Counted from the first letter of the stretch, positions 1 to 64,000 are shown. The stretch: DNA of 64,000 nt from Robiginitalea sp. SC105 (GCF_014243345.1 NZ_JACLZF010000001.1:744001-808000), one strand, 5' to 3'. Notes: a model not told the origin generated them from the sequence alone. Translations and numbers: made by a program.

Positions 1-202
1 GAGACTCCGGAATGAGGAGTTATTACGGGAAGATCAAATAATTCATGTTTAGAGATCTCTAATCAGCAATTTTGCGATTCGATTTTTGGAAAGCACCCTT
101 GTTACTTCTTCGATTTTCAGGGAATAGATTTTTCTATTAAGGGCTATATTTAGGCCGACTTACTAAGTTTGCAACCTTATAAATTTCAATTAAAAAGTTT
201 AA
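1..202. other. Left-edge non-coding stretch, AT-rich
   Basis: No convincing coding region is visible here. The stretch is AT-rich. A short inverted repeat (ACTCC at 4-8 with GGAGT at 16-20) lies at the very edge and could be the remnant of a terminator for a gene outside the window, but no T-run follows it. The right half carries the promoter of the first gene. Confidence 0.5.
164..171 (+). promoter_or_regulatory. Bacteroidetes -7 promoter element TAAGTTTG
   Basis: Exact match to the TAnnTTTG consensus of the Bacteroidetes housekeeping sigma factor, 31 nt before the ATG at 203. No clear -33 TTTG was identified. Confidence 0.5.
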
Positions 203-721
203 ATGGATTTAAAAACCATCCTTAAATGGACAGTTGCTTTTTCAATTATAGTGGGAATTTCCAGTTGTAAAGAAAAAGCGGAATCGACAATGGCGATCGT
301 TGAAAATCATGAAGCAGTAGGAGTTTTTAACTTTCAGGACAAAGAGGAGTCCTCAGAATATAAATCGCTGAATTTGGATGAATCACATCCAAATTTACTG
401 GACCCTCAAATTTCATCCGATCACAATGCCGTTATAAAATCGTGGACTGACTTGCACCAGAGAATTGGAGCATTTTTATCGGATAACGACTTCACCTGGG
501 GGGTCGAGGACAAAACAGTTAACGTACTTCAAAAAATTTACTTCGAGCCGAATGGCAAAATGAAATACTATGCTTTCCGTGTATTCAATGGGAATGTAAC
601 GGAAGAAAAACAAGAGCAATTTGCCGATCTTATTGCTGAATTTGCCAAAACAAATAGAATTGATTTCCAACTGGATACAAGCTTTGCTCAATGTGGCAAA
701 ACAAAATATATGAATGAATAG
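203..721 (+). CDS. Hypothetical lipoprotein, 172 aa
   Basis: Function is not recognised. The protein starts with a lysine-containing n-region and a hydrophobic segment (about residues 9-20) ending in SSC, which reads as a lipoprotein signal with the lipidated Cys near residue 22, so an envelope lipoprotein is likely. The mature part has no family motif I can name. The second half (from about residue 85) is mixed alpha/beta and ends in FAQCGKTKY. The ATG at 203 follows an exact TAnnTTTG promoter word and an A-rich leader. Base composition is clearly more AT-rich than the genes after 7 kb. It appears monocistronic; the next gene starts about 280 nt downstream on the same strand. Confidence is good that it is a gene and nil for its function. 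Confidence 0.7.
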   Translation: MDLKTILKWTVAFSIIVGISSCKEKAESTMAIVENHEAVGVFNFQDKEESSEYKSLNLDESHPNLLDPQISSDHNAVIKSWTDLHQRIGAFLSDNDFTWGVEDKTVNVLQKIYFEPNGKMKYYAFRVFNGNVTEEKQEQFADLIAEFAKTNRIDFQLDTSFAQCGKTKYMNE

Positions 722-999
722 ACGGGGTTGGCAACACTATTGAAATAGCATATAAATATGGACACTGGGCGTATTCTTGATATAAGGGGTAAAGTGTAAA
801 GATGCCTATTACAAACCAAGCCAGTATTGGCTTCGATAGTATATAGTATATTTCTGGAAATTCGGCGACTTCAAGCATTACACATCCCAAGCTCCTGGCC
901 CATTAATTGGGGGCTTCCTCCCCCAAAGAATACATTGACGGGAGTTTGGCCTCAATTTTACGGGAATTCTGTTTATTATTAAAGGCCAGAGAAAATCAG

Positions 1000-2058
1000 A
1001 TGACGGATTTCCATCAGACCCTTTTTCTAGTCGCTTCATTCATGGGAGGGTTACTGGGCTTTGCGTTGATCACCAGGATATTTAATAAGAACAAGGGGGA
1101 TTTCTTTCTGGGCCTGGTCGTTCTGACCCTGGCCATTGAACTCTTTTTTTCCTGGGGGTCGCTGTCCGGATTCAATAATAATCCGGGGGTCTTTCCCTAC
1201 TGGATGTTCCTGAATTACCTGCTCCTGCCCCCGGGCATATGGCTGTTTGTAAAATACCATATGGATGACAATTTTCAATTTCATCCAAAGCATTTATGGC
1301 TCTTCCTGCCCGCCGTCCTCGCGTATATCCTGGATGTATGGTCCACGGTTAACTCCGTGTCATTGATCGAATACACGGCCTGGACCTGGTTTACGCAATA
1401 TCTGCCGCTGCTGGGATTGATTTATGTACTCGGATATTTTTGGATCAAATATTTCCAGCTCATGCAACGGCACGGGTTGAAATTTCATAAAAACAGCTTC
1501 CTCAGCCAACTGCGTCTTCTGATGCTCATGGCGTGCCTGACCATCGTCTGCCTGCTATGGCTGATTTTTGAATTTGTAGGATTCAGGTATTACGAACTCA
1601 TTGAATATACCGCCATCCTGTTATTTATGGGTTTCGCTTTCTTCATTTTCCTCGAAAGCCAAACCTTTACCCCCCTTGCACTCGAAGCCAAAAACCGGGA
1701 ATTCCCCAACTATGATGACCAGCAGAACTTGGTGTTGCTTGAACAGACCATCAACAAGAACAGGTCGTATCTGAAACCGAGTTTCCCCCTGAAGGAGCTG
1801 TCGCGGGAATTAGACCTTCCGGCCAGGTATGTCTCCTTTCTCATCAATCACTACCACGGGAAAAATTACAGGGAGTTCATCAACCAATACCGGATCGATG
1901 CATTTCTGGAAAAGGCAGCCTCAGGGGAAAATGAAGTTAAAACCCTGCTGGGACTGGCATTGGAATCCGGGTTCAATTCCAAGTCCACCTTTAACAAGGT
2001 ATTCAAAGATCACATGGGAAAATCTCCTTCCGAATACCTCAACCAATACCAATCGTAG
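1000..2058 (+). CDS. AraC-family regulator with seven-TM N-terminal half, 352 aa
   Basis: Predicted membrane-anchored transcription factor. Residues about 5-235 contain roughly seven hydrophobic segments, and residues about 250-350 form an AraC/XylS helix-turn-helix domain that includes the typical GFNSKSTFNKVFKDHMGKSP stretch. This 7TM-plus-AraC architecture is common in Flavobacteriia, where the membrane part presumably senses an envelope or extracellular signal and the C-terminus binds DNA. An in-frame TTG extension to 907 exists, but its extra 31 residues look unlike coding sequence and would put a charged stretch before the first TM helix; the ATG at 1000 is preferred. It is followed after 92 nt by a secreted HEFGH protein, a plausible target. 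A paralog with the same layout lies at 4508. Confidence 0.85.
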   Translation: MTDFHQTLFLVASFMGGLLGFALITRIFNKNKGDFFLGLVVLTLAIELFFSWGSLSGFNNNPGVFPYWMFLNYLLLPPGIWLFVKYHMDDNFQFHPKHLWLFLPAVLAYILDVWSTVNSVSLIEYTAWTWFTQYLPLLGLIYVLGYFWIKYFQLMQRHGLKFHKNSFLSQLRLLMLMACLTIVCLLWLIFEFVGFRYYELIEYTAILLFMGFAFFIFLESQTFTPLALEAKNREFPNYDDQQNLVLLEQTINKNRSYLKPSFPLKELSRELDLPARYVSFLINHYHGKNYREFINQYRIDAFLEKAASGENEVKTLLGLALESGFNSKSTFNKVFKDHMGKSPSEYLNQYQS

Positions 2059-2150
2059 GGAAAAAGGTTCAATAACATGTTTTCATACCTCCCAAAACGT
2101 GTTTCCGGTCGCAAAAGCTTTCTGAGACCGTTTACTTTGCCCAAAAAAAC

Positions 2151-3182
2151 ATGAGAACACTTGTATCCCTTTGCGCCTTTTCGCTCATCTTTATGGCTGA
2201 GGCACAACCCAAACCTGTCGAAGTCCGCTTCGTAAAGAACATTGAGTTTTTCGGTTATATCATTGAATTGGGCAACCCTGGGGACAATGATCCCGATCAT
2301 CCGGTATCCGTCGCGATCAATCAGTATCCCGAAAACAGGAACAACGAAACGCTGTTTGAAATTTTCTCCCTGGCGGGGGACATGCAGTATTCCAGCATCA
2401 TAAACCTGATGTACCATTTGCCCGAATTCCCCCTCGATCCAGGCTATCAGTTGCCCATCCAAAGGGCGATGGATCTGGGATTTGGCAGCGCAGAAGAAAT
2501 AAAGGCCATCCGAACACTTGTCAACAAAGTAAATTCCTTTTATCTGGAGTCTCAATTTGAATCGATCTGGACAAGCCTGGAGCCTTACCGGGCGGCAACT
2601 TCAGGGCAACTGGAGGAATTGAAACCCGGAGGTACTTTTATGGAAGCCATGGAATCCTATTACGGATCCACGTTTGACCGATATGAGATTGTACCCAGCC
2701 TGACCCTTTGGCCTGGAGGGGGATGGGCGGTAAGCAGCGAAGGGAGTGGCAAAGCAACCTTCATACTGGGGCCGATCAGAGAAAATTATATCTTTCGGGA
2801 TGCGGGCTTTCAAACACTGGCACTTCATGAATTCGGGCATTCCTTTGTCAACCACGTTGTCCTCCGGTACGGGGTTCAACTGCAAAAAACGGCTGAATTG
2901 TTCAACCTGGTTCGGGAGGACATGGTCCCTCAGGGCTACTCCAATTGGAAAACGTGTATGATCGAACATTTCGTGAGGGCGGGGGAAGTCCTCGTAATGG
3001 AGCAATTGGGCGATACCGATAGAAGTTCGGAGCTCCTTGAAGATTACCGGGACAACCGCAAGTTCCTGTACCTCCCCTTTATCGTTGAAAAACTGCGGGC
3101 CTACAGGTTGGAAGGAAAGCACAGCTATCCGGAAGCCGTGCGCGCCACTCTCAGCGACCTTGAAAGTGAATGGCAGGGATAA
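2151..3182 (+). CDS. Secreted DUF4932-like putative metalloprotease, 343 aa
   Basis: Probable exported zinc-dependent hydrolase. An N-terminal signal peptide (about residues 1-18, ending AEA) is followed by a DUF4932-type sequence with the motif HEFGHSF at residues 226-232. The pattern HExxH matches the gluzincin zinc-binding motif; further downstream acidic residues could supply the third ligand but I cannot assign one. Substrate is unknown. The gene lies 92 nt after the 7TM-AraC gene and about 50 nt before the next lipoprotein gene, so the three may be one transcription unit. A TTACTTTG sequence just before the ATG resembles the -7 word with one base off. Family assignment is by recollection of the conserved HEFGHSFVN stretch and should be confirmed by a profile search. 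Confidence 0.7.
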   Translation: MRTLVSLCAFSLIFMAEAQPKPVEVRFVKNIEFFGYIIELGNPGDNDPDHPVSVAINQYPENRNNETLFEIFSLAGDMQYSSIINLMYHLPEFPLDPGYQLPIQRAMDLGFGSAEEIKAIRTLVNKVNSFYLESQFESIWTSLEPYRAATSGQLEELKPGGTFMEAMESYYGSTFDRYEIVPSLTLWPGGGWAVSSEGSGKATFILGPIRENYIFRDAGFQTLALHEFGHSFVNHVVLRYGVQLQKTAELFNLVREDMVPQGYSNWKTCMIEHFVRAGEVLVMEQLGDTDRSSELLEDYRDNRKFLYLPFIVEKLRAYRLEGKHSYPEAVRATLSDLESEWQG

Positions 3183-3232
3183 CCAATGGAAAAGCTTATT
3201 AATTAATGCGGATAACGATAAATTAAAATGCC

Positions 3233-4459
3233 ATGATTCTGAACAAAAAATGGATTGCTTACCTGTCCTTGACTGTCATTTTATGCGGCTCCTGTACGGA
3301 AGAAAAAAGAGCGGTTAGGGAAATTGACTTTACTACCAATTATAAACTGTCATCCGAAATTGAAGAATGGGTACAAAATGATACCACGGCATGGAGATAT
3401 CAGATTAGTGCGGTTGATTATGCGACAAAAGGGGATTACAAAAATGCCCTTAGGCATTGGGATTTGGCCATGGAAAGCAGGGAACTGAATTATTCTCAAT
3501 CGAAAATTGATTCCATCAATAACCTGTACCAGAAAGTTCCGGCACGTGATTATATTCTGGAAAGGGCTGAGAATGAGCAGATAATCATTATAAACGAAGC
3601 ACATCACAGTTCATTCCATCGGTTCTTTACGAAATCGTTGCTTAAAGATTTATTCGATCTGGGATATAAGAATTTAGGGCTCGAAGCCCTGGCTAACGGA
3701 GCCGATAAAGATTCCTTGCTGTCTGAAAGAAAACACCCAATTCCATCCACAGGGCTCTACATAAGTGAACCACAATTTGGTAACCTCGTAAGGGACGCCC
3801 TGGAAATCGGCTATCATGTATTCCCCTACGAACAAACGTCAGGCGTAAACAATACGGAACGTGAAATTGAACAAGCACGATATATTGAGGAAGTAGTCAG
3901 GAATAAACCGGGTGAAAAGTTTTTGATCCATTGTGGGTTTGATCATGCGTATGAGGGAAAACACGACTGGTGGGGAAAAGCCATGGCAGAGCAGCTTAAA
4001 GAATACACGAACATAGATCCTTTAACAATTAATCAGACGTTATATGATGATAAAGGAGATCCAAAATTCAGGCATCCCTTCGCCAAGGCCGTCGATGCCA
4101 AAGAATCCGTTGTGCTCCTGGATGAAGCGGGGAATCCTTTTCAGGCCAAAAGTGGAGAAGCTTATACCGATTTGACCATTTTCCACCCCGCTACCGAGTA
4201 TGTGAACAACAGGCCGGGTTGGTTATTTGATCAAGGCAATCTGAAAGGGGAAATAGAGCTGGAGGAATTTAAATCGATGTTCCCTGTACTGGTTATGGCC
4301 TTCAGGGAAGGGGAGGATATCAACCAGGCTGTTCCGGTTGATATTTCAGAAGTGCAGAACGAACAGGGGAAAGCCATTCTGGCCCTGCCGAAAGGGGTAT
4401 ATACCATCGTGGTGACCGATAAAAATCAATCGTTCGAATTTAAGAAGGAGGTAAATTAA
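3233..4459 (+). CDS. Erythromycin-esterase/ChaN-like lipoprotein, 408 aa
   Basis: Putative envelope hydrolase. The N-terminus is a lipoprotein signal (hydrophobic segment then CGSC near residue 20). A helical region (about 25-105) precedes IIINEAHHSS (E122, H124, H125), which resembles the catalytic glutamate-histidine motif of the EreA/ChaN/TraB-like fold. A second histidine cluster, IHCGFDHAYE (H233, D237, H238), sits where this fold places its other catalytic residues. The last about 100 residues look like a separate beta domain. Resistance activity should not be assumed: in Bacteroidetes such proteins are mostly uncharacterised. It sits between the DUF4932 protein and a second AraC-type regulator, all on the same strand. 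What I see is the motif spacing; the superfamily is an inference. Confidence 0.65.
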   Translation: MILNKKWIAYLSLTVILCGSCTEEKRAVREIDFTTNYKLSSEIEEWVQNDTTAWRYQISAVDYATKGDYKNALRHWDLAMESRELNYSQSKIDSINNLYQKVPARDYILERAENEQIIIINEAHHSSFHRFFTKSLLKDLFDLGYKNLGLEALANGADKDSLLSERKHPIPSTGLYISEPQFGNLVRDALEIGYHVFPYEQTSGVNNTEREIEQARYIEEVVRNKPGEKFLIHCGFDHAYEGKHDWWGKAMAEQLKEYTNIDPLTINQTLYDDKGDPKFRHPFAKAVDAKESVVLLDEAGNPFQAKSGEAYTDLTIFHPATEYVNNRPGWLFDQGNLKGEIELEEFKSMFPVLVMAFREGEDINQAVPVDISEVQNEQGKAILALPKGVYTIVVTDKNQSFEFKKEVN

Positions 4460-4507
4460 CCCGTATTTTCACCATTGGCAGGAAATGAAGCTTAATGAAT
4501 GCCTTAA

Positions 4508-5635
4508 ATGGTTACCTCAAACCCCATTTTATTTACGATTATCTGTGTGCTGGGTCTGCAGGCCATGATTCTCAGCGGGCTGATTGCCTTTAAGAGACCA
4601 AGAAGGCTGGCCAACAGTTTTTTGGCGCTATTGGTGTTTTTTTATGCACTTATGGTAATCAACATCGTTGTGGTCAATGTTTTGAAGGATATCGGATTGC
4701 TCCATGTGTTCCGATATATACAGATGGAAATGATCTATGGTATCGGGCCAACGCTGTATTTCTATACCAAATGCATTACGAACCCAAACTTTGAGTTCAA
4801 AAGAATCCATTACCTGCATTTTCTGCCATTGCTCCTGGAGTTTGTTTTCTATCGGACGGCCATTTACAGGATTGGCTCTGATGGCCTGTACCTGGAAGAA
4901 TTGCCCACGTATTCGTACGTGTATCTGACGCAGCAGTGGTTAGGGGTGTTTTCAATTTTAACATACAGCATCATATCCCTGGCTATACTGATCAAATATC
5001 AAAAGCAGCTCAAGGACTACTACTCAAAAATTGAAAACCTTTCTTTAAAATGGTTGCAAGCCCCCATTGTTATTTATGCGGGGTATCACATTTTATGGAG
5101 GATTTTGACAGAAATCGATCGGTTTGTTTTTGATCAAAGCCTGCGGGAATACTACTTTTTGCCAAATTTTGTAATCCTTGCCATCATCACATGCTGGATA
5201 GGGTTTAAAGGATATGTCCAGAAAGAACGGGACATAGTTCATTTCAGACCGGTTCCTAAAAATCCAAAAGGGGAAAACGAAGAAAAGGATGAAGTATTCC
5301 TATCGGAACTGAGGCAGTTGATGGAAACAGAGAAGCCCTATCTCAACCCGGACCTGAACCTTTCCATATTGGCTGAATCGCTGCATATGAAACCCAGGCA
5401 ATTGTCTTCAAAAATCAATCAGAATTGCAATCAGAATTTTTATGATCTCATCAATTCGTATCGGGTTGAAGCCTTCATTAAGCGGTTGCAATCGGCTGAC
5501 CGGGATAAGCTATCCTTGCTGGGCCATGCATATGAGTGTGGGTTTTACTCCAAGTCCACATTTAACCATGCTTTTAAAAAACATACCCAACTGACGCCAA
5601 GTGAGTACCTCAGGAAATTGAAAAAAACGTCCTGA
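4508..5635 (+). CDS. AraC-family regulator with seven-TM N-terminal half, 375 aa
   Basis: Second membrane-anchored AraC-type regulator of the window. About seven hydrophobic segments occupy residues 5-235. After a charged linker (about 240-270) comes an AraC helix-turn-helix domain (about 280-372) with YECGFYSKSTFNHAFKKH, closely matching the equivalent stretch of the protein encoded at 1000-2058. It starts 48 nt after the esterase-like gene and is followed by a secreted S41 peptidase gene that has its own promoter word, suggesting regulator and target are transcribed separately. Base composition is AT-rich compared with genes after 7 kb. The family assignment is firm; ligand and targets are unknown. 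Confidence 0.85.
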   Translation: MVTSNPILFTIICVLGLQAMILSGLIAFKRPRRLANSFLALLVFFYALMVINIVVVNVLKDIGLLHVFRYIQMEMIYGIGPTLYFYTKCITNPNFEFKRIHYLHFLPLLLEFVFYRTAIYRIGSDGLYLEELPTYSYVYLTQQWLGVFSILTYSIISLAILIKYQKQLKDYYSKIENLSLKWLQAPIVIYAGYHILWRILTEIDRFVFDQSLREYYFLPNFVILAIITCWIGFKGYVQKERDIVHFRPVPKNPKGENEEKDEVFLSELRQLMETEKPYLNPDLNLSILAESLHMKPRQLSSKINQNCNQNFYDLINSYRVEAFIKRLQSADRDKLSLLGHAYECGFYSKSTFNHAFKKHTQLTPSEYLRKLKKTS

Positions 5636-5671
5636 TGGACGCATCCGGTCGATTTCGTGCATATAACAGCC

Positions 5672-5679
5672 TATGTTTG
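5672..5679 (+). promoter_or_regulatory. -7 promoter element TATGTTTG
   Basis: Exact TAnnTTTG match 20 nt before the ATG at 5700. It contains the alternative in-frame ATG at 5673, which argues that 5673 is part of the promoter and not the start codon. Confidence 0.55.
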
Positions 5680-5699
5680 CCCAAAAAGTATTTAAAGCC

Positions 5700-7109
5700 A
5701 TGGCCGACACCAAGGTATTCAACATCCATCGTGTTAAACATTTTCTGGTTTTCATTTCCTGCCTGCTTGGCCTGCAAATTTCAGCCCAACAGTTTTCCAG
5801 ATCAGCGGTCCTGTCCGACCTGGAATATTTAAGATCCTCACTGGAAGCGACCCATTTTGATCTATACGCCTATACCTCCAAAAAAGCCTTTGAGGAGAAT
5901 TATTCAGAGGTCAGAAAACAAATCAAAAGCGACAGTCTGACCTTATTGGAGGTTATCAACCTTTTTCAAAGGGTCGTCTCCAGGGCCAATAATGCGCATA
6001 CCCGAATCGTGTTTCCTGTTCAGCCCTATATCGCCTATGCGGAATCGGGCGGACGGGTTTTCCCCCTGGAGGTTGCCATTGAAAACGGGAAGGCGCTGGT
6101 CAGGAAAAACTGGTCAACCAATGCCAGTATTCCTATTGGAGCCGAGTTGAAGGCCATTAACGGAATGCCAATAGATGAAGTTTTCAGGGAAATATATCCG
6201 CAGATATCCGCGGAGCGCCTTTATTTCAAAAATGCCCAATTGGAGGGATTTACGCTTCCCAGGTTTTATTGGCAGGTTTTTGGTGAGCAGCAGGAATTTC
6301 AGGTTGAAATTGTGCACAACGGCAGGCATTCAACCCAGGAGCTCAAAGCCATAAAGGCAATGGAGGAATTTGAAATGAAGCGGGATGATATCCTGAAGCG
6401 CGACCGGGATCTTGTATATCCTTCAAATTCCACAGCATATCTGCGCCCGGGAGAATTTGGGGGCGAGGAAGACTTATACAGGCAATTCATAGATTCTGCG
6501 TTTGCCGACATCCATGCGAAGATGCCCGACAACCTGATCATTGATTTAAGGAACAACCCCGGTGGCGATGACGCCTTCAGCGATTATCTGGTATCGTATA
6601 TTGCGGATAAGCCCTTTAAATGGGCCTCAAGGTTTCAGCTCAAAACCAATGATATTTTGAAGGAACATGTCCGGCAAACCAAAGACACGACCGAGGCTTA
6701 CTGGAAATCCGTATTAGCGCATAAAAGCGGTGCGGTTTACGAATTTGATTTTGGCTATCACGAGCCTCAACCACAGGACAAAAGGTATAATGGCAGGGTC
6801 TATGTGCTGGTAAACCGCCACTCATATTCACAAGCTGCGGTAACCGCCTCCCAGATACAGGATTATGGTTTTGGACAGATAGTTGGGGAAGAAACGGCTG
6901 AATTCCCTAACCTTTACGCCTCCATTTTCAGTTATAAACTGCCTGAAACAGGAATCAACGTGGACGTATCCAAAGGAAAAATCCAACGTGTATCCGGCAC
7001 AGACAATAAAATGGGCGTTATCCCGGACATCCGCATCAAAGACCATCTCCTGGATGAAAACGATGAAGTTCTGGACGGGTTATTAAAACAAATAGAAAAT
7101 AAGTTCTGA
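5700..7109 (+). CDS. Secreted S41-family peptidase, 469 aa
   Basis: Predicted periplasmic or outer-membrane-associated serine peptidase of the tail-specific (S41) family. Residues 1-29 form a signal peptide ending SAQ. The protease core includes IDLRNNPGGDD (PGG at 287-289) and NRHSYSQAAVTAS, in which Ser377 occupies the position of the S41 nucleophile. No PDZ domain is obvious, as in the shorter TSP-like Bacteroidetes members. An in-frame ATG at 5673 would add nine residues, but it lies inside the promoter word, so 5700 is used. It follows the second 7TM-AraC gene and is a candidate target of it. Substrate is unknown. Confidence 0.82.
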   Translation: MADTKVFNIHRVKHFLVFISCLLGLQISAQQFSRSAVLSDLEYLRSSLEATHFDLYAYTSKKAFEENYSEVRKQIKSDSLTLLEVINLFQRVVSRANNAHTRIVFPVQPYIAYAESGGRVFPLEVAIENGKALVRKNWSTNASIPIGAELKAINGMPIDEVFREIYPQISAERLYFKNAQLEGFTLPRFYWQVFGEQQEFQVEIVHNGRHSTQELKAIKAMEEFEMKRDDILKRDRDLVYPSNSTAYLRPGEFGGEEDLYRQFIDSAFADIHAKMPDNLIIDLRNNPGGDDAFSDYLVSYIADKPFKWASRFQLKTNDILKEHVRQTKDTTEAYWKSVLAHKSGAVYEFDFGYHEPQPQDKRYNGRVYVLVNRHSYSQAAVTASQIQDYGFGQIVGEETAEFPNLYASIFSYKLPETGINVDVSKGKIQRVSGTDNKMGVIPDIRIKDHLLDENDEVLDGLLKQIENKF

Positions 7110-7221
7110 GCACGAACGCATATTCGCCTCCATCGGAATTCCAATCTGTTTGAACCTTAAATATCCGCCTCCCGGAAATACTTTCGATGCATACAACGCA
7201 CCGCACTTCACGGCGAATGTG

Positions 7222-7229
7222 TAGCTTTG
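7222..7229 (+). promoter_or_regulatory. -7 promoter element TAGCTTTG
   Basis: Exact TAnnTTTG match 17 nt upstream of the hflX ATG at 7247. Confidence 0.5.
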
Positions 7230-7246
7230 CATAAGGAAGAATTTCT

Positions 7247-8461
7247 ATGCTGGAGCGGACAAACACGGAATATGAGAAGGCGGTACTGATCGGGATCATT
7301 ACCCGCGAACAACCCGAGGAGAAGGTAAACGAATACCTGGATGAACTCGAGTTCCTGACCTATACGGCCGGGGGGGAAGTGGTCGGCCGGTTCGTGCAGC
7401 GGGTGGATGTCCCCAATCCCAAGACCTTTATCGGCAGCGGGAAACTGGAGGAAGTACAGGCTTTTGTGAAGGAGGAGGAAGTGGGTTCCGTCATCTTCGA
7501 CGACGAGCTGAGCCCGGTGCAGCAGCGGAATATCGAAAAGCAGCTCCGCTGCAAGATCATCGACCGGACCGGCCTGATCCTGGATATATTTGCCCAGCGG
7601 GCCACTACCAGCTATGCGCGCACTCAGGTGGAGCTCGCCCAGTACGAATACCTCCTGCCCCGGCTTACAGGGCTCTGGACCCACCTGGAACGGCAGCGCG
7701 GGGGTATCGGGATGCGGGGCCCCGGTGAAACGGAGATCGAAACCGACCGGCGGATCGTCCGGGACCGGATCTCCCTGCTGAAGAAGAAACTGGCCAAGAT
7801 CGACAAACAGATGGAGACCCAGCGGGGCAACCGGGGTTCCCTGGTGCGGGTTGCCCTGGTGGGCTATACGAATGTCGGCAAGTCCACCCTGATGAACGTG
7901 ATCAGCAAAAGCGAGGTGTTCGCCGAGAACAAGCTGTTCGCAACCCTAGACACCACCGTGCGCAAGGTGGTGCTCGGGAACCTGCCCTTCCTGCTCAGCG
8001 ATACGGTGGGGTTTATCCGCAAGTTGCCCACCCAGCTGGTGGAGAGTTTTAAAAGCACCCTGGACGAGGTGCGGGAGGCCGACCTGCTGCTGCACGTGGT
8101 GGACATTTCCCACCCGAATTTCGAGGAACACATCGAGTCGGTCAACCAGATCCTGGCGGAAATAGACTGCGCCGACAAGGAAACCCTGATGGTCTTCAAC
8201 AAGATCGACCTTTACGAAGCGGAACACCTGGACGAGGACGACCTGGTCACCCCGCGCACCGACAGGCACAATACCATTGAGCAGTGGAAAGCCACCTGGA
8301 TGCAGCGGTCCGGGGATGCCATCTTTATCTCGGCCCTGAACAAGGAAAACCTGGACGAATTCCGCAAGCGTGTCTATAAGCGGGTGCGGGACATCCACGT
8401 GACCCGCTTCCCGTACAACAACTTCCTCTACCCGGAGAACCTGGATGCCTACAGCCAGTAA
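7247..8461 (+). CDS. hflX: GTPase HflX, 404 aa
   Basis: Ribosome-associated GTPase that binds the 50S subunit and helps split or rescue stalled ribosomes. The N-terminal HflX domain (about 1-200) contains the conserved ARTQVELAQYEYLLPRLTG and GGIGMRGPGETEIETDRR stretches. The G domain follows with G1 GYTNVGKST (about 206-214), G3 DTVGF and G4 NKID. Length is typical of Bacteroidetes HflX. It has its own TAnnTTTG promoter and stands apart from its neighbours. From here rightward the base composition becomes clearly GC-richer than in the first 7 kb. The next gene is convergent, with a hairpin terminator between them. Confidence 0.97.
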   Translation: MLERTNTEYEKAVLIGIITREQPEEKVNEYLDELEFLTYTAGGEVVGRFVQRVDVPNPKTFIGSGKLEEVQAFVKEEEVGSVIFDDELSPVQQRNIEKQLRCKIIDRTGLILDIFAQRATTSYARTQVELAQYEYLLPRLTGLWTHLERQRGGIGMRGPGETEIETDRRIVRDRISLLKKKLAKIDKQMETQRGNRGSLVRVALVGYTNVGKSTLMNVISKSEVFAENKLFATLDTTVRKVVLGNLPFLLSDTVGFIRKLPTQLVESFKSTLDEVREADLLLHVVDISHPNFEEHIESVNQILAEIDCADKETLMVFNKIDLYEAEHLDEDDLVTPRTDRHNTIEQWKATWMQRSGDAIFISALNKENLDEFRKRVYKRVRDIHVTRFPYNNFLYPENLDAYSQ

Positions 8462-8702
8462 GCCATCTATCGGGGTCCCGCAGGGCCGGCTATCGCTGTT
8501 GCAGGACCTGCCTTTTGATTCGTCGATGATTTAATACACCTTGTCCGACTGACAACATCCAGGCGCAAATTGGCAACATAAAATGTCAGGATTTAGCAGG
8601 AACCTCCTATATTTATACTGTGTTTAAGTGATAGTGTTTATCCCAAATCGCACCGGAACTCATACATGCTAAATAACCAGATGGTAATAACCTACCCCAA
8701 CG
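8462..8702. other. Non-coding interval after hflX
   Basis: About 240 bases with no supportable gene on either strand and no recognised motif. It ends in the bidirectional hairpin at 8703. Confidence 0.5.
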
Positions 8703-8733
8703 AAAAAGCCCCGACACCAGTCGGGGCTTTTTT
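8703..8733. terminator. Bidirectional rho-independent terminator
   Basis: AAAAAGCCCCGAC, a four-base loop, then GTCGGGGCTTTTTT. The perfect stem with flanking A-run and T-run can stop transcription from hflX (plus) and from the DUF3078 gene (minus). Confidence 0.85.
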
Positions 8734-8780
8734 CTTTGGGCCGCTTCCCAGGCGGGAAAACCGGCTTTAAATTTCAGCTG

Positions 8781-9707
8781 TCAGAATTTGTAACTCAGGC
8801 CCAGGGTCCAGTAGGTCTGCAGGTCGTTGTCTACCGTATCGAACGTGGCAGCCGTATCCCCCAGGGTGTTGACCGCATAATTCAGGGCCTCCTGCTTGTT
8901 GCTCCTCAGGCCGAAATCGAAGCCGACCCCGATCATTTTCCACAGCGTATAGCTGAAGGAGTTTACCCAGGTCCAGTTGTTGAGGTCATCACTTTTGTAA
9001 CTCATAAAGGCGGAGAGGTTCGATTTAAACGCGATGGCCCCGATTTCCCGGGTATAGTCGGCCACCACCTTTGTACCCAGGGAGGAGTCAAAGATGTCAT
9101 CCTCATCGCTGAATACAATGTTGTAGTTGAGCGGGTGAACCACTACCACCAGGTTGGTTATGGGCGTCCAGGTACCCCCGACCCCGAGGTCCAGGTAACC
9201 CGGGTTGTTGAAATTGTCCAGGAGCGTGGTGCGGTATTCGCCCAGGGCGGAAACCGCGAAATTTTCACTGAGTTTCCAGCCGTAGAGGGAGGTCAGGTTA
9301 AAGACGTCTACCGCATTGCGGAACCCGTCGTTGTCGTCCGGGTCGTCCTTGTCGTCCAGCTTCACCCAGCTGAGGTTCACATTCCCGGAGTTGCGCCAGA
9401 AGAATTTGTCTTCCTGCAGGTTGGCAAAGGCATTTACGGTAAACCCGATGTTCCCGGAAGAGTTGTTCGGGATCCCCTGGGCGTACCAGTTGCTGAAATT
9501 GGAGATGGAACCCCCGATGGTACCGAAGGCGCCGATCTTCCAACCGGGCAGGGCATCGATCTGGCTTTTAATGGCATCGGCCCGCTTCTGGATCGCTGCG
9601 ATGGAATCCTTTTTCTCCGCCAGGGAAGTCTTCAGTTCGGATTCGCTCTGGGCGAAGGTGGCGCTTGCAGTCAGGATGCAAACCACCGCAAGTAATTTCT
9701 TTTTCAT
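8781..9707 (-). CDS. DUF3078 family secreted protein, 308 aa
   Basis: Uncharacterised Bacteroidetes envelope protein. A signal peptide (residues 1-19, ending TFA-Q) is followed by a short coiled-coil-like segment (about 22-48) and then by alternating hydrophobic/aromatic strands ending in YWTLGLSYKF, where a terminal Phe is typical of outer-membrane beta-barrels. The GWKIGAFGTIGGSISNFSNWYAQG region fits DUF3078. It is the last gene of the minus-strand SUF region, 66 nt after the DUF2480 gene, and also carries its own exact -7 word at 9734-9741. DUF3078 is commonly found next to suf genes in flavobacteria, but no role in Fe-S assembly is established. An almost full-length antisense ORF is a composition artefact. 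Confidence 0.85.
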   Translation of the reverse strand: MKKKLLAVVCILTASATFAQSESELKTSLAEKKDSIAAIQKRADAIKSQIDALPGWKIGAFGTIGGSISNFSNWYAQGIPNNSSGNIGFTVNAFANLQEDKFFWRNSGNVNLSWVKLDDKDDPDDNDGFRNAVDVFNLTSLYGWKLSENFAVSALGEYRTTLLDNFNNPGYLDLGVGGTWTPITNLVVVVHPLNYNIVFSDEDDIFDSSLGTKVVADYTREIGAIAFKSNLSAFMSYKSDDLNNWTWVNSFSYTLWKMIGVGFDFGLRSNKQEALNYAVNTLGDTAATFDTVDNDLQTYWTLGLSYKF

Positions 9708-9733
9708 GCTGGTTGTGTTTAAATTATAAACGG

Positions 9734-9741
9734 CAAAAATA
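9734..9741 (-). promoter_or_regulatory. -7 promoter element TATTTTTG (minus strand)
   Basis: Exact TAnnTTTG on the minus strand, 26 nt before the DUF3078 start at 9707. Confidence 0.45.
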
Positions 9742-9773
9742 AGAAATGTTGATAAATGCAGGGGTTATGAACA

Positions 9774-10280
9774 CTATTTTGAACGAAAAACAGGGACGGA
9801 GGAGCAGGCTTCCCCGAAGTGTACCTGTCGCGCCACGCCCTGGAGGCGCTCCAGGGCCCAGAGGTAAGCGGACTGGGGCACCTCTTTCTTACTGCAGCCT
9901 TTGATAATCACGGGTTTACCCTCGAAAGGTGCTATATCCAGCGCTTGCAGCCTGTCCCGGAAGGCTACGGTCTCGAGCAGTTCGGGCGACCCGGCAACCA
10001 CCAGGCGTGCCAGGGGGTTCAGGTAGGAGGTTATCAACAAATAGGCCCAGGCAGGCACGATGGCCTCGGTTGTGGAAAACAGGGCCACATAACCGTCCTT
10101 ATAAACCGACCAGTCGTGGTTGGCCAGGGCCTCGCGGAATGCCTTTTCCCTCAGGACCAGGCCTTCTTCCAGCCATTGGCTGATATCTATCTGGTGTCGG
10201 GGGCCGGCCGGGTAGAGCGCCTCCAGGTCGAGGGTGACCAGGGGGCTGTTGGCGACGCGGTTGACGATTTCCTTTTCCAT
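9774..10280 (-). CDS. DUF2480 family protein, 168 aa
   Basis: Conserved cytoplasmic protein of unknown function, recognised from MEKEIVNRVANSPLVTLDLE at the N-terminus and VIIKGCSKKEVPQSAY in the C-terminal part. No signal peptide or TM helix. It is almost always encoded beside the DUF59 and sufE genes in Flavobacteriia, and here lies 64 nt downstream of the DUF59 gene and 66 nt upstream of DUF3078 in the same orientation. A link to Fe-S cluster assembly is therefore inferred from context only. The conserved Cys in KGCSKKEVP would be the residue to examine if a metal-related role exists. Confidence 0.85.
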   Translation of the reverse strand: MEKEIVNRVANSPLVTLDLEALYPAGPRHQIDISQWLEEGLVLREKAFREALANHDWSVYKDGYVALFSTTEAIVPAWAYLLITSYLNPLARLVVAGSPELLETVAFRDRLQALDIAPFEGKPVIIKGCSKKEVPQSAYLWALERLQGVARQVHFGEACSSVPVFRSK

Positions 10281-10344
10281 AGTGTTGTTGGGGATGTTAG
10301 TTACCCTTGAATCGAATGGTGTCGGGATCAGCAGGCAACTCCTC

Positions 10345-10674
10345 TTAAAGCAGGCCCAGCTCCAGCTTGGCTTCCTCGCTCATCAGTTCCTGGGTCCAGG
10401 GCGGGTCAAAGGTGATTTCCACCTCCGCGTCAGAGACCAGGTCCAGGGATTTTACCTTTTCCTCCACCTCCACGGGCAGGCTTTCCGCCACGGGGCAATT
10501 CGGGGAAGTCAGCGTCATCAGGATCTTGACTTCCCGCTCTTCATTCACGAATACGTCGTAGATCAACCCCAGTTCATAGATGTCCACCGGGATTTCCGGG
10601 TCGTAAATGGTTTTGAGCACCCGGACGATTTTTTCGCCCAGTTCCTGTGTATCGATTCCAGTTTCCTGTTCCAT
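10345..10674 (-). CDS. MIP18/DUF59-family Fe-S assembly factor (SufT-like), 109 aa
   Basis: Small DUF59 (MIP18-like) protein of the type that helps deliver Fe-S clusters to apo-enzymes. Signature stretches are YDPEIPVDIYELGLIYDV (about 24-41) and TSPNCPVAE, with the conserved Cys60 probably involved in cluster or metal handling. Length is typical. It begins 18 nt downstream of the sufE stop and should be co-transcribed with sufE from the promoter at 11133. It could equally be labelled PaaD-like; the location in a SUF cluster favours the SufT/MIP18 role. Confidence 0.9.
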   Translation of the reverse strand: MEQETGIDTQELGEKIVRVLKTIYDPEIPVDIYELGLIYDVFVNEEREVKILMTLTSPNCPVAESLPVEVEEKVKSLDLVSDAEVEITFDPPWTQELMSEEAKLELGLL

Positions 10675-10692
10675 AGTTTTTATTATTAAGCC

Positions 10693-11127
10693 TCAGGACT
10701 CCATTTGGGTCTCGTAGGCCAAGGCATAGAGCTTCAGTTGTTTGATCATACTCACCAACCCGTTGGCCCGGGTGGGCGACAGATGTTCCTTCAGGCCGAT
10801 TTCGTCTATAAAATCCGTTTTGGCCGCGATGATGTCCGACGGCTTCTGGCCCGAAAACGCCCGGATCAGTATGGCGATGATCCCCTTGGTGATGATCGCA
10901 TCGCTGTCGGCCGTAAAATGCACCCGCCCGTCCTCCAGGTCGGCATGCACCCACACTTTGCTCTGGCAGCCCTTGATCAGGTTTTCATCGGTTTTGTAGC
11001 GCGCCTCAATAACCGGCAGGGACTTGCCCAGCTCGATCATGTATTCGTATCGCTGCATCCAGTCGTCGAACATGGAAAACTCGTCTACGATATCGGCTTG
11101 TATTTCCTGGATTGGCTGTTGCTCCAT
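10693..11127 (-). CDS. sufE: Cysteine desulfuration protein SufE, 144 aa
   Basis: Accepts persulfide sulfur from the desulfurase SufS and passes it to the SufBCD scaffold in the cytoplasm. The conserved LIKGCQSKVW motif gives the acceptor Cys54. The C-terminal helix bundle (LSPTRANGLVSMIKQLK) is typical of the family. An in-frame extension to 11229 exists, but the ATG at 11127 begins the conserved sequence and sits only 5 nt after an exact TACTTTTG promoter word, implying a leaderless or nearly leaderless message. It is separated from sufS by an M43 protease gene and a lipoprotein gene. Confidence 0.95.
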   Translation of the reverse strand: MEQQPIQEIQADIVDEFSMFDDWMQRYEYMIELGKSLPVIEARYKTDENLIKGCQSKVWVHADLEDGRVHFTADSDAIITKGIIAILIRAFSGQKPSDIIAAKTDFIDEIGLKEHLSPTRANGLVSMIKQLKLYALAYETQMES

Positions 11128-11132
11128 ATCTG

Positions 11133-11140
11133 CAAAAGTA
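11133..11140 (-). promoter_or_regulatory. -7 promoter element TACTTTTG directly before sufE
   Basis: Exact TAnnTTTG on the minus strand whose last base is 5 nt from the sufE ATG, so the transcription start should fall at or next to the start codon. Confidence 0.55.
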
Positions 11141-11155
11141 CGAATTCGAAACGGG

Positions 11156-11587
11156 TCATTCAACAGAATCTGCGAGTTCCAGAAGCTTGGAAACCAGGGG
11201 GCGGATTGGAGCCGGCGGGTTGCCTGCATCGAAGTAGCCTGTTTGTGAATTCCCGCTGGCCCGCCCTACCTCAAGCCTGGCCATGGCAGCACGGTCGGCG
11301 GCGCTTTCGGACGTAATGGTCTGCAGCGTCTCCAGGTCGACCGACCCGATAGCCCCGACCTCCTGCAACAGCGACTCCCATTGCCCTGGCGCCAGGGCCC
11401 GTTTTTGGGTGCCCGGGTCCAGGCCCCCCTTGGTGACTTCCAGGGATCCGGGTTGTGCAACCACCTCGTAGCGGGACCCCCGCGTTTCCTCCGAGTAGAC
11501 GATACGGATAACATCCTGATGGCCTCCGGCGGGGACGCACCCCCTGGATGCCAGGACCATGAGCAATAGTAATCCAGGCAGTTTCAT
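11156..11587 (-). CDS. Hypothetical small lipoprotein or exported protein, 143 aa
   Basis: Function not recognised. The N-terminus (MKLPGLLLLMVLASRGC) is a signal sequence; the Cys at about residue 17 is in a relaxed lipobox, so lipidation is plausible but not certain. The mature part contains a positively charged strand-rich segment (VIRIVYSEETRGSRYEVV) and a C-terminal helix. The ATG at 11587 is chosen because upstream in-frame codons run through the hairpin terminator at 11611-11636 and into the M43 gene on another frame. It lies between sufS/M43 and sufE, 28 nt before the sufE start, and the sufE promoter lies in that 28-nt gap. Similar small lipoproteins occur here in other flavobacteria to my recollection, but no role is known. 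Confidence 0.7.
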   Translation of the reverse strand: MKLPGLLLLMVLASRGCVPAGGHQDVIRIVYSEETRGSRYEVVAQPGSLEVTKGGLDPGTQKRALAPGQWESLLQEVGAIGSVDLETLQTITSESAADRAAMARLEVGRASGNSQTGYFDAGNPPAPIRPLVSKLLELADSVE

Positions 11588-11610
11588 AGAGTAATGTTTT
11601 TTAAAAATAT

Positions 11611-11636
11611 AAAAAAGGCGCCCTGTGGCGCCTTTT
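11611..11636 (-). terminator. Rho-independent terminator after the M43 protease gene
   Basis: AAAAGGCGCC, loop CTGT, GGCGCCTTTT: a perfect 10-bp stem with A/T tails, 23 nt past the M43 stop and before the small lipoprotein start. Its symmetry means it could work in both directions, but both flanking genes are on the minus strand. Confidence 0.75.
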
Positions 11637-11658
11637 CCTGAAGGTATTTTATGATGGG

Positions 11659-12618
11659 TTACTGCGCCATGGCTTCCCGGTAACCACCTGCCGTAAAGAC
11701 AGAAAGCATCCGGCTTTTCTGCCCGTTGGTAAACATATTCAAACACGGGTCGTTGGAGTAATCCATAAAGTTCATGGTCATATCGTTGGTGCCGCAACTC
11801 ACGGTAGGATAGGTCGGACAGCCACGGCTCGGGCCATCGGCATCCGGCGTATCCGCAACAAAATCGCTGGCCCCGCAGCCACCGTCGCCCCAGATGTGGC
11901 GCAGGTTCAGCCAGTGGCCCACTTCGTGAGTGGCCGTCCTGCCGGTTGAATACTGGGTGTTCCCCGTAAACCGGTAGTCCAGTACGATACCATCCGTAGC
12001 CCGGTCCCCTCCGGGAAATTGGGCATAACCCAGGATATTTCCACCCCGGTACGGCATGTTGTTGACCACCCAGATATTCAGGTTTTGTTCAGGGTTGACG
12101 GTTGGGGAAACGAACTTCATGGAGTCGTCCGGCCTCCAGGAACGCCTGCGGTCGTAGGTGCGGATTACCTGTTCGAGCACAAAGGAGATCCCGATGTTGG
12201 ATTCAACGGACTGGAACTCTCCCGGAATGGTGGTCCTGCCCGGATTGTCCAGGTTGAAATCCTCGTTAAGGGCTGCTATTTGTTCCTGGATCTGTGAAAG
12301 CGGGATGTTTTCACTTTGGGTACGGTAAATGACGTGGAATACCACGGGGATTTCGATGGAACCGTCTGCTGCCAGGCGGGCGGTTTTGCCCTGGGCAATT
12401 GCCTCCTTGGTGTGCGCTTCAACGGTATTTAACCGATCGATCAGGCTCGGGTCCGCAGCAATTTGCTGGGCCAGGACATCCATGGCCCCGCACTGGTCGG
12501 CAGCGAGCGAAAAGGCTTCCTGGTTTCCGGTTTCCTGGGGGTTGGTCAATGTTTCCCGCTCACAGGATACGGTGAGCACCAGGGTGGCCGCCAGGGCCAC
12601 AAGCTTGAAATTTTTCAT
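11659..12618 (-). CDS. Secreted M43-family zinc metalloprotease (cytophagalysin-like), 319 aa
   Basis: Extracellular or lipid-anchored metzincin. A lipoprotein-type signal ends at VSC (about residue 19). The pro-region is followed by the peptidase M43 domain with HEVGHWLNLRH: H231, E232, H235 and H241 form the extended HExxHxxxxxH zinc site. Downstream NDMTMNFMDYSND contains the Met-turn, and paired cysteines (CGASDF, CPTYPTVSCG) probably form disulfides as in family members. No T9SS C-terminal sorting domain is present, unlike many flavobacterial M43 enzymes. The gene is terminated by a strong hairpin before the next lipoprotein gene. It interrupts the usual sufS-sufE neighbourhood and is probably independently controlled. 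Confidence 0.92.
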   Translation of the reverse strand: MKNFKLVALAATLVLTVSCERETLTNPQETGNQEAFSLAADQCGAMDVLAQQIAADPSLIDRLNTVEAHTKEAIAQGKTARLAADGSIEIPVVFHVIYRTQSENIPLSQIQEQIAALNEDFNLDNPGRTTIPGEFQSVESNIGISFVLEQVIRTYDRRRSWRPDDSMKFVSPTVNPEQNLNIWVVNNMPYRGGNILGYAQFPGGDRATDGIVLDYRFTGNTQYSTGRTATHEVGHWLNLRHIWGDGGCGASDFVADTPDADGPSRGCPTYPTVSCGTNDMTMNFMDYSNDPCLNMFTNGQKSRMLSVFTAGGYREAMAQ

Positions 12619-12755
12619 AATGGGAACTGGCTAATGGTTTTTATTCCGCTTAAGATAGAAAATTCCCACAAAGTGTTAGCAATATTTTAACAATTTTCGA
12701 TGAAGGCAACCTGATTCCCTTAGTGGAAATAGCCCCGGCATTTGGGACGGCAGTT

Positions 12756-13982
12756 TCAGGAAAGCATCTGCCGGGCCTTCTCCACGGCCGCCACGAGCCG
12801 GTCGGCCTCCTCCCGGGTATTGTAGAAGCTGAAACTCGCGCGGACCGTTCCCGGGATCTTGTAGAAGTCCATCACCGGCTGGGCGCAGTGGTGCCCGGTG
12901 CGGACAGCAATCCCCAGTTTGTCCAGGATGGTGCCGATGTCATAGGGGTGGATCCCCTCCAGGTTGAAGGAAATGACGGAGGTTTTGCGGGCAGCCTGCC
13001 CGTAGATTTTCAGGCCTGGGATTTTCAGGAGTTCCGCGGTGGCATAGTCCAGGAGTTCCGCCTCATATCCGGAGATGGCTTCCATCCCGATGGCGTTGAG
13101 GTAGTCCAGGGCCGCCCCGAAGGCGATGCCCCCGCAGATATTGGGCGTTCCGGCCTCGAATTTGTGTGGCAGGCCGGCATAGGTGGTCTTCTCAAAAGTT
13201 ACTTCTTCGATCATCTCCCCCCCGCCTTCGTAAGGGGGCAACTTTTCCAGCCAGGCTTCTTTCCCGTAGAGGGCACCCACCCCGGTGGGGCCGCACAGCT
13301 TATGGGCGGAGACGGTATAGAAATCCACATCCAGCGCCTGCAGGTCGGCACGGATATGGGGGGCTGCCTGGGCGCCGTCCACCAGGACGGCGGCACCGGC
13401 CCCGTGGGCCAGGTCAATGATTTCCTCAATGGGGTTTACCGTGCCCAGCGCATTGGACACGTGATTGACAAAGACCAGTCGCGTCCGGTCCGAAAGGCCT
13501 TCCCGGAAGGATGCGAGTTCCAGCTCCCCGTTTTGGTTCATGGGGATTACCCGTAGGCGGGCCCCGGTTCGCTCGCACAGCATTTGCCAGGGGACGATGT
13601 TTGAGTGGTGCTCCATGGCGGACACCCACAATTCATCCCCCTGCTTCAAAAACCCCGTAAAGCCCCTTGCCACCAGGTTGATGCCGTGGGTGGTCCCGGA
13701 GGTCATGATGATTTCATGGGCCCTGGCCGCATTGAAATGCTTCTGGATCTTGATGCGCGCCTGTTCGTAGGCGTCCGTGGCTTCCTGGGAAAGCGTGTGG
13801 ACACCCCGGTGGATGTTTGCATTGTACCGGGAGTAATAATCCACGATGGCATCCATCACCTGCTTCGGGGTCTGGGAGGTGGCCGCATTGTCCAGGTAGA
13901 CCAAAGGCTGCCCGTTGACCTTTCGGCTGAGGATGGGAAAATCCTTCCGGATTTTTTCAATATCGAGGGTGGCGGTTTTCAT
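12756..13982 (-). CDS. sufS: Cysteine desulfurase SufS, 408 aa
   Basis: PLP-dependent enzyme converting L-cysteine to alanine and releasing sulfur as a persulfide for SufE/SufBCD. The PLP lysine is K228 in VSAHKLCGPTG, and the persulfide Cys is C366 in RTGHHCAQP, the context typical of group II (SufS) desulfurases. The N-terminus (IEKIRKDFPILSRKVNGQPLVYLDNAATSQTP) and length match the family. An in-frame extension to 14000 runs into the promoter, so the ATG at 13982 is used; it lies 5 nt after an exact TATCTTTG. The 121-nt gap from sufD and this internal promoter indicate that sufS can be transcribed apart from sufABCD. Confidence 0.97.
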   Translation of the reverse strand: MKTATLDIEKIRKDFPILSRKVNGQPLVYLDNAATSQTPKQVMDAIVDYYSRYNANIHRGVHTLSQEATDAYEQARIKIQKHFNAARAHEIIMTSGTTHGINLVARGFTGFLKQGDELWVSAMEHHSNIVPWQMLCERTGARLRVIPMNQNGELELASFREGLSDRTRLVFVNHVSNALGTVNPIEEIIDLAHGAGAAVLVDGAQAAPHIRADLQALDVDFYTVSAHKLCGPTGVGALYGKEAWLEKLPPYEGGGEMIEEVTFEKTTYAGLPHKFEAGTPNICGGIAFGAALDYLNAIGMEAISGYEAELLDYATAELLKIPGLKIYGQAARKTSVISFNLEGIHPYDIGTILDKLGIAVRTGHHCAQPVMDFYKIPGTVRASFSFYNTREEADRLVAAVEKARQMLS

Positions 13983-13987
13983 AGTGA

Positions 13988-13995
13988 CAAAGATA
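13988..13995 (-). promoter_or_regulatory. -7 promoter element TATCTTTG directly before sufS
   Basis: Exact TAnnTTTG on the minus strand ending 5 nt before the sufS ATG, a second likely leaderless start in the SUF region. Confidence 0.5.
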
Positions 13996-14103
13996 CCCAA
14001 GGCACGGCACTTGTGGGGTTAACATCCCCGTAAAATTAGAGGACCGGCAAAGATTCCGATGGGCGCGAAACCTGCAGGATTCCGGTATCAGCCTGTGATA
14101 AAA

Positions 14104-15420
14104 TCACAGGTCAAACCCGAGGTGCACCCCGAGTTTCTCAGCGATCAGGCGGTTGATGCGGCCCTTGAGTTCCGGGATACGCACGCTTTCCAGCACATTG
14201 TTGGCAAAGGCGTACATCAGCAGGGCCGAAGCCTCTTTTTTGCCGATCCCGCGGGAACGCAGGTAAAACAATGCCTCCTGGTCCAGCTGGCCAATGGTAC
14301 AGCCATGGGAGCACTTCACGTCGTCCGCGAAGATCTCCAGCTGGGGCTTCGTGTTCACCGACGCCCGGTCGCTGATAAGCAGGTTGTTGTTCTGCTGGAA
14401 GGCGTTGGTTTTCTGGGCGATCTTGTCCACGATGATCTTCCCGTTGAAGACCCCGGTGGACTGGTCGCCGAAGATGCCCTTGTAGTCCTGGTGGCTCTCG
14501 CAGTTGGGTTGCTGGTGGTGGACCAGGGTGTGGTGGTCCACATGCTGCTTGTCGCCCAAGATGGTCACCCCTTTCAGGATGGAATTCATGTGGTTGCCGT
14601 CCTGGAAGAAATTCAGGTTGTTCCGGGTGAGCTTGCCCCCGAAGGAGAAGGTGTGCACGCTTACCTGGCTGTTTGTCTTCTGGTCGATGTACGTATTGTC
14701 GATCAGGGATGCGGTGGAATGGTCCGTCTGCACCTTGTAGTAATCGATAATGGCGTCCTTCCCGGCAAAGATCTCGGTCACCGAATTGGTGAGTACCTCG
14801 TTGGTGGTCAGGCTCTGGTGGCGCTCGATTACCTGTAACTCGGCATTCTCTTCCGCGATGATCAGGTTCCGGGGCTGCAGCATGAGCGACGCCTCGTTGC
14901 CGGTAGACAGATGGAGGATTTCCACTGGTTTGCGGGGTGCCTTGTTCTTTGGGATGTAAATGTAGGCCCCTTCGCGGGTGAATGCGGTGTTCAGGGTGGT
15001 CAGGGACTCTTCCCGGGAGGCGATTTTGTTGAAATATACGTCAATGATGGGCCGGTACATCGGTTTGGTGAGTGCGGAGCTCATCAGGCAGATGTCCACC
15101 CCGTCATGGGTGGTCTCCGAGAGGTAGGAACTGTAAATGCCGTCGATAAACACGATTTTGTAGGTGTCGATCTCGTGCAGGAAGTATTGCTTGACTTCCC
15201 GGTAATCCAGCGTGCTGTCCTCCTTGGGGAACAGGCTGAAATCCACTTTCTGCAACGGGGCCAGGGAAGTGTATTTCCAGGCCTCCATCTTCCGGTGGGG
15301 GAATCCCTTTTCCTCGAAATTCCTGATGGCCTCGGAACGGATGTCGTGGACAGGGCTGTCCATATCCACCTGGTTTTCAAAGGCCATAAAGGAGGCGAGT
15401 AACTTCTCTTTCAATTCCAT
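14104..15420 (-). CDS. sufD: Fe-S cluster assembly protein SufD, 438 aa
   Basis: Scaffold partner of SufB in the SufBC2D complex that assembles Fe-S clusters in the cytoplasm. The sequence shows the SufBD beta-helix core with KCSHGCTIGQLDQEALFYLRSRG-type features (CSHG near residue 373), conserved in SufD and its paralog SufB, and a helical N-terminal region. Length fits SufD. It begins 35 nt after the sufC stop, in the order sufB-(MBL)-sufC-sufD. It has no own promoter word that I could find, so it is probably read with sufC. Confidence 0.97.
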   Translation of the reverse strand: MELKEKLLASFMAFENQVDMDSPVHDIRSEAIRNFEEKGFPHRKMEAWKYTSLAPLQKVDFSLFPKEDSTLDYREVKQYFLHEIDTYKIVFIDGIYSSYLSETTHDGVDICLMSSALTKPMYRPIIDVYFNKIASREESLTTLNTAFTREGAYIYIPKNKAPRKPVEILHLSTGNEASLMLQPRNLIIAEENAELQVIERHQSLTTNEVLTNSVTEIFAGKDAIIDYYKVQTDHSTASLIDNTYIDQKTNSQVSVHTFSFGGKLTRNNLNFFQDGNHMNSILKGVTILGDKQHVDHHTLVHHQQPNCESHQDYKGIFGDQSTGVFNGKIIVDKIAQKTNAFQQNNNLLISDRASVNTKPQLEIFADDVKCSHGCTIGQLDQEALFYLRSRGIGKKEASALLMYAFANNVLESVRIPELKGRINRLIAEKLGVHLGFDL

Positions 15421-15455
15421 AATCTTCGTTCAGACGCTTTTGAATTCGCTTTTAC

Positions 15456-16208
15456 TTACAGTACGGCTTCCTGCTTGATCCAGTCGTAGCCTTTCTCCTC
15501 CAGTTCCAGGGCGAGTTCCTTATCGCCGGACTTGACGATTTTCCCGTCGTGCATCACGTGCACGAAATCCGGGATGATGTAGTCCAGCAGCCGCTGGTAG
15601 TGGGTGATCACCACAAAGGCATTTTCTTCGCTGCGGAGCCGGTTCACCCCGTTGGCCACGATGCGCAGCGCATCGATGTCCAGGCCGGAATCGGTTTCGT
15701 CAAGGATCCCGAGTTTGGGCTGCAGCATGGCCATCTGGAAAATTTCGTTCCGTTTTTTCTCCCCTCCGGAAAATCCTTCATTAAGGGAACGCGACAGGAA
15801 TTTCCGGTCGATTTCCAGCAGTTCTGCTTTTTCGCGGATCAGCTTAAGCATCTGGTTGGCGGGCATTTCCTGCAGTCCCTGGGCCTTGCGCGTTTCGTTG
15901 ATGGCCGTCTTCATAAAGTTGGTCACCGATACCCCGGGAATTTCCACGGGATACTGGAAGGAAAGGAAAATACCCTTGTGGGCGCGCTCCTCCGGCGACA
16001 ACTCGTCGATATCCTCCCCTTCGAAGAGGATTTTACCCCGGGTCACGTCGAATTCTTCCTTCCCGGCAATCACGGATGCGAGGGTGCTTTTTCCCGAACC
16101 GTTCGGGCCCATGATGGCATGGACCTCTCCCGGGTTTACTTCCAGGTTGATCCCCTTGAGGATCTTTTTGTTGTCTATTCCTGCGTACAGGTTCTTTATC
16201 TTGAGCAT
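15456..16208 (-). CDS. sufC: Fe-S cluster assembly ATPase SufC, 250 aa
   Basis: ABC-type ATPase that powers the SufBCD scaffold. Walker A is GPNGSGKST (about 35-43), the ABC signature region is [10 protein letters not shown], and Walker B is [12 protein letters not shown] with the Asp/Thr variation characteristic of SufC. There is no membrane domain. The start lies 5 nt after the stop of the MBL-fold lipoprotein gene, so the two are in one operon. Length and sequence are normal for the family. Confidence 0.98.
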
Positions 16209-16213
16209 AATCG

Positions 16214-17113
16214 TCAGTTTAAATACTTGGGTGCCAGGGGAAGCCTGGCAAAATCTTTTTTGCTGTGCTGTATGTAGACCGCTGCGCCGGTGGAATCTGC
16301 AAAAGCCTCAAAGGCCTCCATGCTCTCCAGGGTTTTCGATGCGTCCCAGTTGAAAATTGGTACGCGCCGGTGTTCGCGGTTCCGCTCAAAGTGGTACATG
16401 TCGCCGGTCAGGAGTACGGGCCCAGCCTCAGGCAATTCCAGGTAGAGGGCGCTGTGCCCCGGGGTATGGCCTGGCAAAAGCTTGATCACCACGGTGCCAT
16501 CTCCGAATACATCGTAATCCCCGGAGATTTTCTGCAGGTTTTCAATGTCGTTGACCGCGTTGTACATATCTGGCTGCTGCTCCTGCACCTCCGGGCTCAT
16601 CACAAAATCGTATTCGGCCTCCTGCACAAGCCAGGTGGCATTGGGGAGGGACTCTGCGTGCCCGCTGTGATCAAAGTGGGTATGGGACAGGGACAGGTAA
16701 TCAATGTCTGCAGGGGTCATGCCGATGGCCTGCAGCTGTGTGGCCAGGGAATCCGGGCGGGATACCGTAAAGGCGCCGTCCGGGGAGGTAAAGGGTTCCG
16801 CCATGGCAACCAGGCCTTCGGAAAGGCCCGCATCCCACATCAGGGTACCCTTTGGGTGCACTACTACGTAATAAGCATCGGCAAATTCGGCACTTTCCCC
16901 CCGGTAGGTGGTGTCCTGGGAAAAAAGTTCCAGGTTGTTGACCTGTACGGTCCCGCCGTCCAGGGCGTATAACCGGACATCCGGGGCCAAGGCTTCAGCA
17001 GCTTCGGCTGATTTTTCCTTGTCTTCCTTACAGGCCGCCAGGACCAGTAACAGGGCGCCAACCCCCATAAGCATACGGATGCTACTATACATGGTTGTTT
17101 GAGAAAATTTCAT
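16214..17113 (-). CDS. MBL-fold lipoprotein, AHL-lactonase family, 299 aa
   Basis: Predicted envelope metallo-hydrolase. A lipoprotein signal ends at LAAC with Cys28. The MBL domain carries HTHFDH (H144, H146, D148, H149), the histidine of LLPGHTPGH and the aspartate of LLTGDMYHF; the C-terminal [16 protein letters not shown] stretch resembles N-acyl-homoserine-lactonase (AiiA/AttM-like) members. The start is fixed by context: its ATG at 17113 overlaps the sufB stop by one base (TAATG), implying translational coupling, and its stop is 5 nt before sufC. A secreted lactonase-like enzyme is unexpected inside a cytoplasmic Fe-S operon; the actual substrate could be another lactone or ester. A longer in-frame reading (to 17680) only runs antiphase through sufB. 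Confidence 0.88.
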
Positions 17114-18558
17114 TATCCTACAGATCCTTCCAGGCTGATTTCCAATAATTTCTGGGCTTCTACCGCAAATTCCATCGGGAGTTTGTTCAGGACTTCCTTG
17201 CTGAAACCGTTTACGATAAGCGCTATGGCCTTCTCGGTTTCGATGCCGCGCTGGTTGCAATAGAAGATCTGGTCTTCGCCGATCTTGCTGGTGGTCGCCT
17301 CGTGTTCTATCTGGGCGGTGCTGTTGTTCACCTCGATATACGGGAAAGTATGTGCCCCGCATTCGTTGCCCATTAGCAGGGAGTCGCACTGGGAGAAGTT
17401 CCGGGCATTCTTTGCCCGGCGCCCCACCTGCACGAGCCCGCGGTAACTGTTTTGGGAATGGCCGGCAGAAATCCCCTTGGAGATGATCGTGCTCCGGGTA
17501 TTGTTGCCCAGGTGGATCATCTTGGTTCCCGTATCTGCCTGCTGGTGGTTGTTCGTAACGGCGATGGAGTAGAACTCGCCGATGGAATTGTCCCCTTTCA
17601 ACACGCAGGATGGATACTTCCAGGTGATGGCCGAACCGGTTTCCACCTGGGTCCAGGAGATCTTGGCATTTGTTTCGCACAGGCCCCGTTTGGTGACGAA
17701 GTTGTACACCCCGCCTTTGCCTTCCTTGTCGCCGGGGAACCAGTTCTGGACGGTTGAATACTTAATTTCGGCATCGTCCAGGGCAATGAGTTCCACCACG
17801 GCGGCATGGAGTTGGTTTTCGTCCCGGGACGGTGCAGTACACCCTTCCAGGTAGCTCACATAGCTGCCTTTGTCCGCCACCACCAGGGTCCGCTCAAACT
17901 GGCCGGTACCGGCCTGGTTGATCCGGAAGTAGGTGGAGAGCTCCATGGGGCAGCGCACACCCTTCGGGATGTAGCAGAACGACCCGTCGGAGAAAACCGC
18001 CGAGTTCAGTGCCGCATAGAAATTGTCCTTGCGGGGCACCACGGTGCCGAGGTATTTTTTAACGAGTTCCGGGTGTTCCTTGATCGCCTCGGAGATGGAG
18101 CAGAAAATAATGCCCTTTTCCGCCAGCGTCTTCTTGAAGGTAGTTGCCACGGAAACGGAATCCATCACATAGTCCACGGCCACGCCGGCCAGTTTCTTTT
18201 GCTCCTCGATGGGGATGCCCAGCTTCTGGAAGGTTTCCCGCAGTTGGGGGTCCACCTCGTCCAGGCTGTCGTACTTGGGTTTTTTATTGGGGGCCGAGTA
18301 ATAGGAAATCGCCTGGAAATCGGGCTTCTTGTAGTGGATATTTGCCCATTCGGGCTCCACCATTTTCTTCCAGTGGCGATAGGCTTCCAGCCGCCAATGC
18401 GTCATCCAGTCCGGCTCTTCCTTCTTTTTGGAAATCGCAATGACAACCTCCTCGCTCAGCCCAATGGGGAGGGTGTCCGACTCGATATCCGTATAGAAAC
18501 CGTATTCGTATTCCTTGGTTTCCAGTTCTTTCTTAAGTTCCTCTTCGGTGTATGCCAT
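17113..18558 (-). CDS. sufB: Fe-S cluster assembly protein SufB, 481 aa
   Basis: Core scaffold subunit on which clusters are built in the SufBC2D complex. Recognised from the whole-length match including [38 protein letters not shown] and [20 protein letters not shown]. The C-terminal [21 protein letters not shown] stretch is also typical. Length of about 480 is normal and there is no intein. It begins 53 nt after sufA and ends overlapping the MBL lipoprotein gene by one base. Confidence 0.98.
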
Positions 18559-18611
18559 GAATTGTGCTTATTTCTTTTGCCAGACTGCCGATACCGGCAG
18601 GCCGGACGGTT

Positions 18612-18941
18612 TTAAAGCGAAAAGCTTTCTCCGCAACCGCAGGTGCGCTGGGCATTCGGGTTGTTGAACACGAAGCCCTTGCCATTCAACCCGCCGGAAT
18701 ATTCCAGGGTGGTCCCGACCAGGTATAAAAAGCTCTTTTTATCCACGATGATTCGAACGGAATTGTCCTCGAAGACCTTGTCGGCCTCATCGGCCTCGCG
18801 GTCGAACCGGAGCTCGTAGGATAAACCGCTGCAACCGCCGCTCTTGACCCCCACCCGGACATAGTCCGTGCCGGCGTTGAAGCCTTCTTCCTGCATGAGG
18901 GAGACGACCTTCTGGCGCGCAGTTTCCGATACTTTGATCAT
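18612..18941 (-). CDS. sufA: HesB/IscA-family A-type carrier (SufA), 109 aa
   Basis: A-type Fe-S carrier that receives clusters from SufBCD and hands them to targets. The three conserved cysteines are C37 (SGGCSGL) and C101/C103 (TCGCGESF). Length is typical. It is the first gene of the minus-strand suf operon, with an exact TATATTTG promoter word 29 nt upstream. SufA versus IscA cannot be separated by sequence alone; the operon position favours SufA. Confidence 0.95.
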   Translation of the reverse strand: MIKVSETARQKVVSLMQEEGFNAGTDYVRVGVKSGGCSGLSYELRFDREADEADKVFEDNSVRIIVDKKSFLYLVGTTLEYSGGLNGKGFVFNNPNAQRTCGCGESFSL

Positions 18942-18970
18942 TCTAAATTGGATTTATTCTAAATAGTGCA

Positions 18971-18978
18971 CAAATATA
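18971..18978 (-). promoter_or_regulatory. -7 promoter element TATATTTG of the suf operon
   Basis: Exact TAnnTTTG on the minus strand, 29 nt before the sufA start. It probably drives sufA-sufB-MBL-sufC-sufD. Confidence 0.55.
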
Positions 18979-19173
18979 GCCAAAACAGGCGGGTTTCCCA
19001 TCATTGCTAACATTATTATAACGTATGGGGAGATTGGGGTTTTCTATGGGGTTTTGGGGCTTGCCTAACGGATGCGGAGCAGGATCATGAGGTCGTTATT
19101 CCCGGTATTGCACCAGGCGGGGGCAAGGGGGCTGCTTCTACCGGGCAACCCGGAATGTGTATTCTTTCCAACA

Positions 19174-20451
19174 TCATGGGGTCGTTTCGGAAGCCTGGAT
19201 TACAAAGAGACCGCGGTCGATATCTCCGATGAGCACCAACCCGCTGGGCAGGTAGGGGTAAACGCTCCAGGCGCCGCTGAATGCCGGGCTGTCGGAGCCG
19301 GGGTAGGTGTCAAAGGAGCCCACCTCCGTCATTTGCTGTGCATCCAGCCCGGAAATGTCCACGATCCGGACACCGGCGGTGTAGTTGGCCAGGAAGAACC
19401 GGTCTCCGAGCACGTAGCCGTTGTGGTCGATGGCAGTGGTTGGGCCCGAGTAGGTGAAGGATATCACCGGGTTGTCGAGGTCCTGGAAATCGAAAACGAT
19501 CGTGCGGCTGTTGAAGCCGAAATTCAGTTCGTCCACTTCGTCCCCGAGGATAAAATAGCGCTGGTCTTCGCTGAACCAGCCCTGGTGCGGATATCCAAGG
19601 TTTGGATAGCCTATCCCGGCAACCTCCACGGGCTGGTCCTTATCGGTCACATCCAGGATGACAACCCGGGTTTCATTGGCGCCAACCAGGATTTCCCGCC
19701 CGGAGTAATCCGCGTCCGGCCCCTGGTAAAGCACCACCTGGGCGTCATGGGTATAGCCGGCACCGGAGTACCCACCGGCATCCACCGGCAGCGCCGGGTT
19801 GCCCAGGTCGATAAAATGAGGCCCGCCCTGGTAGGGCAATACAGGCCCCGTCCCAACGGCATAGGCGTAACCGGTGTTTTCTTCGATCACCAGGTTGTGG
19901 GCATTCCCGAATGCCGTATACTCGAAAGTGGGACTGAAGGTGACGGGCGGTGAGGTAACCCCGCGCAGGGCGGTGAGGTCGAAAACCTGCATGCCGTGCC
20001 CACCCGCCTCGGAAACGATGTAGGCGTGGTTGCGGTACACCTTGATGTCCCGCCAGGCGCTGGATACGGTTTGGGTGGGGAGTTTGCCGAGGTATACCGG
20101 GTTTTCCGGGTTTTCCAGGGACACAAAGGCGGTGCCGTTATCCAGGCCTACCAGGGCATATTCCGTCCCGTCGGCCGGGTCTGCCCAGCCCCAGATATCA
20201 TTGCCGGAGCCTGCCCCGAGGTCGTCCAGGTCCAGGCGGGCCACCAGGTCGTAACCGGAACACGGGAAATTGCCGGCCATCCCATCCATGCAGGGAGTGA
20301 AGCCGGTTGGTTCGGTTACGTTGGCATCCGGGTCCCGATCCGGATCGGGGTTGGTACCCATGACCGGGGTATCGTCAGATCCGGAGCACCCGGCAAGGAT
20401 AAGCAGGAACAGGGACACCCATAAGAAGGCCTTGATTGCGGGCTTTTCCAC
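19174..20451 (-). CDS. Choice-of-anchor-B / LVIVD-repeat lipoprotein, 425 aa
   Basis: Surface or periplasmic lipoprotein with a predicted beta-propeller. The signal ends at ILAGC (Cys22). A low-complexity Asp/Pro-rich spacer (about 24-46) leads to LVIVD-like repeats that alternate VxIxD-type strands (for example AFVSLENPENPVYLG, VVILDVTDKDQPVE, RIVDISGLDA). The family is known as choice-of-anchor B; its biological role is undefined. The gene is divergent from thiL; a near-consensus TATCTTTA at 20467-20474 could be its -7 element. No T9SS domain is present, so the lipid is the anchor. Confidence 0.85.
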   Translation of the reverse strand: MEKPAIKAFLWVSLFLLILAGCSGSDDTPVMGTNPDPDRDPDANVTEPTGFTPCMDGMAGNFPCSGYDLVARLDLDDLGAGSGNDIWGWADPADGTEYALVGLDNGTAFVSLENPENPVYLGKLPTQTVSSAWRDIKVYRNHAYIVSEAGGHGMQVFDLTALRGVTSPPVTFSPTFEYTAFGNAHNLVIEENTGYAYAVGTGPVLPYQGGPHFIDLGNPALPVDAGGYSGAGYTHDAQVVLYQGPDADYSGREILVGANETRVVILDVTDKDQPVEVAGIGYPNLGYPHQGWFSEDQRYFILGDEVDELNFGFNSRTIVFDFQDLDNPVISFTYSGPTTAIDHNGYVLGDRFFLANYTAGVRIVDISGLDAQQMTEVGSFDTYPGSDSPAFSGAWSVYPYLPSGLVLIGDIDRGLFVIQASETTP

Positions 20452-20495
20452 GCGCTATTTTTTATTTAAAGATACACTATAATGCGGATCCGCCT

Positions 20496-20503
20496 TACTT
20501 TTG
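20496..20503 (+). promoter_or_regulatory. -7 promoter element TACTTTTG directly before thiL
   Basis: Exact TAnnTTTG followed by CACC and then ATG. The 4-nt spacing predicts that transcription begins at the start codon. Confidence 0.55.
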
Positions 20504-20507
20504 CACC

Positions 20508-21560
20508 ATGTTCGACAACAAAGACAACACGCCGACCGACCTTGAAAAACTCGGGGAATTCGGCCTGATCCGCCACCTGACGCACCATCTGAAAACCCGG
20601 CAACCTTCCACCCTGGTCGGCATAGGGGACGATGCGGCCCTGCTGGGATTCGGCGAAACCGAGGTGGCCGTTACCACCGACATGCTCGTGGAAGGGGTGC
20701 ATTTTGACCTGGGGTATGCCCCTCTCAAACACCTGGGCTATAAGGCGGTAGTGGTGAACCTGAGCGATGTATATGCCATGAACATGCACCCGACTCAGGT
20801 GACGGTTTCCATGGCCTTTTCCAACCGCTTTCCCCTGGAGGCAGTCGAAGAGCTTTACGCCGGCATTGCCCTGGCCGGTGAAATCTATGGGGTGGATATC
20901 GTAGGGGGTGACACCACCTCCTCAAACAAGGGGTTGATACTGAGCATCACGGCCATTGGCCAGGCACCCAAAGGCACGGCCGTCCGCAGGAGTGGGGCCA
21001 GCCCGAATGACCTGCTCGTCCTCAGCGGCGACCTGGGCGGGGCCTATCTCGGTCTGCAGGTACTCCGCCGGGAACAGGAAGTCTTTAAGGTGAACCCGAA
21101 GCACCAACCGGACCTGGAACCCTACAGTTATCTGGTGGAGCGCCAACTGAAGCCAGAGGCGCGCAAGGATGTGGTGGAATTGCTGTCGAAACTGGGGGTA
21201 AAACCCACGGCCATGATCGATATCAGTGACGGCCTGTCTTCGGAGATCCTGCATTTGTGCGAGGCCGGGGGTGTGGGGTGCCGGTTGTTCGAGGACAAGA
21301 TCCCGCTGGACCCGTCGGCCCAGTCGGTTTGTGAGGAGTTCAACCTGGACAGTACCACGGTTGCGTTAAGCGGGGGAGAGGATTACGAGTTGCTTTTTAC
21401 CATCCGGCAGGAAGATTTCCCGAAAATAAAAGCCAACCCTTCCTTGAGTGTCATTGGCCATATGGCCGAAAAAGAGGCTGGGGCCCAGCTGGTAACGCGC
21501 AGTGGGGAACAGCTCCCGCTGACGGCCCGTGGCTGGAACGCATTTGGCAAGGGGGGGTGA
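20508..21560 (+). CDS. thiL: Thiamine-monophosphate kinase ThiL, 350 aa
   Basis: Phosphorylates thiamine monophosphate to the active cofactor thiamine diphosphate using ATP. The AIR-synthase-like fold is evident from GIGDDAAL, VVNLSDVYAMNMHP, DIVGGDTTSS, DISDGLSSEI and LSGGEDYELLFT, all family hallmarks. The ATG at 20508 begins the conserved sequence; an in-frame extension to 20436 runs through the promoter. Because the -7 word lies 4 nt before the ATG there is no room for a TPP riboswitch or a ribosome-binding site. The gene ends exactly next to the stop of a convergent small gene (TGATCA). Confidence 0.97.
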   Translation: MFDNKDNTPTDLEKLGEFGLIRHLTHHLKTRQPSTLVGIGDDAALLGFGETEVAVTTDMLVEGVHFDLGYAPLKHLGYKAVVVNLSDVYAMNMHPTQVTVSMAFSNRFPLEAVEELYAGIALAGEIYGVDIVGGDTTSSNKGLILSITAIGQAPKGTAVRRSGASPNDLLVLSGDLGGAYLGLQVLRREQEVFKVNPKHQPDLEPYSYLVERQLKPEARKDVVELLSKLGVKPTAMIDISDGLSSEILHLCEAGGVGCRLFEDKIPLDPSAQSVCEEFNLDSTTVALSGGEDYELLFTIRQEDFPKIKANPSLSVIGHMAEKEAGAQLVTRSGEQLPLTARGWNAFGKGG

Positions 21561-21785
21561 TCAGGCTACCTGTTGGTGCGTATGCGCGGCGTGTCGCTTC
21601 TGGTAGATAAGCTCCAGGGTTTGGTTGATTTCCCGCAGTTCCGGTGTCAGGTTAGACAGGTTCCCGCTGACGTCGGTGGTTACCTGTTTCCCGCAATGTA
21701 CACAGGAGTATTCCTTGATATGCGAGGTTACTTTTTTGGAGACCGAGAAGTGGTGGCCGAAGATTGTGCAGAAGAGCTTCTTCAT
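21561..21785 (-). CDS. Small zinc-ribbon-like protein, 74 aa
   Basis: Short conserved flavobacterial protein of unknown role. MKKLFCTIFGHHFSVSKKV is followed by YSCVHCGKQVTTD, giving a CxxC pair that together with the upstream Cys/His residues could bind zinc. The C-terminal half is a hydrophilic helix. The ATG at 21785 is chosen over a much longer in-frame reading that extends antisense to brnQ and lacks conserved features. Its stop codon abuts the thiL stop with no spacer. Confidence 0.7.
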   Translation of the reverse strand: MKKLFCTIFGHHFSVSKKVTSHIKEYSCVHCGKQVTTDVSGNLSNLTPELREINQTLELIYQKRHAAHTHQQVA

Positions 21786-22032
21786 GGTGTAGGTTTTAGG
21801 GGTTAGGGCTGTCGCTGATGATCCGGGTATGCCGCTAACAACGCCAGCCGAAAAAATTTCCGATTCTTCCGTTTCCCTATAGTGCGCTCTTAGTGCTTGT
21901 CCTTCATTCACAACGACGCTATATACGGTTTTATTGAGCGGCCCGGATGTTTTTTGATTATTTTCGATGAATAACCTGATTGCAGTATCCGATGACCCTG
22001 AACCGGCCCCCCGACTTTTCCAGTTTTCCGCA

Positions 22033-23304
22033 ATGAGCCCCAGATCCATCCTCGTATTGGGACTTGCCCTTTTCTCCCTCTTTTTCGGGGCAGGCAACCT
22101 GATCCTCCCCCCGCAGCTCGGGTGGCGGGCGGAATCCTTTTGGTGGGTGGTGTGCCTCGGCTTTTGCCTGTCGGCCGTGGTGGTGCCCATGTTCGGCATC
22201 CTGGCGCATGCCCGCCTGCAGGGCACCATGTTTGATTTCGCAAAAAAGGTGTCCACACCCTTCAGCCTCGTTTATTGCTTCCTCGTTTACGGGATTGCCC
22301 TGGCGCTGCCATCGCCCCGGACGGCAGCCGTGACCCATGAAATGGCCATCGCCCCTTTTATCGGTACGCCCCCATTGGCGACAAGCCTGGTATATTTCGG
22401 GCTCGTATTCGTACTGGTGATGAACCGCTCCCAATTGGGCAGCCTGATTGGCAAATACCTGACACCGGTGATCCTGGCCGTGTTGCTGCTGCTGATCGGC
22501 AGCATGCTATTCTGGCCGCCGGAACCGGAAACGGCCCGTTCCCTGTCCCAACCCTTTACCGTTGGGATGCTTGAGGGGTACCAGACCTTTGATGCCATCG
22601 GGGCGATTGTTGGGGGCGGGGTGATCCTGGTGTCCCTGGGGCTGGAAAACCCGGGACTCGATTTCAGCCAGCGATTCCGGGCGGTGGCCCTGTCAGGGGT
22701 TTTTGTGGGTTGTTGCTTGCTGTTGCTCTACATGGGCCTGATGTACAGCGGCTCCCTGATGACCTCCGTTTCCCCCGAGGGCGTAACCCGCACCGAATTA
22801 CTGAGCGACCTGGCCCGTTTCACGCTGGGTCCCGGGGGCCGCATTTTCCTGAGTGTGCTCATTGGCCTGGCTTGTTTTACCACGGCGGTTGGGGTCGTAA
22901 CCGGGTCCGCTGACTATGTCCGTTCCCGCTTCGGCGATTCCCGGCGCGCCTATACGCTCACTGCCATTGCCGGATGCCTCATGGGGGTGCTTTTCGGGCA
23001 GCTGCCGGTGGCCGATATCATTGCGGTGGCCCTCCCTGTCCTGATGTTCATCTACCCGCTCACCATTGTATTGATTTTGCTCAATGCGCTGCCCCTCTCC
23101 TGGACGCCGCCCCGGTTGTTCCGGCTGGTAGTGGCCACCACGCTCCTGTTCAGCATCCCGGATTTTGTGGAAAGCCTCCGGCCCGGCTGGATCACTGGGC
23201 CCATGGTCAGGTGGATCCCGCTGCAAGAACAGGGGCTTGCCTGGCTGTTGCCGGCAGCCACGGCCTATATAGGCGGAAAATTCTTGATAGGCAGGCAGGG
23301 ATAA
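22033..23304 (+). CDS. brnQ: Branched-chain amino acid transporter BrnQ, 423 aa
   Basis: Cation-coupled carrier for leucine, isoleucine and valine in the inner membrane (LIVCS family). The N-terminal LALFSLFFGAGNLILPPQLG motif is diagnostic, and about twelve hydrophobic segments span the protein, including LVSLGLENPGLDFSQRFRA and VIGLACFTTAVGVVTGSADY. Upstream in-frame codons from 21967 encode a Pro/Asp-rich stretch without conservation, so the ATG at 22033 is used. The hemJ-like gene follows 30 nt later on the same strand. Confidence 0.95.
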   Translation: MSPRSILVLGLALFSLFFGAGNLILPPQLGWRAESFWWVVCLGFCLSAVVVPMFGILAHARLQGTMFDFAKKVSTPFSLVYCFLVYGIALALPSPRTAAVTHEMAIAPFIGTPPLATSLVYFGLVFVLVMNRSQLGSLIGKYLTPVILAVLLLLIGSMLFWPPEPETARSLSQPFTVGMLEGYQTFDAIGAIVGGGVILVSLGLENPGLDFSQRFRAVALSGVFVGCCLLLLYMGLMYSGSLMTSVSPEGVTRTELLSDLARFTLGPGGRIFLSVLIGLACFTTAVGVVTGSADYVRSRFGDSRRAYTLTAIAGCLMGVLFGQLPVADIIAVALPVLMFIYPLTIVLILLNALPLSWTPPRLFRLVVATTLLFSIPDFVESLRPGWITGPMVRWIPLQEQGLAWLLPAATAYIGGKFLIGRQG

Positions 23305-23334
23305 TGTAAGTTTACCAATAGAAAAACACCGGCC

Positions 23335-23889
23335 ATGGCGGACTATTACAACTACATCAAATCCCTGCACCTCATCTTTGTCGTGACCTGGTTCGCAGGC
23401 CTGTTCTATATGCCGCGGCTATTTATCTACCATATCGAAGGACGGGCCAAACCCGAACCGGAAGCCAGCATCCTGGGCGCCCAGTTCCGCATCATGGAGC
23501 GGCGGCTCTGGAACATCATTACCTGGCCCTCCGCGGTGCTCTGCGTGGTGACGGCCGCGGCCCTGCTCTGGATTATGCCCGGGTGGCTTTCCCAGGGCTG
23601 GATGCATGTGAAACTGGCATTCGTCCTGTTATTGCTCGTTTATCACTGGGTCATGCACCGGATGTACCTGAAATTCCAGCGGGACGATTTCCAATACACC
23701 TCCCGGTTTATGAGGATCTGGAACGAAGGGGCTACCCTTATCCTGTTTGCGGTGGTCTTCCTGGCCATCCTCAAGAACAGCCTGGACTGGATCTACGGCC
23801 TGGTTGGATTGCTGCTCCTGGCCGTGCTGATCATGCTGGGGATCCGCCTCTACAAGAGGGTGCGGGAAAAGGAGGAGGCAGGGGAATAA
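23335..23889 (+). CDS. hemJ: HemJ-type protoporphyrinogen oxidase (CopD family), 184 aa
   Basis: Membrane protein catalysing the oxidation of protoporphyrinogen IX to protoporphyrin IX in heme synthesis. Four to five TM helices are visible. The conserved histidine in YIKSLHLIFVVTWFAGLFYMPRLF (H12) and the lysine of HVKL (K93) match residues regarded as essential in HemJ. Length is slightly above the about 140-180 residues usual for the family because of a short charged tail. A near-consensus TAAGTTTA lies about 20 nt before the ATG. The annotation UPF0093/CopD is equivalent. Confidence 0.88.
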   Translation: MADYYNYIKSLHLIFVVTWFAGLFYMPRLFIYHIEGRAKPEPEASILGAQFRIMERRLWNIITWPSAVLCVVTAAALLWIMPGWLSQGWMHVKLAFVLLLLVYHWVMHRMYLKFQRDDFQYTSRFMRIWNEGATLILFAVVFLAILKNSLDWIYGLVGLLLLAVLIMLGIRLYKRVREKEEAGE

Positions 23890-23984
23890 CCCGGCCCCAG
23901 GATGTTCAAAGGGGGCCGGATGCGGCCTGCGCCGCCTGAATTTTTGGTGCGATTATTGCTATCTTTACCCTAAAGCCGACCGCC

Positions 23985-25457
23985 TTGTTCAAAAAGATGT
24001 CCTTACGGTCCCGGATCTTTGTGTCCATGATCCTGCTGGTCCTCATCGCTTCCGTTCTCATCGCCGGGGTTACCGTTTACCAGTACAGGGAGCAGGCCAG
24101 GGACTACCACGAAGACCGGCTGGAGCGGAAGGAGGAGCAGATCATGCAGGCCATCAGCTTTACGCTGCAGCGTACCACCTACCCGGTCACCACCGAAAAC
24201 CTGGGGCTGATCTTCAAGGATGAGATCTACCGGATAGCAATTATTGAAAACGCCAATTTCAATATCTACGACCTGGACGGGCAGCTCATCAAGAATTCCC
24301 GGCCCAAATTCGACAACGATTCCGTTTCCCTCTGCCTGGAAGCCCATGTGCTGAACGCCCTGAGGGGAAGCATCGACAAGCGCTATGTGGAAAAGGCCGC
24401 AGCTGCCGGGGATACCTACCAGGCGTCCTACCGTTACATAACGGATGCCAAGTTTAAACCAATAGGTATATTAAACCTGCCCTACTTTGAGGAAAATTCG
24501 TTCTACGATATGGAACTGGGCGAATTCATGATGCGCCTCGGGGCGGTATACCTGATCATGCTGCTCAGCGCCATTGCCCTGGCTTACTTCATCTCCAAAT
24601 ACATTACCCGTTCCCTGCAAACGGTATCGGACAAGCTGACCCATACCCGCCTTGCCCGTACCAATGAAAAAATCTTCCTGGACGATCCCAGCGAGGAGAT
24701 CCGCAAGCTGATCGATGCGTATAACGGGATGATCGACGAGCTGGAACTCAGCGCCACCAAACTGGCCCGGAGCGAAAGGGAACAGGCCTGGAGGGAAATG
24801 GCCAAGCAGGTGGCCCACGAAATCAAAAACCCGCTCACCCCGATGCGCCTGAGCGTGCAGAGCTTTGAACGGAAGTTTGACCCCAAAGATCCGCAGGGAA
24901 ATCAGAAAGTGGCTGAGTTTTCCAAAACGCTTATCCAGCAGATAGATACCCTCAGCAGCATTGCCTCCGCATTTTCGAGCTTCGCCAAGATGCCGGCCCA
25001 GCAGAATGAAACCTTGAACGTTGTGGAAATCGTGAAACTGGGGCTGGACATCTTCAATGAACCCTACATCCATTTCATGGCCGAAGAGGAGGAAATTGTG
25101 GCCAAGATGGACCGGACCCAGCTGATCCGGGTGGTTACCAACCTGGTGAAGAATGCGATACAGGCGGTCCCGGAGGTGGAACACCCCCGCATCCTCGTCT
25201 CGGTTGCGGCAGAAGGCGGATTTGCCCGGATCATGGTGGCCGACAACGGGGTGGGGATCGCAGCGGATAACCGCGACAAGGTATTCGAGCCCAAATTCAC
25301 GACCAAGTCCAGCGGGATGGGCCTGGGCCTTGGGATGGTCAAAACCATTGTGGAGACCTATGGCGGGCGCATTGAATTTACATCCCAAACGGGCAAGGGC
25401 ACAGTCTTTACTGTGTTCCTGCCCCTGTTAAAGAACCAAAGCTCAAACATCATCTGA
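23985..25457 (+). CDS. NtrY-like sensor histidine kinase, 490 aa
   Basis: Inner-membrane two-component sensor. TM1 (about 10-32) and TM2 (about 185-208) enclose a periplasmic domain of about 150 residues; a HAMP-like linker follows. The dimerisation helix contains VAHEIKNPLTPMRLSVQ with phospho-acceptor H278, and the ATPase domain has NLVKNAIQAV (N box), VADNGVGI (G1) and GMGLGLGMVKTIVE (G2). The sequence resembles the NtrY/PAS-less family common in Bacteroidetes. No response regulator is adjacent, so it is an orphan here. The start is ambiguous: TTG at 23985 or ATG at 23997; a near-consensus TATCTTTA at 23960 precedes both. Confidence 0.92.
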   Translation: MFKKMSLRSRIFVSMILLVLIASVLIAGVTVYQYREQARDYHEDRLERKEEQIMQAISFTLQRTTYPVTTENLGLIFKDEIYRIAIIENANFNIYDLDGQLIKNSRPKFDNDSVSLCLEAHVLNALRGSIDKRYVEKAAAAGDTYQASYRYITDAKFKPIGILNLPYFEENSFYDMELGEFMMRLGAVYLIMLLSAIALAYFISKYITRSLQTVSDKLTHTRLARTNEKIFLDDPSEEIRKLIDAYNGMIDELELSATKLARSEREQAWREMAKQVAHEIKNPLTPMRLSVQSFERKFDPKDPQGNQKVAEFSKTLIQQIDTLSSIASAFSSFAKMPAQQNETLNVVEIVKLGLDIFNEPYIHFMAEEEEIVAKMDRTQLIRVVTNLVKNAIQAVPEVEHPRILVSVAAEGGFARIMVADNGVGIAADNRDKVFEPKFTTKSSGMGLGLGMVKTIVETYGGRIEFTSQTGKGTVFTVFLPLLKNQSSNII

Positions 25458-25500
25458 ATGTCCGGGCGGGACCGAAGCCCGGCGAGGATTAAGATCCCAA

Positions 25501-25529
25501 CAGACTTTAAAATCTACAGACTTTAAAAT
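25501..25529 (+). repeat. Short direct repeat, 13-bp unit
   Basis: CAGACTTTAAAAT occurs at 25501-25513 and again at 25517-25529, just upstream of the enoyl-CoA hydratase start at 25543. It could be a regulator-binding direct repeat or a small slippage duplication. Confidence 0.6.
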
Positions 25530-25542
25530 TTGATTGTTCGCT

Positions 25543-26325
25543 ATGAAGTTTAAAAACTTAAAAATCAGCAGGCAGGAAAGAGTGGCCAAGGTGGTTATCG
25601 ACCGGCCCAAAAAACTCAACGCCCTCAACCGGAAGACCATTGGGGAATTGCACGAGGCATTCTCCGCCCTGGACGACGACCCGGAAATCCGTGCCATCGT
25701 GCTCAGGGGGAGCGGCCCCAAGGCTTTTGTGGCCGGGGCGGATATAGCCGAATTCGCCTCTTTTGGCCCGGCGGAGGGCCGGGAACTGGCGGCTTCGGGC
25801 CAGGACCTGCTTTTCAATTTTGTCGAGAAGATGCATACTCCGGTCATCGCTGCCGTCAACGGGTTCGCCCTGGGAGGGGGGCTGGAGCTGGCCATGGCCT
25901 GCCATATCCGGATTGCCAGCCACAATGCCCGCATGGGCCTGCCGGAAGTTTCCCTGGGGGTGATCCCGGGCTACGGGGGGACCCAGCGGCTGCCGGAGCT
26001 GATCGGTCGCGGTCGCGCCCTGGAGATGATTCTGAGCGGGGCCATGATCGACGCAGAACGGGCGCTGGAATTCGGCCTGGTCAACCAGGTGACGGCCCTG
26101 GAAGACCTGGAAAACCATTGCCTGCAACTCGCGCAGAAAATCGCGAAAAACTCCCCGGTTGCCATCGGCCATGCAATAAATGCGGTAAATGCGGGTTCTA
26201 GGATTAGTAATTCCGGGTTTCAGGCCGAAATAGCGGCCTTCGGGACCTGCTTTGGTACCGCCGACTTTGCAGAGGGTACCACGGCCTTCCTCGAGAAGAG
26301 GAAGCCCGATTTTCCCGGGAAATAA
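25543..26325 (+). CDS. Enoyl-CoA hydratase/isomerase family protein, 260 aa
   Basis: Crotonase-fold enzyme, most likely hydrating enoyl-CoA in fatty-acid oxidation. Features are VVIDRPKKLNALN, the oxyanion-hole segments FVAGADIAEF and GFALGGGLELAMACH, and LPEVSLGVIPGYGGTQRLPELIGR with a catalytic Glu in LPEVSLGV. The tail FGTCFGTADFAEGTTAFLEKRKP is classical. The ATG at 25543 is preferred over an in-frame TTG at 25534. No other beta-oxidation gene is adjacent, so substrate range is open. The next gene starts 15 nt downstream. Confidence 0.93.
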   Translation: MKFKNLKISRQERVAKVVIDRPKKLNALNRKTIGELHEAFSALDDDPEIRAIVLRGSGPKAFVAGADIAEFASFGPAEGRELAASGQDLLFNFVEKMHTPVIAAVNGFALGGGLELAMACHIRIASHNARMGLPEVSLGVIPGYGGTQRLPELIGRGRALEMILSGAMIDAERALEFGLVNQVTALEDLENHCLQLAQKIAKNSPVAIGHAINAVNAGSRISNSGFQAEIAAFGTCFGTADFAEGTTAFLEKRKPDFPGK

Positions 26326-26340
26326 CCCAAATCCGCAAAT

Positions 26341-27894
26341 ATGTTTCGGAACCTATGGTTGCTTGCCGCACTGCTGGCCGCAGTATTTTGCCGGGCACAG
26401 GAAATGCCCGTGGATTATCAATTCGGCGAAAAATATAACGATCGGTACAAGTATTCGAACCTGGTGACCTTTTCCGAGGCCAACAGCGGCAACAAACTCC
26501 TTGTACGTGCCTATTACACCGGGCTCGTCCTTCGTCCAAAGGGTTATTTGATTGAGCGATACAACCCCCAGCTTGAACTGATTGATGAATACAACTACAA
26601 GTTCAAGGACGCGGATTTTTTGGATGGTTTTGTTGCCAACGGTCAATTATACCTGTTGTTTTTGCGATACGACCACGAGCAGCTGAGCTATATTTATTCC
26701 GTACACCAAAGCCCGATAGGCGACTACATTTTCACCCGGAAGGACCTGCTCAAGGTGCCATCGATTTATGTGGAGGATCCGGTGGACAAGAACTACTACA
26801 ACCGGAAATTCAATTCCGGGTTCAGCACCACCCTGCTTTTTGACCGGGAGCAAAAAGCCTTCGCCCTGAGCCTGCACCACAAGAAGGGGGACGACAACCG
26901 CCACCGAATCCTGGTGTACAATTTCAATCTGCAACCAATCATGGATGTGGATTTCTCTGCAGAGGTGGAGGAGAAAAACTACGCCTTCGAGGCCCTGGAG
27001 ATATCCCCGGACCTTTCGGCGGCCTTCCTGATCGGCAAGGCCTATTTCCGCAAGAGGCGCTTTAAGGCCGAGGAACGCAAGTACCAGTACGAACTCGTCA
27101 GAGTTACAAGGGGAGGTGCCCAGGCGGCATCCTTTGACCAGGAAGGGTTTTATTCGGAGGCCCTCAAACCTATCTGGAAGGATGGGAAACTGCTCTGTGT
27201 GGGCTTCTACGCGGACCGAAAGGATGACCGGTACAACGGGCTGGAGTACCTGCAGGTGGATCCGGTGACCCTGAAACCCGGAGCTCATGTCTACAACCCC
27301 TTTTCGGAGCAGTTCATGTTCGATAAGTTCGGGGCCGAATCGGAGAAAGCCATCAAAAACCTGGTCTTCAAGGATGTTCAATTCACCGCCGACGGATCCC
27401 TGCTGTTCAACGCGGAGGAGTATTTTGTTACCAGCAGCATGCAGTCCGATGCGAGCGGGGGCCGCATCAAGGTGGAACGCTTCCACCACAACGACATCGT
27501 AAGCGTCCGCCTTGACCCATCCGGGAAACTGGTTTGGGCAAGGAACATCAACAAGACGGAGGTGACCCAGGGGGACGGGGCCTATGCTTCTTACAGCGCC
27601 TACACGAAAGGGGGGAGTACGTATTTCTTTATCTGTACGGCGGCGGAGAGCCCTCAGTTGCTCAACAACGAGCGGCTGATATTCCGCCAGGGACTCAGTC
27701 GGAACCGGAACGTATTTTTGATCCGCCTGGATCCCCAGGGCCAGATCACCTGGGAGAAGATCATTGACCAGGCAGAGGCGCGACTGCCCCTGATGGTTTC
27801 CAAACCCCTGGTGGACGACAGCGACGACCGGCTTTTCTTCTACGCAAAGCGCGGTAGCAAGAAGCAACTGGTTTCCGTGCATATCCGGGGTTAG
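26341..27894 (+). CDS. Hypothetical secreted protein, propeller-like, 517 aa
   Basis: Unrecognised exported protein. A signal peptide (residues about 1-19, ending CRA-Q) is followed by repeating blocks of strands with aromatic-rich turns (for example YNPQLELIDEYNYKF, VYNFNLQPIMDVDF, VRLDPSGKLVWARNI, IRLDPQGQITWEKII), which suggests a beta-propeller or similar repeat fold. The last two blocks resemble each other and the LDPxGxxxW pattern of PQQ/quinoprotein-like repeats. No catalytic motif and no T9SS tail were found. It starts 15 nt after the enoyl-CoA hydratase gene and may share its transcript, without an obvious functional link. Confidence 0.75.
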   Translation: MFRNLWLLAALLAAVFCRAQEMPVDYQFGEKYNDRYKYSNLVTFSEANSGNKLLVRAYYTGLVLRPKGYLIERYNPQLELIDEYNYKFKDADFLDGFVANGQLYLLFLRYDHEQLSYIYSVHQSPIGDYIFTRKDLLKVPSIYVEDPVDKNYYNRKFNSGFSTTLLFDREQKAFALSLHHKKGDDNRHRILVYNFNLQPIMDVDFSAEVEEKNYAFEALEISPDLSAAFLIGKAYFRKRRFKAEERKYQYELVRVTRGGAQAASFDQEGFYSEALKPIWKDGKLLCVGFYADRKDDRYNGLEYLQVDPVTLKPGAHVYNPFSEQFMFDKFGAESEKAIKNLVFKDVQFTADGSLLFNAEEYFVTSSMQSDASGGRIKVERFHHNDIVSVRLDPSGKLVWARNINKTEVTQGDGAYASYSAYTKGGSTYFFICTAAESPQLLNNERLIFRQGLSRNRNVFLIRLDPQGQITWEKIIDQAEARLPLMVSKPLVDDSDDRLFFYAKRGSKKQLVSVHIRG

Positions 27895-27968
27895 GGGAAA
27901 CGGGTAGCCGTGCGGGTGCTGCTCCCGGATTTCAATCGAAAATGATTTATTGAATAGGAAAAATTCCA

Positions 27969-27976
27969 TAAATTTG
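27969..27976 (+). promoter_or_regulatory. -7 promoter element TAAATTTG
   Basis: Exact TAnnTTTG, 16 nt before the radical SAM gene at 27993. Confidence 0.5.
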
Positions 27977-27992
27977 GATAATATCCTATTCT

Positions 27993-29069
27993 ATGATCGA
28001 TCCGAAAAAGGAAATCCGCAAAGGAAGGGGCGCGCAAACCCACAAGGCAAACCGCTTTGAAGCCCTGAGGCAGGAACCCCTGGAGGAGTTCCTGGAGTAC
28101 AGCCGCCTGTACGGGGAAGCAGAAAAGATCCGAACCACTTACCTGAAGGTCCACCCCAAAACCATTGTCAACAAGGTGACCAGCCCGGATGTCTCCATGC
28201 CCTACAGCATGAATCCCTACCAGGGGTGTGAACATGGATGCGTGTACTGCTATGCGCGGAATTCCCACGAGTTCTGGGGTTACGGCCCCGGGCTGGATTT
28301 CGAGAGTAAAATCCTGGTCAAGGAAAGCGCCCCGGCCCTGCTGGAAGCCCATATCCGGAAGGCCTCATGGAAAGCGGCTCCCATCGTACTTTCCGGGAAC
28401 ACCGATTGCTACCAGCCGGCAGAGCGCCGATTTGGGATTACCCGCCGCTGCCTGGAGGTGTTCCTCCGTTACCGGCACCCGGTAGGGATCATCACCAAGA
28501 ACGCCCTGGTCCTTCGGGACCTGGACCTGCTCTGCGACCTGAACGGGCACGGCCTGGTGGGGGTGAATGTTTCCGTAACCTCCCTGGAGGAATCGACGCG
28601 CCGACTTCTGGAACCCCGCACCGCAAGTATCCCAAAACGCCTGGAGACCATCCGGGAACTGGCAGAAGCGGGGATTCCGGTCAATGCCATGCTGGCACCG
28701 ATTATCCCGGGGATCAACAGCCACGAAATCATGGAGCTTGCCAAAGCAGTTGCGGATGCAGGGGCGCGTTCCTTTGGATTCACAGTGGTACGCCTGAACG
28801 GGGCGCTTGCGGATTTGTTCGGCGACTGGCTCCAACGGGCCCTGCCGGACCGGGCAGAGAAGGTGCTGTCCCAGATCCGGGCCTGCCATGGGGGCAGCCT
28901 CAACGACAGCCGGTTTGGTATCCGCAACAAAGGGGAAGGAGCGATAGCAACCCAGATCCACCAAATGGCCGCGGTGGCCCGGAAGAAATACTTCAGCGAC
29001 CGGATATTCCCGGACCTGAATTGCGACCTGCATGCCCCATTTAAAGACGGTCAGTTGCGCCTGTTCTGA
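27993..29069 (+). CDS. PA0069-family radical SAM protein, 358 aa
   Basis: Radical S-adenosylmethionine protein of the SplB-like/PA0069 group with an unknown reaction. The cluster motif is CEHGCVYC (C79, C83, C86), embedded in MNPYQGCEHGCVYCYARNSH. Further family stretches are VLSGNTDCYQPAERRFGITR and MLAPIIPGINSHEI. The protein is cytoplasmic and its Fe4S4 cluster would depend on the SUF system of this window. It has its own promoter word. The downstream neighbour is convergent. Confidence 0.92.
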   Translation: MIDPKKEIRKGRGAQTHKANRFEALRQEPLEEFLEYSRLYGEAEKIRTTYLKVHPKTIVNKVTSPDVSMPYSMNPYQGCEHGCVYCYARNSHEFWGYGPGLDFESKILVKESAPALLEAHIRKASWKAAPIVLSGNTDCYQPAERRFGITRRCLEVFLRYRHPVGIITKNALVLRDLDLLCDLNGHGLVGVNVSVTSLEESTRRLLEPRTASIPKRLETIRELAEAGIPVNAMLAPIIPGINSHEIMELAKAVADAGARSFGFTVVRLNGALADLFGDWLQRALPDRAEKVLSQIRACHGGSLNDSRFGIRNKGEGAIATQIHQMAAVARKKYFSDRIFPDLNCDLHAPFKDGQLRLF

Positions 29070-29122
29070 GTGCAGGCCGTTCCTTCAGAGGAAAGTCTTC
29101 GGTTGCCACCCACTGGATCGGG

Positions 29123-30544
29123 TCAGGCCAGGTCCCAGCCCTTTCGGTAGCTGCCCTGTACCCACTCATTGGCCTTGTCGAAGTTGGTTACGCGCATATT
29201 CGCACCGTCCCACATGATCTTTTTGCGACCCGGATACTCCCAGTAGGATCGGCCGCTTTCCGGATCGGTAACCCGGTTTTTATACTGGTAGGCCCGGATG
29301 GCCAGGTTGCCCATCAATACGGATTCCGTCAGTTTTCCCGCTTTTTCAAAATTAGAGGAAGTCGGGGTCCCGCTGAGGCAACCCTCCACGAAATTCTGCT
29401 GGTGCCCGCCGGTGCCGCCGGGTACCCGGGGCAGTCGAGGTGCGGGCTTATTTACCATGTCCATCAGGTCGCTCGGCAGCAACCGCGCGTTGCGCGAATA
29501 GGTGTCGCAGACCAGGATGCCCTTGGTACCGTAGAAGATGGAGCCGCCCCCATTGTCCCCGATGGTCTCCCCGTCTTTCAGTTCGTCCGGCAGGTCTGGC
29601 TTGAGGCCACCATCGTACCAGTTGAGTTCGATGGGCCCGTGGTTAGAATCGGCAAATTTCAGCCTTACGATGGAGGAGGACGGGCAGGATTCACTGTAAT
29701 CCGCCTCCACAAAATCGCCTACCCAGTTGGTGGTACAGCTCGCCTCCGCTTCGGTCGGGTAACCGAGTTCCAGCACGCTGAAAGGCGTTTCCATGATATG
29801 GCAACCCATGTCGCCCAGTGCCCCCGTCCCGAAATCCCACCAGCCGCGCCATTTAAAGGGGAGGTAGGAATCGTTGTAATCGCGCATGGCTGCCGGTCCG
29901 AGCCAAAGGTCCCAGTCCAGTTCCGCGGGGATCGGGTCCTTCCCCTGGGGTACCGGCACCCCCTGCGGCCACACGGGGCGGTTGGTCCAGCAATCTACTT
30001 TCTGCACCTGGCCGATGATGCCCGAATCGAGCCACTCCCGGGCCTCCCGGCTGCCGTCGCTGGAGGCACCCTGGTTGCCCATCTGGGTAACGATGCCCAT
30101 TTCCCGGGCCACCTGAGTCATCATCCGGGCTTCCGATATGTTATGCGTCAGGGGTTTCTCCACATAGGCGTGTTTCTTCTCCCGCATAAACGGCAGGGCA
30201 ATGGTGGCGTGCGTATGGTCCGGGGTGGCCACCATGATCGCATCCATGTCCTTTAAGTGCTTCTTATATACCTTCCTGTAATCCTTGTACCTTTTGACGT
30301 CCGGGAACATCTCGTAGGTCTCGGCCGCACGCCGGTCGTCCACGTCGCAGAACGAAACAAACTTGACTTTGCCGGTTTCGTGGAGGCCCCTCATGACCCC
30401 GGCACCCCGTCCGCCGACACCGAAGGCGGCCACGTAAAGCGTATCACTGGGGGGAACATGCCCTTTTCCGAGCACATAACTGGGGACAATACTGAAGGCG
30501 GCCGAAGTGGCGGCGGTGTTTTTCAGGAAGGTTCTTCTTTGCAT
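29123..30544 (-). CDS. Tat-exported Gfo/Idh/MocA-family oxidoreductase, 473 aa
   Basis: Predicted periplasmic NAD(P)-dependent sugar oxidoreductase. The N-terminus has a twin-arginine signal (RRTFLKN, then a hydrophobic stretch up to about residue 25), implying folded, cofactor-loaded export. A Rossmann fold follows (GVGGRGAGVM), with VATPDHTHATIALPFMREKKHAYVEKP giving the characteristic EKP motif, and GALGDMGCHIMETPF. The C-terminal half is the GFO_IDH_MocA alpha/beta domain. Such secreted members are known in Bacteroidetes glycoside metabolism, where the cofactor stays bound. It is not adjacent to the sugar cluster at 48-62 kb but could serve the same chemistry. Confidence 0.92.
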   Translation of the reverse strand: MQRRTFLKNTAATSAAFSIVPSYVLGKGHVPPSDTLYVAAFGVGGRGAGVMRGLHETGKVKFVSFCDVDDRRAAETYEMFPDVKRYKDYRKVYKKHLKDMDAIMVATPDHTHATIALPFMREKKHAYVEKPLTHNISEARMMTQVAREMGIVTQMGNQGASSDGSREAREWLDSGIIGQVQKVDCWTNRPVWPQGVPVPQGKDPIPAELDWDLWLGPAAMRDYNDSYLPFKWRGWWDFGTGALGDMGCHIMETPFSVLELGYPTEAEASCTTNWVGDFVEADYSESCPSSSIVRLKFADSNHGPIELNWYDGGLKPDLPDELKDGETIGDNGGGSIFYGTKGILVCDTYSRNARLLPSDLMDMVNKPAPRLPRVPGGTGGHQQNFVEGCLSGTPTSSNFEKAGKLTESVLMGNLAIRAYQYKNRVTDPESGRSYWEYPGRKKIMWDGANMRVTNFDKANEWVQGSYRKGWDLA

Positions 30545-30629
30545 GGGTGTTTGGTTTGAAATGAGCTATCAAGATACAAAATCTGTGTAAAGAATACACC
30601 TCAAGATCTTCCCGCGCCAGATTGGGGCC

Positions 30630-31289
30630 TCAGGCAGTTCCGTTCCACTCCCGGTAAAACTCCTCCAGGAATTCCAGCATGAACGCATGCCGTTTTTCGG
30701 CCAGTTTTTTCCCGGTCTCCGTGTGCATCCGGTCTTTGAGCAGGAGCAGTTTTTCGTAGAAGTGGTTCAGGGTGGGCCCATCGGATTTTTGGTATTCCGC
30801 CTTGCTCATCTTCACCCGGGGGGCAATTTCCGGGTCGTAGAGCTTGCGGTTCTTATAGCCCCCGAAATTGAAGGCCCGCGCAATCCCGATGGCACCGATG
30901 GCATCCAGGCGGTCGGCATCCCGGACCACGTGCAATTCGCCCGATTTGAAGGGTTTTTTGTTGTTTTCAAGGCTCTTTTTAAAAGAGATGTTGCGGATGA
31001 TTTGTACCACGTGGGTGCGCACCGGCTGGGGCACGTCGATTTCCCGCATAAAGGCATCCGCCTTTTTGGGGCCTGCATCCTCGTCCCCGTCGTGGAATTT
31101 GGGGTCGGCGATATCGTGGAGGAGGGCGCCCAGGCTGACGATGAGGATATCCACTTCCTCGTCCTTGGCTATCAGGAGCGTATTGCGGAAGACCCGCTGG
31201 GTATGGAACCAGTCGTGGCCCCCTTCGGCCCCTTCCAGTTCTTTACGGACAAAGGCGATGGTTTTATCTACAAATTCGGAATCAGTCAT
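30630..31289 (-). CDS. HD-domain phosphohydrolase, 219 aa
   Basis: Metal-dependent phosphohydrolase of the HD superfamily (YedJ/YpgQ-like). The metal motif is visible as HDWFHTQRV (His near residue 25), GALLHDIADPKFHD (HD pair near 55) and RDADRLDAIGAIGIARAF further on. It is cytoplasmic, of typical length, with no signal or TM segment. Its ATG overlaps the end of the acyltransferase gene by 8 nt (ATGACTGA), so the two are translationally coupled. Substrate is unknown; nucleotides are likely for this subgroup. Confidence 0.92.
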   Translation of the reverse strand: MTDSEFVDKTIAFVRKELEGAEGGHDWFHTQRVFRNTLLIAKDEEVDILIVSLGALLHDIADPKFHDGDEDAGPKKADAFMREIDVPQPVRTHVVQIIRNISFKKSLENNKKPFKSGELHVVRDADRLDAIGAIGIARAFNFGGYKNRKLYDPEIAPRVKMSKAEYQKSDGPTLNHFYEKLLLLKDRMHTETGKKLAEKRHAFMLEFLEEFYREWNGTA

Positions 31290-32022
31290 TGGGGGGGTCG
31301 ATCTTGGAAGCGATCAGCGCTTCGAGGTTTTTCATTTTTTCAGGGGTAAACCCGGCTACCGGGATGGGCGGGTGCACCGTAAAGCGGATACGCGCGCCCA
31401 GGCCCAGCGGGAAGGAACCGTAGCGGAACATCTTCCAGGAGTTGTTGATGCTGATGGGCAGGATCTGCGCCGAGGGGGCCTGATCCATCAGCAGGCTCAG
31501 GCCAAAGGTGCGGAAGGGCTTCGGCTCCCCTGTCCGGGAACGGGTGCCTTCCGGGAAAATGACCGCACTGTGCCCGGTTTTTTCAATGTAAGCGCCCAGC
31601 TTTTCCAGTTCGGCCCGGGCCTGCCGGCGGTCCTTGCGGTCGATCAGGGCGGACCCCCCATGGCGCAGGTTGTAGGAGACGCTGGGAATCCCTTTGCCAA
31701 GCTCTTTCTTGCTGACAAACTTGGGGTGGTATTTACGCAGGTACCAGATCAGGGGCGGGATATCGTACAGGCTTTGGTGGTTGGTCACGATGATCAGCGG
31801 GCCACCTGCCGGCATGGGGTCGGCGTACTCGAACCGGTAGGTGGTGCCGAGCAGGTGCGTGCAGCGTATGATGCAGAGGTTGAGGAGGCTCACGCTCGCC
31901 TTATGCGCCTGGTAGCCAAACACATTCAGGCACATCCATTGCACCGGGTGGAACACGACGAGTGTCAGCCCGAAAAACAACAGGTAGATTGCCGAAAGCG
32001 GATATGCCAGGAGTTTGGCCAT
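31282..32022 (-). CDS. 1-acyl-glycerol-3-phosphate acyltransferase family (PlsC-like), 246 aa
   Basis: Membrane-associated lysophospholipid acyltransferase. An N-terminal hydrophobic segment (about 5-28) precedes the catalytic VTNHQSLYDI motif (the NHxxxxD form of HX4D), and VIFPEGTRSRTGE provides the second conserved block. The ATG at 32022 is supported by the start of homologous sequence and by an exact TATTTTTG promoter word ending 4 nt upstream; a 41-residue in-frame extension runs into the divergent promoter. The gene overlaps the HD gene by 8 nt. Confidence 0.93.
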   Translation of the reverse strand: MAKLLAYPLSAIYLLFFGLTLVVFHPVQWMCLNVFGYQAHKASVSLLNLCIIRCTHLLGTTYRFEYADPMPAGGPLIIVTNHQSLYDIPPLIWYLRKYHPKFVSKKELGKGIPSVSYNLRHGGSALIDRKDRRQARAELEKLGAYIEKTGHSAVIFPEGTRSRTGEPKPFRTFGLSLLMDQAPSAQILPISINNSWKMFRYGSFPLGLGARIRFTVHPPIPVAGFTPEKMKNLEALIASKIDPPND

Positions 32023-32026
32023 GGTG

Positions 32027-32034
32027 CAAAAATA
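32027..32034 (-). promoter_or_regulatory. -7 promoter element TATTTTTG directly before the plsC-like gene
   Basis: Exact TAnnTTTG on the minus strand followed by CACC and ATG, the same arrangement as at thiL. Confidence 0.55.
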
Positions 32035-32085
32035 AGAAACCCTGGTCCGTTGACAACGCATATGCTCGATTTGTAAGAAAGACCT

Positions 32086-32093
32086 TATATTTG
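32086..32093 (+). promoter_or_regulatory. -7 promoter element TATATTTG
   Basis: Exact TAnnTTTG, 9 nt before the ATG at 32103. A TTGAC about 21 nt further upstream (32060-32064) could act as the -33 region. Confidence 0.5.
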
Positions 32094-32102
32094 ACAGGGA
32101 AT

Positions 32103-33710
32103 ATGCCAGATCGCACCAAAAGTATGTCCGAGAGCGGGGAATCAACCTTTATCACCAAATTCCGACAAAACCGATTTTGGCCCATTTGGGTTGTTCTCTG
32201 GCTGCTCCAGTTACCTGTCCCCGGATGGGCCCAGGAACCCCAACCCATTTGCCGTTTCACCGGGCGTATTTCCTTTGCAGAATTCATCGAGCCCTGTGGC
32301 ACCCCTATGCCGCCTCCGGACACCCCTGTTGATTCCGTTATTCCCGTAAATCTCCCGGAAAAAAGGGAATCCTGGTGTATATCATCCGTTTGCGATCCTG
32401 ATCAATTGTCGCGCATTGACGCCTTTCTAAAGGAACTCAGGGTATCCCGCAACTTTTCTATTATTACATGTGCTGCGGGTTCCCTGAATGCAGCGACTCT
32501 CTTCCAGAATGGTCTTACCGGGGGCATGTCGCGCATGCTTGCCCTGCAAACCGACATGGAAGAATTCATGGAAAATCCGGGGTTGGATATTCCCGGGGCC
32601 ATCACCTTCCTGCATGCATTGGGGCACCATGTTTTTCAACATGCCATGGGGAAAACGAACCTGATGGAGACCCACGAATTGGATGCAGACTATTTCAGCG
32701 GGTCCTCCCTGGCCCGTTTGGGCCTGGATCCGGACCAGGCCTTCCGTGAATTTGCCGTACTGCTTAAAAATGAGGCGACCTATGAAGGATATCCCCCATT
32801 TGCGGACCGGCTGGCATCCTTTAAGAGGGGTTGGGAATGGGGTGCCTTCGCCAAGAGTTTTGGATGGGGGGAAGACGTCCCGGTCTACGGAACGGACCGG
32901 ATCCGAGCTGAAGGCCTCCGGGATGCGGGGTCACGGAAGGAGGAGGAAGGGGACCTGGCATCGGCTGCCGAAGACTACCTGGACGCTTACGCATATAACT
33001 GGCGGGTTACCGGGAATCTCAGGAAGGCGCTACACTGTGTACAGGAACTCGGGGATGATGACCTGGCATTGAAAATTTACGGGGAATTGCTCGCTTCTGC
33101 AGCAAATGAAAGGGCCCCGGCAAATAAACAGGCATACCTTTATGATATGGCTACCCACTCGGGCAACCTCGGACAATTTGATCAGGCCCGCACCTACCTC
33201 CAAATAAGCCGTGACCTGAACGCCGGACACGTGGACGATCTGGTAAATACCGGGAAGATGTATTTAAGAATGGACCGCCCCGGACGCGCCAGGGATGCGC
33301 TTATGGAGGCCATCCAATTAGGTCCTGCCACGGGCGAAATGTACCTGTATCTCGGACAAGCCCAAAGCGCCCTTTCCGACCCGAAAGCTGCCATCCGGTC
33401 TTTCCGTACCGTACTATCGGCTTCGCCGGAAAACCTGGAAGCCATCCTGGGATTGTCCGAAGTCTATTCCAATGAAGCAGAGGCCCTGCTGGGCCTGATC
33501 GAACAGGAAAAATCTCCTGCGGAGGCACGCCGCCTTCAATCGGTGAAAATATCCTTGTACCGGGAAGCCGAAGCGGTGCTCCTGGAAGGCCTCCGTGCGG
33601 CGCCAGATGACCTCGATTTGCTCACACGGCTTTACCGTATTTACCTCAGCATACCGGACAAATCCCGAATTCGTGAAATCCGTAAAAAGCTTAAAGACAT
33701 CCAAGAATGA
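32103..33710 (+). CDS. Secreted M48-like pseudopeptidase with TPR repeats, 535 aa
   Basis: Exported protein combining a peptidase-M48-like domain with C-terminal tetratricopeptide repeats. The signal peptide spans about residues 25-45 (ending GWAQ). The M48 region has LHALGHHVFQH, where the expected HExxH reads HALGH: H171 and H175 remain but the catalytic Glu is Ala172 (codon GCA). The third ligand region THELDADYF (E192) is preserved. TPR-like helices fill about 290-530. The fold is therefore probably M48 (BepA-like protease plus TPR), with zinc binding possible but proteolysis unlikely. BepA-like proteins act in outer-membrane assembly. The start at 32103 follows an exact promoter word 9 nt upstream. 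Confidence 0.82.
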   Translation: MPDRTKSMSESGESTFITKFRQNRFWPIWVVLWLLQLPVPGWAQEPQPICRFTGRISFAEFIEPCGTPMPPPDTPVDSVIPVNLPEKRESWCISSVCDPDQLSRIDAFLKELRVSRNFSIITCAAGSLNAATLFQNGLTGGMSRMLALQTDMEEFMENPGLDIPGAITFLHALGHHVFQHAMGKTNLMETHELDADYFSGSSLARLGLDPDQAFREFAVLLKNEATYEGYPPFADRLASFKRGWEWGAFAKSFGWGEDVPVYGTDRIRAEGLRDAGSRKEEEGDLASAAEDYLDAYAYNWRVTGNLRKALHCVQELGDDDLALKIYGELLASAANERAPANKQAYLYDMATHSGNLGQFDQARTYLQISRDLNAGHVDDLVNTGKMYLRMDRPGRARDALMEAIQLGPATGEMYLYLGQAQSALSDPKAAIRSFRTVLSASPENLEAILGLSEVYSNEAEALLGLIEQEKSPAEARRLQSVKISLYREAEAVLLEGLRAAPDDLDLLTRLYRIYLSIPDKSRIREIRKKLKDIQE

Positions 33711-33715
33711 TCAAT

Positions 33716-33746
33716 AAAAAACCCCGTCTGGAAAAGCGGGGTTTTT
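33716..33746 (+). terminator. Rho-independent terminator
   Basis: AAAAAACCCCG, a ten-base loop, CGGGGTTTTT. It lies just after the M48/TPR stop (33710); the A-run on the other side would also let it serve the convergent bacilliredoxin gene. Confidence 0.8.
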
Positions 33747-33767
33747 AAATTCTTTATGCGTTGCCTT

Positions 33768-34178
33768 TCAGCAAAACTCGTCGTAAGCCTGGGTCAGGTT
33801 GTCGGCGATCATATCAGCCGGCCGCCCTTCGATGTGGTGGCGCTCGATCATGTGGACGAGTTCCCCGTCCTTAAAGAGCCCCATGCTGGGCGATGAGGGC
33901 GGGAAAGGGACCATCAGCCCGCGGGCTGCGTCAACGGCTTCCCGGTCCACGCCTGCAAATACGGTGACCAGGCGGTCGGGGGTTTTGCCATGCTGCAGGC
34001 TCAGCTTGGCAGCCGGCCGGGCATTGGCTGCGGCACAGCCGCAAACAGAATTCACGACCACCAGTACGGTGCCCGGTTGTTTTATGGCGGCTTCGACCTC
34101 CTCGGCGGAGAAGAGCTCCTCAAAGCCGGCGGAAGACAGGTCTTCACGCATGGGTTTAACCAGTTCTGTAGGGTACAT
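33768..34178 (-). CDS. BrxA/BrxB-family bacilliredoxin, 136 aa
   Basis: Thiol-disulfide protein of the UPF0403/bacilliredoxin family, which in other bacteria removes low-molecular-weight thiols from proteins. The active site is C46-G-C48 in NSVCGCAAANARP. MYPTELVKPMREDL is the typical N-terminus and length is normal. Bacilliredoxins pair with bacillithiol, which is reported in Bacteroidetes, but no bacillithiol biosynthesis gene is in this window. A near-consensus TACCTTTA at about 34205 may be its promoter. Confidence 0.93.
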   Translation of the reverse strand: MYPTELVKPMREDLSSAGFEELFSAEEVEAAIKQPGTVLVVVNSVCGCAAANARPAAKLSLQHGKTPDRLVTVFAGVDREAVDAARGLMVPFPPSSPSMGLFKDGELVHMIERHHIEGRPADMIADNLTQAYDEFC

Positions 34179-34286
34179 AGTCTTTTTTTAAAAATTTATC
34201 AGGAGCTAAAGGTACGAAAAGGGCGTCACTTTACCATGGCGGTGTCCAGGGGCTTCCGGTGCGGGTACGGTTCAGGACCAAAGCGC

Positions 34287-34294
34287 TATCTTTG
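34287..34294 (+). promoter_or_regulatory. -7 promoter element TATCTTTG
   Basis: Exact TAnnTTTG, 15 nt before the ATG at 34310. Confidence 0.5.
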
Positions 34295-34309
34295 CCAAAA
34301 ATTTTCCGG

Positions 34310-35035
34310 ATGATAAAATGGTTTGGAGCGTTTGTCGGATACCTCTTCCTGCGGCTGCCCGGGGCAATCATCGGGTTCCTGCTGGGGAGCCTGATCGATG
34401 GGTCCACCGCGCGCACGGGTTCCGTATTCACCAGTTTCTCAAAACAGCAGGTCTCCCCGGCGGATTTTGAGCTGAACCTGCTATCGCTCTGCTCCATCAT
34501 CATCAAGGCCGACGGGCAGGTGAGCCAGCAGGAGCTCGATTACGTCCGTCAGTATTTCCTTTCCACCTACGGTAAGGAGAAAGCAAATGCCATTTTCAGG
34601 ACGTTTAACGAGGTCATCAAAAAGCGCGAGATTTCCGGCCAGCGCATCTGTGCCTACCTGAACCAGCGCACCCGCTATGAGGTCAGGCTGCAGCTAGTGC
34701 ACTTCCTGTTCGGGATTGCCCAGGCAGACGGGCATGTGAGCGAGGCCGAATTGCGCAAACTCCGGGAACTTGCGGGTTACCTGCAAATCAGGTCGTCGGA
34801 TTTTGAGAGCATCATGGCCATGTTCGTCAAATCGGTGGACAATGCCTATACCATCCTTGAAATCGAACGGACTGCAACAGACGACGAAGTAAAGAAGGCC
34901 TACCGGAACATGGCCAAAAAATACCATCCGGACCGCGTGAATACGCAGGACGAGGCGATCAAGCGGGGCGCGGAGGAAAAGTTCAAGGAAGTCCAAAAAG
35001 CCTATGAGGCCATCCAGCGCGAACGCGGCCTGTAG
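34310..35035 (+). CDS. DjlA-like TerB/DnaJ-domain membrane co-chaperone, 241 aa
   Basis: Membrane-anchored J-protein. Residues about 3-28 form a glycine-containing hydrophobic anchor ([20 protein letters not shown]), a TerB-like helical domain follows (about 50-165, with two ADGxVSxxE-type acidic turns: [10 protein letters not shown] and [10 protein letters not shown]), and a J domain ends the protein (about 180-238) with the HPD motif in KKYHPDRV. This is the DjlA arrangement, stimulating DnaK at the membrane. The ATG at 34310 matches the promoter spacing; an in-frame extension to 34259 is rejected. Confidence 0.92.
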
Positions 35036-35058
35036 TCAGTTAAAAACCGGCTAGTAGT

Positions 35059-35646
35059 ATGCAAAATTTCTGGGTTTACGGCGAATTGGGATTTTTCCAT
35101 GTACTCGACCCCCAGGGCTACGACCACGTGCTGTTTTTGACGGCACTCGCCCTGCCTTTTACGTATCGCAGCTGGAAGCGCGTTTTCTGGCTGGCCACCT
35201 TGTTTACGATTTCCCATTGCCTGTCCCTGGCCCTGGCGGCCTATGGCGTTGTGGATGTGGATGCCGCCTGGGTGGAATTCCTGATCCCGGTTACCATCCT
35301 GCTGACGGCCCTGTTTAACTTGTTCGTGGGGGCTTCCGGGGAGGAACCCCGGACCGCCTTCCGGATCCACCTGATATCCACCGGACTTTTCGGGCTGATC
35401 CACGGGTTGGGGTTTTCAAATTATTTCCGGATGCTGATGATGGGGGAAACCGAAAAAAACGGGCCCCTGCTGGGATTTGCCCTCGGGATTGAGGCCGCCC
35501 AGTTGCTGGTGCTGGTCGTGGTGCTGGGGCTTTCCTATTTCCTGGTCGAAAGGTTGCGGGCCCCGGCCCCCTGGTATATCCGGGTGGGCAGCCTGGTCAT
35601 TGCAGCGATTTCCCTGGGGCTGCTGGTGGGTGCCTGGCCGGCCTGA
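35059..35646 (+). CDS. HupE/UreJ family membrane protein, 195 aa
   Basis: Small polytopic membrane protein. Five to six hydrophobic segments are visible, with conserved GYDHVLFLTAL near the N-terminus, a central histidine helix (FTISHCLSLALA) and LIHGLGFSNYFR in the middle, which are hallmarks of HupE/UreJ proteins. Members of this family are linked to nickel or other metal uptake; no hydrogenase or urease gene is nearby, so the metal and role are open. It starts 23 nt after the DjlA-like gene. Confidence 0.85.
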   Translation: MQNFWVYGELGFFHVLDPQGYDHVLFLTALALPFTYRSWKRVFWLATLFTISHCLSLALAAYGVVDVDAAWVEFLIPVTILLTALFNLFVGASGEEPRTAFRIHLISTGLFGLIHGLGFSNYFRMLMMGETEKNGPLLGFALGIEAAQLLVLVVVLGLSYFLVERLRAPAPWYIRVGSLVIAAISLGLLVGAWPA

Positions 35647-35751
35647 TTTTCACTTAAAATTAACCCGTGCGGGGTTGTAAGGGTTTTTAAAAGCCGGTAT
35701 ATTAGTGCTTTCCCGCACGAATTTCCGGCAGGCTGCGTTATAGCGTATACA

Positions 35752-36204
35752 GTGAAGGAGAAAAAACAGGAGAAATACGACAAGGCGTATCTGCGCATGG
35801 CCCAGGAGTGGGGCAAGCTTTCCTATTGCAAGCGCAAGCAGGTAGGGGCTATCATCGTCCGGGACCGGATGATTATCTCCGATGGGTATAACGGCACCCC
35901 CACGGGATTTGAGAACTTTTGCGAGGACGAGGAGGGGTACACCAAATGGTACGTGCTGCACGCCGAGGCCAATGCGATCTCCAAGGTGGCATCCTCCACC
36001 CAGTCCTGCGAAGGGGCCACCCTCTATATTACCCTGTCCCCCTGCAGGGAATGCAGTAAGCTGATCCATCAGTCCGGCATCCGGAGGGTGGTCTATCAAA
36101 AAGCCTACAAGGACGATTCGGGCCTGCAGTTCCTCGATCGCGCGGGCGTGAAACTGGTACACCTGCCTGTAATAGACATTTCGGTGGCCGTAAATGAAGA
36201 ATGA
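35752..36204 (+). CDS. dCMP deaminase family protein, 150 aa
   Basis: Zinc-dependent cytidine/deoxycytidylate deaminase, probably converting dCMP to dUMP for dTMP synthesis. The zinc site is H70-A-E72 with C98 and C101 (HAE and PCREC), and E72 is the proton shuttle. DGYNGTPTGFENFCED is typical of dCMP deaminases. The start is a GTG. It overlaps the following peptidase gene by 11 nt in a different frame, which implies co-translation. Confidence 0.92.
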   Translation: MKEKKQEKYDKAYLRMAQEWGKLSYCKRKQVGAIIVRDRMIISDGYNGTPTGFENFCEDEEGYTKWYVLHAEANAISKVASSTQSCEGATLYITLSPCRECSKLIHQSGIRRVVYQKAYKDDSGLQFLDRAGVKLVHLPVIDISVAVNEE

Positions 36205-37816
36205 TTTGAAGAAAAGCTATTACATCGGACCGGCGGTGGTGGCCTTTGCGCTGGCACTGGGGATTTTTGTGGGGGGCAAGCTCCATTTCAACGATACCCC
36301 GGAACAACTCTTTACCACCAATTCCAAAAAGGACAAGCTAAACCGGCTGATCGACTACATCGACTACGAATACGTGGACGAGGTAAATACCGACAGTATT
36401 GTCGACGTTACCGTAAACAACATCCTGGACAAACTCGACCCGCATTCGGTCTACATCCCGAAGTCCGAAATGAAGCGGGTTTCCGAGAACATGAAGGGGG
36501 ATTTTGTGGGCATCGGCATCAATTTCTACACGATCCGGGACACCATTACCATTACCCGGACCATTGCCGGAGGGCCCAGCCGGAAGGCCGGCCTGCTTCC
36601 CGGGGACAAAATCCTGGTGGCGGACAGGGACACCCTGTACGGGCGCGGGATGCCGGATTCCCAGATCGTCTCCCGCCTCAAGGGGCAGGAGGGATCACCC
36701 GTGAAGCTGCAGGTGTACCGGAAAACGGAAGACCGCATCTTTGCCGTGAACCTGACCCGGGACCGTATCCCGATCCGGAGTATCGATGCCAGTTATATGC
36801 TGACCCCGGATATGGGATATATCCGCATGAACCGGTTTGCGGAATCCACCTCGGAGGAGTTCGATGCCGCCCTCGGGCGGTTGCAGCAACTCGGGGCCGA
36901 GAAGCTGACCCTGGACCTGAGGGACAACCCGGGCGGATACCTGAACGTCGCCGAGCAGATCGCGGATGCCTTCCTCCCGAAGGGCAAGCTCATCCTCTTT
37001 ACCCGGAATAAGAAAGGCCAGACGGATTCCGTCTACGCCACCTCCAGGGGCCGCTTTGAGAACAAGCCGGTCTATGTGCTGATCAATGAACGATCCGCTT
37101 CGGCATCGGAAATCATTGCAGGGGCCCTGCAGGACAACGACCTGGGCACCATTGTGGGCCGGCGTTCCTTTGGGAAGGGGCTCGTACAGCGTGAAATGGA
37201 CCTGGGCGACGGCTCGGCGGTCCGCCTGACGGTCTCCCGGTACTACACACCCACCGGGCGCTCCATACAGCGGGATTACCAGAATGGCAACAAGGACTAC
37301 TACGACCGCTTTACCCAGCGCTACCACAATGGGGAACTCACTTCCGTGGACAGCATCCGGGTGGCCGATTCCCTGAAATTCCTAACCCCCGGGGGCAAGG
37401 TGGTCTATGGGGGAGGCGGGATCATCCCGGACGTATTCGTCCCCATTGGCAGCAATGAAGAGGAGGCTATAGCCGCCCTGGATTCCAGGGGGTATTTCTC
37501 AAGGTTTGTCTTTGACCACCTGGAGGAGGACCGCACCCGCTATTCCGACTACGACGAAATGCGGTTTTACAATGAATTCCACACGGACGACATCCTCTTT
37601 GAACGCCTGATGGATTTCCTGTCGGCTTTTAAACTGAGTATTGATTTCTACGATTACGAGGACTTGCTGAAGACCTACATCAAGGCGGGGATTGCCGAGC
37701 AGTTGTTCTCCCCCGACCTGAAGGCGCGCATCCTGGCGCCCACGGATTCCATGTTGTTGAAAGTGCGGGACCTGGACCGGCCGCAGCTGGAAATGGAGCC
37801 TGAACCCGATAGTTGA
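36194..37816 (+). CDS. S41 C-terminal processing peptidase (CtpA-type), 540 aa
   Basis: Membrane-anchored periplasmic protease that trims or degrades proteins from their C-termini. An N-terminal signal anchor (about 10-27) is followed by a PDZ domain (about 85-175: VGIGINFYTIRD and GPSRKAGLLPGDKIL) and the S41 core. The catalytic dyad is S303 and K328, 25 residues apart, in RSASASEIIAGALQDND and RRSFGKGLVQ, with Q332. The C-terminal 150 residues form an additional helical domain seen in Bacteroidetes CtpA homologs. It overlaps the dCMP deaminase gene by 11 nt. Confidence 0.95.
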   Translation: MKNDLKKSYYIGPAVVAFALALGIFVGGKLHFNDTPEQLFTTNSKKDKLNRLIDYIDYEYVDEVNTDSIVDVTVNNILDKLDPHSVYIPKSEMKRVSENMKGDFVGIGINFYTIRDTITITRTIAGGPSRKAGLLPGDKILVADRDTLYGRGMPDSQIVSRLKGQEGSPVKLQVYRKTEDRIFAVNLTRDRIPIRSIDASYMLTPDMGYIRMNRFAESTSEEFDAALGRLQQLGAEKLTLDLRDNPGGYLNVAEQIADAFLPKGKLILFTRNKKGQTDSVYATSRGRFENKPVYVLINERSASASEIIAGALQDNDLGTIVGRRSFGKGLVQREMDLGDGSAVRLTVSRYYTPTGRSIQRDYQNGNKDYYDRFTQRYHNGELTSVDSIRVADSLKFLTPGGKVVYGGGGIIPDVFVPIGSNEEEAIAALDSRGYFSRFVFDHLEEDRTRYSDYDEMRFYNEFHTDDILFERLMDFLSAFKLSIDFYDYEDLLKTYIKAGIAEQLFSPDLKARILAPTDSMLLKVRDLDRPQLEMEPEPDS

Positions 37817-37869
37817 AAACGGATATCACGGTGGCCTGAAGGCGGCTAAGTCGCCCGCCCGCGGAATCG

Positions 37870-37893
37870 ATTGGGGCACCTATTGGGGCACCT
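37870..37893. repeat. Perfect tandem duplication of a 12-bp unit
   Basis: ATTGGGGCACCT occurs twice head-to-tail in the 103-nt gap between two convergent genes. It looks like a recent replication-slippage duplication; no function is apparent. Confidence 0.8.
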
Positions 37894-37919
37894 GACTACC
37901 CGAAGCTCCCGGCCACCTG

Positions 37920-38123
37920 CTATTCGTTGTCCAGTTTGTTCTGAATGCGTTTGGCGGTGTGGTAGATCAGGAGCAGGACAATGGCGCAAAGTGCGGCCGC
38001 AATCCCGATAAGGGCCACCAGGCTGTCGCCTTCCAGCGGATTATCGGTGTCCAACATGGTGACGTTGTAGCCGATCAGGGCCAGGGCCAGGACAATCAAT
38101 ACAAGCAGGACGATTTTATTCAT
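37920..38123 (-). CDS. Small two-TM membrane protein, 67 aa
   Basis: Unknown short membrane protein with two hydrophobic helices (about 4-20 and 32-54) joined by a short loop, and a basic C-terminus (HTAKRIQNKLDNE). It lies downstream of the MarC-family gene on the minus strand. The ATG at 38123 is preferred; a GTG at 38147, only 4 nt after the marC-like stop, would add eight residues and would make the two genes tightly coupled. Real gene status is supported by the hydrophobic pattern and operon position; function is unknown. Confidence 0.65.
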   Translation of the reverse strand: MNKIVLLVLIVLALALIGYNVTMLDTDNPLEGDSLVALIGIAAALCAIVLLLIYHTAKRIQNKLDNE

Positions 38124-38151
38124 TTCATTTGCGGCTTTTTGGGCCACCCGG

Positions 38152-38724
38152 TCAGAAGAGCCCGTTGATGTTCGTGGCGAACAGCTTTACCGAGATGGCC
38201 AGCAGGATGACCCCGAAAACCTTCCGGATCACGCTGAGGCCATTCTGGCCGAGAACCCGTTCGATACGGGCCGAGGCTTTCAGCACTGCATAGACAAAGA
38301 TACAGTTCAGAATGATAGCGACAATGATATTGACCACATCGAATTCCGCCCGGAGGGAAAGGAGGGAGGTCATGGTCCCTGCCCCGGCGATAAGCGGAAA
38401 GGCCAGGGGCACGATGGATGCTGCCTCCGGGGCCTCATCCTTGTAGAGCGTAATCCCCAGGATCATTTCGATGGCGAGGAAGAACAGCACAAAAGACCCT
38501 GCCACGGCAAAGGAATTTACATCGATGCCGATCAATTTCAGGATTTCCTCCCCGATGAACAGGAAGGCAATCATGATAACGGCCGCTACCAGGGTGGCCT
38601 TTCCCGACTGCACATGCCCGGCTTTCTTGCGCAGGTCAATGATGATCGGGATGCTGCCCACAATATCGATAACGGCGAACAGGATCATGGTTGCGGAGGC
38701 GATTTCGCGAAGGCTGAAATTCAT
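38152..38724 (-). CDS. MarC/UPF0056-family membrane protein, 190 aa
   Basis: Six-TM inner-membrane protein of the MarC family, whose transport substrate is not established. Recognised from LFAVIDIVGSIPII, PLAFPLIAGAGTMTSLLSL and KVFGVILLAISVKLFATNI. The ATG at 38724 opens the first TM helix; the in-frame extension to 38844 crosses the divergent promoter region. An exact minus-strand TACATTTG lies 20 nt upstream. The annotation 'multiple antibiotic resistance' linked to MarC in old databases should not be taken as function. Confidence 0.92.
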   Translation of the reverse strand: MNFSLREIASATMILFAVIDIVGSIPIIIDLRKKAGHVQSGKATLVAAVIMIAFLFIGEEILKLIGIDVNSFAVAGSFVLFFLAIEMILGITLYKDEAPEAASIVPLAFPLIAGAGTMTSLLSLRAEFDVVNIIVAIILNCIFVYAVLKASARIERVLGQNGLSVIRKVFGVILLAISVKLFATNINGLF

Positions 38725-38744
38725 GGCTTCTGATTTTTGGCGTG

Positions 38745-38752
38745 CAAATGTA
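38745..38752 (-). promoter_or_regulatory. -7 promoter element TACATTTG
   Basis: Exact TAnnTTTG on the minus strand, 20 nt before the MarC-family start. Confidence 0.5.
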
Positions 38753-38822
38753 ATGGGAATCCGAGGATAAAAAAGCGGTCGGCACCAGATTTTTTCAATC
38801 CTGTTTTTAGGGGGTAAAAGAA

Positions 38823-38830
38823 TATCTTTG
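38823..38830 (+). promoter_or_regulatory. -7 promoter element TATCTTTG
   Basis: Exact TAnnTTTG, 16 nt before the DUF3109 start at 38847. It forms a divergent pair with the element at 38745. Confidence 0.5.
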
Positions 38831-38846
38831 TCCAAAATTGCCATCG

Positions 38847-39416
38847 ATGTTCGAACTGGGAAAAACCGTTGTTTCAGAAGCGCTTTTCGAATCGCATTTT
38901 GTCTGTGACCTCCAGGCCTGCAAAGGCGCCTGTTGCGTGGACGGGAATGCGGGGGCCCCCGTATCCGAAGAGGAGCGCGGAATCCTGGAACGGATCTACA
39001 CTAAAGTCCGTCCCTTCCTCAGGAAGGAAGGGCGGGAGGCAATCGAAGCCCAGGGCCCCTACGTAAAAGGCGAGGACGGCGATTGGGAAACCCCGCTGAT
39101 CGATGGGAACGAATGCGCCTACGTCGTTTTTTCCGGCGATAAGGCCCTCTGCGGGATCGAGGCAGCCTACCGGGAGGGGGCCGTCGACTGGAAGAAACCG
39201 CTTTCCTGCCACCTGTATCCGGTGCGTATCCGGGAATACACCGCCCTTACAGCCGTCAACTACCACCAATGGCATATCTGCGACCCCGCCTGTTCGCTTG
39301 GGGAGGAACTGAAGGTCCCCATTTACAAATTTGTTCGCGAAGCCCTGATCCGGAAATTCGGGCAGGCCTGGTACGACGAGCTGGAGTTGGTAGCCGCCAG
39401 GCACCTCAATCAGTAG
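38847..39416 (+). CDS. DUF3109 family cysteine-rich protein, 189 aa
   Basis: Conserved cytoplasmic protein of unknown function, recognised from FVCDLQACKGACCVDGNAGAPV at the N-terminus. Eight or more cysteines, several in close pairs (CDLQAC, ACC, NECAY, LCGIE, SCHLYPVRI, ICDPAC), suggest a bound Fe-S cluster or zinc. It is related to the YkgJ/YcgN type of CxxxCxxCC proteins in pattern, without implying the same role. The ATG at 38847 is used over an in-frame TTG at 38838. It converges on the TPR kinase gene with a 5-nt gap. Confidence 0.9.
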   Translation: MFELGKTVVSEALFESHFVCDLQACKGACCVDGNAGAPVSEEERGILERIYTKVRPFLRKEGREAIEAQGPYVKGEDGDWETPLIDGNECAYVVFSGDKALCGIEAAYREGAVDWKKPLSCHLYPVRIREYTALTAVNYHQWHICDPACSLGEELKVPIYKFVREALIRKFGQAWYDELELVAARHLNQ

Positions 39417-39421
39417 GCTCT

Positions 39422-41356
39422 TTAAACAGTAGGCACTTTCAGGACCACCTCGGTCCCTGTCGGGTTCCCTTCTTCGTCGTGGAGGTCCCGGATATCAATC
39501 GAGTACCTGTTCTGATAGTCCTTTGAAAAGTTTGCCAGCCGTTCCCGGGTAATGGAAATGCCCACCGACTTCCGCTTGAGCACGCGGCGTTCCCGGACCT
39601 TTTCTGCAGCTTCCCTGCCGATGCCGTTGTCGCGGATCACAATGGTGATATAACCCTGTGGTTCTTTCCGGATGAGGATCCGGATTATTTTCGGGCCTTC
39701 CACCGAAGACAACCCATGCCACAACGCATTTTCCAGGAAGGGCTGCAGGATCAGCGAAGGGATCTTGATCAGGCTGGTATTGATCTCCGGTTCCGTTTCC
39801 ACGGCAAAATCGATTTCCCCGTTAAAGCGGATATTCTCGATGTTCATGTAGAGCACCGCGGTTTCCAGTTCTTCCTCGAGGGGGATTTCCTTCAGGGAAG
39901 ATGCCTCCAGGATTTTACGTACCAGTTTGGAAAATTTATTGAGGTAGTGGACGGCATTTTTTTGCTCGTTGTTGATAATATAGAGCTTGATGGAATTCAG
40001 GGAATTGAACAGGAAATGCGGGTTCATCTGGCTTCGCAGCATGCTCTGTTCCAGAGTGAGCATCTTTTTCTCGCTATTGAGCTGGTATTGCCGGTAGAGG
40101 ATATACAGGATCAGCGTAAATAGCACCAGTAGGAGGGCCCCCACCAAAAGGGTGGTCCGGTTCCGCCTCAGTTTGAGCTTGACGATCTGGTTCTCCTGGT
40201 TGAGGAACTTGATCTGGTCCATCCTTTCCTCCGCCTCGGACTTCGAGATCATTTCGGTGACGTAGTTGCTGATCTGGGTATTGGCTATGCGCCTTCGCGC
40301 GGTCTCGGCAGTTTTGTAGTACGCCAGGGCCTCCCGGTAATTCCCCCTGGCCCTTTCAATGTCGTGGAGGTAGTTATAGGCCGAGTGCAGGTTGCTCTGC
40401 ATGTTGAGGTCCTCCGAGATCCCGATGCTCCGCAACAGGTAACTGCGCGCTTCCTCATAGCGATCCAGGATGGTGAGGACCCAGCCCACTTGCAGGTACA
40501 GGGATGAAAGTATTTCGGGGTCCCCCAAGGCTTCTCCCTTGGCCAGGACGGATTCCAGCAAAGCCAGTGCTTCGTTGGCCTGGTCTTCATGGGCCATGAC
40601 ATGGGCTATGCCATATTTGGCAATGATATCGACGCGATCGGAACCCATTGTTTCGTTTGCCTGCAGGGCGTCTTCGTAATATTCCAGGGAGCCGTCGTGG
40701 TCGCCGATGGCTTCGAGGCATTCCGCGATGTTGAGGAAATTCGAGGCCTGCCCCTGCAGGTTGCCCAACTCCCCATCGTATTCCAGGGAACGCTGAAAAT
40801 ATTCGATTGCCAACCCATACTGCCCCATCAGCCTGTAGATATTCCCGATACCGTTGATGGCGTTATTCCTTTCGACCATTATGGTATTGCTGGGGTTTTC
40901 GATGGATTCCGCCAGGTTCATCGCCTTCTGGTGGTATTCGAGGGCCGATCGGATGGATTCCATCTTCCGGTAGGTTATCCCGAGCCGGTTTTGGACAACC
41001 ACCTGGAATTCGCGGTTTTTGGATTGGTTGGCGGCATCCAGCGCCCGGGAATAGTATTCGATTCCCCGGGCATATCGCCCGATGCTCTGGTAGGCTCCCG
41101 CCACCTGTTCAAACCCGAAGGCGGTGCCAACGGTAAAGCCGGCCATCTCGCACTCCCGGATGAAATATTTCATCAGCACGGTGTCCCGGCGATAGGGTTC
41201 AAGCGCCTTTTCAAAAGCGGTGTGGGATTTCGGCTCTACACGGATCAGGCTGTCGGCAACCTCCCGGAACACGGAGGGGATGCCCTGGGCAGACGCTTGC
41301 AGGGCAAGTGCAAACAGGCAAAGGGGGATTAGAGTCTTCACAGGGTGTATGCGCAT
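39422..41356 (-). CDS. TPR-containing LytS-type sensor histidine kinase, 644 aa
   Basis: Sensor of a LytTR two-component system. A signal peptide (about 8-24, ending ASA-Q) leads to a periplasmic tetratricopeptide array (about 60-350: repeats such as YQSIGRYARGIEYYSRAL and YRLMGQYGLAIEYFQRSL). One TM helix (about 400-420) follows, then a coiled coil and the His_kinase domain with MNPHFLFNSLNSI (phospho-acceptor H447), PSLILQPFLENALWHGL and a short ATPase domain with IRDNGIGREA. The response regulator gene lies 12 nt upstream in the same operon. The signal is unknown; periplasmic TPRs suggest protein-protein sensing. Confidence 0.95.
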   Translation of the reverse strand: MRIHPVKTLIPLCLFALALQASAQGIPSVFREVADSLIRVEPKSHTAFEKALEPYRRDTVLMKYFIRECEMAGFTVGTAFGFEQVAGAYQSIGRYARGIEYYSRALDAANQSKNREFQVVVQNRLGITYRKMESIRSALEYHQKAMNLAESIENPSNTIMVERNNAINGIGNIYRLMGQYGLAIEYFQRSLEYDGELGNLQGQASNFLNIAECLEAIGDHDGSLEYYEDALQANETMGSDRVDIIAKYGIAHVMAHEDQANEALALLESVLAKGEALGDPEILSSLYLQVGWVLTILDRYEEARSYLLRSIGISEDLNMQSNLHSAYNYLHDIERARGNYREALAYYKTAETARRRIANTQISNYVTEMISKSEAEERMDQIKFLNQENQIVKLKLRRNRTTLLVGALLLVLFTLILYILYRQYQLNSEKKMLTLEQSMLRSQMNPHFLFNSLNSIKLYIINNEQKNAVHYLNKFSKLVRKILEASSLKEIPLEEELETAVLYMNIENIRFNGEIDFAVETEPEINTSLIKIPSLILQPFLENALWHGLSSVEGPKIIRILIRKEPQGYITIVIRDNGIGREAAEKVRERRVLKRKSVGISITRERLANFSKDYQNRYSIDIRDLHDEEGNPTGTEVVLKVPTV

Positions 41357-41368
41357 GCGGGGGATAGC

Positions 41369-42103
41369 TTATATCAGATCCAGGAAATCCGACTTTTTCT
41401 GACGGGAGACAGGGATCTTGTGATTGGGTTTCAGGATTACGTACCCGTCCGTTTTCAGGAATTCTTTGATTTTGTTTAAGTTGATGATAAATGAGTTGTG
41501 GATCCGGAAGAAGGAATCCGAGGGCAGGAGCTCCCCGACTTCCTTTAATTTTTTGGTCATGACGATTTTTTGCCCGTCGGACAGGAAGATGGTACTGTAG
41601 TTCCCGTCCGATTCGGCATAGACGATGTCGTCGTTTTCCAGGAACACCAGTTTTCCGTCTGTGCTCAGGGTGATTTTTTTCTGGGAGGAAGCCGCGTTGT
41701 GATTCAGCAGGATCTTTTCCAGGCGTTCGGCGCTTACCCCCCGGGAATGGTGTTTGCGTATCTTGGCGATGGTATCCTTGAGGTCATCCGAATCTATTGG
41801 CTTGAGCAGGTAATCTATCGCTTCGTTCTTCAGGGCTTTGATCGCATACTGGTTGTAAGCTGTGGTAATGACCACTGCCACATCCCGGTTCTGCATTTTC
41901 TGGATGAACTGGAAGCCATCCATGGTTGGCATCTCAATATCCAGGAACAGGCAATCCGGTTGGTTTTTGTCCAGGTAGGCCAGTGCTTCAAAGGGGTCAG
42001 TGAAGGATGCCACCACGGAAATTTCATTGGAAAAATTGGTCAATTCCCATTGAAGGCTTTGGAGCGCCTTTTCCTCATCGTCTACGATTACGGCCTCTAA
42101 CAT
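41369..42103 (-). CDS. LytTR-family response regulator, 244 aa
   Basis: Partner of the TPR histidine kinase. The receiver domain (1-120) has acidic residues D8/D9, phospho-acceptor D55 in CLFLDIEMPTMDG, and K near 104 in LLKPID. A LytTR DNA-binding domain (about 140-240) follows with FLENDDIVYAESDGNYSTIFL and DSFFRIHNSFIINLNKI. An exact minus-strand TAATTTTG promoter lies 28 nt upstream. The divergent small secreted genes at 42446 and 42646 are candidate targets by position only. Confidence 0.95.
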   Translation of the reverse strand: MLEAVIVDDEEKALQSLQWELTNFSNEISVVASFTDPFEALAYLDKNQPDCLFLDIEMPTMDGFQFIQKMQNRDVAVVITTAYNQYAIKALKNEAIDYLLKPIDSDDLKDTIAKIRKHHSRGVSAERLEKILLNHNAASSQKKITLSTDGKLVFLENDDIVYAESDGNYSTIFLSDGQKIVMTKKLKEVGELLPSDSFFRIHNSFIINLNKIKEFLKTDGYVILKPNHKIPVSRQKKSDFLDLI

Positions 42104-42131
42104 AATACTGAATATAACGCTCTAAATTAAA

Positions 42132-42139
42132 CAAAATTA
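42132..42139 (-). promoter_or_regulatory. -7 promoter element TAATTTTG of the LytTR operon
   Basis: Exact TAnnTTTG on the minus strand, 28 nt before the response regulator start. Confidence 0.55.
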
Positions 42140-42445
42140 CAGGGCCGACGGTTGCGCGCCCCGTTAACATGTGCCATTGGCAGCAATCGACTTATGAATG
42201 GTGCCAAATGAACTGAAACCGGTCGGCGCGTTGAAGGATGGGTCCGGGACCGCGGGCCGGGGGCCGGCGCATGGCGACTGCCTACCTGAGCAGGCGGCTG
42301 TAAATACGGCGGGGCCGGGTAATCCCCCGGCAGAATCGATGCGGTTTATACAGAATTTTTACCCGATTATACATTTTAGCCTCGGGTCGGCTTGCCATGG
42401 GTATACCTTACCAGTAGTTTTAGCGACACGCAAAGCCGATTGAAA
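42140..42445. other. Divergent non-coding region upstream of the LytTR operon
   Basis: About 300 bases between the LytTR operon and a small secreted gene. No gene is supportable. A GC-rich stretch (42240-42340) is followed by an AT-rich stretch containing TACATTTT and TAGTTTTA, imperfect -7 words that could drive the gene at 42446. LytTR-binding direct repeats could lie here, but none stood out by eye. Confidence 0.4.
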
Positions 42446-42649
42446 ATGAAACGTTGCCTGTATTTTTTCCTGGGACTGGTTGCTGCCCTGCTTTTAGCAG
42501 TATTTTCCAACGGGAGTACGGCGGGGGATCCGGAAACCTTCGAAGGTACCGAGACAGCCTCGGTAAGGACCGGTGAAACCAATTGGCAAATGTCGGATGC
42601 CGCTGAAACGAAAATCGATGAGATGAATCCAAAGCAGGTGAACCCGTGA
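42446..42649 (+). CDS. Small secreted or membrane protein, 67 aa
   Basis: Unrecognised short protein. An N-terminal hydrophobic segment (about 4-20: CLYFFLGLVAALLLAVFSNG) acts as a signal or anchor, and the remaining about 45 residues are polar, Thr/Glu-rich and probably disordered. The ATG at 42446 starts the hydrophobic segment. The stop overlaps the GTG of the next gene by four bases (GTGA), which supports it being translated. It is divergent from the LytTR system. Confidence 0.6.
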   Translation: MKRCLYFFLGLVAALLLAVFSNGSTAGDPETFEGTETASVRTGETNWQMSDAAETKIDEMNPKQVNP

Positions 42650-43221
42650 GCTACAGGAATAAATGGATCCTGCGCATAACCGGGGTTGCCATCGTGGCCC
42701 TGTTGCTGCTTGGCAGTATTTCACATATTGCACCGGGGAACCTGTTGCCCGAGAGCCCGATGGTTACCGGGAAATACCGCATTGCCTCTGTACAGGACGG
42801 TGAACTCCAATATTTTGAAGGCCCCGTATACTTTGAACTGGCACAGCAGCAGTCCGGCCGCAAGCCGGCATCCGTGTTCAAACTGCATTTTATCAATCCG
42901 GATGCGGGGAACGGAAGCGGCTTTGGTTTTATGATTCCCCTTCCGGAGGACCTGGCGGGCATCCGGGCTGAACAATACACGGTGGAATCCCAGGAGAAAG
43001 GGCTTATCAGTCGGCTGGGCACGGTTTTTGGCTATGCCGATGTGGTTCAGGAGGAATCCTCCCTGTATTTTACGGAGTCGGGCAGTATTTCGATCACGAA
43101 TGCCACCCAGGAAGAGGTGACCGGAGATATGAATATGGTGCTGATGGATGAAAATGGCCATACCATGCGGATTAAAGGAAGTTTTAATGCCCGTCCGCTG
43201 TATACGCAGCAACTGAACTGA
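42646..43221 (+). CDS. Hypothetical membrane-anchored protein, 191 aa
   Basis: Unknown protein with one N-terminal TM helix (about 8-28, ending GSISHIAPG) and a predicted beta-rich extracytoplasmic domain (MVTGKYRIASVQDGELQYFEGPVYFEL and NGSGFGFMIPLPEDLAG). No family recognised. The start is GTG at 42646, overlapping the preceding stop by four bases (GTGA), a strong hint of translational coupling with the 67-aa protein. The tail VLMDENGHTMRIKGSFNARPL is strand-like. A structured non-coding stretch and strong terminator follow 240 nt downstream. Confidence 0.7.
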   Translation: MSYRNKWILRITGVAIVALLLLGSISHIAPGNLLPESPMVTGKYRIASVQDGELQYFEGPVYFELAQQQSGRKPASVFKLHFINPDAGNGSGFGFMIPLPEDLAGIRAEQYTVESQEKGLISRLGTVFGYADVVQEESSLYFTESGSISITNATQEEVTGDMNMVLMDENGHTMRIKGSFNARPLYTQQLN

Positions 43222-43253
43222 AGATAAAGGATAACGTATCGGATACTGGAAAA

Positions 43254-43261
43254 TAAATTTG
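43254..43261 (+). promoter_or_regulatory. -7 promoter element TAAATTTG before a structured non-coding stretch
   Basis: Exact TAnnTTTG in an intergenic region with no ORF after it. It lies 12 nt before the 5' arm of a long-range stem, which is the spacing expected if a small RNA starts near 43267. Confidence 0.45.
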
Positions 43262-43266
43262 TCAAA

Positions 43267-43501
43267 CAGGAAGTACGGCTCCTCATGTTCGCATCGCCTT
43301 AACGGCTGCGATCAGGCATCAGAGCGCTTTGCAAGCCGGTCCTTTTATGGACCTGGTAGCTGTTAGATTTTTAGGTTTCGGGGGAACTACCTAGATCAAC
43401 AATCGCAAGCGCATTACGCTGAAGCGGGGGCCGTACCGTTTGACAATTACCGGGCCCGGGGAATAGACCGAACAGTATGCTTTTATAAGCAACTGTTCGG
43501 T
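43267..43501 (+). ncRNA. Candidate structured small RNA (6S-like?)
   Basis: No ORF fits this stretch, yet it folds convincingly by eye. GTACGGCTCCT (43273-43283) pairs with GGGGGCCGTAC (43426-43436), an 11-bp closing stem with two G-U pairs enclosing about 140 nt. Inside are TGCGAT/ATCGCA (43307-43312 with 43402-43407), GGTCC-TTTTAT-GGACC (43338-43353), TAGGTTTC-GGGG-GAA-CT-ACCTA, and AGCG-CATTA-CGCT. An exact -7 promoter word precedes it and a strong terminator ends it. A long closing stem around about 160 nt is reminiscent of 6S RNA, but I recognise no diagnostic sequence. It lacks the tmRNA, RNase P and SRP RNA signatures. It could instead be the 3' UTR of the gene at 42646. Confidence 0.45.
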
Positions 43502-43510
43502 TTATTTTTT
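43467..43510 (+). terminator. Strong rho-independent terminator
   Basis: ACCGAACAGT, a bulged A, TGCTT, loop TTAT, AAGCA, ACTGTTCGGT, then TTATTTTTT. The 15-bp stem ends either the candidate small RNA or the operon at 42446-43221. Confidence 0.85.
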
Positions 43511-43721
43511 GTTTAATGACCCCCGGAAGAACCGCCAAAAATTTTTAAGCGGTGCATCTGCCGTATCGAGGCTTGTGAGGCTAGATTTCAACAGTTTGTG
43601 TTAAAAACTTTGAGGGCAATCCGGATAAACCGGCTTTCGCCTTTGAAGCCTTTTTGCAATCTTTGTTAGTCCCTATAGCAAGGAAAAATCACACTTTTTT
43701 TAATTCATTAAAACCCGCACT

Positions 43722-44708
43722 ATGTCAGCAGCTGAAGAGCCTATTCTGAAGGAAAATAAGGACCGTTTCGTAATCTTCCCGATCCAGCACCACGATCTCT
43801 GGGAATGGTACAAGAAATGTGAGGCCTGTTTCTGGACTGCTGAAGAGATCGACCTGCATCAGGACCTGAGCGACTGGAACAACAAGCTTTCGGATGACGA
43901 GAAGTATTTCATCAAACACATCCTGGCCTTTTTTGCGGCCTCGGATGGGATCGTCAATGAAAACCTGGCCGAGAATTTCGTCAACGAGGTGCAGTATTCG
44001 GAGGCCAAGTTCTTCTACGGTTTCCAGATCATGATGGAAAACATCCACTCGGAAACCTATTCCCTGCTCATCGACACCTATGTCAAGGACGAAAAGGAAA
44101 AAAACCTGCTGTTCCAGGCCATTGAGAATTTCCCGGCCATCAAGAAAAAGGCAGACTGGGCCCTGAAATGGATCGAATCCCCGAGTTTTGCCGAGCGGCT
44201 GATCGCCTTCGCCGCGGTGGAGGGGATTTTCTTCTCAGGGGCATTCTGTTCCATCTTCTGGCTGAAGAAGCGCGGGCTGATGCCCGGCCTCACCTTCTCC
44301 AATGAACTGATCTCACGGGATGAGGGCATGCATTGCGACTATGCCGTGCACCTGCACAACAAGCACCTGATCAACAAGGTCTCCAAGGAGCGGATTACCC
44401 AGATTCTCACCAATGCCCTGGACATCGAGCGGGAGTTTATCACCGAGTCCCTGCCGGTCAGCCTGATCGGGATGAATGCCAAGCTGATGACCCAGTACCT
44501 GGAGTTCGTCACCGACCGCCTGCTGGTAGAGCTGGAATGCGACAGGGTGTACAACTCGACCAACCCCTTTGATTTTATGGACATGATTTCCCTGCAGGGG
44601 AAAACGAATTTCTTTGAGAAACGGGTCTCCGAATACCAGAAGGCCGGTGTAATGAACAAGGAAAAGGATACAGATTCCCAGAAAATCAGCTTCGACGCGG
44701 ACTTTTAG
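43722..44708 (+). CDS. nrdB: Ribonucleoside-diphosphate reductase small subunit NrdB, 328 aa
   Basis: Class I R2 subunit that makes the tyrosyl radical used by NrdA to reduce ribonucleotides. Metal and radical residues follow the eukaryote-like pattern: D75 in [12 protein letters not shown]106 and H109 in MMENIHSE, and radical Tyr113 in [27 protein letters not shown] is also conserved. The C-terminal acidic/hydrophobic tail (SFDADF) is the NrdA-docking peptide. An imperfect -7 word AATCTTTG lies about 60 nt upstream. A terminator separates it from nrdA, so the two subunits may be uncoupled at the RNA level. Confidence 0.97.
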
Positions 44709-44726
44709 GGAATACGCAAAGCCGAA

Positions 44727-44750
44727 AAGTCCGGGCTTCCGGGCTTTTTT
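44727..44750 (+). terminator. Hairpin terminator between nrdB and nrdA
   Basis: AAGTCCGG, loop GCTT, CCGGGCTT followed by a T-run: an 8-bp stem with one G-U pair. Partial read-through into nrdA is possible. Confidence 0.7.
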
Positions 44751-44828
44751 CTGTGCTTGATTTTAAATGTTAACAATTTTAACAGGGCGGGGTGACCCCG
44801 ATAACTAAACACTAAAAACGAGAAACAC

Positions 44829-47309
44829 ATGTATGTAGTAAAAAGAGACGGCAGGAAGGAGCCGGTAATGTTCGATAAAATTACCGCCCGCGTACGCAAA
44901 TTGTGCTATGGCCTGAGCGACCTGGTAGACCCGGTCAAAGTAGCCATGCGGGTCATCGAGGGCCTCTATGACGGGGTAACCACCTCGGAACTCGACAACC
45001 TTGCCGCTGAGATCGCGGCCACCCTGACCACGACCCATCCGGATTACGCCAAGCTGGCCGCCCGGATCTCCGTCTCCAACCTTCATAAGAACACCAAGAA
45101 GTCGTTCTCCGAAACCATGAAGGACCTCTACGAATACGTAAACCCCCGCACCGGCAAGAAGGCCCCGCTCGTGGCCGACGACGTTTTTGAAGTGATCCGG
45201 AAGCACGCCGACGAACTGGACTCCATGATCATCTACAACCGGGATTTCGGCTACGATTATTTCGGCTTCAAAACCCTGGAGCGTTCCTACCTGTTAAAAC
45301 TCAACGGCAAAATCGTGGAGCGGCCCCAGCACATGCTCATGCGGGTTTCCGTGGGCATCCACCTGAACGACCTGGAAGCGGTACGTGAGACGTACGAGCT
45401 GATGTCTAAAAAGTATTTCACCCACGCCACCCCAACACTGTTCAATTCCGGGACGCCCAAGCCCCAGATGTCTTCCTGTTTCCTGCTGGCCATGCAGGAC
45501 GACAGTATCGACGGCATTTACAATACGCTGAAGCAAACGGCCAAAATCTCCCAATCGGCTGGCGGCATCGGGCTGTCCATCCACAACATCCGCGCGACCG
45601 GTTCCTATATTGCCGGGACGAACGGTACCTCAAATGGCCTGGTGCCCATGCTGCGGGTATTTAACGATACAGCCCGCTATGTGGACCAGGGCGGCGGCAA
45701 GCGCAAAGGGAGTTTTGCCATTTACCTGGAGCCCTGGCATGCGGATATCTTCGATTTCCTCGAGTTGAAAAAGAACCACGGAAAAGAGGAGATGCGGGCC
45801 AGGGACCTGTTCTACGCCATGTGGATCTCCGACCTCTTTATGAAGCGGGTCGAATCCGATGCCGAATGGACGCTCATGTGCCCGAATGAATGCCCGGGGC
45901 TGTATACCACCCACAGCGAGGAATTCGAGGCACTGTACCTGAAGTACGAAAAAGAAGGCAAGGGCCGGAAAACCATTAAGGCCCGCGAACTCTGGGAGAA
46001 GATCCTGGAATCGCAGATCGAAACAGGGACTCCCTATATGTTGTACAAGGATGCTGCCAACCGCAAGAGCAACCAGAAAAACCTGGGCACCATCCGATCC
46101 TCCAACCTTTGTACGGAAATCATGGAGTATACGGCGGAAGATGAGGTGGCGGTCTGCAACCTGGCTTCCATTGCCCTTCCCATGTTCATCAAGAACGGCG
46201 AATTTGACCACAAAGAGCTCTTCAAGGTAACCAAGCGGGTGACCAAGAACCTGAACCGGGTGATCGACCGGAATTACTATCCGATTGTGGAGGCCGAAAA
46301 CTCCAACATGCGCCACCGGCCTGTGGGCCTCGGTGTGCAGGGCCTTGCGGATACCTTTATCCTGTTGCGGCTGCCGTTTACCAGCGATACAGCCAAGAAA
46401 CTGAACCGGGAAATCTTCGAGACACTGTATTATGCGGCTGCTACTGCCTCCATGGAGATGGCCAAGGAAGAAGGGCCGTATTCCTCCTACAAGGGCAGCC
46501 CGATCTCCCAGGGCCAGTTTCAGCACAACCTCTGGGGCATCAAGGACGAGGAGCTTTCCGGCCGGTGGGACTGGGACAAACTCCGCAAGAGCATCAAAAA
46601 GCACGGGGTGCGGAACTCTCTGCTGGTAGCACCCATGCCAACGGCTTCCACTTCCCAGATCCTGGGGAACAACGAGTGCTTTGAGCCCTATACCTCCAAT
46701 ATCTATACCCGCCGGGTACTCTCCGGGGAATTCATCGTGGTCAACAAGCACCTGCTGGAAGACCTGGTTTCCCTGGGCCTGTGGAATGAGAACATGAAGC
46801 AGGAACTCATGCGGGCAAACGGGTCCATCCAGCATATCGATGCGATCCCGGATGAGATCAAGGAGCTCTACCAGACAGTTTGGGAACTCAGCATGAAGGA
46901 CATCATTGACATGAGCCGGCAACGCGGCTACTTTATCGACCAGAGCCAGTCCCTGAACCTGTTCATGGAAAATGCAAACTATGCCAAGCTCACCTCCATG
47001 CACTTTTACGCCTGGAAGAGCGGCCTGAAGACGGGTATGTATTACCTGCGTACCAAATCGGCCGTGGATGCCATCAAGTTTACTTTGGACAACACCAAGA
47101 AAAAGGAGGAAACACCGGAAGTGGTCGCAGTGGCCCAGGAAGAAGCCGTACCCGAGAAGGCAAAAAGCCTGAAGGTACAGACAACGCCGGTCAAGGAACA
47201 GGACGTCGACGCGGAGCCCATGACGCCGGAAGAGATGAAAGCCCTGGTCGCCCAGGCTAAGGCAGCTTCCGGGAAACCCGATGACGAATGCCTGATGTGC
47301 GGTTCCTGA
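44829..47309 (+). CDS. nrdA: Ribonucleoside-diphosphate reductase large subunit NrdA, 826 aa
   Basis: Catalytic R1 subunit converting NDPs to dNDPs. An N-terminal ATP-cone (about 1-90: [22 protein letters not shown]) predicts dATP feedback regulation. The central domain shows [20 protein letters not shown] (substrate-site Cys), CNLASIALP and [15 protein letters not shown]. The C-terminal redox pair is C821/C824 in DECLMCGS, preceded by a low-complexity linker (about 750-800). Length fits class Ia/eukaryote-like R1. It lies 120 nt after nrdB, with a terminator between them. Confidence 0.98.
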
Positions 47310-47382
47310 GAAGGAGCCCGCTGGTTGGGCCCGGGCGGAGGAAATCCGTTGTGGCCCCCCGGCAGTTTTAGTGTTTATTTCA

Positions 47383-47433
47383 AAAAAAATGCCTCAGCGG
47401 ACTGCGACTTGCAGGAACTGCTGAGGTGTTTTT
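47383..47433 (+). terminator. Rho-independent terminator after nrdA
   Basis: A-run, then CCTCAGC, an inner CTGC/GCAG pair, GCTGAGG and TGTTTTT. It lies about 80 nt past the nrdA stop. Confidence 0.75.
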
Positions 47434-47499
47434 CTTACCGGCATAGCGGTCTGAGGATACTTCTGTGGAAGTAACCTTACGAAACGGGAACCTGGCTGG

Positions 47500-47586
47500 C
47501 TAATCTTCGAGCATCGGCTTTACAATGCTGCGGATCACCAGGAAAACGGCCAGATAGCCCAATAGGATGATATAATAATTTTCCAT
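47500..47586 (-). CDS. Tiny single-TM membrane protein, 28 aa
   Basis: Minus-strand reading frame ATG (47586) to TAG (47500) encodes MENYYIILLGYLAVFLVIRS plus IVKPMLED. It has one hydrophobic helix (about 5-19) and a basic/acidic tail. It is too short for normal gene finders. Support comes from the clean membrane-helix pattern and from a second tiny membrane protein gene in the same orientation 86 nt upstream. No family recognised; chance occurrence cannot be excluded without homologs. Confidence 0.5.
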   Translation of the reverse strand: MENYYIILLGYLAVFLVIRSIVKPMLED

Positions 47587-47672
47587 GATTGCGTCACCTA
47601 TATTAATTACGCAAAAAATCAGCTTCCCGGATCACGGCCGGCAGAAATTTCTGAAAAAGTTGTTGACAGCGC

Positions 47673-47801
47673 CTATCCCATTTCCTGTTCGGAAGGCTCC
47701 CCGGACATCCGGGCCCGGAATTTCTTATAGGCAAAATGCGCTACGGAATAGAGGGAAATGTAGGTCAGTAGTACAAGAAGGTAGGTATCGATCTGGGTCA
47801 T
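47673..47801 (-). CDS. Small single-TM membrane protein, 42 aa
   Basis: Minus-strand frame ATG (47801) to TAG (47673): MTQIDTYLLVLLTYISLYSV opens the sequence, forming one TM helix, followed by AHFAYKKFRARMSGEPSE, a basic juxtamembrane segment with a polar tail. The positive charges after the helix predict an outside-in orientation with a cytoplasmic C-terminus. TATTATTG, a near-match to the -7 word, lies upstream around 47835. It sits alone between the nrdA terminator and the sugar cluster, paired with the 28-aa frame. Function unknown. Confidence 0.55.
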   Translation of the reverse strand: MTQIDTYLLVLLTYISLYSVAHFAYKKFRARMSGEPSEQEMG

Positions 47802-47887
47802 CGCTTTCCAGGTTTTCGGGGTTCAGGACGAAATGTACAATAATATCGACAAAAAGCGATAAGACGTAAGAAAAATTCGATGAACTG

Positions 47888-48799
47888 CTAGGGGTCGACC
47901 GATTTGTAGGCCTGGATCACTGCTTCCTCTCCGGGGGTTCCTTCCATGGAATTCCCGTGTTCCATTCCCAGGATCCCGTTGTAACCCCGGCCCAACAGGT
48001 ACCGGAAAACATTGGCGTAGTTGATCTCCCCGGTGGTTGGTTCCTTTCGCCCGGGGTTGTCGCCAATCTGGAAATAGGCAATTTCGTCCCAGCAGGCCCC
48101 GATATTCGGGATGAGGTTGCCTTCCTGTATCTGCTGGTGGTAAATGTCAAAGAGGATTTTGCAGGCAGGGGAATTTACAGCACGGCAAATTTCATAGGCC
48201 TGGGCCGACCCGCTCAGGAACATGCCGGGGTGATCCCTGAAATTCAGGGGCTCCAGCACCATGACCAGGCCATGGGGTTCCAGGATATCTGCGGCTTGTC
48301 GGAGACTTTCAACCACACTGGCTGTCTGATGGCCCATATCGCGCCTTAAATCGAGGTGACCGGGCACTACCGTCATCCACTTTGCATTGACGCGTCTGGC
48401 TACGTCTACGGCTGCCCGGATCTCTTCCAGGAATTCCTCCCGGAGGGCCGGATCCCCGGATGCCAGGTTTGGTTTATCCCAATAGATGGCATGTGCCACA
48501 AAGACCCCCATCCGAAGTCCCCGCTCCATCATTACCCGGGCCATGGCTTCTTGCATGGCCACAGGCCGGTTGGGCATCCCGTTATCCTCAAACGAACGGA
48601 AACCCGCATCGGCCATAAATCGCAATTGATCCAGCGGGTCGTCACCGGCACTGCCCTTGAACATCCCGAGGTGGGGGGCGTAATCCAGAGTGAAGCCCTC
48701 CTGGGGGCGTGCTTGCCGAGCCTGGCCAAATGAAAAAGGGCTTGCGGCGCCCAGGGCAGCCGCAAGCCCTGTATTGCGTATGAATTTCCTGCGTTCCAA
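47888..48799 (-). CDS. Tat-exported TIM-barrel hydroxypyruvate/sugar isomerase family protein, 303 aa
   Basis: Xylose-isomerase-like TIM barrel (AP_endonuc_2 superfamily) exported by Tat: RRKFIRN starts a signal ending near FSFGQA (about residue 26). The barrel resembles hydroxypyruvate isomerase, with WMTVVPGHLD, LEPLNFRDHPGMFLS, KILFDIYHQQIQEGNL and LGMEHGNSMEGTPGEE; the Glu/Asp/His residues in these stretches form the metal site typical of the family. Periplasmic members like this occur in keto-sugar pathways, so isomerisation or elimination on a 3-keto sugar is more likely than true hydroxypyruvate isomerase activity. The gene is 11 nt after the subunit-3 gene, in the order GMC, subunit 3, isomerase. 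Confidence 0.88.
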   Translation of the reverse strand: MERRKFIRNTGLAAALGAASPFSFGQARQARPQEGFTLDYAPHLGMFKGSAGDDPLDQLRFMADAGFRSFEDNGMPNRPVAMQEAMARVMMERGLRMGVFVAHAIYWDKPNLASGDPALREEFLEEIRAAVDVARRVNAKWMTVVPGHLDLRRDMGHQTASVVESLRQAADILEPHGLVMVLEPLNFRDHPGMFLSGSAQAYEICRAVNSPACKILFDIYHQQIQEGNLIPNIGACWDEIAYFQIGDNPGRKEPTTGEINYANVFRYLLGRGYNGILGMEHGNSMEGTPGEEAVIQAYKSVDP

Positions 48800-48810
48800 A
48801 ACCTCCTGGG

Positions 48811-49461
48811 TCAGATGGACCAGGCCTTGCCGCCTGTGAGTTCGTTCAGGTCGCCACAGGGGATATATTCGCCGGGTACCGGCAGGTAGGCCAGCACCTC
48901 TTCCCCAATGTATTCGGAACTCTTGAAGGCCCAGATGGTTGCGCCCCTCAGGTTGTTGGCAAAACTATACCGGGATATGGCTTCGTCCAGGGTAGCTTCC
49001 TCCCCGGATTCCACTGCTTCCTGGTAAGAGCCGATGGCCTCCATGATCACGGCCTCTTCCTCGGGGCTCCGTTTGGCCAGGCTTTCGGCAAGTACGGGCT
49101 CCAGGTCCTCTGCGGTCAGGTCTTCAGCGGTTTCCTTTCCGGAATCCGCCTGTGCCTTCGCAATAAATGCACCCATAGCCATTTTCATGAAGTCCTGTTC
49201 GGCCCTGGGGGGCACGGCCTCCATATAGCTGTCGATAAAGGCGTGCACCTGCAGCTCGGAAGCCGAAGGGGTATCGGTTTTCGGCAGGATGATATCCACC
49301 AGTTGCAACAATACCCCGCCTTCTGCCGGGCTGAAAAATACCGGGGTCCAGGTGGGCCCGGCTTCCTGCTGGCAGCTTTGCAGGATGCTCATTACCGTTG
49401 GGGTTGCCAGGGTCCAACCCATGGCCATTCCCATATTTCTTAAGGCTTTTCTTCTTTCCAT
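48811..49461 (-). CDS. Gluconate 2-dehydrogenase subunit 3 family protein, 216 aa
   Basis: Small subunit of periplasmic GMC-type dehydrogenases (Gluconate_2-dh3 family). A twin-arginine signal (RRKALRN, then about residues 10-28) ends at a Cys (ILQSC, about residue 29), so it may be both Tat-exported and lipidated. The mature part is helical, with LLQLVDIILPKTDTPSASELQVHAFID typical of the family. The partner flavoprotein has no signal and probably hitch-hikes through Tat with this subunit. The ATG at 49461 overlaps the GMC stop by one base (TAATG), giving tight 1:1 coupling. The longer frame to 49596 is antiphase to the GMC gene. Confidence 0.92.
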   Translation of the reverse strand: MERRKALRNMGMAMGWTLATPTVMSILQSCQQEAGPTWTPVFFSPAEGGVLLQLVDIILPKTDTPSASELQVHAFIDSYMEAVPPRAEQDFMKMAMGAFIAKAQADSGKETAEDLTAEDLEPVLAESLAKRSPEEEAVIMEAIGSYQEAVESGEEATLDEAISRYSFANNLRGATIWAFKSSEYIGEEVLAYLPVPGEYIPCGDLNELTGGKAWSI

Positions 49462-51173
49462 TAGATGTTTCCTTTTTTGAGTTCTTTTACAGCGTGGTCT
49501 GCTGCGCGGGCCGTAAAGGCCATATAGGTGAGCGATGGGTTGACACAGGCCGCCGACGTCATAAAGGCCCCGTCGGTCACGTAGACATTTTTGCAATCGT
49601 GCACCTGGTTGTAGGCATTCACCACAGAGGTACGGCGGTCCCTGCCCATGCGGGCAGTGCCCATCTCGTGGATCCCCAGGCCAAGGGCGCTTTGGCCATT
49701 GAAGGGGGTTACATCGCGGAAGCCTGCTTTTTCGAGCATATCCGCCGCCTGTTCCATCATATCCTGGCGCATGTTCAGTTCGTTTTCCTTGTAGCCGGCA
49801 TCAAAAGTCACGGTAGGCAGCCCCCACTGGTCTTTTTTGTCGAAATCCAGGGTCATCCGGTTGTCCTCGTAGGGCAGTACCTCGCCGAAGCCGCCCATGC
49901 CGAAGGTCCAGCCCCCCGGTTTGAGGATGGCCTCTTTCAGGTCCTTCCCATGGGATAACTCGCCGATGGTATCCTCCCAGTTGCCGCGGCTGGCGCCCCC
50001 CTGGTATCCATACCCGCGTTTGAAGCTGTCCACGTTGGTCTTGCCTCCGAGGTTCCGGAAACGGGGCAGGTAGATCCCATTTGGCTTGCGGCCTTTGTAA
50101 TACTTGTCTTCGTACCCGTCGAATTTTCCAGAGGCCCCCACATTCAGGTGGTGGTCCATGATGTTCCGCCCCAGCTGGTCCGAGTCGTTGCCCAGGCCGT
50201 TCGGGAAGCGGTCGGAGCGGGACTGCATGAGGATGGAGGACGAGGCGATCGCGGAGGCGCAGAGGAAGACCACCTTGGCCTTGAATTCAAATTCCTCTTT
50301 GGTAATGCGGTCGATGATTTTTACCCCAGTTGCTTTTTTGGTGTCCGGGTCATAGACGATTTCATGTACGATGGAATCCGGTCTCAGGGTCAGGTTGCCC
50401 GTACGCTCGGCGGCCGGCAGCGTGGACGACACGCTGCTGAAATAGGCCCCGAAAGGACAACCGCGGATACAGCGGTTGCGGAACTGGCAGCGGTTGCGGC
50501 CCTCGTATTGCTTGTCGCTGTTGATGTGGGCCACGCGGCCCGCGGTGACCACCCGGTCATCGTACTGTTCGGACAGTTTGGTGCGGAAATGATCCTCCAC
50601 GCAGTTGAGTTCCATCATGGGTTCGAAAACCCCGTCCGGCAGCTGGGGCAACCCAAGCTTTTCGCCCGTCACCCCGATATAGGCCTCGACCTTGTCGTAC
50701 CAGGGTGCAATGTCCCGGTAACGCACCGGCCAATCCACGGCGATGCCTTCCTTGAGGTTCGCCTCAAAATCGATGTCGCTCCAGCGGTAGCTGTGCCGGC
50801 CCCACATGATGGAGCGTCCGCCCACGTGGTACCCGCGCATCCAGTCGAACCGCTGTGTTTCGTTATAAGGGTGCTCCAGGTCATTGACAAACCAGAAGTT
50901 GTGTTGGGCCCGGGTCGTGTAACCGGTCCGGGCCTGTTTTTCCTGCTTGGCGGCTTCCTCCCTGGGGAGCTGGCCACCGTGGGGGAAATCCCAGTCATCC
51001 ATATTCGCAGTGGGATAATCCTCGATGTGCCTGACCATCCGGCCGCGCTCCAGTACGAGGGTTTTCAGGCCCGCCTCACAGAGTTCCTTAGCGGCCCAGC
51101 CTCCGCTGATCCCGCTGCCAACCACGATGGCGTCGTAGGAATCCTGCTCCTGGTTGTAATAGAATTTACTCAT
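49461..51173 (-). CDS. GMC-family oxidoreductase, 570 aa
   Basis: FAD-dependent sugar or alcohol dehydrogenase. The N-terminal FAD-binding motif is VVGSGISGGWAAKEL (about 17-31), followed by the family block GGRSIMWGRHSYRW and a cysteine-rich insertion with CQFRNRCIRGCPFGAYFSS (three cysteines, seen in gluconate/sorbitol-dehydrogenase-like members). The C-terminal GMC domain carries GIHEMGTARMG and NPSLTYMAFTARAAD with the catalytic His/Asn. No signal peptide of its own; it overlaps the Tat-bearing subunit-3 gene. Oxidation of a sugar hydroxyl (such as C3) is inferred from neighbours. Its closest relative in the window is the protein encoded at 57130-58836. No cytochrome c subunit is present. 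Confidence 0.95.
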   Translation of the reverse strand: MSKFYYNQEQDSYDAIVVGSGISGGWAAKELCEAGLKTLVLERGRMVRHIEDYPTANMDDWDFPHGGQLPREEAAKQEKQARTGYTTRAQHNFWFVNDLEHPYNETQRFDWMRGYHVGGRSIMWGRHSYRWSDIDFEANLKEGIAVDWPVRYRDIAPWYDKVEAYIGVTGEKLGLPQLPDGVFEPMMELNCVEDHFRTKLSEQYDDRVVTAGRVAHINSDKQYEGRNRCQFRNRCIRGCPFGAYFSSVSSTLPAAERTGNLTLRPDSIVHEIVYDPDTKKATGVKIIDRITKEEFEFKAKVVFLCASAIASSSILMQSRSDRFPNGLGNDSDQLGRNIMDHHLNVGASGKFDGYEDKYYKGRKPNGIYLPRFRNLGGKTNVDSFKRGYGYQGGASRGNWEDTIGELSHGKDLKEAILKPGGWTFGMGGFGEVLPYEDNRMTLDFDKKDQWGLPTVTFDAGYKENELNMRQDMMEQAADMLEKAGFRDVTPFNGQSALGLGIHEMGTARMGRDRRTSVVNAYNQVHDCKNVYVTDGAFMTSAACVNPSLTYMAFTARAADHAVKELKKGNI

Positions 51174-51380
51174 CTAGAATGATTGTTTAGTTCTTAAAAG
51201 TATTAAATATTAAATTAATTTTCTACATTTAAACGCCCATAAATCCTAGGGTTTTGCATCAAAGAAGGCCTAAATATAAGGATAATGCAATGAGTGCGAA
51301 AACCTTGAATCAAGGATTAACATACTGCCGCCCGGCAGGGCCGAATAGACCAATAACTAACCAATAGTATTATTTAACCG

Positions 51381-52379
51381 ATGAAAAGAAGAAAATTCCT
51401 CTACCAGAGTGCCTCCGCGTCAGCCGCTGTTTCCCTTTTCGGGGTGATGGCCTGCAAGGGTGAAAACAAGAAAGAACAGGAAAGTGCCGACTCGATGACA
51501 GAAGCCGCCGCCGAACCGTTTTTCAAGCTTTCCCTGGCACAGTGGTCCATCAACCGGATGATCCGCAACGATGGCGTGGATCCGTATACGTTTGCCGAAA
51601 AGGCCAAGGGTTGGGGCTTTACCGGCCTGGAGTACGTGAGCCAGCTGTATAACAGCACCCTGGAACCCGCAGGTTATTCCCCGGAAGCCATGCAGGAATT
51701 TGTAGATAAATGCAACGCCGAAGCCGCCAAGCACGGCCTGCAGAATGTGTTGATCATGGTCGATGGACAGGGGAACCTGGCCGTCTCCGACCCGGCAGAG
51801 CGCAAAGCGGCTGTCGAAAACCATTACAAATGGGTGGATGCTGCCGCCGGTATGGGATGCCATGCGATCCGGGTCAACCTTGCAGGCAGCAACAACCCGG
51901 AAGAATGGATCCCCAATTCGGTGGACGGTCTTACCCAGCTGGGCACCTATGCGCAGGGGAAAGGCATCAATGTCCTGGTCGAAAATCACGGGGGCCTCTC
52001 CTCCAACGGTGCCCTGATGGCCCAGGTCTTTGAACAGGTGGAATTGGATAACTGCGGAACCCTCCCGGATTTCGGGAACTTCTGCATCCGCCGGAATGAC
52101 CCCTCGGACTGGGGGTCGGGCTGCGCCGAAATGTACGATATCTATAAGGGCGTCCGGGAACTGATGCCCTACGCCAAAGCTGTTAGTGCCAAAGCCCATG
52201 ACTTCGGGCCCGATGGCTATGAAGCGGAGATCGATTATGTCCGCATGCTGAAAATCGTCAAAGACGCCGGCTATACCGGTTACATTGGCGTGGAATACGA
52301 AGGAAGCGAGTTGGGCGAGGAGGCCGGTATTATCGCCACGAGGGATTTATTGATTAAGGCTGCCGGCGAGCTGTCTTAA
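51381..52379 (+). CDS. Tat-exported lipoprotein sugar isomerase/epimerase (TIM barrel), 332 aa
   Basis: AP_endonuc_2/xylose-isomerase-like TIM barrel with an exported N-terminus: RRKFLYQ twin-arginine motif, hydrophobic stretch and lipobox GVMAC (Cys about residue 25). Barrel strands carry LVENHGGLSSNG, LPDFGNFCI and YIGVEYEGSELGEE, containing acidic metal ligands. It is therefore a lipid-anchored periplasmic sugar isomerase/epimerase or keto-sugar lyase. The gene is divergent from the GMC gene and opens a plus-strand run: isomerase, DinB, two MFS, Gfo/Idh/MocA. Confidence 0.9.
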   Translation: MKRRKFLYQSASASAAVSLFGVMACKGENKKEQESADSMTEAAAEPFFKLSLAQWSINRMIRNDGVDPYTFAEKAKGWGFTGLEYVSQLYNSTLEPAGYSPEAMQEFVDKCNAEAAKHGLQNVLIMVDGQGNLAVSDPAERKAAVENHYKWVDAAAGMGCHAIRVNLAGSNNPEEWIPNSVDGLTQLGTYAQGKGINVLVENHGGLSSNGALMAQVFEQVELDNCGTLPDFGNFCIRRNDPSDWGSGCAEMYDIYKGVRELMPYAKAVSAKAHDFGPDGYEAEIDYVRMLKIVKDAGYTGYIGVEYEGSELGEEAGIIATRDLLIKAAGELS

Positions 52380-52391
52380 GGAGGCATTTGG

Positions 52392-52835
52392 ATGAAAACA
52401 TATTTCCAGCAACTTTTTGATTACAATTACTACTGTAACAAAAGGCTAATCGAGGCGTGCTCCGAAATGGAAGAAGTGCCTGCCCGGACAGCAGAGTTAT
52501 TCAGCCACATCCTCAATGCCCACCATATCTGGAATGCACGCATCCTGGAGAACGACCCTCAGTTCGAAGTCTGGCAGCGGCAGGAAATCGACCAATGGCC
52601 GGACCTTCACTACGAAAACCAGCGGAACTCCTTTGAGGTGATCACCAACGCGGACCACCTGGAAAAACGGGTCGGCTACCTCACTTCGGACGGAAGGTCC
52701 TTTACCAACACGCTGCAGGATATCCTGTTCCACATCATCAACCATTCCACCCATCACCGGGCACAGATCGCCTCCGATTTCAGGGCCAACGGGAAAGACC
52801 CCCTGGCGCTAGACTATATCTTCTACAAGCGCTAA
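52392..52835 (+). CDS. DinB-family protein, 147 aa
   Basis: Four-helix DinB/YfiT-like metal-binding protein. The conserved histidines are visible: HILNAHHIWNARIL (about 47-60) and HIINHSTHHRAQI (about 117-129), which usually bind a divalent metal in thiol-transferase-like members. Cytoplasmic. It starts 12 nt after the isomerase gene and 10 nt before the MFS gene, so it is in the sugar operon, but its function there is unknown; a metal- or thiol-dependent modification of a sugar or detoxification of an intermediate are possibilities only. Confidence 0.88.
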   Translation: MKTYFQQLFDYNYYCNKRLIEACSEMEEVPARTAELFSHILNAHHIWNARILENDPQFEVWQRQEIDQWPDLHYENQRNSFEVITNADHLEKRVGYLTSDGRSFTNTLQDILFHIINHSTHHRAQIASDFRANGKDPLALDYIFYKR

Positions 52836-52845
52836 CCCACTGGAA

Positions 52846-54054
52846 ATGAAAGGCCGCATCCAAGTACAGCTTTCCGTGATGATGTTCCTGGAATTTTTTG
52901 TCTGGGGGAGCTGGTTTGTCACCATGGGGACCTACCTGGGTCGCAGCCTCAATACGGATGCGGCAGCTGTCGGGACCGCCTACATGACACAATCCTGGGG
53001 GGCCATTGTCGCCCCGTTTATCGTGGGCCTGATTGCCGATCGTTTTTTTGCAGCCCAGAAGATGCTGGGGGTCATCCATATCTGCGGGGCGGTGCTCATG
53101 TACCTGATCGGCTCAACGGACGATTTTGCCCTGTTCTACCCGTTGCTCCTGGTCTATATGATCCTGTATATGCCCACACTGGCCCTGGCCAACAGCGTGG
53201 CGTTCAACCAGCTTACAGACCCTTCAAAACAATTCGCCCGCATCCGGATCTGGGGGACGATCGGCTGGATTGCCGCCGGCATGTTCATCGGTTATGTGAT
53301 GCAGTGGGAGGCGAGCAACCTGTTGGGCAGGACCTTCCTGCTGGCCGCAGGATCCTCCCTGGCCCTCGGGCTTTTCAGTTTTACCCTCCCGGATACGCCC
53401 CCCAAATCGAAGGGCGATAAAATCACCCTGGCAGACATACTCGGCCTGGAGGCATTGAAACTGCTCAGGGGAAAAAATTACCTGATGTTCTTCCTCTCGA
53501 GCATCCTCATTTGCATCCCCCTGGCCTTTTACTACAGTTTTGCCAACCCCTTCCTCAACGAGGTGGGTATGGAGAATGCAGCGGGCAATATGGCCTTCGG
53601 CCAGATCTCGGAAGTGCTTTTCCTGCTGTTGCTCCCGGTTTTCCTAAACCGGTTTGGCCTGAAATGGACCCTCATTGTCGGGATGCTCGCCTGGGGGCTC
53701 CGCTATACCCTTTTCGCGTTCGGCGATGCGGAAGGCGGGGTATGGATGCTGTTCACCGGGATTGTACTCCACGGCATCTGCTACGACTTCTTTTTTGTCT
53801 CCGGCCAGATCTATACGGATGTCAAGGCGGGGGAGCGCATCCGCAGTGCTGCCCAGGGCCTCATTACCCTGGCCACCTATGGGGTGGGCATGCTGATCGG
53901 CTATAAGGTGTCCGGGATCATCGTGGATGCCTATCTCACCGACGGGGGGCACGACTGGCAGGAAATCTGGCTCTACCCGGCCGTATTTTCCTATGGGGTC
54001 CTGCTGTTGTTTATCCTGTTCTTCCGCAATGAGAAAGTGAGCTACCAACTATAA
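52846..54054 (+). CDS. MFS permease, nucleoside:H+ symporter-like, 402 aa
   Basis: Twelve-TM major facilitator of the NHS (NupG/XapB-like) family. The N-terminal MFLEFFVWGSWFVTMGTYL and ARIRIWGTIGWIAAGMFIGY stretches are characteristic. NHS-family members of Bacteroidetes sugar clusters need not carry nucleosides; position beside isomerases suggests a monosaccharide or keto-sugar. It starts 10 nt after the DinB gene. Confidence 0.9.
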   Translation: MKGRIQVQLSVMMFLEFFVWGSWFVTMGTYLGRSLNTDAAAVGTAYMTQSWGAIVAPFIVGLIADRFFAAQKMLGVIHICGAVLMYLIGSTDDFALFYPLLLVYMILYMPTLALANSVAFNQLTDPSKQFARIRIWGTIGWIAAGMFIGYVMQWEASNLLGRTFLLAAGSSLALGLFSFTLPDTPPKSKGDKITLADILGLEALKLLRGKNYLMFFLSSILICIPLAFYYSFANPFLNEVGMENAAGNMAFGQISEVLFLLLLPVFLNRFGLKWTLIVGMLAWGLRYTLFAFGDAEGGVWMLFTGIVLHGICYDFFFVSGQIYTDVKAGERIRSAAQGLITLATYGVGMLIGYKVSGIIVDAYLTDGGHDWQEIWLYPAVFSYGVLLLFILFFRNEKVSYQL

Positions 54055-54097
54055 TTTTAATATATTGAACGCAATCAACTGAACTAAAACAAACATT

Positions 54098-55339
54098 ATG
54101 AAACAGATTAACAGAAAGCGGGTATTCCTGGCTGCATGTATTTCCCTGGTGGTAACATCCATGACCTTCGCCATCCGGGCGGGGATCCTGGACCAGCTTG
54201 GCCTGCAATTCGACCTCTCGGATACGGAACTGGGTTATATTAACGGGATCGCCTTCTTCGGTTTTCCCATCGCAACGCTGGTGGGCGGATTACTATACAA
54301 TCTCATTGGCCCCAAAAAGCTGATGATGATTGCCTTCTTTTCGCACATCATCGGTTTGGTGATGACCATTTACGCCGGCGGGTTCTGGACCCTGTTGATC
54401 TCCACATTCTTCATCGGCTTTGCCAATGGCTCCGTGGAAGCGGCGTGTAACCCGATGATCGCGGATATGTTTACACGCAACCGGACCGCGATGCTCAGTA
54501 AATTCCATGTCTGGTTCCCGGGGGGTATCGTGATCGGGGCCCTGGTATCCAAATTCATGACCGATTGGGGGATGGGCTGGCAGTCGCAGATTGCCGTCAT
54601 GCTGATCCCCACGCTGATCTACGGTTTTATGTTCTTCCGGGAAGCCCTTCCCGCCAATGAGCACATGGAAACGGATACGCGGCTCAATATCAAAGCACTT
54701 TCGGACCCGCTGTTCTTATTCATCATTGTCTGTATGACGCTGACTGCCATTTCGGAATTCGGCCCCCAGCAATGGGTGGAGCGCATCCTTGGGAATTCCG
54801 GGGCCCAGCCGATGCTGGTCCTGGCCATGGTCACCGGCATCATGGCGCTCGGGCGCTATTTCGGGGGCTTCCTCGTACACCGGCTCAACCCCATCGGCGT
54901 CCTGCTGATGTCGGCCATCGTCACTACGGTGGCGGTGTATAGCATGAGCATAGCCGAAGGCGGGATGATCTATGCGGCGGCCATACTCTTTGCCCTCGGG
55001 GTCTGCTATTTCTGGCCGACCATGATCGGGTTTACCTCGGAATACATCCCCAAAACCGGGGCCCTGGGAATGTCCCTGGTCGGCGGGGCAGGGATGCTCT
55101 CCACGGCCATCTGGCAACCCGTAATCGGTTCCTGGCTGGATGGAGCAAGACAAGCTGCCATGGACGGCGGGATGGCCCAGGAAGTGGCTGAACTGGCCGC
55201 GGGGAAAGCCACCCTAGGGAAGATGATGTTCTTCCCGCTCACCGTTGCCGTCCTGTTTGGTATCCTGTTCCTGTTCTTCCGCAAAAAACTGGAGCAACGC
55301 CGCGTTCCCCAGGCGCATGAAGCCACAGAGGTAGTCTGA
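54098..55339 (+). CDS. MFS transporter, FucP-like, 413 aa
   Basis: Second twelve-TM permease, resembling fucose/glucose-galactose H+ symporters (FucP group). Conserved features are LGYINGIAFFGFPIATLVGGLLYN, FIGFANGSVEAACNPMIAD (TM5-like motif) and FSNELI-less C-half with LGVCYFWPTMIGFTSEY. A long central hydrophilic loop (about 190-205) separates the halves. It starts 43 nt after the first permease gene. Two adjacent, unrelated permeases suggest that two related compounds (for example the intact sugar and its keto derivative) are imported, but this is inference. Confidence 0.9.
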   Translation: MKQINRKRVFLAACISLVVTSMTFAIRAGILDQLGLQFDLSDTELGYINGIAFFGFPIATLVGGLLYNLIGPKKLMMIAFFSHIIGLVMTIYAGGFWTLLISTFFIGFANGSVEAACNPMIADMFTRNRTAMLSKFHVWFPGGIVIGALVSKFMTDWGMGWQSQIAVMLIPTLIYGFMFFREALPANEHMETDTRLNIKALSDPLFLFIIVCMTLTAISEFGPQQWVERILGNSGAQPMLVLAMVTGIMALGRYFGGFLVHRLNPIGVLLMSAIVTTVAVYSMSIAEGGMIYAAAILFALGVCYFWPTMIGFTSEYIPKTGALGMSLVGGAGMLSTAIWQPVIGSWLDGARQAAMDGGMAQEVAELAAGKATLGKMMFFPLTVAVLFGILFLFFRKKLEQRRVPQAHEATEVV

Positions 55340-55381
55340 AACCTAATAGGAAGTTTATCAATTATCCATTAAATACATATT

Positions 55382-56518
55382 ATGCCTGAAAAGATAAGAC
55401 TGGGTATCCTCGGAGGAGGAGGCGACTCCCTCATCGGAGTCCTCCACCGGGTTGCTGCCCACATGTACGACAGTTACGAAATAACCGGTGCCGTATTTAA
55501 CCCGGACCACGAGCAGAGCCTGGAATTTGCCAGGGAACTTGGGATATCCACCGATCGGATCTACGAGGATTTCGATGCGCTGGTAGCCGGGGAGAAAAAA
55601 TTGCCCGAATCCGAGCGGATTCAGGTGTGTTCCATCCTCACGCCGAATTTCCTGCATTACCCGATGGCCAAAAAGCTCCTCGAGAATGGATTCCACGTCA
55701 TTTGCGAAAAGCCGATGACCACCACCTACGAGGAAGCCAAAACACTGCGGGACCTGCAAGCCAAATCAGGCAAGGTGTTTGCCGTGACACATACGTATAC
55801 GGGCTATCCAATGGTCCGGCAGATGCGGGAGATGATCAAAGCCGGCGCCCTTGGTCGGATCCACAAGGTGGATGCGCGGTATTACCAGGGCTGGATCAAC
55901 CCGATTATCCACGATGCGGAAAAACGGAGTTCCGTTTGGCGCCTGGACCCCAAAAAAGCGGGGATCAGTTCCTGCATGGGCGACATAGGGGTACACGCCT
56001 TCAACATGATCGAATACACCACGGGGCTGAAGGTGAAATCGCTCCTCTGCGATTTCAACTACCTGTATGAAGACAACGTCATGGACGTTGATGGCACCGT
56101 GCTCATCCGGTTGGGCGACCACGTGAAGGGCGTGATCCGCGCCAGCCAGGTGGCCACCGGCGAAGAGAACGGGCTTGCCATCACCATATACGGGGAAAAA
56201 GCCGGATTCCGGTGGGAACAGGAACGCCCGAATTTCCTGTACCTGTTGTCCGACACCGATCCGGTGCAGGTGTACAAACCCGGCCATGCCTACAATTCGG
56301 CACTCAGCCTGGACGGCACCAAGCTGCCCGCCGGTCACCCGGAGGGGATCTTTGATGCCATGGGGAACATCTACCGGGGCGTGGCCCGGGCAATCCGCGG
56401 CCAGGAGTACAATAACGGGGAATTCCCCACCATCACCGACGGCGTCCGGGGGCTCAATTTTATCGAAGCCACCGTGGCATCCCACAAGTCCGGGAATACC
56501 TGGGTGAAGCTGGATTGA
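55382..56518 (+). CDS. Gfo/Idh/MocA-family oxidoreductase (cytoplasmic), 378 aa
   Basis: NAD(P)-dependent sugar oxidoreductase without signal peptide. The Rossmann motif is LGILGGGGDSLIG (about 7-19), and VICEKPMTTTYEEAKTLRDL supplies the EKP lysine. The C-terminal domain has GRIHKVDARYYQGW, SSCMGDIGVHAFNMIEY (catalytic Asp/His pair) and a Lys-rich tail. It probably reduces an imported keto-sugar or oxidises a sugar in the cytoplasm. It is the last gene of the plus-strand run and is followed by a clear terminator. Confidence 0.93.
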   Translation: MPEKIRLGILGGGGDSLIGVLHRVAAHMYDSYEITGAVFNPDHEQSLEFARELGISTDRIYEDFDALVAGEKKLPESERIQVCSILTPNFLHYPMAKKLLENGFHVICEKPMTTTYEEAKTLRDLQAKSGKVFAVTHTYTGYPMVRQMREMIKAGALGRIHKVDARYYQGWINPIIHDAEKRSSVWRLDPKKAGISSCMGDIGVHAFNMIEYTTGLKVKSLLCDFNYLYEDNVMDVDGTVLIRLGDHVKGVIRASQVATGEENGLAITIYGEKAGFRWEQERPNFLYLLSDTDPVQVYKPGHAYNSALSLDGTKLPAGHPEGIFDAMGNIYRGVARAIRGQEYNNGEFPTITDGVRGLNFIEATVASHKSGNTWVKLD

Positions 56519-56540
56519 CGCTCAGACAGCAATGATGATG

Positions 56541-56566
56541 AAAGCCCGGTGTTTCCGGGCTTTTTT
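56541..56566 (+). terminator. Rho-independent terminator after the Gfo/Idh/MocA gene
   Basis: AAAGCCCGG, loop TGTTT, CCGGGCTTTTTT. It closes the plus-strand sugar operon. Confidence 0.88.
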
Positions 56567-56650
56567 ATTTGGCACGCGTGCTGGCTTTTTGCGGGGGTAG
56601 AGCGTAAATTGATTTCAGGGGAGGAGGGAGTACTTCCCCCCATTCCAAAC

Positions 56651-57115
56651 TCACCCTTCGTAGACTTTTTCGAACACCTCGCAAACCACGATCATGCTTT
56701 CCCTCGGGACACGTCCAAAAGGGGCCAGTTCCCGGGCAAAGGATTCCCAGTGGGCCTCTTTCCACTGCTCCAGGGAGCCGTCCCCTTCGCCCTCGAGCTT
56801 GGCGTAGGAGGAGGAGATGCTGAAAAACGGCTTCAGCCGGACAGCCACGGTGCGCAGGATACACTTTGCATTTCCCTCCCAGTCTGTCAGGATGGTGAAA
56901 TCCCCGATTTGCGGCAGGGATTCCCCCCGGTGCTGTATGCCGAGCAGGGAGTGGCTGTAGGACCGTTTATTGCCATTGCAGATGAGTTTCAGGTTGCGGT
57001 CGGCCTCCTCGGGGTTGTTTCCCAGTGGGCGGACCTTTGGTTCGCCCGAAAAGGCGTATTCCAGGTGGCGGTCAAGATAATCGCCCCAAAGGCGTTTAGC
57101 GCTGGTGTTTTTCAT
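56651..57115 (-). CDS. ASCH-domain protein, 154 aa
   Basis: Small cytoplasmic protein with an ASCH (PUA-related, RNA-binding-like) fold. FTILTDWEGNAKCILRTVAVRLKPF and WKEAHWESFARELAPFGRV correspond to the conserved strands and helix of family members; LICNGNKRSYSHSLLG is also typical. ASCH proteins are thought to bind RNA or modified nucleotides; no catalytic residue can be proposed here. The ATG at 57115 is chosen over an extension that overlaps the GMC gene. It lies 14 nt after the second GMC gene on the same strand, an odd pairing. Confidence 0.85.
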   Translation of the reverse strand: MKNTSAKRLWGDYLDRHLEYAFSGEPKVRPLGNNPEEADRNLKLICNGNKRSYSHSLLGIQHRGESLPQIGDFTILTDWEGNAKCILRTVAVRLKPFFSISSSYAKLEGEGDGSLEQWKEAHWESFARELAPFGRVPRESMIVVCEVFEKVYEG

Positions 57116-57129
57116 TGAGATTTGTAGGG

Positions 57130-58836
57130 TTAACTGAATGCACCTGCCTTGAATTGGTCGGCCGCATGGGCAGCAGCCCTGGCAGTAAAGGCCATATAGG
57201 TAAGGGACGGGTTCACGCAATTTGCGGAGGTCATGAATGCCCCGTCGGTGACATAGATGTTGGGTACGTCGTGTACCTGGTTGTGCTTATTGACCACGGA
57301 GGTCTTCGGGTCGTGGCCCATGCGGGCCCCGCCCATTTCGTGTATGCCCAGCCCCGGCCCGGTTTCCCGTTCGTAGGTGCGGATATCCCGGAATCCCGCC
57401 GCCTCGAACATGGCGACGATCTGCCGGAGGATGTCTTCCCGCATCCGGTATTCATTTTCTTTGAACTCCACGTCAAAATCGAGCTGGGGGAGCCCCCACT
57501 GGTCGCGTTCGGAAGGGCTCAGGCGCACCCGGTTGTCGTGATAGGGCAGCATTTCCCCAAATCCGGTAGCACCGATGGTCCATGTCCCCGGCTTCCCAAT
57601 CACCTCTTTCAAACCGGCCCCGTAGCCCATCTCGGCCACGGATTCCGTCCAGTCACCCCGGCTGGCCGACCCCTGGTAACCAAAGCCCCGGATATAGGCT
57701 TTCTTTTCCGAATCCCTGCCCATGTTCACAAAGCGCGGGATATAGAAACCATTGGGGCGCCGGCCCTTGTAATACTTGTCCAGGTGCCCCTCCACTTTGG
57801 CATTGGCCCCCAACTGGTAGTGGTGGTCCATGATATTCCGGCCAAGCTGGTCGTAATTGTTGCCAATCCCTTCCGGGAAGCGTGCGCTTTTGGATTGGAG
57901 CAGGATGCCCACCGATGCCATGGCCGAGGCACAGAGGAAGATGACTTTAGCGTTGAAGGTGAGTTTTTCGTGTGTTTCCGCATCGATGACCCGGACGCCG
58001 GTGGCCCGGCCTGTGGCTTCATCCACGATGATTTCATGGACGATGGCCAGGGGCATCAGGGTCATGTTCCCGGTGCGTTCCGCTGCGGGAAGCGTGCTGG
58101 AATTGCTGCTGAAATAGCCCCCGAACGGACACCCCCTCCAGCAGCGGTTCCGGTACTGGCAGGCGTTGCGGCCTTCAGGGACATTATTGGGGTCCGTGAC
58201 GTGGGCGGCCCGCCCCACGGTGAGCAGGCGGCCGTCCGTGAAGGACCCGGCAATTGCCTTCTTGAGGTCTTCTTCCGGGCAGTTCAGCCCCATGGGCGGC
58301 TGGAAGACGCCGTCCGGCAGGTGGGGCAGGCCCAGGGCCTCTCCGCTGACACCGATATAGGACTCCACCTTGTCGTACCAGGGGGCAATGTCCTTATAGC
58401 GAACCGGCCAGTCTACCGCAATCCCGTCCCTTTTGTTGGCCTCAAAATCCAGGTCGCTCCAGCGGTAACTCTGCCGGCCCCAGGTGAGCGACCGGCCCCC
58501 CACCTGGTAGCCGCGGATCCAGTCGAACCGTTTGGTTTCCTGGTAGGGGTGCTCCAGGTCGTTGACAAAGAAATGCGCCACATCGGGCCGTGGTGCCCAT
58601 CCCACCCGGAGTTGTTTGTGGTACTGCCGTTGCCGTTCCCGGTCCATCTCGTTGCGGTAGGGCAGGTCCCAGTCGTCCAGGTTGGCAGTGGGGTAGTCCT
58701 CGATGTGTTTTACCATTTTGCCGCGCTCCAGCACCAGGGTCCTGAGCCCCTTTTCGCAAAGTTCCTTGGCAGCCCATCCACCGGTGATACCGGTGCCTAC
58801 GACAATTGCATCGTATTCTCCTGAGGGTTTGATCAC
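57130..58836 (-). CDS. GMC-family oxidoreductase (second copy), 568 aa
   Basis: Paralog of the protein encoded at 49461-51173: FAD motif VVGTGITGGWAAKEL near residue 12, GGRSLTWGRQSYRW, cysteine-rich CQYRNRCWRGCPFGGYFSS, and C-terminal GIHEMGGARMG with NPSLTYMAFTARAAA. It also lacks a signal peptide. No subunit-3 gene is adjacent, so if it is exported it may share the subunit encoded at 48811. Sequence differences between the two copies lie mostly in the substrate-binding middle part, suggesting different substrates. It is divergent from the isomerase gene at 59056. Confidence 0.95.
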   Translation of the reverse strand: MIKPSGEYDAIVVGTGITGGWAAKELCEKGLRTLVLERGKMVKHIEDYPTANLDDWDLPYRNEMDRERQRQYHKQLRVGWAPRPDVAHFFVNDLEHPYQETKRFDWIRGYQVGGRSLTWGRQSYRWSDLDFEANKRDGIAVDWPVRYKDIAPWYDKVESYIGVSGEALGLPHLPDGVFQPPMGLNCPEEDLKKAIAGSFTDGRLLTVGRAAHVTDPNNVPEGRNACQYRNRCWRGCPFGGYFSSNSSTLPAAERTGNMTLMPLAIVHEIIVDEATGRATGVRVIDAETHEKLTFNAKVIFLCASAMASVGILLQSKSARFPEGIGNNYDQLGRNIMDHHYQLGANAKVEGHLDKYYKGRRPNGFYIPRFVNMGRDSEKKAYIRGFGYQGSASRGDWTESVAEMGYGAGLKEVIGKPGTWTIGATGFGEMLPYHDNRVRLSPSERDQWGLPQLDFDVEFKENEYRMREDILRQIVAMFEAAGFRDIRTYERETGPGLGIHEMGGARMGHDPKTSVVNKHNQVHDVPNIYVTDGAFMTSANCVNPSLTYMAFTARAAAHAADQFKAGAFS

Positions 58837-59055
58837 GATTCCACGGTTTATTCTCGGGTATTTTCTATATTTATGTCGGCCGCATGGCGACCACCCGAAT
58901 TACAATTCATTAAATATAGGGTATAATTCACAAACTGCTGCGGGAATACGGCGCCGGGAGGACCGGTGGCAGGGCCCCTGTCCAGGTGCTTTTCCGTGCA
59001 GTTATCCCCCCGTAGTTCGGGACCGATTTTAAACTACCATAAAAACCAGACAGAG

Positions 59056-60108
59056 ATGAAAACAATTAAAGGGCCGGCCGTTTTTCTGGCTCAGTTCGTG
59101 GACAACAAAGCACCTTTTAACAGCCTGGACGGAATGTGCAAATGGGCCTCCGACCTCGGGTACAAGGGAATACAGATACCGACCTGGGAGCACTTCCTGA
59201 TCGACCTCGACAAGGCCGCGGAAAGCCAGGATTACTGCGATGAACTCAAGGGAAAGGTGCAATCCTACGGCCTGGAGATTACCGAACTGTCCACCCACCT
59301 GCAGGGACAGCTCGTTGCCGTACACCCCGCTTATGACCTGATGTTCGACAATTTTGCGCCGGACAAGGTAAAGAACAACCCAAAGGCGCGCACGGAGTGG
59401 GCCGTCGACGTGGTGAAGAAGGCCGCGACAGCGAGCCGGCGGCTGGGGATCAAGGCACATGCGACTTTTTCAGGCGCCCTGTTGTGGCATACCTTCCACC
59501 CCTGGCCCCAGCGCCCCCCGGGACTGGTGGAAATGGGGTTTGAAGAACTGGCCAAACGCTGGAAGCCGATCCTGGACCACTTTGACAAGGAAGGCGTGGA
59601 CGTCTGCTATGAGATCCACCCCGGTGAAGACCTCCACGACGGGGACACCTTTGAGCGCTTCCTGGAAGCGACCGGGAACCACCCCCGGGTCAACATCCTC
59701 TACGACCCCAGCCATTTTGTGCTGCAGCAACTGGATTACATCGAATACATCGACCATTACCACGAGTTCATCAAGTCCTTCCACGTCAAGGATTCCGAAT
59801 TCAACCCCACCGGCAAGAAAGGGGCCTTCGGGGGCTACAACGACTGGGGCAACCGTGCGGGCCGCTACCGATCCCTGGGCGACGGGCAGATAGACTTCAA
59901 GACCATCTTTTCCAAACTGACCCAGTACGGTTGCGACGTTTGGGCAGTCATGGAATGGGAATGCTGCATCAAGAGCCCGGAACAGGGTGCCCGGGAGGGG
60001 GCCGAATTCATCCGGGACCACATCATTGAGGCCACCGAAAAGACCTTTGATGATTTTGCCGGCGGGGATATCGACAAGGACATGCTCCGGAAAATTTTGG
60101 GATTATAA
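59056..60108 (+). CDS. Sugar phosphate isomerase/epimerase family protein (cytoplasmic TIM barrel), 350 aa
   Basis: AP_endonuc_2-type TIM barrel without a signal peptide. Metal-site stretches are VCYEIHPGEDLHDG, ILYDPSHFVLQQLDY, SFHVKDSEF and VWAVMEWECC, resembling sugar epimerases and inositol-pathway isomerases. Members of this kind act as isomerases or beta-eliminases on keto-sugars. The ATG at 59056 starts the homologous region; the in-frame extension from 58966 is rejected. Together with the two exported relatives in the window it completes a periplasmic/cytoplasmic set. The DUF1080 gene follows 25 nt downstream. Confidence 0.9.
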   Translation: MKTIKGPAVFLAQFVDNKAPFNSLDGMCKWASDLGYKGIQIPTWEHFLIDLDKAAESQDYCDELKGKVQSYGLEITELSTHLQGQLVAVHPAYDLMFDNFAPDKVKNNPKARTEWAVDVVKKAATASRRLGIKAHATFSGALLWHTFHPWPQRPPGLVEMGFEELAKRWKPILDHFDKEGVDVCYEIHPGEDLHDGDTFERFLEATGNHPRVNILYDPSHFVLQQLDYIEYIDHYHEFIKSFHVKDSEFNPTGKKGAFGGYNDWGNRAGRYRSLGDGQIDFKTIFSKLTQYGCDVWAVMEWECCIKSPEQGAREGAEFIRDHIIEATEKTFDDFAGGDIDKDMLRKILGL

Positions 60109-60133
60109 CGAATCAGACAACTTTAAAACAACC

Positions 60134-60889
60134 ATGAAAAAAATAACGATGTTAGCCTGTGCCTGCCTGGTGATCCTGGGCTGCAAGGAAAAAAAGGAAA
60201 CCGAAACGGAGGCCGCGGCGGAAGCCATGGAAACCGCCGAAATGGGCGAAACCGCCGAAGCGGAATGGATTGTGCTCTTTGACGGCACCTCCTTCGACGG
60301 CTGGAAGGGCTACAACCAGCAAGGGGTACCCGACGCCTGGACCATCGAGGATGGCGCCATGGTGCTGACCCCGCCCGAGCAACGCCCCGAGGGGGCCAAT
60401 TACAACCTGGTCACCGAATCCGCCTATAAGAATTTTGTGCTTTCCCTGGAATGGCAGATCAGCGAGGGGGGCAACAGCGGTGTCTTCTGGGGCGTCGAGG
60501 AGCTGGACCGGTTTGGCCAGCCTTACGAAACGGGGCCGGAGATCCAGGTGCTGGACAACGAGAAACACCCGGATGCGAAGGCCGGGACAACCCACCAGGC
60601 AGGAGCCCTCTATGACATGATCGCCCCTGCCAGGGACGTCACAAACCCCGTAGGCGAGTGGAACACCATGGAAATCACGGTAGACTATGAAGGCCAGTCC
60701 GGGAAGGTCGTGCTCAACGGCACGGAACTGCTCACCTTCCCCCTGGGGAATGAAGCCTGGGACGCCATGGTGGCCGATTCCAAATTCGACGGCTGGGAAG
60801 GCTTCGGGAAATTCCCGGAAGGCAAGATCGGCCTGCAGGATCACGGGGACAAAGTAGCCTTCAGGAATATCAAACTTAAACCGCTGTAA
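60134..60889 (+). CDS. DUF1080 / 3-keto-disaccharide hydrolase-domain lipoprotein, 251 aa
   Basis: Lipid-anchored concanavalin-like domain protein. The signal ends at LVILGC (Cys about residue 16), followed by a very acidic Glu/Ala/Thr-rich spacer (about 17-42) and then the DUF1080 domain: WIVLFDGTSFDGWKGY, FVLSLEWQISEGGNSGVFWGV, GPEIQVLDNEKHPD, and GKIGLQDHGDKVAFRNIKLKPL. DUF1080 is the family now named 3-keto-disaccharide hydrolase, so it should cleave 3-keto-glycosides in the periplasm. It is followed by a paralog after 1 nt, a tandem duplication or diversified pair. Confidence 0.92.
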   Translation: MKKITMLACACLVILGCKEKKETETEAAAEAMETAEMGETAEAEWIVLFDGTSFDGWKGYNQQGVPDAWTIEDGAMVLTPPEQRPEGANYNLVTESAYKNFVLSLEWQISEGGNSGVFWGVEELDRFGQPYETGPEIQVLDNEKHPDAKAGTTHQAGALYDMIAPARDVTNPVGEWNTMEITVDYEGQSGKVVLNGTELLTFPLGNEAWDAMVADSKFDGWEGFGKFPEGKIGLQDHGDKVAFRNIKLKPL

Positions 60890-60890
60890 G

Positions 60891-61706
60891 ATGAAAAAAT
60901 ACCTAACCGGGCTGCTGGCCCTGGCCTTGCTGGCTTCCTGCCAGGAAAAAGTGGAAGTCATGGAACCTGAACCGGTGAGCGGCGAGCCGCAGCCAATCGT
61001 CCATGAGGAATACCAGGGGGAGGAACCCACCACCCCCGAGGAGACGGAATTCTATGAACCGGTACCACCCACGGTACAGCCCTATGCCCAGGGCGGGGCG
61101 CCGAGCGATGCCGTCGTCCTCTTTGACGGCAGCGGCTTTGAGAACTGGCAGATGGTGAACGACAGCTCCGATGTGAAATGGCACCTGAATGACGACGGCA
61201 GCATGACCGTGGCCGATAAAACCGGCGACATCCAGACCAAACAGGAGTTCGGCGACATACAGCTCCACCTGGAGTGGCGCTCCCCGGCAGAGATCGGGGG
61301 GGATGGCCAGCACCGCGCCAACAGCGGGGTTTTCCTGTGCGGCATCTACGAGGTCCAGGTGCTGGACAACAACGACAACGACACCTATGTGAACGGGCAG
61401 GTCGCCTCGATTTACAAGCAGCATGTTCCCCTGGCAAAGGCTTCGGTCCCCACCGGCGAATGGAATACCTACGACATCATTTTCCACATGCCCGAGTTCA
61501 ACGAGGCAGGGGAGAAGATCAAGTCGGGGACGCTGACCGTTATCCACAACGGCGTCCTGGTTCAGGACCATGTGGAGCTCAAGGGCACCACGCCCTATAT
61601 AGGCTGGCCGGACAACCCGCCCCACGGCAAGGGGCCGCTCAGGCTGCAGGACCACGGGGATAACAGCCGGGTGAGTTACCGGAATATCTGGGTTCGCGAA
61701 CTCTGA
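60891..61706 (+). CDS. DUF1080 / 3-keto-disaccharide hydrolase-domain lipoprotein (second), 271 aa
   Basis: Second DUF1080 lipoprotein: lipobox LLASC (Cys about residue 17), Pro/Glu-rich spacer (about 20-65), then VVLFDGSGFENWQMV, LHLEWRSPAEIGGDGQHRANSGVFL, YEVQVLDNNDND and LRLQDHGDNSRVSYRNIWV. Sequence is clearly diverged from its neighbour, with extra loops (DIIFHMPEFNEAGEKIKSG), suggesting a different glycoside linkage or aglycone. Start follows the previous stop by 1 nt. The yicC gene downstream has its own promoter. Confidence 0.92.
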   Translation: MKKYLTGLLALALLASCQEKVEVMEPEPVSGEPQPIVHEEYQGEEPTTPEETEFYEPVPPTVQPYAQGGAPSDAVVLFDGSGFENWQMVNDSSDVKWHLNDDGSMTVADKTGDIQTKQEFGDIQLHLEWRSPAEIGGDGQHRANSGVFLCGIYEVQVLDNNDNDTYVNGQVASIYKQHVPLAKASVPTGEWNTYDIIFHMPEFNEAGEKIKSGTLTVIHNGVLVQDHVELKGTTPYIGWPDNPPHGKGPLRLQDHGDNSRVSYRNIWVREL

Positions 61707-61712
61707 TTTTAC

Positions 61713-61720
61713 TACCTTTG
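61713..61720 (+). promoter_or_regulatory. -7 promoter element TACCTTTG
   Basis: Exact TAnnTTTG, 20 nt before the yicC start. It marks the boundary between the sugar cluster and housekeeping genes. Confidence 0.55.
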
Positions 61721-61740
61721 GCAAAACAGCCCACACAGGT

Positions 61741-62598
61741 ATGATCCATTCCATGACCGGGTTCGGGAAACACGTCATCCAGCTTCCCGGCAAGAAAATA
61801 ACGGTAGAACTTAAATCCCTCAACAGCAAGAGCCTGGACATCAATGCCCGGGTGCCCCAGGCATACCGGGAAAAGGAGTTGGTTTTCAGGAACCGAATCG
61901 CCCAGGAACTGGAGCGGGGGAAGGTGGACATGAGCCTCTATGTGGAGCTAACGGGCGACCAGCCTTCGGCGGAGATCAACGCGGCTGTGGTCCGCAAATA
62001 CATGGATCAGCTCCGGGAGCTGGCAGACGGGGAGCCCCAGGGTTTCCTGGAAATGGCGCTCCGCCTGCCCGATTCCCTGCGGACCGAGCGGGAGGAAATC
62101 GACCCGGAGGAATACGCTGCCATCGAAGCGGCCCTGCTGGAGGCCATCGGGGAGCTGCAACAATTCCGCCGGGACGAGGGCAAGGCGCTGGAGGCCGACT
62201 TCCGCCAGAGGATAGCTGCGATTTCGGCCCACCTGAAAGAGGTGGAAAGCCGGGACGGGGAACGCCTGGCCGCCGTGAGGGAACGCCTGCAGAAAGCGGT
62301 AGCGGAAATCCGGGAATCGGTCGATGAGAACCGGTTTGAACAGGAGCTCATCTTCTACCTGGAAAAATATGACATCACCGAGGAAAAAGTCAGGCTCTCC
62401 AAGCACCTGGAATATTTTGGGCAAAGCCTGGAAAGCGCCGATTCCAACGGTAAGAAACTCGGATTTATCTGCCAGGAAATCGGCCGGGAGATCAATACCA
62501 TCGGCTCCAAGGCAAACGATGCGCCCATGCAGCGGATCGTGGTACAGATGAAGGACGAACTGGAGAAAGTAAAAGAACAAATCCTCAACGTACTCTGA
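61741..62598 (+). CDS. yicC: YicC-family endoribonuclease-like protein, 285 aa
   Basis: Conserved YicC protein, in other bacteria linked to RNA cleavage and stationary-phase survival. The N-terminus MIHSMTGFGK and LKSLNSKSLDINARVP are diagnostic, and the C-terminal DUF1732 segment ends with KLGFICQEIGREINTIGSKANDA. Long helical middle region. Its stop overlaps the gmk start by one base (TGATG), and it is the first gene of a yicC-gmk-nadD unit, a common order in Bacteroidetes. Confidence 0.96.
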   Translation: MIHSMTGFGKHVIQLPGKKITVELKSLNSKSLDINARVPQAYREKELVFRNRIAQELERGKVDMSLYVELTGDQPSAEINAAVVRKYMDQLRELADGEPQGFLEMALRLPDSLRTEREEIDPEEYAAIEAALLEAIGELQQFRRDEGKALEADFRQRIAAISAHLKEVESRDGERLAAVRERLQKAVAEIRESVDENRFEQELIFYLEKYDITEEKVRLSKHLEYFGQSLESADSNGKKLGFICQEIGREINTIGSKANDAPMQRIVVQMKDELEKVKEQILNVL

Positions 62599-63203
62599 TG
62601 GCAGGGGGGAAGCTCATCGTGTTTTCGGCCCCTTCGGGCAGCGGCAAGACCACCATTGTGAGGCACCTGCTGGAACAGCCCGAACTAAACCTGGCGTTTT
62701 CCGTCTCGGCCACCTCCCGTCCCCGGCGCCCCAAGGAAAAGCACGGGGAGCACTACTACTTCATGACCGTTTCCGAATTCAAAAAGCACATAAAAAACGG
62801 GGACTTCCTGGAATGGGAAGAGGTCTACCGGGATAACTTCTACGGGACCCTGAAGAGCGAAGTGGAGCGCTTGTGGTCCGAGGGCAAGAATGTCATCTTC
62901 GACATCGATGTGGCCGGGGGGTTGCGCATCAAGAAAAAATTCCCGGACCGTACCCTGGCTGTTTTCGTCAAGCCCCCGAGCGTGGACGAGCTGAAAATCC
63001 GGCTGAAAAAGCGCAGTACGGAGAGTGACGACAAGATCAACATGCGCATCGCCAAGGCTTCGGTGGAACTTGCAACGGCCCCCCAGTTTGACCGGATCAT
63101 TAAAAATTACGACCTCGATACGGCCCTCAGGGAAGCCCGGGAGCTGGTGGCCGGCTATATCGCTTCCCCTGCCCCGGACAGCACCCCCGGGAAAAAGGAA
63201 TAA
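62598..63203 (+). CDS. gmk: Guanylate kinase Gmk, 201 aa
   Basis: Phosphorylates GMP to GDP. P-loop APSGSGKTTI (about 11-20), the GMP-binding region SATSRPRRPKEKHGEHYYF and VIFDIDVAGGLRIKK are all typical. Length fits. The ATG overlaps the yicC stop by one base, and the nadD gene begins 19 nt downstream. Confidence 0.98.
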   Translation: MAGGKLIVFSAPSGSGKTTIVRHLLEQPELNLAFSVSATSRPRRPKEKHGEHYYFMTVSEFKKHIKNGDFLEWEEVYRDNFYGTLKSEVERLWSEGKNVIFDIDVAGGLRIKKKFPDRTLAVFVKPPSVDELKIRLKKRSTESDDKINMRIAKASVELATAPQFDRIIKNYDLDTALREARELVAGYIASPAPDSTPGKKE

Positions 63204-63222
63204 CCGCAACTTTCCCGCCCCC

Positions 63223-63807
63223 ATGAAGAAAACTGGCCTGTTTTTCGGCACTTTCAACCCGATCCACATCGGCCACCTGATCATTGCCAACCACCTGGCC
63301 GAATTCTCCGACCTGGATGAGGTGTGGTTCGTGGTTACCCCGAGGAGTCCGTTCAAGGCCAAGGAAAGCCTGCTGGACGACCACCACCGCTTCCAGATGG
63401 TCTATGAAGCCGTAAAGGAATATCCCCGGTTGCTGGCCAGCGATGCGGAATTTAAAATGGACCAGCCGAATTACACCATCGATACGCTGACCCGATTGCG
63501 GGAGCAGTACGGGACGGACCGCGTCTTTTCACTCATCCTTGGGGAGGACAACCTGAAGGGGTTCCACAAATGGAAGAACTACGAGGCGATCCTGGCCTAT
63601 TATTCCCTGTATGTATACCCCAGGATCAGCGGGGGCAAAATCCCCGGGGAATTCGAAAGCCATCCGTCCATAACGCGGGTGGACGCCCCGATCATGGAAT
63701 TGTCGGCCACCTTTATCCGGACCCAGCACAAGGCGGGTAAGAACATCCGCCCGATGCTTCCCGAGGCGGTTTGGAAATACATGGACGAGATGAATTTTTA
63801 CCGGTGA
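63223..63807 (+). CDS. nadD: Nicotinate-nucleotide adenylyltransferase NadD, 194 aa
   Basis: Adenylates nicotinate mononucleotide on the way to NAD. The nucleotidyltransferase motif GTFNPIHIGH (about 8-17) and the C-terminal SATFIRTQHKAGKNIRPMLPEAV (equivalent of the ISSTxIR motif) are diagnostic. The ATG at 63223 opens the beta-strand before the motif; an extended frame from 63025 overlaps gmk in another frame and is rejected. Its end overlaps the convergent partial gene by about 10 nt. Confidence 0.97.
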   Translation: MKKTGLFFGTFNPIHIGHLIIANHLAEFSDLDEVWFVVTPRSPFKAKESLLDDHHRFQMVYEAVKEYPRLLASDAEFKMDQPNYTIDTLTRLREQYGTDRVFSLILGEDNLKGFHKWKNYEAILAYYSLYVYPRISGGKIPGEFESHPSITRVDAPIMELSATFIRTQHKAGKNIRPMLPEAVWKYMDEMNFYR

Positions 63808-64000
63808 GGCCGGGAATGGGCGTGCCCTTCAATTAGTTTTTGGGCCCAGGCAAGCCCTTCCTCCATGGAGGTGAAAATCCCGCTGGGACAGGGTAAAAAG
63901 CGCTGTTCCAGCCTGGCGATGCGCAAATTGAGCTCATTGTACACTACAGCTCCGTACCCCAGCAGAAAGGGGAACAATTTGTGGGCTTCCAGGTGCAGGG
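63798..64000 (-). CDS. Partial hypothetical protein (3' end of a gene continuing past the window)
   Basis: A stop-free minus-strand frame enters at the right edge and ends at TAA (63798-63800), encoding at least 66 residues. Readable features are a hydrophobic segment (FPFLLGYGAVVYNEL) and a helix near the C-terminus (MEEGLAWAQKLIEG). The pattern of a C-terminal ...GIFTSMEEGLAWA... helix resembles small STAS-like proteins of flavobacteria, but the identity is not established. Codon use matches neighbouring genes. The start lies outside the window. Confidence 0.6.
   Translation of the reverse strand, partial: LHLEAHKLFPFLLGYGAVVYNELNLRIARLEQRFLPCPSGIFTSMEEGLAWAQKLIEGHAHSRPHR

Follow-up and report, generated by a model that had tools for sequence, protein, structure and literature searches.

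Gene content and boundaries of the locus

The window, a 64,000-nucleotide stretch of the Robiginitalea sp. SC105 genome, contains between positions 47,888 and 61,706 a locus of 13 protein genes, flanked by ribonucleotide reductase genes and by yicC-gmk. Pfam scans of this interval recovered every domain that a sequence-only reading of the window had listed, among them two GMC oxidoreductases (GMC_oxred_C, E 1.1e-23 and 1.8e-22), three AP_endonuc_2 barrels (E 5.9e-35, 1e-25 and 1.7e-40), a Gfo/Idh/MocA enzyme (E 3.6e-22), two DUF1080/3keto-disac_hyd proteins (E 1.2e-50 and 4e-40) and two MFS permeases of different Pfam families (Nuc_H_symport, E 1.4e-122; MFS_1, E 5.8e-29). That reading had overlooked one member, a minus-strand gene for an ASCH-domain protein (56,651–57,115; PF04266, E 6.8e-17). 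It had also held that the locus lacks a SusC/SusD pair and classical glycoside hydrolases, and this was borne out: the Pfam scans gave zero matches to Sus families or to glycoside hydrolase families among the 13 proteins, so the SusCD pair of a polysaccharide utilisation locus (PUL) was not found. None of the 13 scored above the cut-off of an NCBIfam model.

The genes fall into four transcription units with two divergent intergenic regions. Two convergent units are separated by a hairpin resembling an intrinsic terminator (56,540–56,564, plus strand), which is a pattern match only, with a 10-pair stem and a T-run; this pattern occurred at 19 sites in the region versus 16.5 (sd 3.8) in shuffled sequence. 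Export was called from inspection of N-termini and a motif test on orthologues rather than from a signal-peptide predictor. By these means the first barrel (TIM1) has a Tat-like N-terminus, the second (TIM2) a Tat-like N-terminus with a lipobox, and the third (HYD) neither, while both DUF1080 proteins (DUFa and DUFb) begin as lipoproteins do.

Conservation of the gene block

In all 66 flavobacterial loci with enough flanking sequence to be scored, the recognised genes keep the order seen in the window, which argues that their association is more than chance and that the gene block is a real unit. The Gfo gene was present in 66 of these loci, ASCH in 63, MFS1 in 59, the DinB-like gene in 58 and GMC2 in 45, and MFS2 was recognised in 13 only. 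Ribonucleotide reductase also flanks the loci of relatives where the flank is long enough. Among 199 sampled Flavobacteriaceae genomes 101 carry the HYD gene, and across the 80 loci kept its product is 89–95% identical. No other protein encoded here is as conserved (median identity 92% for HYD, versus 57% and 70% for DUFa and DUFb, respectively).

Modules of the locus co-occur on proteobacterial plasmids as well. The order is Gfo-HYD-MFS-DUF1080-GMC-sub3-TIM in a Pseudoalteromonas cluster and HYD-Gfo-ABC-TIM-GMC-sub3-DUF1080 in a Paracoccus cluster, with HYD proteins 69% and 61% identical to that of the window, respectively; in both clusters DUF1080 has a signal-like start, and none was seen on HYD, Gfo or GMC. 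HYD adjoins Gfo in all five fetched proteobacterial plasmids that have HYD. Plasmids of Paracoccus and Catenovulum carry GMC proteins 55–60% identical to GMC1 next to subunit 3 and DUF1080, the Catenovulum cluster including a TIM1 homologue (46% identical), and the Pseudoalteromonas GMC is only 31–33% identical to GMC1 and GMC2. In Rhizobium and Azospirillum, plasmid-borne HYD and Gfo accompany ABC transporters, and GMC and DUF1080 were not found within the 9 kb shown, so HYD alone is not proof of the exact pathway.

A GMC oxidoreductase and an adjacent Tat-type small subunit

Three minus-strand genes open the locus. GMC1 (49,461–51,173), with GMC_oxred_N/C domains, shares a 1 bp overlap with the gene for subunit 3 (48,811–49,461; PF13618, E 1.7e-25), whose product has a Tat-like signal and a lipobox-like LQSC. 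Beyond it lies TIM1 (47,888–48,799; PF01261, E 5.9e-35), a Tat-type exported AP_endonuc_2 barrel beginning MERRKFIRN, which is weakly hydroxypyruvate isomerase-like. GMC2 (57,130–58,836, minus strand) also has GMC domains and is 63% identical to GMC1. Both proteins contain the HEMG..RMG (HEMGTARMG in GMC1) and NPSLT motifs, which we chose as presumed marks of a GMC catalytic subunit; they are retained in 61/61 and 60/61 GMC1 orthologues and in 55/56 and 56/56 GMC2 orthologues, respectively. No signal peptide was seen on either, and an adjacent Tat-type PF13618 small subunit is present for GMC1 only, none belonging to GMC2 within the locus. GMC1 is thus a candidate catalytic subunit of a flavin-dependent glycoside 3-dehydrogenase, with subunit 3 its likely small subunit and export escort.

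We propose that GMC1 and subunit 3 form a pair working like the dehydrogenases LacABC and GlycDH, and not a member of LacABC itself. We take LacA and GlycDH to be GMC proteins, LacC and the TAT partner of GlycDH to be PF13618 proteins, and the third LacABC component to be a c-type cytochrome. Both GMC and PF13618 domains occur in the Caulobacter control genome. None of the 13 locus proteins contains a CxxCH motif; elsewhere in the Robiginitalea genome Cytochrome_CBB3 gave 14 matches, 12 of them above the cut-off. GlycDH is described as an FAD-dependent member of the pyranose oxidase family that oxidises glycosides at C3 and is co-expressed with a TAT-pathway signal protein (PMC10628242), and pyranose oxidases are assigned to the GMC superfamily (PMC10646112). 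The suggestion that a GMC protein with subunit 3 might be an undescribed oxidant is consequently not supported, since GlycDH with its TAT partner and LacABC were already published.

DUF1080 lipoproteins and an exported barrel

Two adjacent plus-strand genes close the locus. DUFa (60,134–60,889; PF06439, E 1.2e-50) and DUFb (60,891–61,706; E 4e-40) score 172.6 and 138.3 bits against a curated cut-off of 26.8 and are only 27% identical to each other. The best PDB matches of DUFa are 4jqt (156 bits) and 3h3l (151 bits), with 8tda/8rr2 at 140 bits. DUFb belongs to another subgroup, typified by 4qhz (250 bits), and the Paracoccus cluster encodes a homologue 50% identical to it. A lipobox-like N-terminus was found, by motif test only, in 67/69 DUFa and 45/50 DUFb orthologues. 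Near the C-terminus both have a QDHG motif (at 235 in DUFa and 253 in DUFb), whose histidine is kept in 61/69 and 44/50 orthologues, respectively. DUFa is predicted by its family membership to be a 3-keto-glycoside lyase/hydrolase.

The exported, lipoprotein-type barrel TIM2 (51,381–52,379, plus strand; PF01261) matches PDB 4ovx at 259 bits and may be an eliminase or an epimerase.

A hydratase homologue, a reductase and two permeases

HYD (TIM3; 59,056–60,108, plus strand), the cytoplasmic barrel, aligns along its whole length with PDB 8ro4 (549 bits), residues 1–350 matching 1–349. The 8ro4 entry carries the name '2-hydroxy-3-keto-glucal hydratase' and is probably AtHYD of Agrobacterium tumefaciens itself. 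HYD keeps the YE-HPGED, YDPSHF, FHVKD and EWEC motifs, which we take to be the ligand motifs of the hydratase, and by homology it is a putative 2-hydroxy-3-keto-glucal hydratase. The sequence-only reading had proposed a cytoplasmic isomerase, and the match of this third barrel points to a hydratase instead.

The Gfo/Idh/MocA enzyme (55,382–56,518, plus strand; PF01408 and C-terminal domains) is a candidate cytoplasmic 3-keto-sugar reductase, scoring 31 bits against the NCBIfam BT_2158 model (cut-off 750) and 91 bits against the levoglucosan dehydrogenase model (cut-off 650). Upstream of it on the plus strand are MFS1 (52,846–54,054; PF03825), a permease of the nucleoside:H+ symporter family, and MFS2 (54,098–55,339; PF07690), 56% identical to the permease of the Pseudoalteromonas cluster.

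A proposed four-step pathway and its alternatives

With candidate genes for all four steps within one conserved locus, we propose, at a probability of roughly 0.8, that it is glycoside-catabolic and works through four non-hydrolytic steps: oxidation, elimination, hydration and reduction. The activities, permease cargo and substrate given here are what we infer from homology and gene context, as are any roles of TIM1, TIM2, GMC2 and the DinB-like and ASCH proteins. GMC1, exported with its Tat-targeted subunit 3, would oxidise a glucoside-type sugar at its C3 hydroxyl outside the inner membrane, passing electrons to an acceptor encoded outside the locus. The exported DUF1080 lipoproteins would then cut the 3-keto-glycoside by 1,2-elimination, yielding an aglycone or partner sugar and 2-hydroxy-3-keto-glucal, and may hydrate part of this glycal, like a Bacteroides thetaiotaomicron lyase. 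An MFS permease would import the glycal and/or 3-keto-glucose, and in the cytoplasm HYD would add water to the glycal to give 3-keto-glucose, which the Gfo/Idh/MocA enzyme would reduce to glucose. From the earlier outline this scheme retains, on sequence and context, C3 oxidation outside, DUF1080 cleavage of a keto-glycoside, MFS import and cytoplasmic reduction; simple hydrolysis and cytoplasmic isomerisation fall away. The close homology of the cytoplasmic barrel to a named hydratase makes elimination plus hydration the most likely mode of cleavage.

If the lyase is periplasmic and the hydratase cytoplasmic, a reactive enone would have to be imported, a point against the scheme. A possible, though minority, alternative is that bifunctional DUF1080 proteins complete both cleavage and hydration outside, so that 3-keto-glucose is imported and HYD clears residual glycal or runs a dehydration. 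Consistent with this, the H275N variant of a B. thetaiotaomicron 3-keto-O-glycoside lyase is reported as deficient in hydration, so the wild type hydrates (PMC13273386); that lyase is probably a DUF1080 protein and H275 its QDHG histidine, the residue common to DUFa, DUFb and most of their orthologues. An accessory role fits poorly, however, with HYD being more conserved than any other protein encoded here, and Pseudoalteromonas and Paracoccus pair a cytoplasmic-type HYD with an exported-type DUF1080. It is also conceivable, but rather unlikely, that TIM2 (or TIM1) is the eliminase, as the TIM barrel AtOGE, annotated as a sugar phosphate isomerase, is in Agrobacterium (PMC10628242), the DUF1080 proteins then acting on other linkages. 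The predicted TIM2 structure (pLDDT 89) is nearest in fold to 4ovx and next, within the top 50 of the 439 matches at E ≤0.001, to the C-glycoside eliminases DgpB/C and DfgA/B, but it resembles 3-epimerases about as well. E201, D230 and E305, presumably metal-site acids, are kept in 32/32 aligned sequences, whereas residue 273, a histidine in the window protein, is histidine in only 19/32. Pfam detected no DUF6379-type partner of C-glycoside eliminases among the 13 proteins, AtOGE (8bvk) was absent from the PDB sequence matches of TIM1 and TIM2 at E 0.001, and in six fetched plasmid regions TIM2 had a single weak match, in Croceicoccus (24%, E 1e-8).

The divergent intergenic regions, the terminator-like hairpin, the absence of GMC2 from 21/66 loci and the low identity between DUFa and DUFb could all reflect two adjacent modules for different substrates, one of GMC1, subunit 3 and TIM1 with TIM2-DinB-MFS-Gfo and the other of GMC2 with HYD-DUFa-DUFb. 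We consider this unlikely: HYD and Gfo, in separate units here, are neighbours on every HYD-bearing plasmid fetched, GMC2 lacks its own subunit 3, and the recognised genes of both halves hold one order in every locus scored. Highly improbable is a route for inositol or another cyclitol, in which HYD would act as inosose dehydratase, Gfo as inositol dehydrogenase and the barrels as Iol-type isomerases. Weak model matches point that way (HYD to IolE, 60.1 bits; Gfo to IolG, 45.3 bits), but they lie far under the cut-offs of 290 and 355 and, for HYD, far under its score to 8ro4; IolB, IolC and IolD families had no match among the 13 proteins, the best IolD match genome-wide scored 251 bits (cut-off 715), and neither DUF1080 nor the GMC pair has a place in such a route.

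A linked DinB-like protein

Between TIM2 and MFS1 lies a gene for a DinB-like protein (52,392–52,835, plus strand; PF05163, E 7.1e-14) with an S-transferase-like fold. All 31 homologues of at least 48% identity, that of this genome included, are encoded within ~11 kb of HYD, versus none of 14 weaker homologues (<48%), showing that the gene is a genuine member of the pathway locus in part of the Flavobacteriaceae; 70 of the 101 HYD-bearing genomes of the family have no linked homologue. The gene does not figure in the published 3-keto clusters as described in PMC9007349 and PMC10628242, and the earlier suggestion that it may be an undescribed component stands to that extent.

The predicted structure (pLDDT 95.7) is closest to the bacillithiol transferase YizA/BstH of B. 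subtilis (2qe9, E 4.1e-5), which suggests that the protein may handle the electrophilic enone intermediate. 2-Hydroxy-3-keto-glucal is a Michael acceptor. Speculatively, and improbably in our judgement, elimination could occur outside and the glycal be imported, the cell being guarded in its cytoplasm by the exceptionally conserved HYD and by a DinB-fold (N-methyl-)bacillithiol S-transferase that would trap or isomerise any enone that escapes. The Robiginitalea genome itself has a BshC gene, as do 194/199 genomes of the family, a near-universal presence that does not discriminate. N-methyl-bacillithiol is produced by a Polaribacter (PMC6336425). The thiol guard is weakened because the model had just two fold matches with E ≤0.001, BstH activity is described as weak in its source paper, at least one of seven histidine positions examined is changed in 9 of 30 aligned sequences (all seven kept in 21, the window protein included) and linkage is lacking in the 70 genomes above. 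To our knowledge no thiol-dependent guard is known within a 3-keto-glycoside pathway, and a literature search for one found none.

Comparison with known systems

The 3-keto pathway of gut Bacteroidetes (BT2156-BT2160 type), which Nasseri in Nature and Kastner in Angew are said to have described in 2024, reportedly combines DUF1080 with the same four-step chemistry. DUFa matches 8tda/8rr2 at the score given above. The oxidants differ, being Gfo-type 3-dehydrogenases there (BT_2158 and BT_2159 models) and GMC with subunit 3 in Robiginitalea, whose Gfo falls far under both NCBIfam models.

An A. tumefaciens operon encodes a homologue of GlycDH (an enzyme from Rhizobium sp. GIN611), the eliminase AtOGE, the putative hydratase AtHYD, for which the authors call their evidence 'preliminary', and a Gfo reductase (Bitter 2023, PMC10628242). 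As described there, it shares with the Robiginitalea locus a flavoenzyme as C3 oxidant, a putative hydratase, a Gfo reductase and four-step chemistry, but its eliminase is a TIM barrel whereas ours is most likely DUF1080. The levoglucosan pathway LgdA-LgdB1-LgdB2-LgdC runs through the identical steps of oxidation, elimination, hydration and reduction and shares the glycal intermediate (Kuritani 2020, PMC7676230); its oxidant is levoglucosan dehydrogenase (LgdA), its transporter is of the ABC type, and GMC and DUF1080 lie outside the four enzymes described.

In Caulobacter crescentus, fitness data implicate LacABC and DUF1080 together with a transporter, two sugar epimerases and a reductase (Price 2022, PMC9007349). 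LacABC is a three-component, membrane-bound periplasmic dehydrogenase beside DUF1080, the DUF1080 proteins being CCNA_01705, with a putative signal peptide, and CCNA_01698; LacA-like genes also lie near DUF1080 genes in Halomonas titanicae, Algoriphagus aquaeductus and Indibacter alkaliphilus (PMC9007349). In Pedobacter a putative lactose dehydrogenase shows phenotypes, and none of ten DUF1080 genes has a lactose phenotype in the data described in that source (PMC9007349), which counts against the pathway proposed here. Compared by description rather than sequence, the lac cluster resembles our locus in its dehydrogenase, DUF1080, epimerases, reductase and transporter; Robiginitalea differs in lacking a cytochrome and in having a second GMC, DinB and ASCH genes and four transcription units. 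The data on lactose, raffinose and salicin belong to Caulobacter.

What the locus adds is a candidate complete non-hydrolytic glycoside pathway held as a stable block beside yicC-gmk across many Flavobacteriaceae, a group commonly portrayed through SusCD loci. It offers named candidates for each step, sorted by compartment, and makes two questions testable, one on the intermediate that passes through the inner membrane and the other on the reason a DinB-fold protein accompanies the pathway. Set beside these systems, it is probably a further example, from marine bacteria, of a strategy recognised only recently that takes the place of ordinary sugar-cutting enzymes, rather than a new type of system.

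Locus layout

The 13 genes of the locus (47,888-61,706) are flanked by ribonucleotide reductase genes (43,722-47,309) on one side and by yicC-gmk (61,741-63,203) on the other. They form four apparent transcription units, arranged as two divergent pairs: TIM1-sub3-GMC1 on the minus strand and TIM2-DinB-MFS1-MFS2-Gfo on the plus strand, then ASCH-GMC2 on the minus strand and HYD-DUFa-DUFb on the plus strand. TIM1, TIM2 and HYD are AP_endonuc_2 barrel proteins, sub3 is a PF13618 protein, GMC1 and GMC2 are GMC oxidoreductases, DUFa and DUFb are DUF1080 lipoproteins, MFS1 and MFS2 are permeases, and Gfo is a Gfo/Idh/MocA enzyme. The divergent starts are spaced 207 and 219 bp apart, gaps inside the units run from -1 to 43 bp, and a terminator-like hairpin lies where the middle units converge. 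Because DUFb is followed on the same strand by yicC after only 34 bp (61707-61740), the catabolic operon may read through into yicC-gmk.

That the locus has neither SusCD nor a classical glycoside hydrolase, as the sequence-only reading stated, was borne out by family searches of its 13 proteins, which also contained no regulator and no CxxCH cytochrome. We rejected a SusCD PUL reading as Pfam scans of these proteins gave no SusC/SusD. An Rfam search of the whole window returned no family, a promoter scan gave 7 candidates against 7.7 in shuffles, and five stretches examined had no Bacteroidetes -7 box (TAnnTTTG). DinB (the DinB-like protein), DUFb and ASCH (the ASCH-domain protein) matched no NCBIfam family.

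A conserved block in Flavobacteriaceae

From at least 587 confirmed matches in a HYD scan of a species genome collection, we kept the 80 loci with the best hydratase matches, which are related to one another, and took flanks to 10 kb. We counted the 66 whose sequence extends 10 kb or more ahead of HYD and 2.5 kb or more past it, leaving out 14 with short flanks. Comparison of gene order in other Flavobacteriaceae, suggested by the sequence-only reading, revealed that the recognised genes keep the window's order in all 66 loci. Gfo was recognised in 66, YicC in 65, TIM2 and ASCH in 63 each, DUFa in 62, GMC1 in 60, MFS1 in 59, DinB in 58, sub3 in 56, DUFb in 55, GMC2 in 45 and MFS2 in 13; the counts come from a non-overlapping tally, which avoids GMC1/GMC2 cross-hits. 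TIM1 (at least 38) and NrdA (at least 16) are lower bounds, since these genes lie far upstream and the loci end at 10 kb. The ASCH gene (56651-57115, minus strand) sits between Gfo and GMC2/HYD. The loci include those of the Flavobacteriaceae genera Robiginitalea, Zobellia, Maribacter, Arenibacter and Allomuricauda; others are metagenome-assembled or uncultured. Among 199 family genomes drawn evenly, HYD was present in 101 and absent in 98. We found no paper describing the flavobacterial locus among open-licence PMC papers.

Putative hydratase and reductase, and the DUF1080 lipoproteins

HYD is unusually conserved, exceeding the nearby ribonucleotide reductase: its identity across the 80 kept loci is 89-95% (median 92%), above that of NrdA at 68-88% (median 84%; NrdA was seen in 17 of the 80). 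By homology, the key identification of the locus is the match of HYD, over residues 1-350, to PDB 8ro4 (549 bits), deposited as '2-hydroxy-3-keto-glucal hydratase', which makes HYD a putative hydratase. We infer that 8ro4 is AtHYD of Agrobacterium tumefaciens or a close relative; hydration of 2-hydroxy-3-keto-glucal by AtHYD is proposed on preliminary evidence in PMC10628242. The best PDB matches of Gfo are entries called only 'oxidoreductase' (3v5n, 297 bits). An inositol route was rejected, IolE/IolG/IolD profile matches being far below cut-offs.

The two DUF1080 proteins are 27% identical. DUFa best matches PDB 4jqt (156 bits) and 3h3l (151 bits), with 8tda/8rr2 at 140, and DUFb belongs to the 4qhz subgroup (250 bits). 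The DUF1080 set of the genome comprises eight domain matches spread over seven open frames, the window's two being a minority. TIM2 is close to PDB 4ovx (259 bits), an entry named by fold only; beyond 4ovx, its model (pLDDT 89) comes closest to C-glycoside eliminases and 3-epimerases alike, so we assign it to neither. The TIM2 alignment held 32 of 66 sequences (window included), hand-picked for spread without a rule. TIM1 was rejected as a hydroxypyruvate isomerase (TIGR03234 gave 136 bits, the cut-off being 353).

Putative oxidants

GMC1 and sub3 presumably resemble LacA/LacC: LacA and GlycDH are GMC proteins, and LacC and the TAT protein are PF13618 proteins. As the locus encodes no cytochrome next to it, we do not assign the oxidant to LacABC. 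GMC1 and the Tat-type sub3 are also like GlycDH and its TAT protein (PMC10628242). The suggestion that 'GMC plus subunit 3' might be undescribed is not supported, an oxidant of such make-up being already in print (PMC10628242, PMC10646112, PMC9007349).

The genome has five GMC genes, and only GMC2 (57130-58836, minus strand) has no PF13618 gene within about 1.5 kb. We saw no signal on it; GMC2 may use GMC1's subunit 3 or remain cytoplasmic. It is missing in 21 of the 66 relatives, and L029, L035, L038, L042 and L086 each carry a tandem pair of it. A second GMC and PF13618 pair lies elsewhere in the genome (G000:C1 1,495,078-1,497,395; L102:9079-11396), its GMC 54% and its subunit 34% identical to the window's; about 4 kb away is a 1047-aa CxxCH protein that could be an electron acceptor. 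A third cluster (L104:8569-11960; G000:C1 about 506.6-510.0 kb) combines a PF13618 gene with a GMC gene that shares 47-49% identity with GMC1/GMC2; it also has a Gfo-like stretch, at 25% identity to Gfo of the window.

The DinB-like protein

DinB homologues (E 1e-15) occur in 45 of the 199 family genomes. The 31 that are at least 48% identical (own genome included) all lie on the HYD contig within about 11 kb, and none of the 14 at 38-45% is so linked. B. subtilis YizA is the closest fold match to the DinB model (pLDDT 95.7; E 4.1e-5), and a mycothiol S-transferase ranks third (E 6.4e-3). YizA, also named BstH, shows weak bacillithiol transferase activity (PMC5815605), and 3-ketoglycals act as Michael acceptors (PMC13273386). 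The notion of a thiol-dependent guard can be tested but is not a result; BshC presence did not discriminate between genomes with and without DinB. Seven His positions of DinB are all conserved in 21 of 30 aligned sequences, and the other 9 carry changes; the 30 (of 64, window included) were hand-picked for spread without a rule. Two or three of the seven are changed in Zobellia loci L036, L047 and L051, where the metal site is possibly lost.

Plasmid clusters outside Bacteroidota

Modules of the locus recur on plasmids outside Bacteroidota, where HYD matched 351 records and GMC1 matched 49; we compared six regions from these. The order is Gfo-HYD-MFS-DUF1080-GMC-sub3-TIM in Pseudoalteromonas donghaensis and HYD-Gfo-ABC transporter-TIM-GMC-sub3-DUF1080 in Paracoccus liaowanqingii. 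Catenovulum adriaticum has TIM1-like-heme protein-DUF1080-GMC-sub3, with HYD absent from the stretch, and Croceicoccus marinus has Gfo-HYD-sub3-GMC with a TIM/DUF6379 pair and a GH3 gene. In Rhizobium beringeri HYD adjoins Gfo, accompanied by ABC transporters, and in Azospirillum argentinense HYD-Gfo-xylA lies behind an ABC sugar importer, both without GMC or DUF1080 within 9 kb. These last two disfavour HYD being specific to the exact pathway, and it probably serves other keto-sugar routes too. HYD of the five regions that have it is 61-69% identical to the window's, and MFS2 is 56% identical to the Pseudoalteromonas permease. In Pseudoalteromonas and Paracoccus the DUF1080 start is signal-like and the sub3 start Tat-like, with neither on HYD, Gfo or GMC, the same pattern as in the window.

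Proposed pathway and comparison with known systems

The locus most likely follows an order of oxidation, elimination, import, hydration and reduction: GMC1/sub3 would oxidise C3 outside, the DUF1080 lipoproteins would carry out 1,2-elimination, an MFS permease would import the product, HYD would hydrate it and Gfo would reduce it to glucose. As MFS2 is recognised in only 13 of 66 loci, the remaining loci must rely on MFS1 (59 of 66) or a different permease. The glycal, 3-keto-glucose or both may cross the membrane, given that a B. thetaiotaomicron lyase is also capable of hydration (PMC13273386).

The same chemistry is published for levoglucosan (PMC7676230) and phlorizin (PMC10628242), and PMC9007349 reports lactose fitness data for a Caulobacter cluster of similar make-up but no lactose phenotype for any of ten Pedobacter DUF1080 genes. 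The four-step pathway is a kind of system already known, with an oxidant of such make-up in print. What is new is its recognition as a stable block in flavobacteria that includes an assigned hydratase, together with the split between compartments and the linkage of DinB and ASCH.
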